From NCBI GenBank assembly GCA_026129095.1, contig JAHCIT010000015.1, positions 1 to 34,870 of the forward strand: a DNA stretch of 34,870 nt, written 5' to 3'. Source of the stretch: Deltaproteobacteria bacterium (GTDB lineage Bacteria > JAGRBM01 > JAHCIT01). Shown here in pieces: positions 1 through 34,870 of this stretch. Made by a program: the position numbers and the translations under genes. Position 1 is the first letter of the stretch. The number at the start of each line of letters is the position of its first letter. The notes under the pieces were generated by a model, which was not told the origin of the DNA, made no database searches, and saw nothing but the letters and a program-made list of their open reading frames with translations.

Positions 1-267
1 AAGTTCACGAAAAATATTCAACCATGGCTAGAGCACGAGGCAGCGACGTTAGCGCACTGCGAGGAAATTCTGGAGGGAGCCGGCTGTTGGTCGCCGTTAT
101 TCCCGGCTCGTTGTGACGACGTGACGTTGGCGGCGGCGACGTGCGTGAAGGAGCTGGAAACGCTCATCGACAAAAGACCCACTCACGCTCGTTTCCGCGT
201 GTTTGTGCAGTCGTTGTCCGATGACGGTTTCCTAGGGTTCGCCCCTGAGAACGCCCCGCCGAAGTAG
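1..267 (+). CDS. C-terminal fragment of a probable ThiF/E1-like protein
   Basis: An open frame runs from the window edge to TAG at 265-267 and gives 88 residues with no start inside the window. It contains GCWSPLFPAR followed by a helix rich in Ala and Leu (DDVTLAAATCVKELETL). I recall a similar GCW-x-P-x-F pattern from ThiF-family E1-like proteins encoded beside JAMM peptidases, but that match is from memory. The next gene, starting 5 nt downstream, is exactly such a peptidase, which supports the call. In type II CBASS and related ubiquitin-like systems the E1/E2 protein conjugates a target and the JAMM peptidase removes it. Base composition is visibly less GC-rich than the genes after 1.1 kb, so this pair may have a separate origin from the downstream cluster. 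The catalytic part lies outside the window. Confidence 0.5.
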   Translation, partial: KFTKNIQPWLEHEAATLAHCEEILEGAGCWSPLFPARCDDVTLAAATCVKELETLIDKRPTHARFRVFVQSLSDDGFLGFAPENAPPK

Positions 268-272
268 GTGCG

Positions 273-770
273 ATGATGACCTGGAAGGGTAAGACCGAAG
301 GTGGTAGGTTTGCGGTGGAACTCCCGGATACTGTGATCAATGCGTTGGATCGTTACTGCCGCGAAGCGGGCTCTTCAGAAACCGGAGGGATCTTAATCGG
401 CCGCCACTCTGCGGACCTATCAGTGGCGACCGTGTACGAAGCGACGCCGCCTCCATCGGATTCTCGGCGAGGTCGTTCGTGGTTCTTGCGAGGCGTGAAC
501 GGCCTTCGGGAGATGCTCCATAAGCGTTGGCGGGCAGTGGAGCGCACCCACTACCTTGGCGAGTGGCATTTCCACCCCGTTGCCCATATCGAACCGAGCA
601 GCGACGACTTTGAGCAGATGATCGAGATTAACAATTCCAAGGATTACGACTGTAAAGAGCCGATAATGCTCATCCTCGGTACTGGGGAACGCCAACGGCA
701 GCGGCCGTTCCGTGCGTTCGTCTGTCCTGACGATGGTCCTCCACTGGAGCTGATAGCTATCCCGAACTAG
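273..770 (+). CDS. JAMM/Mov34-MPN-family metallopeptidase (Cap3-like deconjugase)
   Basis: The 165-residue protein carries a full JAMM signature: Glu36 in SETGGILIG, His99 and His101 in WHFHP, and Ser109/Asp112 in PSSDD. This is the zinc-binding and catalytic set of JAB/MPN isopeptidases. The small single-domain size fits bacterial Cap3-type peptidases that cleave ubiquitin-like conjugates. It follows the upstream E1-like fragment by 5 nt, so the two are almost certainly one operon. The start is one of two adjacent ATG codons (273 or 276); no strong Shine-Dalgarno sequence separates them. The family call is secure from the motif. The specific role in an antiphage operon is inferred from the neighbour, and the system type cannot be named without the genes to the left. 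Confidence 0.82.
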   Translation: MMTWKGKTEGGRFAVELPDTVINALDRYCREAGSSETGGILIGRHSADLSVATVYEATPPPSDSRRGRSWFLRGVNGLREMLHKRWRAVERTHYLGEWHFHPVAHIEPSSDDFEQMIEINNSKDYDCKEPIMLILGTGERQRQRPFRAFVCPDDGPPLELIAIPN

Positions 771-898
771 AAGGACGGTAGTACCCCTCAAGTATCTCCC
801 ATATCATTCTCAGCCAGGCCGAACTGTTCGCCGAGAAGTGGGCGGCGTAATTGGATGTCCGCCCAAAAGTATCATTGTTGAGCAAATGACGAGTCTGC
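771..898. promoter_or_regulatory. Intergenic region with a 7-bp inverted repeat before the XRE regulator
   Basis: This 128-nt gap lies between the JAMM gene and the regulator. A perfect inverted repeat, TGGGCGG at 839-845 and CCGCCCA at 859-865, has a 13-nt spacer. XRE-type repressors commonly bind such dyads near their own promoter, so this is a candidate operator. No convincing -35/-10 pair is visible. It could also be a weak terminator for the preceding operon, although no T-run follows on +. Confidence 0.3.
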
Positions 899-1168
899 AT
901 GATTCCTCACATGAAGTGTGCGGAGAGCATACGGACTTTGCGAAGGCGGCTGGGACTCTCCCAGAAGGCCGTGGCCATCGAGGCGGACTTAAGACGGCAG
1001 ACGCTGTCTGGAATTGAATCCGGCCGGATCAACCCCACGAAGGTCGAAGCCGGAAAAATCGCAAAAGCTCTCTCCGTGCACACCCGTGAGGTGCTTGCAT
1101 GTCTACGGAATCAGCGTTCCCGTATCTGGACCAGCCGGAAGCAGCTGGACCGGAAGAAGAGACGATAG
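899..1168 (+). CDS. XRE/Cro-CI family helix-turn-helix regulator
   Basis: The protein has 89 residues (85 if translation starts at the ATG at 911). Residues about 9-60 form a typical XRE domain: an IRTLRRRLGLSQKAVA-like first helices segment, a recognition helix around RQTLSGIESGR, then KIAKALSV. The tail is very basic and ends KKRR. Function is probably DNA binding and control of the downstream gene cluster, as with phage CI/Cro-like regulators. The last 70 nt overlap the first codons of the next gene in another frame, an unusually long overlap that couples the two. No clear ribosome-binding site favours either ATG. The family is sure; the role as element repressor is inference from position. 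Confidence 0.8.
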   Translation: MIPHMKCAESIRTLRRRLGLSQKAVAIEADLRRQTLSGIESGRINPTKVEAGKIAKALSVHTREVLACLRNQRSRIWTSRKQLDRKKRR

Positions 1169-2460
1169 AAGCGGACGAAACGGCCGCGGCCGCTGTGAGG
1201 GAACCGGTCAGGCCGTCCAGACCAGTTCCCACCGCGTCCCCGCTCACGCCGGAGGACGAGGAGGTGCTCCGCAAGATCGCCGAATCCCTCGGCGGTAACA
1301 CTGGTGGCAAGCTGTCCCTTCGCCTCCGGCGGTTCAGAAGGGGCGAGGGTCTGAAAAGCATCCGGGCAATTGCCCTGGAACGCTGGATGTTCGAGGACGG
1401 CTTTGATCTCGAAAAGGTGATCGGCGAGCACTATGGCGACGGCAAGTATCACTGGGAAATCCGGAACAGCGGGAAATATTTCAAGTCGGGCGTGTGCGAC
1501 ATCGAGACGTACGGCGCCTTTTCAGGCGACGACGAGGAAGATACGCAAGCTCCAGCGCCCGCCGGGGAACCTGTTCCTGTCGATCTTTCCGGCCTGACGT
1601 CCCGGATCAGGAGCGAGCTTCTGGCTGAACTGCGCCCCAGGGAAACGGCCCAGCCGCAGGTGGATATCGCCGGAATGGTCCGGTCGGCTCTCGAACCCGT
1701 GATCCGGGTTCTGGAATCGAAGGCGACGGAAAAGCAGTCGGATCCGTCCGTCGCGGCTGTTCTGGGACTTCTTTCCCAGCAGAACCAGACGCTGATGACA
1801 CTGATTGGCAAGGCACTGGAGACTCCCAGGGTGAATCCGGCGCCAGCGGCGGCCTCAGACCCGATCGATTCGTTTGGGAAGCTGCTAGACATAGCCAAAC
1901 AGCTCCAGCCGTCCATTTTCCCGATGCCTTCGATGACGGGTGGCAGCGATGACGACGGCTCCGGGGACGATGACGACGAGTTTTTACCGGAATCCCCTGA
2001 ACCTGTTCCAGCCGCATCTCTCGGCCAGCAGTTCCTGGACACGATCAAGGGTTCGGTTGGCCGGGTAGCTGAACAGTTCGTGCTCACAGGTGAAAAGGCC
2101 CTGACCGGCGGCCTTGCGGGTGGTCCTGAAACAGCGGGGCTTTCCGTCGCACCGCCGGCCGCAGCCGTACACCCTGCCCCGTCGGCCCCTCAGAACCCCG
2201 CCACGGTAGTCGAGGCCCTCCTGTGCGGCGTCGAGCAGTGCGTGAAAGAAAAGCGCCCTGTGAGTGAATTCCTGACGGCGCTCACCGCCGGAACGACCCC
2301 GGAGTTCATGGCATCCGCCCGTCAGCTCACCGTCGAGCAGATCACATCGTTTGGAGCGTCCATCGGACGCCCCGACCTCACCGAGCGGTTCCGCCAGCCC
2401 GACGTCCAGAAATACCTCGGCGAGGCCCTGTCGGCCCTCAAGGGAGGTGACGGCAAATGA
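1099..2460 (+). CDS. Hypothetical acidic protein, first gene of the element
   Basis: I do not recognise this 453-residue protein. Residues 1-50 are acidic and Pro/Ala-rich. Residues about 52-145 look folded, with a basic helix (LSLRLRRFRRGEG) and a segment ending GKYHWEIRNSGKYFKSG that reads as a beta-hairpin. A low-complexity acidic stretch (SDDDGSGDDDDEF) follows around residue 280, and the C-terminal 100 residues are helical. The start at 1099 is supported by GAGGTG at 1087-1092 with normal spacing. It overlaps the regulator gene by 70 nt and overlaps the next gene by 4 nt (ATGA), so it is translationally linked to the transglutaminase-like gene. A scaffold, core or DNA-associated virion role is possible but nothing in the sequence proves it. 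Confidence 0.6.
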   Translation: MSTESAFPYLDQPEAAGPEEETIEADETAAAAVREPVRPSRPVPTASPLTPEDEEVLRKIAESLGGNTGGKLSLRLRRFRRGEGLKSIRAIALERWMFEDGFDLEKVIGEHYGDGKYHWEIRNSGKYFKSGVCDIETYGAFSGDDEEDTQAPAPAGEPVPVDLSGLTSRIRSELLAELRPRETAQPQVDIAGMVRSALEPVIRVLESKATEKQSDPSVAAVLGLLSQQNQTLMTLIGKALETPRVNPAPAAASDPIDSFGKLLDIAKQLQPSIFPMPSMTGGSDDDGSGDDDDEFLPESPEPVPAASLGQQFLDTIKGSVGRVAEQFVLTGEKALTGGLAGGPETAGLSVAPPAAAVHPAPSAPQNPATVVEALLCGVEQCVKEKRPVSEFLTALTAGTTPEFMASARQLTVEQITSFGASIGRPDLTERFRQPDVQKYLGEALSALKGGDGK

Positions 2461-3599
2461 ACATTCCTGAAATCCCGGTCCGGCAGATCCCCTACAACAT
2501 GTCCCGGGGCATGAAGGGGACGAAGATCACGCTCGCGCACATGGCGCTGGTCATGTGGAAGACGAGCCATTCGACGCGGCTGGCGAGGTTCGCCCGCGAC
2601 GTGATTTCGCGGGCGAAGATCAGGGAGTACGACCAGCTTGGCGAGATCACGGCGCTCTTCTCATGGGTCCGGCGGAACGTCCGGTATACCCGCGACCCCC
2701 AGAACCACGAATGGCTACAAACGCCGCTCGTCACGGTCCTGTTCGGACACGGGGACTGCGACTGCCAGGCGATGCTTCTGGGGACGCTGCTGATGAGCAT
2801 TGGCTATCCAGTGCGTATCGTCATTGTCGGAAACGCGCCGGACCAGTTCTTTCACGTCTTTCTCGCCGCCCGTTACCGGAAGGACGGACAGGACCAGTGG
2901 ATTGATCTTGATCCCACGGTGGCTGACGGACTTGGCCTCAAGCGCATCTTCGCCGCACGGCGGGAGTTCGACGTCCTGGAACAGGGTGCACTGAAGGAAA
3001 CGAGCACAGCCCCAGCCTACGGCCTCGGGAACTTTCTCGGCGACCTGTTCGCCGGGCCGCCGAAGGTGATCTCGATGAAGGTAGGCTCAAAGGAAATCCG
3101 TGTGCCTTGGAGTGTCCGGGATATTCCGTATGTCTCGGACGCCGAATGGGACAACTGGTTCCGCCAGCTCAAGGAGACCCTGACTCCGGAGGAGATCCTC
3201 CAGGTCGAGGCAGGATTCGACCGGCTGGAGCAGGCAGGGGCGCTTTCGAATAAATCGCCTGAACTCTCCGGCCTCTGGGACAAGGTGAAAAAGGGGCTCA
3301 AGAAAGTGGCCGCCCCGCTGGCCGTCGTCGCCGCTCCCATCACCGGCGGCGCGTCGATCGCGGCCCTTGCAGCCTACAAGGGCGGGAAGGCGATGGCGGG
3401 GAAGAAGGCCGCCGCGCCCGGCCGGGCTTCCAAGGCGCCGCGCACGCCGAAGGCTCCCAAAGCCAGGGCGGAGGTCAAGGCCGACACCCCGGATGCCATT
3501 CCGGCCGTGAAGGCCGAAGCCGGCCGTAACTACCTCCTCATGGGCGGGGGGCTCGCCGCTGCCGGCGGCCTTGCGTACGTCGCCACCCGGGACTCCTGA
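2457..3599 (+). CDS. Transglutaminase-like cysteine protein with C-terminal membrane anchor
   Basis: The protein has 380 residues. Residues about 60-160 match the transglutaminase-like (papain-fold) core: Cys101 in GHGDCDCQA, His133 in FFHVFL and Asp152 in DLDPT form the expected Cys-His-Asp triad. Bacterial members act as proteases, amidases or crosslinkers. The C-terminal third is Ala/Lys/Pro-rich (repeats like KAPRTPKAPKA), with an alanine-rich hydrophobic segment near residues 290-310. The very end (LLMGGGLAAAGGLAYVA then TRDS) reads as a single membrane anchor with a short tail. It overlaps the previous gene by 4 nt. In this cluster it may mature or crosslink a structural protein at the membrane or capsid, or help entry; that role is inferred. 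Fold confidence is good from the triad, substrate unknown. Confidence 0.75.
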   Translation: MNIPEIPVRQIPYNMSRGMKGTKITLAHMALVMWKTSHSTRLARFARDVISRAKIREYDQLGEITALFSWVRRNVRYTRDPQNHEWLQTPLVTVLFGHGDCDCQAMLLGTLLMSIGYPVRIVIVGNAPDQFFHVFLAARYRKDGQDQWIDLDPTVADGLGLKRIFAARREFDVLEQGALKETSTAPAYGLGNFLGDLFAGPPKVISMKVGSKEIRVPWSVRDIPYVSDAEWDNWFRQLKETLTPEEILQVEAGFDRLEQAGALSNKSPELSGLWDKVKKGLKKVAAPLAVVAAPITGGASIAALAAYKGGKAMAGKKAAAPGRASKAPRTPKAPKARAEVKADTPDAIPAVKAEAGRNYLLMGGGLAAAGGLAYVATRDS

Positions 3600-3616
3600 A
3601 AGCGAAAACGTTCACG

Positions 3617-4567
3617 ATGAAGAATTCCCGCCCCGTCACGCTGTCAGTCCGGATCGGCCCCAGGTCGCTGGTGTTTCCATGGTCATCCGGCGCGCTTTCG
3701 CAAAAGTCTGACGGCGAGATCGATGACTGGCTCATGCGCCAGAATCTCTCGGCAGGGGAGCTGGGCACGCTGGCAGAGCTGTTCGGAAGGCTTTCGTGTC
3801 CGAACGAACTCACGCCGCTTGGCGATCCGAACCTGGGGCGCGTGAGCAAGGTGGCCCAACGGCGGCTCCCGCCGCCGGTGGCAAGGCAATTAAGACAGAT
3901 CCAGGCGAGCCGGAAGAAACTGATCGCCGAGCGGAAAGCGCTCGCAAAAGCCCGGTCAGCGGCGCAGGCCGCACAATCGGCCGCAGTGACTGCGCCGCCA
4001 CACGTTTCCCCGTCGCCCGTTTCACTGCCGCCCGCTTCGCCGACTCCGGTTGTTACGGCTGCGCCAGCAGCTGAGCCTCCCAAAAGCCTGGAACCCGTCG
4101 TGGAGCCGCTGATTCCGCCGGTGGAAAGACAGGCGACGATAGCACCGGCACAGTCGCCGGTTACCCAGACGGCTTTCGTTCCGGACTATCTGCCGCCGCC
4201 AGCCGTGCCGCAGGTCGTCGTGCAGGTTCCGCAGATGGTCCAGGCGTCCCCGGCGGCCACTGCGCCGGAGCCGCCTGGACAGGCAGTTTTTGCGCCGCCG
4301 GGCGCCGCCGCTCACGCCGTCCCTTCACCGGCCACGCCGCCAGTGCCCATTGTGCCGGTTCCGGCGGTTTATTCCACTCCAGCATATCGACCGCCGGTTT
4401 ATCCCTATCCGTTAACAGAAGATGACGGCGCGTGGGACGAGGAGGACTATTCCGGCGACTACGAGGAGTTTGGAAACACGGAGCCGCAAAAGACGGTCTT
4501 TGGGGAACTTCTCGCCGGAGCCGGTTTGCTCGGAATGCTCGCCTGGCTGATTGCGAGGAAAACATGA
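3617..4567 (+). CDS. Pro/Ala-rich protein with C-terminal transmembrane anchor
   Basis: This 316-residue protein belongs to no family I recognise. Residues 1-110 appear folded and end in a basic coiled-coil-like helix (IQASRKKLIAERKALAKARSA). Residues about 115-265 are a long disordered Pro/Ala/Val-rich linker. An acidic patch (EDDGAWDEEDYSGDYEE) precedes the C-terminal hydrophobic helix LLAGAGLLGMLAWLIA with basic tail RKT. The layout, soluble domain then flexible stalk then tail anchor, would hold the N-terminal domain away from a membrane. The stop overlaps the next start (ATGA at 4564-4567). It fits a membrane-anchored virion or cell-envelope component. No catalytic motif is visible. Confidence 0.6.
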   Translation: MKNSRPVTLSVRIGPRSLVFPWSSGALSQKSDGEIDDWLMRQNLSAGELGTLAELFGRLSCPNELTPLGDPNLGRVSKVAQRRLPPPVARQLRQIQASRKKLIAERKALAKARSAAQAAQSAAVTAPPHVSPSPVSLPPASPTPVVTAAPAAEPPKSLEPVVEPLIPPVERQATIAPAQSPVTQTAFVPDYLPPPAVPQVVVQVPQMVQASPAATAPEPPGQAVFAPPGAAAHAVPSPATPPVPIVPVPAVYSTPAYRPPVYPYPLTEDDGAWDEEDYSGDYEEFGNTEPQKTVFGELLAGAGLLGMLAWLIARKT

Positions 4568-5217
4568 TCCGGCTCATCACATCGGCAGTGGGACGTCTGG
4601 CCGACACGAAGGCCAGGATCGTGCTGTTGCTCCGGAACCAGTCGGTTCTGGCCCGGCAGACGCAGCGGATCGGGGAGTTTGCCAGACGTCATCCGGAAAT
4701 CCGCGTGGACTGGCTCGCCTACGGCACCGGGATCAGGGAGCTTGAGAGCAGGATCGACAGGATCATTGCCGACGAGACGGCCCTGAGGACTGACTTGAAA
4801 ACCTGGATCGACCGCAACTTCGGCTCCGAACCGGCCGTGAAGATCGATCTGGAGCCGCTCGGCATCCGGAACCTCTCTGGCGAGCTTCCCCTGGAGCCGC
4901 TTCTCAATCTCGGCGACGGCACCGTCACCTCGCTCGCCGGGCGGATATTCGATCTCCAGAGCCGGGTTCGAACAGCACTGGCTCTCATCGACAGCCTGCA
5001 GCACTCGCACGCGGAGACGCTCCGCCGGGTGCGGGAAGTCGTTGCTGGGAAGCCTGAAATCCTCAAGGACCTGGACGGCGTCATCGCCGCCAACGAAGCC
5101 GACCGGATCACCGGCATGGGGACCGATCCGGGCATTTATATCCTGTCGGGCCTTGCCGCGTGGTTTTCGTGGAAACTCTACCGCTGGGCCTCGAAGCCGA
5201 AAGAGACAAGTGCATGA
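4564..5217 (+). CDS. Helical hypothetical protein with C-terminal membrane anchor
   Basis: The protein has 217 residues from the ATG at 4564, which overlaps the preceding stop (ATGA) and has AGGA at 4556-4559. A longer reading from 4432 is unlikely because it would sit inside the previous gene. It is mostly alpha-helical with charged heptad-like segments (residues about 10-90 and 115-185) and ends with a hydrophobic helix GIYILSGLAAWFSWKLY followed by RWASKPKETSA. It is one of several proteins in this cluster with a single C-terminal membrane helix and a basic tail. Function is unknown; a membrane-bound structural or assembly role is inferred only from this topology and its position. Its stop again overlaps the next start. 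Confidence 0.6.
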   Translation: MIRLITSAVGRLADTKARIVLLLRNQSVLARQTQRIGEFARRHPEIRVDWLAYGTGIRELESRIDRIIADETALRTDLKTWIDRNFGSEPAVKIDLEPLGIRNLSGELPLEPLLNLGDGTVTSLAGRIFDLQSRVRTALALIDSLQHSHAETLRRVREVVAGKPEILKDLDGVIAANEADRITGMGTDPGIYILSGLAAWFSWKLYRWASKPKETSA

Positions 5218-5807
5218 AGCCGTATCCGGTCATGGAAGAGAAGGCGGAAGTGGTGCGGATGAATCCGGCAGATGCTCTCGCGCCGTCTGCTGCCGCTGAC
5301 AAAACGCCGGTCTCGCCGCCCCGGAAGGCCGCGAAAACGCGCGTGGGTGCGAACGTCCAGCTCTCGCTCATCGGGCTTCTCAAGGGGCTCGTCTACGTGG
5401 ACGGATACCACCGGCAGATATCCTACACCCCGAAGCGGGCGGTCCTCGTCTGTCAGGCTCCGAACAGGAAACTTGTCTTTGCCTACGGCGCAAGGCCGTC
5501 GAAACTTCCGCACGCGGCCATCTCGTCCGTTGTCCTCTCGAACTTCCAGGAGTTCAACGGCTTCCCGGTCCGCCGGATTCTGGATTCGGTCACGACCCGG
5601 AAATATGGCCAGACGAAATACCTCGGCCAGCTCACCGATATCGTCTACTGGTCGGACAAGTGCATTGACCCCGCAAGCTGCCGTTCGGCGGCCGACTATC
5701 ACCACAGGTTTGAGCCTGAATTTCCCAGGCTTTTCGTCAATCCCGGCGAGCTGCTCCTTCTCGAAGGAGGTTCGTACACCATCACCCGCCGGGGCATCGC
5801 CGGCTGA
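5214..5807 (+). CDS. Hypothetical protein
   Basis: The protein has 197 residues starting at the ATG that overlaps the previous stop (ATGA, 5214-5217). The N-terminal 45 residues are flexible and Ala/Pro-rich. The rest is beta-rich with many aromatic residues (LVYVDGYHRQISYTPKRAV, LVFAYGARPSKLPHAAI), two cysteines in DKCIDPASC and a C-terminal LLLLEGGSYTITRRG. There is no signal peptide or membrane helix and I recognise no family. The tight coupling with the tail-anchored gene before it suggests a shared assembly. Its stop codon forms part of an 18-nt near-palindrome that ends the first gene block. Confidence 0.55.
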   Translation: MKPYPVMEEKAEVVRMNPADALAPSAAADKTPVSPPRKAAKTRVGANVQLSLIGLLKGLVYVDGYHRQISYTPKRAVLVCQAPNRKLVFAYGARPSKLPHAAISSVVLSNFQEFNGFPVRRILDSVTTRKYGQTKYLGQLTDIVYWSDKCIDPASCRSAADYHHRFEPEFPRLFVNPGELLLLEGGSYTITRRGIAG

Positions 5808-5822
5808 AGCGTAGACGCTTCA
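5805..5822. promoter_or_regulatory. Near-palindrome TGAAGCGT-AG-ACGCTTCA at a stop codon
   Basis: Two 8-nt arms are exact reverse complements around a 2-nt centre, and the left arm includes the TGA stop of the preceding gene. A short CCAG-ttgg-CTGG repeat follows. The 77-nt gap to the next gene is the first real break in the gene run. This may be an mRNA processing or stability element or a protein-binding dyad. It lacks a T-run, so it is not a canonical terminator. Confidence 0.3.
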
Positions 5823-5884
5823 CCCAGTTGGCTGGCGAAGCCCGGAGAACCAACCACTAATCACCCCTGAAAAGGAAACCCGCC

Positions 5885-7015
5885 ATGCCCAGCAAGAAGT
5901 CCCGCAAGAACCCCGCCCCGCTCGTTGGGAGCGTCATTGCCAATCCGGCCCTCTACACCAAGCGCCTCAAGGGAGGCGAGAAGGTCTATTTCAACGTTGG
6001 GCAGAACGCGAAGGTCGAGCGGAGCCAGACCCGGCCGCAGTATATCATCGTGACAGCACCACAGGACGCTCCCGGGCGGCCGAAAATGGCGCGCCGCCGC
6101 CCCCCGGCACCGCCCCCTCCGGCCCCGGTGCAGCCGGCTCCTGTGACGCCCCGCCCCGCGCAGCCTCGTCCCATGGCCCCACGCCCCGCACCTGGAGCAC
6201 GGCCCAGGGCAAAGCAATCGAAATCGCACAAAAAGCACCGTCGCCCCAAGCCGCCCTCGCCTGCAACAAGCTACCGTCCGCCGTTCCCGCCCTTTACCCG
6301 GCCTTCGGAACAGACGCGCCAGAACCCGCTCTTTGGCGGCGGCGATAGCGGAGCTGGCGAGATGGCGAAAACCGCCGGCGAGGCCTTGATGGTATTCGTG
6401 GCCCTGGGGCTCGGCATCCCGCTCGTGAAGCGGGTCCTTTTGAACGTCCTCAGGAAACCCGAGGCGGGGCCGGATGGAAAGCCGACGGTCGTTTCGCACG
6501 CCATCCAGGCGGGTCTTGCGGCCATCGCCTTCGGCGCGGCCGGGAAGGCGATAAAGGACTCCACGCTGAAGACTCTCGTCCAGGGAGCAGCCGTGGCGAC
6601 GGCGGTGGCCCCGGCCGTCAATCAGCTCATCGAAAAGATAAAACCCGGTGCGGGGCTGAGGCTCCTTGGGGATCCGGCCGATTCTGCTCCCATCAGCCTC
6701 AATTTCAATGTCGATCCGCTGCCGCTCACCGAAGGCCTTTCGGCTGACCTCCAGGACCTGGATACGAATCCCGCCATCGACCGGATGCTGACGGAAAAGG
6801 CCGCCGATCTGGGCGCTCCGCAGGTGGCCCCGGCCGGTGAGCCGCTGTTCCGCGGACTTGGTTCTCCGCAGGTCGCCCCCGCCAGTGAACCCCTTTTTCG
6901 CGGTCTAGGAGAAGCCGAAGAAAGGCTTCTTGACCCGGCCGACACCGATCCCGCTGGTCCCACATCCATTGCAGCCAGTGAGCCGCTCCATCTCGGGGCG
7001 CTCTACATCAACTGA
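5885..7015 (+). CDS. Pro-rich basic membrane protein with short tandem repeats
   Basis: The protein has 376 residues; AAGGAAACC lies just before the ATG. Order: basic N-terminus (MPSKKSRKNP); beta-like segment to residue 60; a long Pro/Arg/Lys-rich region (about 65-140) able to bind acidic lipid or nucleic acid; a transmembrane helix (LMVFVALGLGIPLV, about 165-180); a second Ala-rich hydrophobic region (about 200-250); then a C-terminal tail with two copies of a 16-residue repeat, APQVAPAGEPLFRGLG and SPQVAPASEPLFRGLG (6815-6910), plus a degenerate third (AASEPLHLGAL). No known family was recognised. A transmembrane virion protein with a nucleic-acid-facing basic arm and peptide hooks for partner binding is a reasonable guess. 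It sits directly upstream of the candidate capsid gene. Confidence 0.55.
   Translation: MPSKKSRKNPAPLVGSVIANPALYTKRLKGGEKVYFNVGQNAKVERSQTRPQYIIVTAPQDAPGRPKMARRRPPAPPPPAPVQPAPVTPRPAQPRPMAPRPAPGARPRAKQSKSHKKHRRPKPPSPATSYRPPFPPFTRPSEQTRQNPLFGGGDSGAGEMAKTAGEALMVFVALGLGIPLVKRVLLNVLRKPEAGPDGKPTVVSHAIQAGLAAIAFGAAGKAIKDSTLKTLVQGAAVATAVAPAVNQLIEKIKPGAGLRLLGDPADSAPISLNFNVDPLPLTEGLSADLQDLDTNPAIDRMLTEKAADLGAPQVAPAGEPLFRGLGSPQVAPASEPLFRGLGEAEERLLDPADTDPAGPTSIAASEPLHLGALYIN
6815..6910 (+). repeat. Tandem 48-bp coding repeat (two copies)
   Basis: Two in-frame 48-nt units encode APQVAPAGEPLFRGLG and SPQVAPASEPLFRGLG. The nucleotide copies have diverged mainly at third positions, so the repeat is kept at protein level. 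A partial third copy (AASEPLHLGAL) lies near the C-terminus. Confidence 0.8.
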
Positions 7016-7043
7016 ACCACCCCAACCAAAGGAAACCACAGTC

Positions 7044-7877
7044 ATGAACGACACCGACAATCTCTACGGACAGCTCCACGGCCTCTACGGCGACGAAGGC
7101 ATGAGGGAGATCGAGCCTGAACTGGGTGCGATGCCCCCGGCCGAGCAGAAGAAGGTCGCCCGGCACCTGGTGCGCCAGGGGCGCCTCATGCGGCTAGCGG
7201 CCCGGAAAAGCGTCGCCGACGAGCAGAAGACAAGGCGCATCGGCGGCTTCGACGAGGAAAACGTCATTCGCGACTGGGCGCGCCGCAAGGGAATCCCCTT
7301 CGAGCGGCTCAAGATCGAGAACGTCCGGTGGTTCCACCGCCGGTATGTGGACATCGGGACTCCGGCGGGCCTCCAGACGTCGCGCTACGCCTTCTTCAGC
7401 GAGGTGCCCAAGCCCGGCGCCCAGGACACGAACTTCGACATGTGGGGCGAGTGGCCGCAGACGACGCTCGTTCTGCTCCGGGGGATCATGAGCCAGGTGC
7501 TCATCCACTCGCTCGGCGCGGCGCCGGTCGACCGGTCGGCCAGCGGCTACCTCTCGATGGTGCAGCGGTTTCTGCACCACGCGACGGTCTCCTACAAGGT
7601 GGACCAGTCGACGACGGTGACGCAGCTCCTGAAAAACCTGCCCCCGGCGGGCGGAGCCAACGTTGTGAATATCCGCGACGAGTCGAATGGCTATCCGGAG
7701 GCGAACAATCTCCGGACATTCAAGCGCCCCGTCGTGATCGAGGGCGGCATCCAGTACCTGATCGAGATGAACGTCGATACCGGCTCGTTCCATAACGGCG
7801 GCACGCCGGTCTATACCGACTGCGTCCTCGACACGGTCCTTGAGCTCGATGCCACCTGGATCCGCCAGGCCGGGTAA
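7044..7877 (+). CDS. Beta-rich structural protein, candidate major capsid protein
   Basis: The protein has 277 residues from the ATG at 7044, preceded by AAAGGAAACC; longer readings would run back into the previous gene. The first 80 residues are helical and charged. The remainder alternates short hydrophobic strands with Gly/Pro/Asn turns, for example VDIGTPAGLQTSRYAFF, TTLVLLRGIMSQVLIHS and, near the end, VVIEGGIQYLIEMNVDTG followed by VLDTVLELDATWIRQ. This pattern and length (close to the 269 residues of PM2 P2) would fit a small jelly-roll capsid protein. It is followed by a structured intergenic region and further beta-rich genes. No homologue was recognised by eye, so the capsid call is inference. 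A spike or minor protein is the main alternative. Confidence 0.45.
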   Translation: MNDTDNLYGQLHGLYGDEGMREIEPELGAMPPAEQKKVARHLVRQGRLMRLAARKSVADEQKTRRIGGFDEENVIRDWARRKGIPFERLKIENVRWFHRRYVDIGTPAGLQTSRYAFFSEVPKPGAQDTNFDMWGEWPQTTLVLLRGIMSQVLIHSLGAAPVDRSASGYLSMVQRFLHHATVSYKVDQSTTVTQLLKNLPPAGGANVVNIRDESNGYPEANNLRTFKRPVVIEGGIQYLIEMNVDTGSFHNGGTPVYTDCVLDTVLELDATWIRQAG

Positions 7878-7960
7878 CTGGCATTACAGCGCACCTTCTG
7901 GCGAACTGAGAAAAAACCCTCAGGGCTTTACCTCACGTTCGCCACTCCCTCCCTCCTCCT

Positions 7961-8028
7961 GCCGGACCGGGCAGCGGACGCTCCGCTAGCCGCCCAAGAT
8001 GGGTGCAGCCTTCGCTGCCCGGTCCGGC
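7961..8028. promoter_or_regulatory. Perfect 16-bp inverted repeat between two structural genes
   Basis: GCCGGACCGGGCAGCG at 7961-7976 is the exact reverse complement of CGCTGCCCGGTCCGGC at 8013-8028. The 36-nt loop contains a small nested hairpin (CCCA-aga-TGGG). The stem ends 24 nt before the ATG of the next gene and lies in the longest noncoding gap of the element (7878-8052). No T-run follows, so it is more likely an mRNA stability or processing hairpin, an expression-tuning structure after the candidate capsid gene, or a DNA-level site, than an intrinsic terminator. Confidence 0.7.
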
Positions 8029-8052
8029 CCCTCCTTACCAAGGAAACCGGTC

Positions 8053-8532
8053 ATGGACTTCACGCAGCAGTATCCAAAGTGGTTTGTGGACGAGTTCGAG
8101 AGGATCCGTGCGAAGCACGGCGCCCGGAAGATCATCCAGCCCTCGTTCCATCCGGCGGCTTTCACGGACCTTACCGGAACCTTCACGGCGGCGAGCGAGC
8201 ACAGCACCGTCGTGACGATCCCGCAGAAGGAGATTTTCGTGCTCTTCGGCTTCCGCTACGCCACGACGGACATGGAAAGAATGCTCCAGTACCCGTTCCG
8301 GATGAAGGTGAGCGATCCGAGCCGCCAGGAGGCCTTGCTGCCCAGCTACGTCTTCGCGCCGTCGGTCTGCTCGACGGCGGCGTTTTTCTCCCCGCTCATG
8401 GTCCCGGTGGAGTTACCTGGCAGTTCGATCCTCAAGATCGACATCAAGATGCCGGAAGGGCTTCCAGGCGGAAACGAATACATCCCGGAGATCGTCCTCT
8501 GCGGCGTCTCGCTGCTCGAAGGCCTGCTCTGA
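8053..8532 (+). CDS. Small beta-rich structural-type protein
   Basis: The protein has 159 residues from the ATG at 8053, with AAGGAAACC at a suitable distance; the same leader precedes 5885 and 7044. After a helical N-terminus (FTQQYPKWFVDEFERIRAKHG) it is almost entirely predicted strand and loop, with segments such as STVVTIPQKEIFVLFGFRYA and SSILKIDIKMPEG. The size suits a single jelly-roll or penton-like minor capsid protein, but no family was recognised. It lies between the candidate capsid protein and two larger beta-rich proteins, so a role in the particle surface is inferred from context. Confidence 0.5.
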   Translation: MDFTQQYPKWFVDEFERIRAKHGARKIIQPSFHPAAFTDLTGTFTAASEHSTVVTIPQKEIFVLFGFRYATTDMERMLQYPFRMKVSDPSRQEALLPSYVFAPSVCSTAAFFSPLMVPVELPGSSILKIDIKMPEGLPGGNEYIPEIVLCGVSLLEGLL

Positions 8533-8547
8533 AAGGCATTTTCCCTG

Positions 8548-9348
8548 GTGAAAGTCACCTATCAGACGCTCGACTTCAGCAATCCCTCAGGCTCGCCAAA
8601 GCGCCTGACGCGGAAGCTCTATTTCCCGCGTGACAGCGTCATCTGCCGTCTCGTGACCGAGCCGGCCGGGCCGTATTCCGGGGGTGATTTCTTTCAGTTT
8701 AAGGAAGTGACGATCGGCGGGAAACCGGCGCTGACGCAACCTGCGGCTGGCTTAAGGATGCTGATGCCCGGCGCCGGCAATACGCCCATACACCTGCCGG
8801 TCAAGGGCGGCTATTCGCTCGAAATCACGTCGGACGTTCCGGGGCTGACGAAGGTGCAGATATATCTTGCCTGGCGGGACGCCGGTCTTGAAGAGGACTT
8901 CAGCCACGAGACGTTCTTCTACGTCGGCGAGTTCGTCGATATCTATGCCATCGAAGGGATGACGCGGTTTGTCTTCCAGCGGGACTACCGGTGGGACGGT
9001 CTCAGCTATCTGGTCGGCGGCGAGGACGGCACGAAGGCCTGGAAATCGGCCCGGTATCCCCATGCGATGGAACCCGGCATAAGGTCCGGAGGGGTATTTG
9101 CCAGCGCGGGCCATTTCCCCTCCGTCGCGCTCCCCATGCGGCTTTCCTGCCCTCCCGAGGAGTGGCGCACACCCTTCATGCAGGAAGCAAGTTTCGCCTC
9201 GCACCTGTCGTTCGGAAAGTTTCCCGTCCCGATCTTCACAAAGGCCGGGGTGGCGATCGATGGCAGGTTCGGTTTGCTCAACTTTTCCCTTTTCGACTTC
9301 CCCCACACCCTCGTCACCGTCGGGGAACATTTGACGGGAAGAATTTGA
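8548..9348 (+). CDS. Beta-rich hypothetical structural protein
   Basis: The protein has 266 residues, apparently initiated by GTG at 8548, with GAAAGG about 11 nt upstream. It is rich in aromatic and glycine residues with alternating strands (for example GGDFFQFKEVTIGG, LTKVQIYLAWRDAG, ETFFYVGEFVDIYAIEG) and has no signal peptide or membrane helix. No enzyme motif is present. It looks like a virion surface or attachment protein by composition and neighbourhood. The short gaps on both sides place it in the same transcription unit as the preceding and following beta-rich genes. Confidence 0.5.
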   Translation: MKVTYQTLDFSNPSGSPKRLTRKLYFPRDSVICRLVTEPAGPYSGGDFFQFKEVTIGGKPALTQPAAGLRMLMPGAGNTPIHLPVKGGYSLEITSDVPGLTKVQIYLAWRDAGLEEDFSHETFFYVGEFVDIYAIEGMTRFVFQRDYRWDGLSYLVGGEDGTKAWKSARYPHAMEPGIRSGGVFASAGHFPSVALPMRLSCPPEEWRTPFMQEASFASHLSFGKFPVPIFTKAGVAIDGRFGLLNFSLFDFPHTLVTVGEHLTGRI

Positions 9349-9352
9349 GATC

Positions 9353-10321
9353 ATGAAAAGCCCACTGGTGATCTTTGGCGATGTGACCGGCGGAAGGTTC
9401 AAACATATTCCGTTCGGGACCCTCTGGAAGCTGCTCCGCGCCATCGATACGGAAATACTTACCGGCTACGCCTATGCCGACCTTCAGGACCATAGCCGCA
9501 CGCAGCTTCTGGACTTCGCCGTCCCGGTCGATTGCCACCTTTTCTGCCACGAGATCGAGCTGGATATCGCCTGCCGCGCCGGCCGGGCCGTGCGGATCGA
9601 CCTTTTCGCCGGCGAGGAGCAACTGCTGCCGGCCCGCTCGGCCTTTATTGGCGGCACTGGCATCCTGGGGATGCACGCGCTCGGGCCGGAAAAACTCTCG
9701 CTCAAGGTTCGCCGGATGCTGGCGCCGGGGACCAGGCTGAGGATTTTCGGGACCCCTTTCCCGCCCTATCGCCTGAGGTTCGGTGACACTCCACTGACGC
9801 CGCAGGGGAGTTTGCCCCAGTACGACGTCTATAATGCCGACGATCCGGTACTTGGGTCGCTATCGACGCCGTTTGAGATCCTCGACTGGTCGCCCGGCAC
9901 GCCCATACCCGCCGGCTGGCCTTTACCGCCGCTGGAGCAGCGGGTCTATTTCAAGGGCAAGGGCCGGATCACGTTTTTTGCGAACCTCACCCTGTCGGCA
10001 CCGGACCCTGGCGTCATCACGGCTGTCCAGGCCTACAGTCCGGACTTCCCCTACGAAAGCGTCATTAACGAAACCGTCATTGGCACGAACGTCAATCCCT
10101 GGACGAAGTCCGAACGAATGCTGACGGTGACGCCCCGGATGGAGCTTGCCGAGTATGCCTTCCGCGTTCATGGCGGCACGGGCTCCAGCCTCAACAATCT
10201 CAAAGTCTACTGCATTTTCCAGGAAGCGCCCCTGAACTGGGAAAACAGCGTCGTCATCAATGCCCGCATCCGCGGCACCCGCATCCCCCGCGACATCTTC
10301 AGGACCTTCGGCGAGCTATGA
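9353..10321 (+). CDS. Beta-rich hypothetical structural protein
   Basis: The protein has 322 residues, starts 5 nt after the previous stop, and overlaps the transglycosylase gene by 4 nt (ATGA at 10318-10321). A helical segment near residues 22-45 is followed by long runs of strands: VDCHLFCHEIELDIACRAG, AVRIDLFAGEEQLLP, RITFFANLTLSAP, and a C-terminal LNNLKVYCIFQEAP. It has several cysteines and no catalytic motif. No family was recognised. Its direct coupling to a cell-wall-cutting enzyme would suit a particle component that works with that enzyme at entry, but this is inferred from gene order. Confidence 0.5.
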   Translation: MKSPLVIFGDVTGGRFKHIPFGTLWKLLRAIDTEILTGYAYADLQDHSRTQLLDFAVPVDCHLFCHEIELDIACRAGRAVRIDLFAGEEQLLPARSAFIGGTGILGMHALGPEKLSLKVRRMLAPGTRLRIFGTPFPPYRLRFGDTPLTPQGSLPQYDVYNADDPVLGSLSTPFEILDWSPGTPIPAGWPLPPLEQRVYFKGKGRITFFANLTLSAPDPGVITAVQAYSPDFPYESVINETVIGTNVNPWTKSERMLTVTPRMELAEYAFRVHGGTGSSLNNLKVYCIFQEAPLNWENSVVINARIRGTRIPRDIFRTFGEL

Positions 10322-10965
10322 ACAACCAGTATGACCACCTGATACGCCAGTTCGCCACGCGGCCGGACTTCCCGCCCCATTTTGTCAAGGGAATGATCCA
10401 CGTGGAAAGCGCCTTCAGGGCGGACGCAAGGGGCCCGGGCGGCGAACTGGGTCTGATGCAGTTTCTCGCATCCACGGCGAAAACGCTCGGCGTGGATCAC
10501 GCGTCGCTCGTGAATCCCGAGGCGGCCATCAGGGCCGGAACCCGCTACATAGCCCAGATCATCGACAAGTACGTGACGCCGAACCTTAAGGTCCCCATTC
10601 ATCCGCAGCTCAGGATCAGGTTCGTGCAGTTTGCCTACAACGCCGGCCCTTTGTTCACGGTGAGGCTCCTGAAGCGCTTCGGGGCAGATGCCGCCACCCT
10701 GTCCAGTCCCGGCTCCTTCAATCGCATGGTTGACACGCTGAAGGGCGATCCGGATGTACTGCGGCTCCAGAAGCTCACCAGGGAGGCCGATTTTCTGGCC
10801 GCCCGGAAGAAGGTCGTGGAGCGGTATCAGTACTGGGCCGGGCAGTATGCGAAAGACTTCGGCACAAACCCCGGCGCGAACCCACCGGCAGCCGTCCAGG
10901 CCTCCATGCCCCTCATCCCGCTCGCCATCGTGGGAGCCGCCTATCTCATCTGGAAACGGAAATGA
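10318..10965 (+). CDS. SLT-family lytic transglycosylase with C-terminal membrane anchor
   Basis: The protein has 215 residues. The lysozyme-like SLT fold is clear: catalytic Glu30 in HVESAF, GLMQF at 45-49, then NPEAAIRAGTRYI and AYNAGP near residue 105. Such enzymes cleave the MurNAc-GlcNAc bond of peptidoglycan to form anhydro sugars. There is no signal peptide; instead the protein ends with a hydrophobic helix (MPLIPLAIVGAAYLIW) and KRK. A tail-anchored transglycosylase is what a membrane-containing virion could carry for cell-wall penetration; PRD1 P7 is a known membrane-associated virion transglycosylase. It overlaps both neighbours by 4 nt. Enzyme family secure, particle location inferred. 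Confidence 0.85.
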   Translation: MNNQYDHLIRQFATRPDFPPHFVKGMIHVESAFRADARGPGGELGLMQFLASTAKTLGVDHASLVNPEAAIRAGTRYIAQIIDKYVTPNLKVPIHPQLRIRFVQFAYNAGPLFTVRLLKRFGADAATLSSPGSFNRMVDTLKGDPDVLRLQKLTREADFLAARKKVVERYQYWAGQYAKDFGTNPGANPPAAVQASMPLIPLAIVGAAYLIWKRK

Positions 10966-11267
10966 CCCCCATGACGGACCTGCTCGAAATCCTGAACTCC
11001 AAGGTGGCCGTCGGCCTCTTTTCTGGCCTCTTTTCGATCCTGGGCGTGCTGGTCGGAAGCTACGTGCGCAGCTTCACCGACGAGCGCATCGAGCAGAAAC
11101 TGAAGCCGCTGCTCGAACGTTTGTGGCAGATCGAATCGAAGATCGCCGAAATACTCCGCGACGTGGTCGAAATACGAAAAGGCCAGGAAACAATGGACGA
11201 TCACCGCCGCCGGATCGAACGCCTCGAGAACCGCTCCATGTCGTCAAACGGCAATCATCGCCCATAG
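10962..11267 (+). CDS. Small membrane protein with coiled-coil tail
   Basis: The protein has 101 residues (98 if the ATG at 10971 is used) and overlaps the transglycosylase stop by 4 nt. A single transmembrane helix (VAVGLFSGLFSILGVLVGSYV, about 15-35) is followed by a charged helix with heptad spacing (ERIEQKLKPLLERLWQIESKIAEILRDV) to residue 75 and a further helical region. Its place between two peptidoglycan hydrolases suggests a lysis accessory such as a holin or spanin-like protein. There is no lipobox, so it is not an o-spanin. Function inferred only from topology and context. Confidence 0.6.
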   Translation: MTPMTDLLEILNSKVAVGLFSGLFSILGVLVGSYVRSFTDERIEQKLKPLLERLWQIESKIAEILRDVVEIRKGQETMDDHRRRIERLENRSMSSNGNHRP

Positions 11268-11276
11268 GAGGTAACC

Positions 11277-11696
11277 ATGCCGGTCGTCATCAGTTTCAAG
11301 ACCGCCGCCCTGAATCCGGACCTCGCAAAAATCGACAGCCGCATCAAAGCGCTCATCTTCGAGGCGGCGGACTGGCTCGCCCGCCTGAATCTTTCCCTTA
11401 CCATCACCTGTTTGCTCAGGGACCGGGCGACGCAGGAGGCCATTTTTCAGAAAGCCCGAAGCATCGGCGCCAGGGAACCCATTCGCTCGCCGCACGAGGA
11501 CGGCCGGGCGGTGGATATTTCCATTAAAGGGTTTTCCGAAGAGATTATCACCGGGCTTGTGGATCACCTGAATGAAACTTTCCCCTACGAGGGAAACCGT
11601 CTTTATAAAACGGCCATCCGCCATGACGTGGGACAAGGCGACCACATCCATATCCAGGTGGCCCCGCCTGCGGGCCGCTGGGGAGTCGCTGCGTGA
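11277..11696 (+). CDS. M15-like peptidase, endolysin candidate
   Basis: The protein has 139 residues and a perfect AGGAGG-type ribosome-binding site just before the ATG. The M15/VanY-like zinc motif is visible: His73 and Asp80 in SPHEDGRAVD, and His123-x-His125 in GDHIHIQV. Family members cut peptidoglycan stem peptides (D,D-carboxypeptidase or L-Ala-D-Glu endopeptidase, as in phage T5 endolysin). No signal peptide or cell-wall-binding domain is present, so it would need a holin to leave the cytoplasm. It lies between small membrane proteins. Its stop overlaps the next start by 4 nt (GTGA). Peptidase family good; exact bond cut unknown. Confidence 0.78.
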   Translation: MPVVISFKTAALNPDLAKIDSRIKALIFEAADWLARLNLSLTITCLLRDRATQEAIFQKARSIGAREPIRSPHEDGRAVDISIKGFSEEIITGLVDHLNETFPYEGNRLYKTAIRHDVGQGDHIHIQVAPPAGRWGVAA

Positions 11697-12475
11697 GTCT
11701 GGGCGGTTTTTACATGCTGCCCGGCGAGTCCGGGCCATCTGGACCGTCTGGACGTATGCCGGAAAGTCTTGAGCTTTCCGGCCTTACCGACTGGCTCACT
11801 TCGCCGGTCGAGCAGACGAAAAGGCTTATATCCGAGCGGGCCGCCCAGAAGGCCAGGGAAGAGATACAGAAGAAGGAAAACGAGAAGGCCGAGTGGGAAC
11901 GGACCGGGCAGCCGTGGTCGAAGAAGGCAGACACTCTTCTCACGGCCGCCAAATGGGGCGTCATTACCATCCCCCTCGGTATCGTCGCCGTGTCTTTAAT
12001 GCCGCTTTTCAGGGGTGCTGGTACAGCACTTGGCGGAACCGGCGCGGCCCTCTCTGGCATCGGAGCCGCCACGAAGGAAAGTGCGGCTTCGGTGCAGGCG
12101 GCAAGAGAGTCCTTAACCCGCCGGAACCCGGCCAGTGTCCGGTACAGTGAAAAGTGGACGCTCCTCCGGCGGCTCGGAGACCGCTACTGGCAGCTCGCCG
12201 GCTCGCACCCGGGCAAAAGCCGGCAGCGGGAGTTTTTCCTTGGTGTGTCGGAAGGGATCCACGAGGCCTCCGAACTCGCCCGGACAGAAAATGCGCGCCG
12301 TTATCTCCGCCGCCGGGCATCGCCGAAGCTGAAAAGCCTTGCGAGGGGCCGTCTCGTGGCGGCCCGCCAGGGCAACAGCCTCCTCCGGAGCCGTCTGGAC
12401 GGACGCCACCGCGGCCTTCTCGTCGCCACGGCATTTCTTGCCGACCCTCAAGCGTCGTTCCCGGTCTTTGGCTGA
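11693..12475 (+). CDS. Hypothetical membrane protein
   Basis: The protein has 260 residues from GTG at 11693, overlapping the previous stop; an ATG at 11714 would give a slightly shorter product. The N-terminal 25 residues are Gly/Pro/Ser-rich. A charged helix (about 38-70, many Lys/Glu) precedes a hydrophobic segment (WGVITIPLGIVAVSLMPLF, about 84-103) and a Gly/Ala-rich stretch resembling a fusion-like or membrane-lying peptide (GTALGGTGAALSGIGAA). The last 130 residues are basic and helical with many Arg. No family recognised. A membrane-bound, nucleic-acid-facing component is possible; the sequence shows no catalytic motif. Confidence 0.55.
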   Translation: MSLGGFYMLPGESGPSGPSGRMPESLELSGLTDWLTSPVEQTKRLISERAAQKAREEIQKKENEKAEWERTGQPWSKKADTLLTAAKWGVITIPLGIVAVSLMPLFRGAGTALGGTGAALSGIGAATKESAASVQAARESLTRRNPASVRYSEKWTLLRRLGDRYWQLAGSHPGKSRQREFFLGVSEGIHEASELARTENARRYLRRRASPKLKSLARGRLVAARQGNSLLRSRLDGRHRGLLVATAFLADPQASFPVFG

Positions 12476-12526
12476 TGCCACGGACCGTCATCCCCTCAAC
12501 CACCACCAAAAGGAGTGTTTGCAAAC

Positions 12527-12760
12527 ATGGAAACCATCAAACCCGGCCTCAAGACATCCGAGGGCAGGCTCACGCTGATCGCCATCCTCGTGCCCATCCT
12601 GATGCCGGTCGTGAAGGCGATTTTCGGCAAGTTCGGCCTCCACCTCGACGTCGATGCCAGTACGGTGAGCACGGCGCTGCTCGCCAACGCCGGAGTGACC
12701 GGGGCCTATGCCGCCGGCCGCTCCTACGTGAAGGCCACGGCGATGAAGGTGCTGGAGTAG
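12527..12760 (+). CDS. Small two-helix membrane protein, holin-like
   Basis: The protein has 77 residues from the ATG at 12527, with AGGAG at 12511-12515. It has one clear transmembrane helix (LIAILVPILMPVVKAIF) and a second weaker Ala/Gly-rich helix (VSTALLANAGVTGAYAAG) followed by RSYVKA. Size, topology and location one gene after the M15 peptidase fit a holin or similar pore-forming lysis protein. Holins share little sequence, so the call rests on topology and context. A small virion membrane protein is the main alternative. Confidence 0.5.
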   Translation: METIKPGLKTSEGRLTLIAILVPILMPVVKAIFGKFGLHLDVDASTVSTALLANAGVTGAYAAGRSYVKATAMKVLE

Positions 12761-12788
12761 TCAGAAAAGACGCGCTGCGGAGTAACCG

Positions 12789-13196
12789 ATGCTCTGGGAA
12801 CTTAACAGACTGACAAACGTGCGGCTCGGGCCTTCGAAGGTCTGGGTCTCGCCGGTTCATCGCATAAATTCCCTGATGATCCAGAGCTTCGGAACGGGAG
12901 CGGATTTCGATCAGTACAACTCCGGGCAGGTGGCCCTGGAAGGGACGAACTGGTCCTGGGCCGAGGCCGGTTTTGCCAGCGAGGCCGCCTGGAAAGCTTC
13001 ACAAGCTCCGCAGCGCGTCTGGCTTCCAATCGATATACCGTCCGGTACCCCGTGGGTATTTGATGGAACGCCGGCAAAGCTTGCCTGCTATCTCGACCGT
13101 CTGCCGAGGTTCATACGCCTGAGGGAAACCGGCACGCTCACCGCAGGTAATTTCATCGACCTCGCCATCCACGCGAGGCTCTTTGGCGACCGGTGA
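12789..13196 (+). CDS. Small beta-rich hypothetical protein
   Basis: The protein has 135 residues, with GGAG at 12779-12782 before the ATG. It contains many Trp and aromatic residues (WVSPVHRINSLMIQSF, NWSWAEAGFASEAAW) and reads as a compact beta protein. There is no membrane helix, signal peptide or known motif. It begins the block of three genes that ends with the two MGFPG proteins, so it may be part of the same surface structure. Function unknown. Confidence 0.5.
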   Translation: MLWELNRLTNVRLGPSKVWVSPVHRINSLMIQSFGTGADFDQYNSGQVALEGTNWSWAEAGFASEAAWKASQAPQRVWLPIDIPSGTPWVFDGTPAKLACYLDRLPRFIRLRETGTLTAGNFIDLAIHARLFGDR

Positions 13197-13206
13197 GACC
13201 GGCGAG

Positions 13207-13695
13207 ATGGGATTCCCCGGCAATGGCGCTGAAAACACCGGCGGGCGAATCCTCGTTCACCGGGAAACGCAAATAAGCTGGTCCACGGGGACCGGCACAA
13301 ACACAGGGCCCGACGGCTCGATCGACTGGGTGAAAACAAGTGGCCTCTACCGCCTCGTCTTCCACTGCGCCGTCATGCAGGCCACAGGCACCCACAACGC
13401 CATCACGATCCGGGTCCAGACCGGCCAGCCGCTCGTGGCCACCAATCGCCTCACAGGAGTCCGGCGGACGGTCGCCGCCGCAGGTGCGGCGTTCATGACC
13501 TGGACCAGGGGAGCGGCAGTTGTTCAGGGCGACTTTGCGGCCTTCGAGAGCGGAGATATCCAGATGTACGCGGACGAATTTCTCCTGACCCAGCGGCTTG
13601 GCGGCGGAACGGCCTTTGCTTTCCGCGCCGTCTCGACCGGCGGTTCGGGCTCCGGAATCGGAAACAGTTCTGGCTGGTGGCTTTTGCCGGTATAA
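13207..13695 (+). CDS. Spike-like beta protein with MGFPG N-terminus
   Basis: The protein has 162 residues from the ATG at 13207; a longer TTG start at 13183 would overlap the previous gene and remove the shared N-terminus. It begins MGFPGNGAENTGG, closely resembling the start of the next protein (MGFPGTSENADGG). The body is Gly/Thr/Ser-rich and beta-sheeted; the piece around SGLYRLVFHCAVMQ and NAITIRVQ recalls C1q/TNF-like jelly-roll heads by pattern only. No catalytic motif. With its neighbour it may form receptor-binding or vertex spikes attached through the common N-terminal peptide. This is inference; the sequence similarity of the two N-termini is observed. Confidence 0.5.
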   Translation: MGFPGNGAENTGGRILVHRETQISWSTGTGTNTGPDGSIDWVKTSGLYRLVFHCAVMQATGTHNAITIRVQTGQPLVATNRLTGVRRTVAAAGAAFMTWTRGAAVVQGDFAAFESGDIQMYADEFLLTQRLGGGTAFAFRAVSTGGSGSGIGNSSGWWLLPV

Positions 13696-13700
13696 GAAAC

Positions 13701-14717
13701 ATGGGATTCCCTGGAACATCCGAAAATGCGGACGGCGGTGCGCCGGAACTGGACCTGGAAGAGGCCGGCGAGGCCGTGACGGTCGACTGGACGCTTTCCC
13801 ATAAACAGGCCGTCACGGCCGGTGTCGATACGGTCTTTTCGTTCATTGCGCCACCAGCTGCCGGATCCGATCTCACGCTCCGCATCCGGCGCGGCGCCAC
13901 TTCTCCCACGGCGCTCTATTTCCCCTCAAGCTGCCGGTGGCCGGGAGGTTTTTCACCCGTTTTCGACTTTTCCGGTCCGGACAATATCCAGCTCGTCCGC
14001 ATCTACTACGACGGAGTGAGCTATCACTGCCGGACGGTTGCGGGTTTAAAAAAACTCCCGCCCGGGGTGAACCTCGCCGGCTATAGCGAGACGCGGATAT
14101 CGTTTGGCTATCCGTCGCTTTCATTGAATGCCGGAACCGGCCCAAGCCGCATCGCCTTTCTCGTCTTCAACGAGGTTTATAACACCTTCCTCGGCCCTGT
14201 GGGCAGCATCAGTTTCGCCGGGCAGCCCATGACAAGGCTCGTTCCGCCGTCGGACGACTACCGGGGGCTCCAGGTCTTTTTTCAGGTAAACCCTCCATCA
14301 GGCCTCGGTTTCTTCACCTTCACCGGTTTCAGTACGGCTGGATACCTCCTCCAGGCGTTTGTCCTGACCGGCTTAAACCAGGCGAATCCCGTGGAAACCG
14401 ACGACAGCCGGGTGGTGGCTGACGACTATGCCAATCCTTTCCACATCGGGACCATCCCGCCCTCATCCGGTTCTGACCGGTTTTTCCTGAACATCGCTTC
14501 CAGTTTCAACGGCGCCTACGGCGGTCCCTACAGTCCCGTCGATGGCCAGACGGTGAAAATCTTCGAGCAGGCTTTCCCGGGCCCCGAGCATTACCGCCGG
14601 CAGATTTGCGGCCTTCTGGGCCCCATCAATCCTCCCGGCTACCGCGAGACCGTCTGGCAGGGCTTAAGCGGCTTCGGAACCCGCATCGAGCGCCGGATTC
14701 TCCTGAACCCGGCCTGA
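13701..14717 (+). CDS. Larger spike-like beta protein with MGFPG N-terminus
   Basis: The protein has 338 residues from the ATG at 13701, 5 nt after the previous stop. The N-terminus MGFPGTSENADGG matches that of the upstream protein, after which the sequences diverge. Residues about 30-125 form one beta-rich region (TLRIRRGATSPTALYF) and the remainder another, with many Gly/Pro/Phe residues (GLGFFTFTGFSTAGYLLQAFV). No enzyme motif or membrane segment. This is the last apparently structural gene; the following genes are DNA-related. Host recognition or a vertex spike is plausible from position, the shared attachment-like N-terminus and composition, but no family was recognised. Confidence 0.5.
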   Translation: MGFPGTSENADGGAPELDLEEAGEAVTVDWTLSHKQAVTAGVDTVFSFIAPPAAGSDLTLRIRRGATSPTALYFPSSCRWPGGFSPVFDFSGPDNIQLVRIYYDGVSYHCRTVAGLKKLPPGVNLAGYSETRISFGYPSLSLNAGTGPSRIAFLVFNEVYNTFLGPVGSISFAGQPMTRLVPPSDDYRGLQVFFQVNPPSGLGFFTFTGFSTAGYLLQAFVLTGLNQANPVETDDSRVVADDYANPFHIGTIPPSSGSDRFFLNIASSFNGAYGGPYSPVDGQTVKIFEQAFPGPEHYRRQICGLLGPINPPGYRETVWQGLSGFGTRIERRILLNPA

Positions 14718-14738
14718 ACGGCCCGAAAGGATTCAGCC

Positions 14739-15947
14739 ATGTCCGAACCGTTACTGGAATGCCGCATCGACCGAAACCAGTGGATCTGGAGCGGAAAGCT
14801 TCTGGGCAAAAAGGCCGCCGACAGGCTTGCCGGGCGGATGTTCGAGACCTGGCAAAGATTGAATGCCATGTGGCCAGGGATGCCTCAGAACGTGGAACGG
14901 ATGATCGTAATGGAGGAGGAAAAACTCCGGATTGTGCTGACGAAGCCGCCAAGGCGGTTCTCTTGGGGAGACGATCAAATCGGCATCGTGAACGGCTTCG
15001 ACGTGACGGTGGTGACCGAAGACGGGATATTCACCCCGCAGCAGCGGGCGGCCTATCTGCGGCTCTACGGTCAATGGCACCTTCGCCGGGCAATCGATGT
15101 GGCGCACACCGGCGGCCACTCGATGGCATTGATCCCAAGCCATGAGCCTTATGAAGCGAGTGACGAGGACCTGGAACTGGCGAAGCAGGCCGTGGGCTCT
15201 CTCTTTGCGGCAAAAGACCCGGACATGGCACTGGAAGTCTGCCCTCCCAGCGGAGAATACGAGGAGCAGTTCCCATCGAGGCGTCCGGATCCAGGGCTAA
15301 TCGAGCGCGACATTCTGGCGGCGCGGGCACTCTTGCCGTCAGTCGAAAAGGTGCTGTCCGGCAAGGAATCGCTTCGCCTCATGGAGCGAATCGAGGTGCG
15401 TCTCGCCTTCAGCACCCATCATGCCGCCCGGATCATCGAAGTCGCCCGTTCCATCGCCGCTCTCGACAGGGAAACGATCATCAGCCCGGCGCACCTCGCT
15501 GAAGCAGTACAGTACGCCCCGCCGGAGTGGCGCGGCCGGAAGAACCCCGGCGATGACGACGGATTCGACGGCTTCTGGGGCAAACCGGTCAGCGTCTATA
15601 CGCGGGCGCAGGCAATCGCCGACGGGACGCTCGTGGATCTGTCGGCAATCGTTCCCGACGTCTGCCTCCAGCACTACAAATACCCCATAGCCTGCACGGC
15701 CGCCGTCTGGGCTATCATCGACGCCGCCGTCCGCAGCAAGCACCACATGAACAGCGTTGCCGGAATCGTCCACGACATCCTCTGGATGAGCCGCGTCTAC
15801 AGGCGCCAGCTTTCGCCCGATACCGTCATCACGCGCGTGGCCATTACCGGCGCGGGCAGGAAGAAAGTCTACGGCTTCAAGTTAGTTGCCGGACCGGGCG
15901 ACGACGCCGGGCCCGTCATCACGATCATGCTGCCCGGGGAGGACTAG
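14739..15947 (+). CDS. Fusion of a ComM C-terminal-like helical domain and DUF6573
   Basis: The protein has 402 residues. Residues 1-130 are unrecognised. Residues about 205-265 (RIIEVARSIAALDRETI, then SPAHLAEAVQYAPP) match the C-terminal helical lid of ComM/Mg-chelatase AAA proteins, but no Walker A or B motif precedes it, so the ATPase core is absent. Residues about 280-340 match DUF6573, a small domain I recall from phages and plasmids (SVYTRAQAIADGTLVDLS, then YKYPIACTAAVW). The remaining tail is basic and beta-like. A DNA-related accessory role is likely from the next two genes. Only 2 nt separate its stop from the clamp gene. Domain matches are by eye. Confidence 0.6.
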   Translation: MSEPLLECRIDRNQWIWSGKLLGKKAADRLAGRMFETWQRLNAMWPGMPQNVERMIVMEEEKLRIVLTKPPRRFSWGDDQIGIVNGFDVTVVTEDGIFTPQQRAAYLRLYGQWHLRRAIDVAHTGGHSMALIPSHEPYEASDEDLELAKQAVGSLFAAKDPDMALEVCPPSGEYEEQFPSRRPDPGLIERDILAARALLPSVEKVLSGKESLRLMERIEVRLAFSTHHAARIIEVARSIAALDRETIISPAHLAEAVQYAPPEWRGRKNPGDDDGFDGFWGKPVSVYTRAQAIADGTLVDLSAIVPDVCLQHYKYPIACTAAVWAIIDAAVRSKHHMNSVAGIVHDILWMSRVYRRQLSPDTVITRVAITGAGRKKVYGFKLVAGPGDDAGPVITIMLPGED

Positions 15948-15949
15948 TT

Positions 15950-17203
15950 ATGGAATATGTTAACCCTGCCCGACCTTTGCTCATTTATCGGGTCATTGGC
16001 GGCGACTGGGTCTGGGGCGGCGCTCTGGCCGCCAACGCCAACAGGACAAAGGCCGACGAGGCCGCCGCGTGGGTAAAGTTCGCCTGGGATGGGGTTACGC
16101 AGGCGGAACCAGGTGAAATAGCCGGGAATATCCGGTCCATCGCCCTCGTTGCCGAAGGCGAGATCGAGATGGGCGTGGAAGGGCTCCGCCGGCCGAGACA
16201 AATCAACTACGTCCCCGGCCTCAAGATCCGCCTGATACCGGTGGCCACGGCCCACGCAGCGCCCGCGTTGGAAGCTTATCGGTCTGTCGTGGAACGCGGC
16301 GGATGGGCTCCCCCTGACGACACTCCAGCCCGAACGCTTTACCGTGCACTGGAGCGTGTTTCTCACAGCGCGGTCCACTCGAAAGAGGACGCCAACCGCG
16401 CCATGCGGCTCTCGAACGTGGCCTTTGAACGGGACGGCAGCGACATCCTCGTACTCACGACCGACGGCCACCGGCTCACGCTCCACCGGCTGGTGGGCTT
16501 TGCAAAGTACGTGAGCCGGTTACCGAAAGCCGATACGATCGTGCCCATCGCGGAGCTGAAAGCGCTCCTGCCGAAGCTGAAAACCGCCCGCAATGTCCAG
16601 ATCGACCTGTCCAGTCACGAGGGCGAACCGCAGGTCTATAATTACGGCTTCCAGGGGAGCTACGGCCCGGCGCTCGCCGATGCTTTTAGCGGCGCCATCG
16701 TCATCGATGGGGAGAGTTTTCATATCCCTGTTGTGAAGCACGAGTTTCTTGAATGGCGGCATGTTTTTCCGAAGCCTGAATGGAACGTGACGGTTGATTC
16801 TGGCGAACTGCTCGCCGCCATTTCGGACCTTTATGCCAGATGGTCCGAGACGATGAAAAACCGCCCCAAGCGCTCAGGGAAGAAAGAGCCTTCCGGGCGG
16901 CTCCAGTTCGACAGGAAGTCGGTACACATCGAGATCACGCCGGATATTCCGGATAAACCCGACACCTGCTCCGCCACTCTTTTGTCGTCCGGCATCAGCC
17001 AGAACCGGCCTGCGAGGTTTTACATGAACTTCCGGTACCTGAGGGACGCCTTGAGGCTGCTTCACGGACCGGTGGTGATCGCCGGCGAGAACGGCGGCAC
17101 GAACTCCATAGACGGCAATTCCTATCTCGTGAAGCCGGTAAGCCTTCTCGATCCTTCCGGACCTACCGAAATCCTCATCATGCCCATGCATCCGCCCCGC
17201 TAG
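15950..17203 (+). CDS. Divergent DnaN-like sliding clamp
   Basis: The protein has 417 residues, with GGGGAGGA just upstream of the ATG. Residues about 125-182 resemble domain II of the bacterial beta clamp (ALERVSHSAVHSKEDANRAM, then LVLTTDGHRLTLHRL, compare ATDGHRLA in DnaN). The C-terminus (RFYMNFRYLRDALRLL, then EILIMPMHPPR) resembles domain III and the family ending around MPMRL. The first 110 residues are much less like domain I and may be replaced. Beta clamps encircle DNA as dimers and tether polymerases and repair proteins. Here no polymerase is seen, so it may recruit host Pol III or other clamp-binding enzymes to element DNA. It sits between the DUF6573 fusion and RadC. Confidence 0.72.
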   Translation: MEYVNPARPLLIYRVIGGDWVWGGALAANANRTKADEAAAWVKFAWDGVTQAEPGEIAGNIRSIALVAEGEIEMGVEGLRRPRQINYVPGLKIRLIPVATAHAAPALEAYRSVVERGGWAPPDDTPARTLYRALERVSHSAVHSKEDANRAMRLSNVAFERDGSDILVLTTDGHRLTLHRLVGFAKYVSRLPKADTIVPIAELKALLPKLKTARNVQIDLSSHEGEPQVYNYGFQGSYGPALADAFSGAIVIDGESFHIPVVKHEFLEWRHVFPKPEWNVTVDSGELLAAISDLYARWSETMKNRPKRSGKKEPSGRLQFDRKSVHIEITPDIPDKPDTCSATLLSSGISQNRPARFYMNFRYLRDALRLLHGPVVIAGENGGTNSIDGNSYLVKPVSLLDPSGPTEILIMPMHPPR

Positions 17204-17222
17204 AACGTAAAAGGAGTTCGCC

Positions 17223-17684
17223 ATGGAAGCCGCCGTCACTCCCGGAACCGTTTACTGGGTCCGGTGCGTCCTTGAGCGCCAGAAAGGCATCGGCGGCAAA
17301 CCCGCCGGACGGCTCTCCAACTCCCAGTCCGCTGTGAAGCTGCTGGAGTTCATCCGGAACACCGACCGGGAGCATATTGTCACGATCTCCCTCTCGACGA
17401 AGAACGAGCCGCTCGCCATCTCCGTCGAGGCGATCGGCAGCACGAACTCCGTAAAGTCCGGTCCTGCAGAGCTGTTCCGGGTGCCGATCCTTGCCGGGGC
17501 TGTCGGAATCATCATCGGCCACAACCATCCCTCCGGAGACCCCTCTCCGTCGTCCGCCGACCGGCTGTACACGCAGGACGTGGCTGCCTCGGCGAAGCTG
17601 CTCGGCATCAGGCTGATCGATCACATCATCGTCGCGCCGGGCAGCGCCTATTACAGCTTTCTGGACGAGGGGGCGCTGGCCTGA
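17223..17684 (+). CDS. RadC-type JAMM-domain protein, short form
   Basis: The protein has 153 residues, with AAAAGGAG just before the ATG. The RadC JAMM motif is complete: His100 and His102 in GHNHPSGD and Ser110/Asp113 in PSSAD, with an upstream Glu50 in DREHIV. The usual N-terminal helix-hairpin-helix DNA-binding region of full RadC (about 220 residues) is missing, as in many plasmid and phage copies. The biochemical function of RadC is unsettled; such proteins are frequent on mobile elements. It follows the clamp gene by 19 nt and ends the + strand cluster. It is unrelated in detail to the JAMM peptidase at the left edge, which has the shorter MPN architecture. Confidence 0.85.
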   Translation: MEAAVTPGTVYWVRCVLERQKGIGGKPAGRLSNSQSAVKLLEFIRNTDREHIVTISLSTKNEPLAISVEAIGSTNSVKSGPAELFRVPILAGAVGIIIGHNHPSGDPSPSSADRLYTQDVAASAKLLGIRLIDHIIVAPGSAYYSFLDEGALA

Positions 17685-17821
17685 AGCTCTTTCCCAACTG
17701 CCCGTTGGCAGACGTCTCCACACCGCTTTTCCTGCGGGCCCGAATTCCGGATTTCCCAAGGATATGGCTTCGTTACGGCCGACCCCATGCCTCTAGATAC
17801 CTGAAAACACCAAGAATTTCG

Positions 17822-17850
17822 TTGCTCCGAATCCCGCAGACTGATATATA
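17822..17850 (+). promoter_or_regulatory. Candidate sigma-70-type promoter
   Basis: TTGCTC at 17822-17827 and TATATA at 17845-17850 are 17 nt apart in a locally AT-rich stretch. Transcription would start near 17857 and include both leader hairpins. The match to consensus is moderate (three and four of six bases). Confidence 0.35.
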
Positions 17851-17873
17851 AGCACCAGAGCCACACATCATCC

Positions 17874-17926
17874 GGCGGCAGAATGCCGCCAAACTGGCGT
17901 CCGGAAGCGGTGGGGACCGCTTCCGG
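17874..17926 (+). promoter_or_regulatory. Two perfect hairpins in the leader
   Basis: GGCGGCA-gaa-TGCCGCC (17874-17890) and CCGGAAGCGG-tgggga-CCGCTTCCGG (17901-17926, 10-bp stem) lie in tandem just before a G-rich ribosome-binding site (GGGGGAG, 17928-17934). They could control translation or protect the 5' end. No T-run follows either, so they are not standard terminators. Their presence argues that translation starts at 17943, not at the in-frame ATG at 17883. Confidence 0.65.
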
Positions 17927-17942
17927 TGGGGGAGTCTGGAAC

Positions 17943-20900
17943 ATGCGCCGTTTTTTGCCTGTTTTCGCGGGATTTCTGTCTGCCGGAATTTTCGTCCTTC
18001 CGCAAGCGGCTTCGGCCGATCCGGTCACGATTTCGATTGACGCTGGGGCCGACACATATGTCCGGAACGGTGCCGATAACACAAACGAGGGCGGGGCGGC
18101 ATTCTTGCGGATCCAGCAGTCCGGCAACAACCGTGCCTTGGTTCACTTTAGCCAAGTGGAACTCCAGGGCCCTCTACGCGGCCGCAACTTGATATCGGCC
18201 ACTTTAAAAGCGGATATCGTCCATAACGGAAACAATTGGGGGAGCACGGGACGGACGGTGGATGCCCACCGGATGCGTCAAGGTTGGTCCGAAGGAAATG
18301 GAAAAGTCGCGGGGATAAGTCCCAGCGACCGGGGCGATGGCCCGGGCGCCACATGGAACTGTGCCATTGACGCGAACATATCGAACCAAGCAAAAGACTG
18401 CACAGCCAATACCGCGTGGAACATGGGTGGCAGTGGCGAAAGACCGTGGGAACTGGTTCCCACCGGAACCGTCCTCATCCAGAACCAGCAGTCCGGCACG
18501 GTATCATGGGATGTGACGGCGGACGTGCAGGCATTTCTCGATGGCTCGGTCCCGAACCATGGTTGGCTGCTCCGCAAGACCAATGAAGGCCAGAGCGGCC
18601 TCGTGGAATTCGCGTCCAGGGAGAGCGGCAATCCGCCTAGTCTTGTGCTGGTGGTAGAAAACGCAATTTCACCGGAAGCGTCTGCCGTTATCGATGCGGA
18701 TACAGGCGGATGTATTGAAGTTGAAGACCCTCTCTCTCCCATAGTAGGGACGGGTATCTGCATTCCGCCGGGTGCGCTCGATGAAGATACAGAAATTTTT
18801 ATACGGGTGAGAAATGAAGATATCGTTCCCGATACGGAAGCATTCGATTGGACGCCCATTGGACCACCAGTAGAATTTGGTCCGGCTGGTCTGCTCTTCG
18901 ATATTCCTGCCGAGGTTCATCTCCGGTTTAGCATGATGGACCGGTTCCGTTTTGGAGGAACGGACGCCGAGATACACCTGCTGGGCCAGGAATCTCTTGG
19001 AGATACGCCATTTCTGGTCACAAGCTTTGATATCGACGAAGAAGATGAACTGATAACTTTTGATACCGGATCGTTCACTACCTTCCAGCCTTTCATTTTC
19101 TTCACTACAGCTGGACGGCCAGGGGCGTTCGCGGTTGGCGACCTGAACGGAGACGGCATTCAGGACATGGTGGTCGGAAGCGGCGGAGCAGTTATCGGAG
19201 ATGCCGACGGCCGGATAACAGTGTACCTTGGTAACGATGCCGATAATGACAGCAAGGGTGACGGTACGTTCTCAAGTTCCGAATATTTGTTGTCGGTCCT
19301 GCCTGTTCAGCGGACAGGCCCTGTCACCGGCGTAAACATTGCTGACTACACGGGCGATGGGATTCCTGACATCGCTGTCTACTATAATTCAATACTCTCC
19401 ACACCCGATAGTCATAAGGTACTGATCCGCATATTCAAGGGCCAGGATTCAAACAACGATGGATTTGGCGATGGGACATTTGAGCGAATAACCAACTGCG
19501 GAGGAACTCCTTATTATCTTACCGGTGACTGCGGGATCGGTGGATACGCAAACATGTCGGCCCAAATGGAAACCGCCGATATGAATAATGATGGGAAACC
19601 GGATCTTGTAATGTTAATGACAAACCAAAGTCCGGTCGTATATTGTGGAATGTGTAGCCCCAGGATCCACATGTACGTTATGTATAACGTTGGGACCGCG
19701 GCCAGGCTGTTTGCAGCCCCGGTTCGTCTCGACCGGTCATCGACGGATACTTCAGGGGCTCTCTACGGATGGCTGAGCCAGATACGCATAGCGGACTTCA
19801 ATGGCGATTCGAGGCCAGATATTGCAGCAATCAGCGTACCGAACAGTTCCATCCTGGAGATTTACCGGAATACCGGTGGCCGCGTCGACCTCGCCTGGAC
19901 CCAGCCCTTATGCCTGGCTCCTTTTGTTGGCAATACCTGCCCCAGCGGGCCCTTCGTCGGGTCGCCTGCCAATTTCGACGAATATGCCCCGCTGGACATA
20001 CTCACGACAGGCGGCATATTCCGTGGAAATGGAGATATCTCGTTTCAGCCACTTGAAAACCATTCTGGACTTACAATTAGCCCATTCTACGAAAGCGTTT
20101 CAGCGACCGGTCACATCAATCCGGATATGATACTGGATGTGGTTATTGGGAAAAAGCCAATTACAGTTCAGACCAACCCGTACAGGTATATCAATGCCCT
20201 TTCAGTTTTTATGGGAAATGAATCTTCAACCAGCCCCGGTATGGGTGATGCAAGTTTTCATTTCGATATAGATATAACGTACGGCTCCAACTTCAACCGG
20301 AAAGATATCCGGATTGCCGATTTCAATAACGACGGTTGCAATGATATAGTTTTGCTCAACGATCGGAACGCTCCCGCCGCATTTTTGCTTACGTTGAATG
20401 GGAGTACGGGCTGTGCGTTCGATGTACAGATAACGGTCTTCGAGGCTGACCCGGACATCGTGGCCCCCGGTGACACGTCTACTCTTTCTTGGGGCACCAT
20501 CAATGCGGATGCCTGCGAGATTCTGGCCGGCAGCGTCCTTCTGCATGTTCTGGATTCTGGTGAGCTGGCCGCCGGAAGTTTCGATGTATCCCCAAATGCT
20601 ACTACTACCTACACACTGACGTGCCAGGGACATAACGGGCCGGTGTCAGCCCAAGCGGAAGTCCGCGTGAACCGTCGGCCAGTAGGGACAATTCTTACCC
20701 CTGGCGGCGACGAACTGATCGCGGTCAGCGATGTTCTGGATTTTACGGCTAGCTGCATCGACCCCGACGGCGATACCGATCTGACGCACTCATGGCGGTT
20801 CAACGGGGCGGCACCGGACTCGTTAGTCCAGAATCCGGGGAGCATCCAGTTTGGCGAGACCGGTACGTACGTCATCACGTACATCTGCACCGACAGCTTT

Positions 20901-23900
20901 GGCTTTGGCAGCATTCCCTCGCAGCTGACTGCCATCGTCAACAGTCCGCCAGACGGAGTGATCAGCCTGCCAGCCGAACCAGTCGTGATCATTCCGGCCG
21001 GCGGCAGTATCGAGTTTACCGGCACATGCACGGATCCGGAAGACGACGTCCCGTTCGATCATCTCTGGACGTTCGGCGGTGGCGCTCCGGACTCCCTGTT
21101 GGAATCGCCCGGGCTGGTTGCCTTCGATTTTCCCGGCACATACCTGGTGACTTATTTGTGCATGGATGGCCTCGGTTTTGCCGATCCCGTTCCGGACACC
21201 CGGATGGTGATTGTCAATTCCCCGCCCGAAGGGGTCATTATTCAGCCCGATGGCGACCGCACGATCAGTGCTGGCGTTGCGCTGGATTTCGTTTCCAGCT
21301 GCACGGACCCCGATGACAGCCAGCCCTTCAGCCACCTGTGGGTGTTCAGTGGACCGGAGGATTTCACGTCCACCGACCAGGATCCGACAAATATCGTGTT
21401 CAATCTGACCGGCACCTATACGGTCACCTACATCTGCACTGATGGCTACGGTCTGAGCGATACGGACCCGCCGGGCATCCTGGTCACCGTCGAGGCTCCC
21501 GAGGCTGTGATAATCCGGTTCGAGATTTTTGAAAGCGGCCAGGGCTGCGCGCGGCTGGAATGGGAAACGGAGAACGCGGTCAGCTGCCAGATTACGAGCA
21601 GTCTTACCGGTGAACCGGACATGCCGTACAACATCCCCGATGACGGGCAGCATCTTGGCAATGTTAGCAGCGGCTCCCTTCCGGTTACACCCTGGGATGA
21701 CGTAACCTACGCGCTGACATGTCAGAACTCCGCAGGCCAGGCGGGGCAGTCCCATATTGCGCTGTTCAGCTCCAATGCCCAGCCGGGCATCCGGTATGTG
21801 CGGGCAAACCAGACCCTGCCATTGGACCGGCAGAACGGCAGGAGTTGGTGCACGGCTTACCGGCATATTTATGATTTACCACTACGCACGACAGGTAACC
21901 TGTATGACATGATGTGGATCGCCCGCGGCCGGTATACTGCCAGAATTCCCGACGGGATAATCGGGCCAACGAACCGAGTACCTCCGGTCCTAACAGCACA
22001 GGCGAATGTTGATGTTTACGGCGGGTTTATCGGCGACGAGACGCTGATTTCAGAACGTCCAGCGGTTCTGATCCCAGAGGTTGACGAAATTCCTGGCACT
22101 TGTCCGCTTGGCGATGAAGTCTACAACACCTCCGTAGTAACTTCACCAATGTTGCGGCCACAGTGTAATTGCAAATTTGCAGTCCGCAATAACGCGCTCC
22201 CGCTGTGGTCAGCTGCTACAGTTCTGGATGGAGATACATTCGACACTACACAGTTCGGTCCAGGCATTGAAGGTTGTGGGCTTATCGGTAACCTGGATAT
22301 CCATGATAGCGTTCATGTCGTGGAGATTCCCACTTTTGGGAATTTGCCGATTGTCACCCGACTCAATGGACTGGTAATTTCTGGAGGGGTCGCTCCAACA
22401 CCTGGTGGAATATCCGATACTGAGCCTTCTTCGCGAGGCGGCGGTGTGTACGTGGCACAAGGCAACGTGTTACGAGATGTTATATTCCGTGATTCGCTCG
22501 TTCTAGGCAATCATGCTGCAAGGGGTGGGGGAATTTGGGCCACAGGGAGTGGGCTTGTGATCGAAAACGTAGTTATACGAAATAATAGCGCAAGCTTCAG
22601 TGCCGGTGGATTGCTGAAACGTGGCGGTGCCGATAATAACAGAGATTTAATAATATCTGATAGTATATTTAGTTATAATTATGCCGATCAATTGGCTGGG
22701 GCAATCGAATTACAAAATCATAATAGTATCAGAGATTCTGTATTTTCATACAATCGTTCACAAGGCCAGGCTGGAGCGATTTTTGTAGAAGGATCTGCAA
22801 GAAACAGCGTCACCAATTCAGTATTCTTAGCGAACAAAGCTGCACGTGCCGGAATACCTTCTGGGGGTAACGGTGGTGCAATAAGTTTCGGAACAGCAAC
22901 TTATAGCCTCACGATAACAAATACCGCCTTCATTTTTAATGAAGCTTATTCTCAGGGAGGCGTCATCAATATTCCACTTCGGGCTTCAATAAACATACAT
23001 AACACGATTTTTTGGGGTAATAAGTTACTACGACCTCTTATTACCAGAGGAGACATAATATTTAGCGATGCGCAAACAAGCAACGTGAATATTTCCGGTT
23101 CATGCGCTACTTATTCCCATATCAGATTTCCACCAACCGGCGGCACGCCCTTTTCCAGCAGTTCTAATGTTGATATTTCATCACCAGCACAGAACCCGAT
23201 AGTTATTTCTGGAGATACATTTAGCCACCAGTCCGACCCGTTGAAAGTCTATCTCAAGCAAGACGGCAGCGATCCTGGAAGCGACTGCTTCAACGGCATC
23301 GCCGGGCTGGACTCTTCGGTCCACACAGAAATGGCGACTAATGCCGAGGCTGTCGGGCTCGTCTGGCAAAACCTCACGACGAACAGCGACCAGTCGACGG
23401 ACATGAGCCCGGTCGATCCAGGGGTGCATTATGTGCCTCAGGTGTCCGGAAGCGGCGCATTCTGGAGCCTCGCCTCGCTTACGGGACCGGAGGCACGGTT
23501 CGGGCATATTCTGGCTGATCCAGAGGGTGTCTTTGTCCTCTTTGGCGGCGAAAATGGAAATGGCGACCTGCTCGGAGATACATGGGAACTGGCTGATGGA
23601 ATCTGGACGGAAGTGGCGGGGGACGGCCCGCCGCCAAGAACCAAGCACGCCGCCGTCCACGACACCCTTCGAGACTCGATTATCATGTTCGGAGGACGGG
23701 GAACCGCCGGTACAAGCGGAGATACCTGGCTGTATGCCGATGGCGCCTGGCTGGAACTGTCAGTTACTGGCAATGTTCCGGACGCCCGCGAAGGTCATGC
23801 TCTCGCCTACGATGACAACCGGGATACCATCGTCCTGTTCGGTGGGATGGATGGCGGTAGCCGGTTCGGAGACACATGGGAACTCATCGAGTCCGCTGGA

Positions 23901-26900
23901 GACTGGGCATGGACTCCGGTGGACACATCTGCCTGTCCGGCGCAGCCGTCGCCACGGGACAATCATGCCCTCTCGTATGATGCCGCCGGTGGCGCGATCC
24001 TGCTTTTTGGCGGCCGTGACGATTCGGGTGCGCTGAACGATACATGGCATTTCGACGGCAGTTGCTGGTCGGAGCAATCGCCTGCCGGTTCTTCCCCCTC
24101 ACCCCGGTTCGGCCATGCGATGGCCCATGATTCCGCCGCCGGTGTCGTGATCCTGTTCGGCGGAGCCGGTGGCGGGCCGCTGACATGGGAATGGGACGGA
24201 ACCAGCTGGAACCCAACGCCTTCCACGGGCCCGGAACCCCGGCGGGATCACTCGATGGCATACGACGCGGCCCTGAACCGGACATTCCTGTTCGGCGGAA
24301 CAGAGCCCGGCGCCGCAGACGACCGGTTATATGGTGACACATGGAGCTATGGGGCCCGCAATCTGGAAATATTACATTTCGCAGCGAATCCCCGGACGAT
24401 ATTCCCCGGCGAGTCCGCAACCCTTGCCTGGCAGTGGATAAACGCAGACAGCTGCACCTTGGACGATGGGTCGGGGCCGGTGCCTTTGCTGGTCGGCAGC
24501 CCGCTCCCCGTCAGCCCCGCCACTTCGACGGCATATACCCTTGAGTGCGCGAATTCGGGTGGCAGTGTCTCCGCAACTGCCACGGTAACTGTGGATTACA
24601 ATGTAACGGTCCGTTCGTTTGCGGCATCGGCTGGGGTCATTTTGCCCGGAAACACAGCCGAGCTTTCCTGGCACGCAGCCAATGCCACTTCCTGTGAAAT
24701 CCTGCCCGCCGTCGGAATGGTCGATCCGCAGGGCGGTACAGCGACGGTTAGCCCCTCGGAGACCACGGTATATGAACTTGTTTGTGACGGGCCACAGGGC
24801 GGACCGGTATCGCAATTCGTCACCATCTCCGTCGCATTGCTGGACTGTGAACCCGGATTCGTCGATTTCGGACCGCTTCCCGTGGGCGAGCCCGCTCCGT
24901 CGGAAGTTATCACCTGCACCAACGTCAGCAGCGTGACGCTTGAAATCGATCTGGTGGCATCGCAGTTCCTGCAAGACGGCTCGGACTTCAGCATCATACC
25001 CCTTTCAGGATCCCCCCAGATTGCGCCGGGCGACGACCTCGTCCTGTCGGCCGATTTCACCCCGCAGCAAGGCGGGTACCGTCAGGCGCTTTTGATCATC
25101 GCATTCGAGGGCCATGCCGATAAGGTCATGGTCTCGCTTGCCGGGACCGGAGAGACGGATGAGTTTAATTCGCTCGTATGCGATGCCGAGACCATCTTTT
25201 TTGGTTCCGTCGTGGTCGGGGAGACCTCCGGCAGCATCATATGGACCTGCCAGAACCAGGGAACGGGCGATCTCACGATCGATCTTGATTCCATAGTCTC
25301 GACCGGCGATGTCGACGATTTCGATATCCTGACGACGAGCAGCCCGCCAGGAGAACCGATCGGTCCGGGCGAGATTTTCTATATCGACTGGATCTTCCAG
25401 CCAACTGAGGCCGGGCTCCGCTCCGCATCCGTTAGCTTCTCGTATCTGGAAAGCACGGCAGTAACGATGCTGCAGGCTTCGGGGACTGGTGTTGTACCTG
25501 ATGTCCAGATACTCAGTTTTACCGCATCTCCAGATGAGACCCTTTATGGCCAGGCTACTCAGCTTCTGTGGTACACGCAATATTCCCTTTCCACATGTAA
25601 TCTTTTCGATGGAGAAAGCATGATTTCTGTAAGTGCGGGCAATGACGTCGTCGAACAGATGGTTATCACTCCATTACGCACGACGACATACACCTTGACA
25701 TGCGATGGTCTCAACGGAATCTCCTCACAGCAGGCTCAGACCACCATTTCAATCGCCCCAGTATCGATTCTTGACTTTGTTACAAATCGCAGCCGGTTTC
25801 TGTTTGACGGCCCACCCACCATTGCTGAAGGCGAAACGGCCACGCTTTCCTGGCGAGCTTCGAGCGCCGCCTTCTGCCTGATTAACGGTAATTTGGCAGG
25901 TAGCGAACCGGTTGGGACATCGGAACAATCCCTGATTGTCCAGCCTTCAGGAAATACCCTGTATACACTCGAATGTCATGGGCCCGAAACAGTCGCTTAT
26001 TCGACTCTTCAAGTTAATGTCCGTGGTTTCGGTCCATCCAGGTACATCTCGGCCACCCCAATACCTGCCCGTGTCGACGTCATCCATACACTAGATGATG
26101 GTTCTTTCATCATCGCGGGAATGCTCCCCACAGGGACTCCGGTGGTATTTGGTCAAGGTCAGCCCAACGAAACCCTGATTCCGGCAGATGATGGCGGCAG
26201 GATATTCGTGGCTAAATATGATCCAAATCATACTTTTGAATGGATCGTGTATTCAAATTCACCCCAACATCCCTGGCATACTTCGTCCAGTAAAATCAGA
26301 GAATTAAGCGATGGATCATTTGTAATAGATGGACAATATATCGGACAGCTAATATTTAATGAAGGCACGGCGAATGAGTTTATCCTGCCATCATCAACAA
26401 TCCTAGAAACGTCAGTTTTTATAATCAATATAGCTTCAAATGGTGATCCAGTCTGGGGTGGATATATTCATGGAATTCCCAGCTCTGGAATTGGTCGAGC
26501 GAGCTATGACGTTGATTTAATCGATAATCTTCATGCTGTATTTTCGATAAGGTCAAATTCAAATTCCACTAACGTCGTCATCGGGACTACAAGCGGGGAC
26601 AACAGTTCCTATCAGATTTCTAATGGGCTTTACATGGTTCGTTTTGCCGTGGATGCCGTCGCATCGGTACCGCTGCTGCTGGCTACTGCCGATACCTTTG
26701 CGGAGACCGGTAGGTTATCCGTCGACATTCCGGACGATTCTGAAAGCATATATATTGCTAGCAACCTCACGCTGTCATCTGGTCAGTTCCCAGGAAACCC
26801 CGCTGTTTTCGGTCCAGGCAGCAACAATGAAATTGTAATAGACCCTCCGCCATTTCCTCACACAATCTCCCGAAAGGTTGTCTTGGCAAAATACGAACTG

Positions 26901-27575
26901 ACGGGCGAGCCATATTGGGTCAGCACGATAGAACCCCTCTTTGGTGGAATACCAAGCACATCGACCTTATTGGTCGACAACGATGATGTATACATAGCGG
27001 GAAGTATCGATGGTACGGGTGCTGTTTTTGGGCTTGGTGAACCCGGAGAAGTCGAGCTGGATCAACCTTTTGAAAGCATTACTAACTCATCTTATATTGC
27101 AAAATACAACAGCTTGACTGGTGCATTCGATGGCGTGAAGGAGCTTACCGCTCGCTCCATGTCACTGGGGGCACCGTATCCGGCGCAGAGCACGGACTTT
27201 TCTACTTTTATAGTTTCCATATCTTCTGTCTCTGCTGGACGGGTACTGTGCGGCGGGTATTTTCAGGGCGAGCTATTTATACGCAAGAATACGCCAGAAG
27301 AATACTCAACGGTTCCATACATCAGCCCACTTGCTGAATTTCCGGGCTCTGCGTTGACCGGCATAGTCAAGGATTGCGGGTTCGGATCAGTTTCGAATAG
27401 TATGATAAATATTGGTCCCGGATTTCTGCCTTCGGCAAGCTATAATTCGGGGAAATACCTGTCGGCAGTTTCTGTATCCACTCCATTTCATGTGGGTCCG
27501 TCATACGAAACTGAAGGTATTTTAATTACTCCTGATGCTCTGTCAGTGGTTGTTGAACTGGATGTGAACGAGTAG
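17943..27575 (+). CDS. Giant secreted multidomain surface protein (FG-GAP, PKD, beta-helix, Kelch, Ig-like)
   Basis: The protein has 3210 residues from the ATG at 17943; an in-frame ATG at 17883 would add 20 residues encoded by the hairpin leader. A signal peptide (RRFLPVFAGFLSAGIFVL, cleavage near AASA/D) is followed by a DNRLRE-like domain (about 25-235), a ZU5-like region (250-390), FG-GAP repeats with Ca-binding DxNxDG motifs (395-825), an Ig-like module, three PKD repeats (915-1185), another Ig-like module, a right-handed beta-helix (1280-1750), six Kelch repeats (1840-2135), two Ig-like modules, two ASH/choice-of-anchor-D-like domains (2300-2520), two more Ig-like modules and a C-terminal propeller-like region (2700-3210). 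No sortase, autotransporter or PEP-CTERM anchor is seen. Probably an adhesin or surface protein; ligand unknown. AT-rich tracts interrupt the otherwise GC-rich gene. Confidence 0.85.
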   Translation: MRRFLPVFAGFLSAGIFVLPQAASADPVTISIDAGADTYVRNGADNTNEGGAAFLRIQQSGNNRALVHFSQVELQGPLRGRNLISATLKADIVHNGNNWGSTGRTVDAHRMRQGWSEGNGKVAGISPSDRGDGPGATWNCAIDANISNQAKDCTANTAWNMGGSGERPWELVPTGTVLIQNQQSGTVSWDVTADVQAFLDGSVPNHGWLLRKTNEGQSGLVEFASRESGNPPSLVLVVENAISPEASAVIDADTGGCIEVEDPLSPIVGTGICIPPGALDEDTEIFIRVRNEDIVPDTEAFDWTPIGPPVEFGPAGLLFDIPAEVHLRFSMMDRFRFGGTDAEIHLLGQESLGDTPFLVTSFDIDEEDELITFDTGSFTTFQPFIFFTTAGRPGAFAVGDLNGDGIQDMVVGSGGAVIGDADGRITVYLGNDADNDSKGDGTFSSSEYLLSVLPVQRTGPVTGVNIADYTGDGIPDIAVYYNSILSTPDSHKVLIRIFKGQDSNNDGFGDGTFERITNCGGTPYYLTGDCGIGGYANMSAQMETADMNNDGKPDLVMLMTNQSPVVYCGMCSPRIHMYVMYNVGTAARLFAAPVRLDRSSTDTSGALYGWLSQIRIADFNGDSRPDIAAISVPNSSILEIYRNTGGRVDLAWTQPLCLAPFVGNTCPSGPFVGSPANFDEYAPLDILTTGGIFRGNGDISFQPLENHSGLTISPFYESVSATGHINPDMILDVVIGKKPITVQTNPYRYINALSVFMGNESSTSPGMGDASFHFDIDITYGSNFNRKDIRIADFNNDGCNDIVLLNDRNAPAAFLLTLNGSTGCAFDVQITVFEADPDIVAPGDTSTLSWGTINADACEILAGSVLLHVLDSGELAAGSFDVSPNATTTYTLTCQGHNGPVSAQAEVRVNRRPVGTILTPGGDELIAVSDVLDFTASCIDPDGDTDLTHSWRFNGAAPDSLVQNPGSIQFGETGTYVITYICTDSFGFGSIPSQLTAIVNSPPDGVISLPAEPVVIIPAGGSIEFTGTCTDPEDDVPFDHLWTFGGGAPDSLLESPGLVAFDFPGTYLVTYLCMDGLGFADPVPDTRMVIVNSPPEGVIIQPDGDRTISAGVALDFVSSCTDPDDSQPFSHLWVFSGPEDFTSTDQDPTNIVFNLTGTYTVTYICTDGYGLSDTDPPGILVTVEAPEAVIIRFEIFESGQGCARLEWETENAVSCQITSSLTGEPDMPYNIPDDGQHLGNVSSGSLPVTPWDDVTYALTCQNSAGQAGQSHIALFSSNAQPGIRYVRANQTLPLDRQNGRSWCTAYRHIYDLPLRTTGNLYDMMWIARGRYTARIPDGIIGPTNRVPPVLTAQANVDVYGGFIGDETLISERPAVLIPEVDEIPGTCPLGDEVYNTSVVTSPMLRPQCNCKFAVRNNALPLWSAATVLDGDTFDTTQFGPGIEGCGLIGNLDIHDSVHVVEIPTFGNLPIVTRLNGLVISGGVAPTPGGISDTEPSSRGGGVYVAQGNVLRDVIFRDSLVLGNHAARGGGIWATGSGLVIENVVIRNNSASFSAGGLLKRGGADNNRDLIISDSIFSYNYADQLAGAIELQNHNSIRDSVFSYNRSQGQAGAIFVEGSARNSVTNSVFLANKAARAGIPSGGNGGAISFGTATYSLTITNTAFIFNEAYSQGGVINIPLRASINIHNTIFWGNKLLRPLITRGDIIFSDAQTSNVNISGSCATYSHIRFPPTGGTPFSSSSNVDISSPAQNPIVISGDTFSHQSDPLKVYLKQDGSDPGSDCFNGIAGLDSSVHTEMATNAEAVGLVWQNLTTNSDQSTDMSPVDPGVHYVPQVSGSGAFWSLASLTGPEARFGHILADPEGVFVLFGGENGNGDLLGDTWELADGIWTEVAGDGPPPRTKHAAVHDTLRDSIIMFGGRGTAGTSGDTWLYADGAWLELSVTGNVPDAREGHALAYDDNRDTIVLFGGMDGGSRFGDTWELIESAGDWAWTPVDTSACPAQPSPRDNHALSYDAAGGAILLFGGRDDSGALNDTWHFDGSCWSEQSPAGSSPSPRFGHAMAHDSAAGVVILFGGAGGGPLTWEWDGTSWNPTPSTGPEPRRDHSMAYDAALNRTFLFGGTEPGAADDRLYGDTWSYGARNLEILHFAANPRTIFPGESATLAWQWINADSCTLDDGSGPVPLLVGSPLPVSPATSTAYTLECANSGGSVSATATVTVDYNVTVRSFAASAGVILPGNTAELSWHAANATSCEILPAVGMVDPQGGTATVSPSETTVYELVCDGPQGGPVSQFVTISVALLDCEPGFVDFGPLPVGEPAPSEVITCTNVSSVTLEIDLVASQFLQDGSDFSIIPLSGSPQIAPGDDLVLSADFTPQQGGYRQALLIIAFEGHADKVMVSLAGTGETDEFNSLVCDAETIFFGSVVVGETSGSIIWTCQNQGTGDLTIDLDSIVSTGDVDDFDILTTSSPPGEPIGPGEIFYIDWIFQPTEAGLRSASVSFSYLESTAVTMLQASGTGVVPDVQILSFTASPDETLYGQATQLLWYTQYSLSTCNLFDGESMISVSAGNDVVEQMVITPLRTTTYTLTCDGLNGISSQQAQTTISIAPVSILDFVTNRSRFLFDGPPTIAEGETATLSWRASSAAFCLINGNLAGSEPVGTSEQSLIVQPSGNTLYTLECHGPETVAYSTLQVNVRGFGPSRYISATPIPARVDVIHTLDDGSFIIAGMLPTGTPVVFGQGQPNETLIPADDGGRIFVAKYDPNHTFEWIVYSNSPQHPWHTSSSKIRELSDGSFVIDGQYIGQLIFNEGTANEFILPSSTILETSVFIINIASNGDPVWGGYIHGIPSSGIGRASYDVDLIDNLHAVFSIRSNSNSTNVVIGTTSGDNSSYQISNGLYMVRFAVDAVASVPLLLATADTFAETGRLSVDIPDDSESIYIASNLTLSSGQFPGNPAVFGPGSNNEIVIDPPPFPHTISRKVVLAKYELTGEPYWVSTIEPLFGGIPSTSTLLVDNDDVYIAGSIDGTGAVFGLGEPGEVELDQPFESITNSSYIAKYNSLTGAFDGVKELTARSMSLGAPYPAQSTDFSTFIVSISSVSAGRVLCGGYFQGELFIRKNTPEEYSTVPYISPLAEFPGSALTGIVKDCGFGSVSNSMINIGPGFLPSASYNSGKYLSAVSVSTPFHVGPSYETEGILITPDALSVVVELDVNE
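19128..20400 (+). repeat. FG-GAP repeats with calcium-binding loops
   Basis: Within the giant protein, motifs GDLNGDGIQD, ADYTGDGIPD, ADMNNDGKPD, ADFNGDSRPD and ADFNNDGCND recur at irregular 50-100 residue spacing. This is the integrin-like propeller signature, with Asp/Asn ligands for calcium. Confidence 0.85.
20686..21500 (+). repeat. Three tandem PKD-type domains
   Basis: Three units of about 90 residues each contain a Cys-x-Asp-Pro-(Asp/Glu) segment, a central HxW and end with GTYxVTY(I/L)C. The first and second also share GAPDSL. A fourth homologous unit occurs in the lipoprotein gene at 32246-34477. The two Cys per unit probably form a disulphide. Confidence 0.85.
23470..24347 (+). repeat. 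Six Kelch-type repeats (six-bladed propeller)
   Basis: Six units of about 45-55 residues carry a (G/K/N/R)HA-like start, a hydrophobic strand ending in LFGG (or MFGG), and DTW or EW about 10-15 residues later. Together they make a complete galactose-oxidase-like propeller inside the giant protein. Confidence 0.85.
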
Positions 27576-27584
27576 CGGCTACTC
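27570..27584. terminator. Small inverted repeat holding both convergent stop codons
   Basis: GAGTAG-cgg-CTACTC spans the TAG of the giant gene and the TAG of the convergent membrane protein gene, which are only 3 nt apart. A bidirectional termination function is possible, but the stem is short and no T-run flanks it on +, so support is weak. Confidence 0.25.
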
Positions 27585-28946
27585 CCCCCAAACCACGAAT
27601 GGCCACTCATCCCTGCGAATGTACGAGGTCGATATGCTTGTGGGGAAATCCCGGCGGAAAACCAGGCACGGAGAGCCATCCTTGGGACATTCTGGAGCAG
27701 ACAGTTTTCGTGGCGGGACCATCTTGAAGTCGTATTCGATAAGCTGCCAGTAGGGGAGTATCCGCGGCAGCCGAACTGCTGTAATCGCCTGCGCACCGAT
27801 GATGTCCGATTTACGCTGATGTAAAAGTTGCCGGGTTTCGGCATATAGCCGCCCCCACGTTATCCGGCATCTGATATCCCAGGCCAGGAACAGGACGGAT
27901 ACCAGAAGCCACAGGGCGATTCCGGAGCGAACGGCTTTCATGTGCAGCCGAGTGGCGGTGTCCGGCAACGCAAGCGCGACCATGCCGGAAGCAGCCAGAA
28001 GGTAGCCGCCCGTGGCAGGATACCCGTAACGGGAACCGGCGGCATCCGATACGAAGACGGGGATAGCCTGAATGCTGATGGCCCATAGCAGTCCGGTGCG
28101 GACCGCTGGCGACGGCAGCAGAAACAGCGCGAGAACGGCCGCCAGCGACAGGTAACCCGTCACCGGCACCTCATGGAGCGTCGAGGGGGAAAAGAAGACG
28201 AATCCCCGGAACAGCGCTTCTCCCATGCGGGAGAAAAAATCCCCGTTGGGAATCACCCGGGGATATATCGCCGCCCAGTAACCCGGACGAAAATAGGCAT
28301 TCAGCGCACAAACAAACCCCAAGCCGGACATCACGGCCAGCGGGGGAAGGATTCCGGAAACCCGGCGGCGCAGGGACTGGTTGTCTTCAAGAAACAGCGA
28401 CCACGCCAGGCAGATACCAACGATACCGGCAGCGGAGGGTTTCGAATACAGGGCAATGGCGTAAGGTGCAATTGCCACCCAGCGGAACCGGCGCGTCGAA
28501 CCACCTTTCGACCAGAGCAGAACCGTGCATGTGGTGAGCAGCCCCAGCAGAACGTCGTTGATCGCAGCCGCCCAGAGGAGCGCCTCGCTTCCGGCACGGT
28601 AGAATGAGGCCGCAATCGCCCAGAACAGCGCTGGCCGCCTCTGCATGAGCGGCCTGAACAGCATAAACAGCAATCCGCAGTGGGCGCCGTGGAGCAGGGC
28701 CGCGATCACATGGGCCGTGATGTGCGGATTTTCCGGATTGAGGGGAAGAAGCGCCTTCCAGTAGGCCATGTACAGGATGAATGGCCCGGCTTCGCCGGTG
28801 AAGATACTGCCCCAGGATGTTCTGGCCACCCAGGCCGAGAGTATCAGGTCATCGGCGAAAAGCCCGGCCGATAGTGCAATGGGGATCCACACCAGCCCGG
28901 CTGACAAAGCCAGCGTGACGGCTATCTTACGGTCAGTAAAGTGCAT
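27579..28946 (-). CDS. GT-C-type polytopic membrane protein (glycosyltransferase-like), paralogue A
   Basis: The protein has 455 residues and about ten hydrophobic helices. After the first helix comes FADDLILSAW (Asp32-Asp33), an acidic pair in the first outer loop as found in GT-C glycosyltransferases that use lipid-linked sugars (PMT/ArnT-like). Its pattern is shared with the next upstream gene: HITAHVIAALLHGAHC, AGSEALLWAAAINDVLLG, and a C-terminal soluble piece with YDFKMVPP and SPCLVFR. The two are tandem duplicates that have diverged. The start at 28946 is 17 nt from the upstream stop, so they are co-transcribed. Substrate unknown; surface protein or polysaccharide glycosylation is inferred. 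Confidence 0.65.
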   Translation of the reverse strand: MHFTDRKIAVTLALSAGLVWIPIALSAGLFADDLILSAWVARTSWGSIFTGEAGPFILYMAYWKALLPLNPENPHITAHVIAALLHGAHCGLLFMLFRPLMQRRPALFWAIAASFYRAGSEALLWAAAINDVLLGLLTTCTVLLWSKGGSTRRFRWVAIAPYAIALYSKPSAAGIVGICLAWSLFLEDNQSLRRRVSGILPPLAVMSGLGFVCALNAYFRPGYWAAIYPRVIPNGDFFSRMGEALFRGFVFFSPSTLHEVPVTGYLSLAAVLALFLLPSPAVRTGLLWAISIQAIPVFVSDAAGSRYGYPATGGYLLAASGMVALALPDTATRLHMKAVRSGIALWLLVSVLFLAWDIRCRITWGRLYAETRQLLHQRKSDIIGAQAITAVRLPRILPYWQLIEYDFKMVPPRKLSAPECPKDGSPCLVFRRDFPTSISTSYIRRDEWPFVVWGE

Positions 28947-28963
28947 GAAGCGGCAGCTTCCCC

Positions 28964-30406
28964 CTATCGGTCAATCCCTGACGGCGTTTCCCGGCCGGAT
29001 GTGCTGGCGGATACGAAGCGCACACCGGGGCCCAGCGCACGTGAGGGATATTTTCCGGTCGATCTCAGCTCTCCCTGATAGTAGTTCTCCCTGAACAGCA
29101 GGCATGGATCATCCTGTGAACTGCAAACCCCTTGTGACAACACCAGCGGCAACCGGAGTTTGAGATCGTACAGCAGGACTTGCTCGGTCCAGGACTCGTT
29201 GGGCTGCCCGGCGTTGACAACCTGCAACCGGCCGGCTTCCGCCAGTTCGGTCTTGTTGGCTTCCAGCACAAGACGCAGTTCCGTATAGGCCGATCCCCAG
29301 CTTCGCCGGAATGCAATGTCACGGCCGTTGGCTGCCAGATGGGCAAGCCCCCACAGCAGCGCCGCCGCCAGAAGCCACCGATTGCGGCGCGGGTGTTTCC
29401 TGGAAAAGCGGTGCGCAAGGTGCACCAGGACCACCAGAAGTCCCAGCATCCCGGAGTAGACGTATCGCCCGCCCATGAACCCCGACGCGACCAGGGGCGG
29501 CGCCAGAAATGCCAGAAACCAGCACAACCCGAAGCGGACCACGGGCGAAGCGAACACAAGCCAGAGAATAAAGAGCCCGGTGACGGAAAATCCGATGACT
29601 TCATGTTCGATGATCCCGACCGGCCGGACAAGAAGCAGCGACCGGAGGATCGACTCCCCCACCCTGACTAGCCCCATCATGAACAGGGGCTTTTCGGGAT
29701 AGACAACATCCCACAGGCCGCGCACCCTGAAGGCAAAGGCCGCATAACCGGCACCGGTGAACGCGATGACCGCAAACCACTTTGCCCGGTGCTGGCCAGT
29801 GTCTTTGCCAAACAGGGAAAAGCCGAGGTCATGAACGGCAAGACACGGGACAATGAATACCGCATTGGGCTTGGTGAGCATGGCGGCGGTGAAGGCAAGA
29901 AAGGCGGGCAGATAGAACCGGGAGTTCGTGGCCGACCGCCGCCAGCAGAAAAGGGTCAGGAGCAGAAACAGACAAAGCATTCCGTCGTTCTCGGCGGCGG
30001 CCCAGAGCCATGCCTCGTTTCCGGGCCGGTAGATCGCGGCAAGAACGGCACCGGCCGCAGCGTAAGCAGCCGGGAAGAAGTCCGACAGGAGCAGGAAAAT
30101 GAGGAGACAGTTGATGCCGTGAACGATACCGGCCCAGACGTGGGCCACCGCGTACGGCTCACCCGGATTCATGATAACGGCGAATTTCCACTTGAGCAGA
30201 TAGAGCGGCAGCGGGGCCGCCTTCAGCGTCAATATGTCCGTCCATGAATTGTCGCGGGCCCAGGCGGCCAGTAGCAGGTCGTCGGTATAAGGACCGCTCA
30301 GATAGCCAAGGAGGGCCGAGATGCATCCTGTGACGGCTGCAGCCGCCGCGAGCACCGGCCACCGGTACCCCAGGGAGCCCTGTCCGGTTGTCGCCGTCCC
30401 GTTCAT
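28964..30406 (-). CDS. GT-C-type polytopic membrane protein (glycosyltransferase-like), paralogue B
   Basis: The protein has 480 residues from the ATG at 30404-30406, which overlaps the upstream stop (ATGA); a longer start at 30499 would lie inside that gene. It has about ten membrane helices. PYTDDLLLAAW (Asp42-Asp43) follows the first helix and matches the paralogue downstream, as do AHVWAGIVHGINC and AGNEAWLWAAAENDGML-like segments (here PGNEAWLWAAAENDGML) and the C-terminal YDLKLRLPL/DPCLLFREN. The acidic pair marks the GT-C superfamily. Its role is probably sugar transfer on the periplasmic side of the inner membrane. Acceptor unknown. Middle gene of a three-gene operon. Confidence 0.65.
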   Translation of the reverse strand: MNGTATTGQGSLGYRWPVLAAAAAVTGCISALLGYLSGPYTDDLLLAAWARDNSWTDILTLKAAPLPLYLLKWKFAVIMNPGEPYAVAHVWAGIVHGINCLLIFLLLSDFFPAAYAAAGAVLAAIYRPGNEAWLWAAAENDGMLCLFLLLTLFCWRRSATNSRFYLPAFLAFTAAMLTKPNAVFIVPCLAVHDLGFSLFGKDTGQHRAKWFAVIAFTGAGYAAFAFRVRGLWDVVYPEKPLFMMGLVRVGESILRSLLLVRPVGIIEHEVIGFSVTGLFILWLVFASPVVRFGLCWFLAFLAPPLVASGFMGGRYVYSGMLGLLVVLVHLAHRFSRKHPRRNRWLLAAALLWGLAHLAANGRDIAFRRSWGSAYTELRLVLEANKTELAEAGRLQVVNAGQPNESWTEQVLLYDLKLRLPLVLSQGVCSSQDDPCLLFRENYYQGELRSTGKYPSRALGPGVRFVSASTSGRETPSGIDR

Positions 30407-32124
30407 TCGGTCAAAGACCTTCGCCGGAACAGAACCAGATAGTTTTCCGGACTGTCGGCAACGGGTGTCGGCGGGACGTTGACCTTCACCCGTTCCCAAT
30501 CATCACGGCTTTCCAGCTCGGCCTCGAACTCGTCATATTTCCACGGACATGCGTGCTGCATTCCCGGAAACCGGGCACAGTTGTCCAGCAGCACATGGTC
30601 GGCCCCGGTCTCCCGGAGTTTCCCGTCGAGCCTGGATTTGCTGTATACGTGCCGTCCCCACGGGAACAGTTTCCTGTCGCTACCGAACAGATCGTATTCA
30701 TAAGCGACACTGGAGCCCATGTAGAGGACTCTGGCATTTCCCGGCAGCCCGGATGCAACCGGCCTCAGCGAAAACATGGCGGTGGCGGGGTTCCCATCGA
30801 TCCGGTAGGACCGGTAATAATGCACGGTTCCTGCCAGAACCCCGCCGCCCTGTATCAGGGCGAGCGAAACAACAACCCAGATGCCAGCCTTGCAGCGGGC
30901 GGCCAGCGCGCCGAAGGGAATCATCCAGAGGGCCACTGCAAAAAACAGGATTCGCGTCAGCCCCGGCTGCCAGCGGATGAGATACAGGGCAAGCGCAATG
31001 GAAACTGCCGACACAAGGGAAACCTGGAAATGGAAGGGGGCCGGCCTCTCGCGGATGGACATCAGCGACCAGATGACGGCCCCAAGGCCGATGATATTGA
31101 AAAGCCCCATATTTCCCGCCCCGCCCTGGGCGACGTAGCGGAACGGCCCCGGCCACAGCCCTTCGGTTTCCTGGGGCAGTTCCCGGTGCATGCCAATCAA
31201 TGACGCAAACGAAGCAAGGAGCCGCTCAATCCAGTGCGACAGTTCCGTCAGCCACGGCATGCCGAGATGGCCTCCGGCTTCCGGAGTCAGCGGATTCAGC
31301 AGGGTGACAACGAAACGGAACAGGTGGACTCCAAATCGCCCGAGCGACGGATCCCGGTAAATCTCCGCCTCCATCGGTCCTATGGAAAACGGCCGTCCGA
31401 ACCATTTCCAGGTATAATAGGCAGTAAAGACAAGACCGCTGCCGATGGCGGCGATGACGACCGCCCCCGACATGTACAGGCACGTTTTGCGGAGTTGCGG
31501 CCGCTCGCGGATCAGCCAGTAACCTGCAAGAAGCATCACGGGAGCCGACACGGGTTTGGCCGAGATCGACAGCACTGCCAGACCGGCAGCCACGGCCAGC
31601 CAGACCGGCCGCCGGGATTCTTCCGCACTCCGGGCCCTGAGCCCGCAATAAAGGCAGCCGAATACCCATACGGTCTGGTAGAGTTCCGGCTTCAGGCTCA
31701 AGAGCAGGCCGGGAATGAGCCCGGCGGTGGCAACGAGCGCGGTCAGGGCTGCCCTGAGCAGCGGCGCCGTTCCCAGCAGGGTCAGGACACCCCATACCGC
31801 GAGGACCAGCAGCGGATGGGCGAGCCACATGGCCAGTTTCCCGGCGGTTTCCGAACCGGTGAGCGCCACGGCGCCAGCGAAAATCAGGTCCGTGCCGTAG
31901 GGCAATGCCATCATCTGGACCGTTGCCGACTCGACCGGCAGTATCGACCGGTTCTGGATGAAATACAGGGCCCTGGGTGCGTGGTACAGGCGGCCATCAC
32001 CGTCGACAGGCATCGACAGCGCGCCCCAGAATGTAACCAGCAGGTTCAGGCCGATTACAGTTATGAGTATGACCTTGAAGGTTTTCTCCAAGGCATCTGC
32101 CGAACGCTGGGAGTCGCCGATCAC
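30403..32124 (-). CDS. GT-C-type polytopic membrane protein, probable glycosyltransferase
   Basis: The protein has 573 residues. The first helix (VILITVIGLNLLVTFWGAL) is followed by DGDGRLYHAPRALYF (Asp41, Asp43), a loop-1 acidic motif typical of GT-C enzymes, then about ten more helices. The C-terminal 130 residues form a soluble domain (SSVAYEYDLFGSDRKLFPWG, then DHVLLDN) that may bind substrate. It is not a close paralogue of the two downstream genes. It is the first gene of the operon; its stop overlaps the next start. Likely acts on lipid-linked sugars at the inner membrane, decorating a surface protein or glycan. The neighbouring large secreted proteins are possible acceptors, by inference. 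Confidence 0.65.
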   Translation of the reverse strand: MIGDSQRSADALEKTFKVILITVIGLNLLVTFWGALSMPVDGDGRLYHAPRALYFIQNRSILPVESATVQMMALPYGTDLIFAGAVALTGSETAGKLAMWLAHPLLVLAVWGVLTLLGTAPLLRAALTALVATAGLIPGLLLSLKPELYQTVWVFGCLYCGLRARSAEESRRPVWLAVAAGLAVLSISAKPVSAPVMLLAGYWLIRERPQLRKTCLYMSGAVVIAAIGSGLVFTAYYTWKWFGRPFSIGPMEAEIYRDPSLGRFGVHLFRFVVTLLNPLTPEAGGHLGMPWLTELSHWIERLLASFASLIGMHRELPQETEGLWPGPFRYVAQGGAGNMGLFNIIGLGAVIWSLMSIRERPAPFHFQVSLVSAVSIALALYLIRWQPGLTRILFFAVALWMIPFGALAARCKAGIWVVVSLALIQGGGVLAGTVHYYRSYRIDGNPATAMFSLRPVASGLPGNARVLYMGSSVAYEYDLFGSDRKLFPWGRHVYSKSRLDGKLRETGADHVLLDNCARFPGMQHACPWKYDEFEAELESRDDWERVKVNVPPTPVADSPENYLVLFRRRSLTE

Positions 32125-32245
32125 GGTATATCCCGAAGATTAAGTTCCGCCAGTGCCGGGGGCAATCTCCCAGATTTCCTGCTGACAACGGCCTTGGAAG
32201 CTGATCCGGGAGCGCCCATGCCGTCAGGTAACAGCCCTATCCGCC
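32125..32245 (-). promoter_or_regulatory. Gap upstream of the glycosyltransferase operon
   Basis: This 121-nt space separates the lipoprotein stop from the start of the first membrane protein gene. It should contain the operon promoter if the lipoprotein is transcribed separately, but I see no convincing promoter or terminator motif. Confidence 0.3.
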
Positions 32246-34477
32246 TCACGGCGCCGTGGCCCGGGCCACGGCCGGGTATGGAAGCCCGGTGCACCGGATC
32301 GTGAACGCCGTGCCCGGCGGCTGGCCGTGGCTCGTCGAGCCCGCGTCCAGATCGCCCGGCGGAACGTCGTAGAGAAAGCTGTCGTCCCTGCTTTCGATCC
32401 GGCACCCGTCCGCGTTGCGGGTGGTCCAGGCGAGTTCCGTCTCCCCGGCGCCGAACGTCAGCACCACCACCGCCGCCGGATCATGGTGGCGGCCCATGTC
32501 CACCGTGCCGGTATCGGGGCTGCCGTCCATGCGCGTCGTGAGGTTGCGCCAGTCGAGCCCGGCGGCAGGAAAGCCAGAGTCCGGATCGTCGGCGAGCCCG
32601 TCCGAACCGGCATCCACGCAGGGCGAGGCCGGATCGAGATACAGCTCGCCGCTGGCCGCCCGGATGAAAGGATCGGCGGAAAGGAGGATGTTGCCGGTGC
32701 CGGGGATCGGTTCGCCGGCACAGTTGTAGGAAGCTGCCAGGATGCTACTGCCGTAGCTTTCCAATGTTCCAACCCCTCCACCATGCCAGAACGCCGAATT
32801 ACTGACCGTGAGGGTTCCATCGCCGCTGCTCTTCAAAACATAGTCCCCGTAAAACGTGGAACTGGAAATGGCGAGCTCCGCGTTGGATACGCCCACTGTT
32901 CCGTGAGTCCATACGTTGCTGTTCTCGTAAAACGTAGAGTTTATAACTACGACTTGTGGTTTAATGCCTGTATGATCATTAACCTGAACCGCAGAGGCGT
33001 GTGTCTCTGAATACTTCCGGGAAATGATGACGCGATCGATCAATCCTGGATGATTCTCGATAAGGATTCCGCCGCCTGTGCCGCATGCATAAAAGGCCCA
33101 CGGCACCGGACAATCGTATCCGCCCTCGCCATCATCAGTGCTGGGATTCAACAGGGCAGAATCCGTGATCTCGAAGTAGGCGGGGTAGTTCTCGTCCCCA
33201 CTGGACCACAGATAAACTTCCGGGCCATCGTCCATTGAGTAGTTCCCGATAACCGTTCTCCGGATCTGAACCACCGAATCCGACCCGATGACTCCGTTGA
33301 TATCGAATAGGGTTATGTTCTCCCACAGCAGGGAATCTGAAAGCTCCATCTCGGACCTGTCGACGGAAATCGCCCCACCGACATAGGCATAATTGCGGGA
33401 TATCGTGAGCTGGTCCATGCGGACTAGGCTCTCCACAAAACCTACCGCTCCGCCTATTCCATTATGCAGGTTATTGAGAATACGGGTGTGCTCGATGCTG
33501 ACGTCGGAATGTTCCGCGTATATCCCGGAGCCCAACCCCCCGGATGTAATAAAATTCGGTATGCAGTTCCAGAGAACCTGGCTGTTGCGAATCGCCAGAT
33601 TCGCTTGACCGGAAATGAAAATGCCGCCACCCCCATAGTTGTAAGGATTCCACGGAATGATATCCCACGATATTGTATTTCCTCCGGTAACAACCAAACC
33701 GTCCAGTGTGGCATCCGATGCGGCCACCACCACATGCAGGCTGTTGTCGGGCTGCTGGCACTGTCCCAGCAAGAATTCAAAGAAATCCGCAGGCTCCGGG
33801 CCGTCATCCCCATTGAAATCCCCGCTGAGCACGGTGGCCAGCACCGGGTCGGGCCGTTCGGACAGGTCGCCCTCCGTTCCCGCGAACCCGCCATACACGC
33901 TCACCCCGTCCTTCATCACCAGAACCGGCTCACGGGCCGCCGGGCCCGTGTACCGCCCCTCGGCCACCCACACCTGCTGGCCCGCGATGGCCGCGTCCAT
34001 GCCCTGCTGCACGGTCCGGAACGCCGTCTCCCAGCTTGCGCCGTCTCCGCCCGGCGGGGCGTCGGCGCTCACATGCACCACATCGCCCGGCACCCCGTTC
34101 ACCGTGACCGTGAGCGGGGCCTCGTCCCAGGCCCCCTCCGGGTCGGTGCACCGGTAGGTGACGCCATAGGTTCCCGGCGTCCCGAAGGTGACGGCGCCGG
34201 GGTTTTGTACGAAATCATCCGGCGCTCCGCCGCCATAGGCCCACAGGTGCGTGAGGGGACTATCGCCGTCGGGGTCGGTGCAGTCGCCCGCGAACTCCAC
34301 CGCGTGACCGGCCGCTATCGTCACGTCCGTACCCGGCTGGACGATCCCGGCCACGGGAGGCTGGTTGTCAGATAACGACGCCCCATTTGCCGTGGCTGTT
34401 TGCGTCCACGGACAACCCGAAAGCGGTAGCAGAAGCGATAACCACCCGGCGACAGCAATGAGCGACGATGTCCGCAT
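32246..34477 (-). CDS. Secreted lipoprotein with PKD, beta-helix and Ig-like modules
   Basis: The protein has 743 residues. The N-terminus (RTSSLIAVAGWLSLLLPLSGC) is a type II signal peptide with lipobox LSGC, lipidated Cys22. A PKD domain (about 40-127) closely resembles those in the giant protein (DPDGDSPLTHLW, GGGAPDDFVQNPG, GTYGVTYRCTD). Next comes a right-handed parallel beta-helix (about 130-680) with many short strands and GGGIFISG, GGAVGFVES and GGAISVDRS turns, opening with GASWETAFRTVQQGMDAA as in choice-of-anchor/Pmp-like beta-helix proteins. It ends in an Ig-like module (ELAWTTRNADGC, then FTIRC). It looks like a compact relative of the giant protein. Location is outer membrane or cell surface; ligand unknown. 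No clear Shine-Dalgarno precedes the start. Confidence 0.82.
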   Translation of the reverse strand: MRTSSLIAVAGWLSLLLPLSGCPWTQTATANGASLSDNQPPVAGIVQPGTDVTIAAGHAVEFAGDCTDPDGDSPLTHLWAYGGGAPDDFVQNPGAVTFGTPGTYGVTYRCTDPEGAWDEAPLTVTVNGVPGDVVHVSADAPPGGDGASWETAFRTVQQGMDAAIAGQQVWVAEGRYTGPAAREPVLVMKDGVSVYGGFAGTEGDLSERPDPVLATVLSGDFNGDDGPEPADFFEFLLGQCQQPDNSLHVVVAASDATLDGLVVTGGNTISWDIIPWNPYNYGGGGIFISGQANLAIRNSQVLWNCIPNFITSGGLGSGIYAEHSDVSIEHTRILNNLHNGIGGAVGFVESLVRMDQLTISRNYAYVGGAISVDRSEMELSDSLLWENITLFDINGVIGSDSVVQIRRTVIGNYSMDDGPEVYLWSSGDENYPAYFEITDSALLNPSTDDGEGGYDCPVPWAFYACGTGGGILIENHPGLIDRVIISRKYSETHASAVQVNDHTGIKPQVVVINSTFYENSNVWTHGTVGVSNAELAISSSTFYGDYVLKSSGDGTLTVSNSAFWHGGGVGTLESYGSSILAASYNCAGEPIPGTGNILLSADPFIRAASGELYLDPASPCVDAGSDGLADDPDSGFPAAGLDWRNLTTRMDGSPDTGTVDMGRHHDPAAVVVLTFGAGETELAWTTRNADGCRIESRDDSFLYDVPPGDLDAGSTSHGQPPGTAFTIRCTGLPYPAVARATAP

Positions 34478-34683
34478 AATGGCTCAATGATTTTACAGCA
34501 AAATCCAGTCCACAATTGGATATTTCCATGCCAAAAATATCACCTGTAATTTCTGATAGTTGTCGAAACATATCCTCACCCGCTTCGGCGTGATCTTCGT
34601 CAATTAGATACATTTATGCGGTATTGGTGCCGTTATTTGTCAGCAGTGACAAATAACGGCAGTAGCGCCATTCCAAGAATCTC
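34478..34683. other. Noncoding region upstream of the lipoprotein gene
   Basis: This region is more AT-rich than its surroundings and separates two minus-strand genes. It contains the 15-bp inverted repeat at 34628-34661. A short minus-strand open frame crosses it but lacks support. A promoter for the lipoprotein gene should lie here; TAAAAT on minus near 34490 is a possible -10 box without a good -35 partner. Confidence 0.4.
34628..34661. terminator. Perfect 15-bp inverted repeat, candidate terminator or dyad site
   Basis: TGCCGTTATTTGTCA, a 4-nt loop GCAG, then TGACAAATAACGGCA. It begins 22 nt after the stop of the minus-strand gene at the window edge, which fits a terminator, but no T-run follows on either strand and the stem is AT-rich. 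A regulator-binding dyad or a recombination site is possible. Confidence 0.5.
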
Positions 34684-34870
34684 TTATGCGCCCTCACCGC
34701 CTGCTTTCCTCACCCTTCTCCAGATCTCCCCGTTGCGCTTCATCTTCTCCAGCCGCCTGACGAGGGAGCGGGGAAGCGGAGCGGTGGCTGCGGGGGGCGG
34801 CTTCCCGCCGGAACCGGCCTTCCCGTCACTGTCTGGCGGCCTTGCGGCCGCCGCCATGCGAAGCTTGCCA
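34684..34870 (-). CDS. C-terminal fragment of an unknown protein with basic tail
   Basis: An open minus-strand frame enters from the window edge and stops at TAA (34684-34686), giving 61 residues. A Pro/Ala/Gly-rich linker (GKAGSGGKPPPAATAP) leads into a basic helix (LVRRLEKMKRNGEIWRRV) and ends RKAGGEGA. Codon use is GC-rich like the neighbours. This looks like a flexible C-terminal extension, perhaps for protein or nucleic-acid binding. The main domain lies outside the window, so no function can be given. Confidence 0.5.
   Translation of the reverse strand, partial: GKLRMAAAARPPDSDGKAGSGGKPPPAATAPLPRSLVRRLEKMKRNGEIWRRVRKAGGEGA

Follow-up and report, generated by a model that had tools for sequence, protein, structure and literature searches.

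A likely SSIP-1-like, tailless and membrane-containing provirus in a rare bacterial phylum

We analyzed a whole contig of 34,870 bp (C15, called the window throughout), which belongs to a MAG of 3.67 Mb in 23 contigs, and found that its genes from 899 to 17684 are best explained as an SSIP-1-like provirus, i.e. one of a tailless, membrane-containing phage. We consider this reading likely (probability about 0.83), with the virion, the membrane, the capsid fold, packaging, and activity all unproven. The reading rests on gene order, purifying selection, the absence of tailed-phage and ATPase genes, and homology to relatives, which is strong for the transglutaminase-like and RGI proteins and moderate for the beta-rich protein 8053-8532. 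The phylum that hosts the provirus is represented by two genomes in the set examined.

The original prediction had described a non-tailed, membrane-containing phage-like element following the logic of Tectiviridae, Corticoviridae, or FLiP-like viruses. The first part remains the best-supported reading, while the relative found is SSIP-1 instead. The accompanying claim that no gene has an obvious homologue almost held, the exception being the transglutaminase-like gene, which leads to SSIP-1.

Limits and gene content of the element

The element spans 16.8 kb and comprises 22 consecutive plus-strand ORFs, many of which overlap their neighbours by a few bases (Table 1); the prediction of about 20 co-directional, overlapping genes therefore held. 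Positions 1-770 were excluded because a CBASS-like operon ends there. On the right, the boundary falls between 17684 and a signal-peptide gene (start 17883/17943), and host-type genes flank the element on this side. Pfam assigned families to only a few genes, most of the others being without a match. The predicted lysis enzymes, tail-anchored proteins, and small DNA module were confirmed by Pfam and transmembrane (TM) prediction.

Table 1 Genes of the element, with the basis for each assignment.
Position	Strand	Product	Basis
899..1168	+	XRE/Cro-type HTH regulator, 5'-most gene	Pfam HTH_3 5.8e-12
1099..2460	+	453-aa protein, SSIP-1 gp33 slot, directly before transglutaminase gene	position only
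2457..3599	+	transglutaminase-like (cysteine-peptidase fold), C-terminal membrane anchor, SSIP-1 gp34 homologue	
3617..4567	+	proline-rich, C-terminally anchored, putative virion-membrane protein	TM at residue 297/316
4564..5217	+	putative tail-anchored protein	hydrophobic C-terminus YILSGLAAWFSWKLYRW
5214..5807	+	RGI protein, conserved C-terminal module	profile match to relatives
5885..7015	+	basic N-terminus and two TM segments, SSIP-1 gp44 slot	TM at 165 and 202
7044..7877	+	putative major capsid protein, 277 aa	gene order, motif, conservation
8053..8532	+	putative second capsid/capsomer protein, 159 aa, single beta-sandwich	profile and AF2
8548..9348	+	presumed virion protein, 266 aa	block member in both copies
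9353..10321	+	presumed virion protein, 322 aa, candidate spike/vertex	fastest evolving
10318..10965	+	tail-anchored SLT lytic transglycosylase	Pfam SLT 2.3e-16; TM at 191/215
10962..11267	+	small N-terminal-TM protein, holin/spanin-like candidate	TM near residue 10
11277..11696	+	M15-type peptidase, putative endolysin	sub-threshold Pfam Peptidase_M15_2 and motifs
11693..12475	+	TM-containing protein	TM at residue 90
12515..12760	+	small TM protein, GTG start	TM at residue 21
12789..14717	+	three beta-rich-looking genes (12789-13196, 13183-13695, 13677-14717)	
14739..15947	+	Mg_chelatase_C and DUF6573 protein	Pfam 2.2e-7 and 3.1e-15
15950..17203	+	sliding-clamp (DNA pol III beta)-like protein	PHROG and weak Pfam
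17223..17684	+	RadC-like JAB protein, 3'-most gene	Pfam RadC 1.6e-29

The predicted lack of tailed-phage hallmarks also held. PHROGs revealed no terminase, portal, HK97 capsid, tube, or tape measure gene in the window, and PHROGs and Pfam together revealed no Caudoviricetes marker (large terminase, portal, HK97 capsid, tail) in the element or in a circular relative described below. Likewise, no credible Walker-A ATPase motif is encoded in 1-17700, in line with the predicted absence of a packaging ATPase, which is shared by the circular relative. Neither an integrase (Pfam) nor attachment repeats (repeat search at the element) were found, and no replicase of its own is encoded in 899-17684.

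The proteins 2457-3599, 3617-4567, and 10318-10965 each carry a hydrophobic anchor at the C-terminus. A weaker, similar segment ends 4564-5217 and falls under the TM threshold applied to the other proteins. The transglycosylase matches several tailed-phage PHROGs. Between it and the peptidase sits 10962-11267, which weakly matches PHROGs of unknown function, and the metal-site motifs HEDGRAVDIS and GDHIHIQ are visible in the peptidase itself. For 12515-12760, nothing exceeded the curated cut-off in PHROGs or Pfam. The three genes in 12789-14717 have no family match in these databases; their position 3' of the lysis genes makes spike or receptor-binding proteins possible, a function that is inferred. 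In the DNA module, the DUF6573 part of 14739-15947 is 48-50% identical to plasmid proteins, and the clamp-like protein matches the PHROG DNA polymerase processivity factor (4.8e-5) and, below cut-off, Pfam (4.6e-4). HTH regulators such as that of the first gene are also encoded by SSIP-1 and the circular relative, a generic feature.

A second copy of part of the element is found in the same assembly on a 6,376-bp contig (C22), which aligns collinearly with 4879-11255 at ~68-83% identity on the DNA level. In the comparison, every reading frame is open and pN/pS ranges from 0.33 to 0.68, so the block is real beyond chance and under purifying selection. The proteins of the two copies are 42-75% identical. 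The C-terminal portion of 4564-5217 is present in C22 too; 8548-9348, which has no database match, is 50% identical, and 9353-10321 is 42% identical with a retained C-terminus (RGTRIPRDI[FY]RTFGEL).

The gene block in SSIP-1 and uncultured relatives

SSIP-1 is a tailless icosahedral phage with an internal membrane and a two-capsid-protein architecture (PMC4958249, PMC6356626), and its genome "hardly shares any similarity" with GenBank entries (PMC6356626). It is unclassified, and reviews group it with the sphaerolipoviruses. A plain similarity search reaches it from one window gene only, 2457-3599. This protein matches Pfam Transglut_core (3.2e-8), and SSIP-1 gp34 was its best match among 50,697 phage records (tblastn, 4e-7) and the only strong phage match; in a test with shuffled decoys, the match (4e-12) ranked above every decoy. 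Its TM segment lies at residue 360/380. Identity to the transglutaminases of two uncultured loci is 41% over 104 aa (L055) and 31% (L045), and the catalytic Cys and His are unchanged across six relatives. Transglutaminase-like domains occur outside such elements too, which counts against the main reading: the domain profile (A5) matched 40 of 386 genomes at 1e-5, nearly all weakly, and of five loci fetched, only L045 had the block neighbours.

Iterated profile searches starting from the SSIP-1 link led to further relatives, in which the block consists of the transglutaminase, tail-anchored proteins, the RGI protein, and a presumed capsid protein. The same gene order, a search proposed in the original prediction, was thus recovered in L045, a bacterial MAG contig, in L055/L060 from IMG/VR, and in L057, a 105-kb IMG/VR contig. 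It is common to four uncultured loci (C22 in part) and SSIP-1. L055/L060 (IMGVR_UViG_3300027760_000117) is a complete circular genome of 16,483 bp with a 99-bp direct terminal repeat. It resembles the element in block order, in length, and in lacking tail genes, terminase, portal, HK97 capsid, and ATPase (Walker A), whereas an endolysin, an Rz spanin, and a DUF1376 primosomal gene replace the M15/clamp/RadC set. L045 (G258:C46, JAJRTR010000076, bacterium Dive96_bin1.91) is an 11.2-kb contig from another rare phylum (seven genomes in the set examined). It carries the same block, but its beta protein is a two-domain repeat. The single same-order genome searched lacks the transglutaminase and 7044 genes.

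Against a profile built from L045, L055, and L057 only, the RGI protein scored 1.3e-7 in hhalign (best decoy 0.013) and 1.2e-5 in hmmsearch (best decoy 1.8), the decoys here and for 8053-8532 being reversed sequences. The RGI module also forms the C-terminus of SSIP-1 gp43, a weak match (phmmer 3.6e-4, hmmsearch 0.098); it is free-standing in the window but part of a 2,320-aa protein in SSIP-1. The position of 5885-7015 corresponds to L055 7752-8417, L045 2764-3375, and SSIP-1 gp44. The L045/L055 profile of this slot has gp44 as top match (E 0.019-0.022) and did not recover 5885-7015. The slot of 1099-2460 is occupied by L055 268-1389 and SSIP-1 gp33 without a significant sequence match. Tail-anchored neighbours as in the 3617-4567 slot occur likewise in L045, L055, L057, L058, and SSIP-1.

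In GenBank, gp34, gp43, and gp44-48 of SSIP-1 are annotated as structural, in the order of the window. SSIP-1 has gp34, the RGI end of gp43, the TM/basic gp44, and the gp45/46 capsid slots in the same order, together with tail-anchored proteins and an anchored SLT-like gp54 (weak SLT match, 0.0054; TM at 172/197). In a pairwise search, gp34 alone was significant; the links to gp43 (0.1) and gp44 (0.02) are weak. In contrast to the ~16.8-kb element, the SSIP-1 genome has 44 kb and encodes a predicted packaging ATPase, gp40 (PMC4124505), an integrase-like gp13, and a resolvase-like gp3 (the latter two by our sequence reading). The missing ATPase, the missing integrase and attachment repeats, and the dissimilar capsid candidate speak against the main reading. 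Because we take the ATPase difference as a group difference, the element is claimed only as a related variant of SSIP-1. The Helvetiavirae (Sphaerolipoviridae sensu lato, P23-77, SH1), with two proposed single-jelly-roll capsid proteins and an internal membrane, have the design assigned to SSIP-1 in the literature, but also an FtsK/HerA-type ATPase that the element lacks. As for Tectiviridae and Corticoviridae, the element has no FtsK/HerA ATPase and no capsid match in Pfam or PHROGs, the capsid fold being undetermined.

Capsid candidates

That 7044-7877 is the major capsid protein is possible; it is placed by gene order, motif, and highest conservation, and its fold is undetermined. It occupies the slot of SSIP-1 gp45/46 and the corresponding L045/L055/L057 proteins, shares the motif FF...DTN....G..P with them, and is the most conserved protein between the window and C22 (75% identity, dN 0.19). 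No significant similarity to any relative outside its own assembly was detected: with the relatives' capsid profile it reached only decoy level in hhalign (E 0.14), compared to 0.03 for gp45/46. IMG/VR and GTDB scans gave no match, tblastn against phages and plasmids gave nothing real, a single PDB sequence search did not match the solved Helvetiavirae capsid proteins, and the pattern DTN[ML]...G.LP.P is absent from IMG/VR. In the searches overall, L007 proved to be a chance match in a T7-like phage, and weak matches in G038 and G343 contain stops and were dropped.

Structure prediction, proposed in the original prediction for both candidates, yielded a 7044-7877 model too poor for structure search (AF2 pLDDT 38.6). 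For 8053-8532, it gave an eight-stranded beta-sandwich of moderate confidence (pLDDT 62, pTM 0.61) with weak Foldseek matches (TM <=0.50 on query; IBDV VP2, TNF/C1q, CUB, and CBM folds). This protein matched a profile of one L055 and two L045 sequences in hhalign (E 9e-4, 102 columns; next matches >= 0.022, best reversed decoy 0.11). In hmmsearch, the C22 copy ranked first (0.010) and 8053-8532 second (0.026; best decoy 0.095). Neither 8053-8532 nor 10318-10965 had a match in IMG/VR scans.

Proposed virion and alternative readings

In the virion we propose, 5885-7015 and the tail-anchored proteins (2457, 3617, 4564, 10318) would reside in a host-membrane-derived vesicle surrounded by capsomers of proteins 7044 and 8053. 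The transglutaminase-like domain would act on virion proteins at the membrane by processing or cross-linking them, peptidoglycan would be opened at entry by the anchored transglycosylase, and 9353-10321 and 12789-14717 may form vertices or spikes. The products of 10962 and 11277 would lyse the cell, and the host replisome would be borrowed via the clamp-like, RadC, and DUF6573 genes. The membrane, the capsid geometry, what each protein does, and packaging in the absence of a P-loop ATPase encoded by the element are all inferred.

The strongest rival, retained here as unlikely, is a domesticated particle, as also raised in the original prediction, or a gene-transfer-agent-like remnant of such a phage, kept by the host without replication or packaging of its own genome. 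It is supported by the lack of integrase, packaging ATPase, and replicase in 899-17684, by intact genes under purifying selection, and by the host-type genes on the right flank. However, an ATPase is likewise absent from the circular relative, which is complete and carries the same block; the gap in the window is therefore no sign of decay. Moreover, the two copies differ by 25-58% in protein, as would be expected if there had been two infections and not a single organ conserved by the host. In the one genome of the same order that was searched, the transglutaminase and 7044 genes are missing.

Very unlikely is an element of the Odin or FLiP type, with a double-jelly-roll capsid and no packaging ATPase, that is not related to SSIP-1. 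Both groups are described as lacking the ATPase (PMC5894146), which would fit, as would the similarly modest genome size. However, the ParB and PD-(D/E)XK nucleases of the 7-11 kb Odin genomes with their double-jelly-roll capsid (PMC5894146) were not found by Pfam in the window, and the M13-like rolling-circle Rep of the FLiP group (PMC5894146) had no match in Pfam or PHROGs. PMC5894146 makes no mention of a transglutaminase, and the significant homology is to SSIP-1. It is all but excluded that the element is a decayed prophage, a satellite, or a tailed phage that has diverged or been reduced: tailed phages, too, usually encode a lytic transglycosylase, an M15 peptidase, and beta-rich proteins resembling fibres, but neither the contig nor the circular 16.5-kb relative has a head-neck-tail gene, and the conserved series of C-terminal membrane anchors is foreign to tailed virions.

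Beyond the SSIP-1-like provirus itself, a bolder reading, which may as well be wrong as right, unites SSIP-1, the element in the window, C22, L045, L055, and L057 in a single, so far undescribed lineage of tailless membrane phages that has the rank of a family or order and spans distant bacterial phyla. It would include a branch with circular dsDNA of ~16-17 kb that lost or never had the packaging ATPase and brings its DNA into the capsid in some other way.

The relatives in other phyla help to turn the one-of-a-kind SSIP-1 into a recognisable group with a defined minimal shared block and with a complete small circular genome among its members. The lack of an ATPase places this branch alongside the small number of jelly-roll-type groups whose mode of packaging is unexplained. 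The phylum with two genomes in the set gains a virus candidate of a kind that exact-match homology scans miss, and what the transglutaminase-like, RGI, and tail-anchored proteins do becomes a testable question.

A post hoc idea that [KRE]NP tripeptides are maturation sites of the transglutaminase-like enzyme is kept only as a lead: these tripeptides are enriched in the virion blocks of L055, L045, and SSIP-1, but the window shows no enrichment (2 versus 1.2 expected).

Extent and flanks of the element

We read the gene block between a defence operon and a large secreted-protein gene (table) as a provirus related to the Salisaeta phage SSIP-1. It lies on a complete contig of a 3.67-Mb MAG, whose phylum has just one other genome in the collection searched. 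At the left, the block directly adjoins a CBASS-type II-like operon, of which the contig start leaves only the distal end. Because these two features bound the element, its size is about 16.8 kb. Its products include transglutaminase-like, SLT, M15-like, sliding-clamp-like, RadC, and DUF6573 proteins, while many others are orphans. The original prediction, which proposed a non-tailed, membrane-containing phage-like element, had noted no packaging ATPase, and a motif search likewise found no credible Walker-A ATPase encoded in the element. With a truncated left flank and no integrase found, the mechanism of integration remains unresolved. Conjugative plasmids of Xanthomonas and Acinetobacter commonly carry DUF6573.

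Features of the window
Feature	Position	Strand	Content or evidence
E1-E2 protein C-terminus and JAB protein	1-770		PADLOC 6.7e-22 (E1-E2), 2.6e-58 (JAB)
Element	899-17684	+	22 genes, all plus-strand
Transglutaminase-like gene	2457-3599	+	
Segment colinear with C22	4879-11255	+	
RGI protein	5214-5807	+	
Basic TM protein slot	5885-7015	+	
Capsid candidate	7044-7877	+	
Small beta protein	8053-8532	+	
Fastest-diverging protein	9353-10321	+	
Putative lysis genes	10962, 11277	+	
DUF6573 fusion	14739-15947	+	DUF6573 fused to Mg-chelatase C-terminal domain
Secreted 3,230-aa protein	17883/17943-27575	+	CBM96, FG-GAP, PKD, Kelch, HYDIN/ASH-like Ig domains
Four host-type genes	27579-34477	-	Including PMT_2-like glycosyltransferase, PKD/beta-helix protein

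Relationship to SSIP-1 and bridging relatives

SSIP-1 is an unclassified, tailless phage with an internal membrane and two capsid proteins, which shows almost no similarity to GenBank entries (PMC4958249, PMC5332951, PMC6356626); its gp40 is a predicted packaging ATPase (PMC4124505). The passages found in the literature searched describe no genomic relatives of it, a description elsewhere not being excluded. Like the element, the Odin and FLiP groups do without packaging ATPases, but their gene content differs (PMC5894146).

When the transglutaminase-like protein was compared with 50,697 phage records by tblastn, it matched SSIP-1 gp34 (4e-7), with an archaeal pleomorphic virus as a marginal second match. 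Set against shuffled decoys, the match to gp34 reached 4e-12. Both proteins have a C-terminal anchor, and gp34 is annotated as structural. Transglutaminase-like domains are widespread, and therefore this gene alone is insufficient to define membership. No other window gene gave a secure stand-alone match to SSIP-1; the RGI protein matched the gp43 C-terminus at 3.6e-4 (phmmer) and at just 0.1 with a two-sequence profile and a larger decoy set.

Searching 386 genomes with a two-sequence profile returned a single outstanding match (E 5e-27; runner-up 2.5e-12), G258:C46, an 11.2-kb contig of another bacterial MAG (L045, JAJRTR010000076). It keeps the gene order of the window, in L045 running from the transglutaminase through five C-terminally anchored proteins to the RGI protein, then the basic TM protein, the capsid-slot protein, and beta-rich proteins. 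A three-sequence profile found L055 and L057 in IMG/VR. The L055 record (IMGVR_UViG_3300027760_000117; 16,582 bp) has a 99-bp direct terminal repeat, and the genome is thus circular with 16,483 bp. It encodes the whole block together with an endolysin, an Rz spanin, an SLT protein, a DUF1376 primosomal protein, and an HTH regulator; terminase, portal, tail, and ATPase genes are all absent from this complete genome. L057, a 105-kb record, carries the transglutaminase, anchored-protein, RGI, and capsid-slot genes in order. Homologue scans with exact peptide patterns are insensitive, and absence from collections is therefore weak evidence.

At its N-terminus, the L055 RGI protein (7121-7708) carries a region that the window version lacks and that matches DUF6321 as well as several PHROG families without known function. 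A 21.4-kb viral contig (L058, IMGVR_UViG_3300038301_000339) carries a transglutaminase gene among many C-terminally anchored proteins, in addition to helicase- and polymerase-like genes; it is likely a larger relative, with its capsid genes located beyond the contig.

Firmness of the gene assignments

The RGI assignment rests on an hhalign value of 1.3e-7 from a three-relative profile (best decoy 0.013). The small beta protein was matched by the relatives' profile at 9e-4, with the next real matches at 0.02-0.03 and the best reversed decoy at 0.11. Its AF2 model predicts an eight-strand beta-sandwich (pLDDT 62, pTM 0.61), for which structural matches were weak and generically jelly-roll-like. 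The relatives' profile of the basic TM protein has SSIP-1 gp44 as top match (0.02) and misses the window protein, which is assigned to this slot by gene order and TM content only. In the capsid candidate, the motif FF...DTN....G..P aligns with L045, L055, L057, and gp45/46. Its similarity score to the relatives was no better than that of decoys and its AF2 model was too poor to use, so its role as major capsid protein is an inference from position.

A second copy and the proposed working

Part of the window has a colinear counterpart in the same assembly, the 6,376-bp contig C22, at 42-75% protein identity, with every frame open and pN/pS of 0.33-0.68. The capsid candidate diverged most slowly and the 9353-10321 product fastest, a pattern we infer to be that expected of a capsid and a receptor-facing protein, respectively. 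The element is a maintained, mobile kind of entity; C22 could in principle be mis-binned.

Most likely, capsomers would assemble on a membrane vesicle bearing tail-anchored proteins. The transglutaminase-like enzyme, whose catalytic Cys and His are invariant across six relatives, may act in processing, the anchored transglycosylase may assist entry, and the two putative lysis genes would bring about lysis. Given its clamp-like and RadC genes, the element may recruit the host replisome. Beyond domain content and gene order, this scheme is inference throughout, and the route of DNA into the particle is open.

The tripeptide [KRE]NP, not over-represented in the window and absent from SSIP-1 gp2-32, is over-represented in the virion proteins of L055 (7 vs 1.4), L045 (5 vs 1.1), and SSIP-1 (6 vs 2.2); post hoc, it might represent a maturation site.
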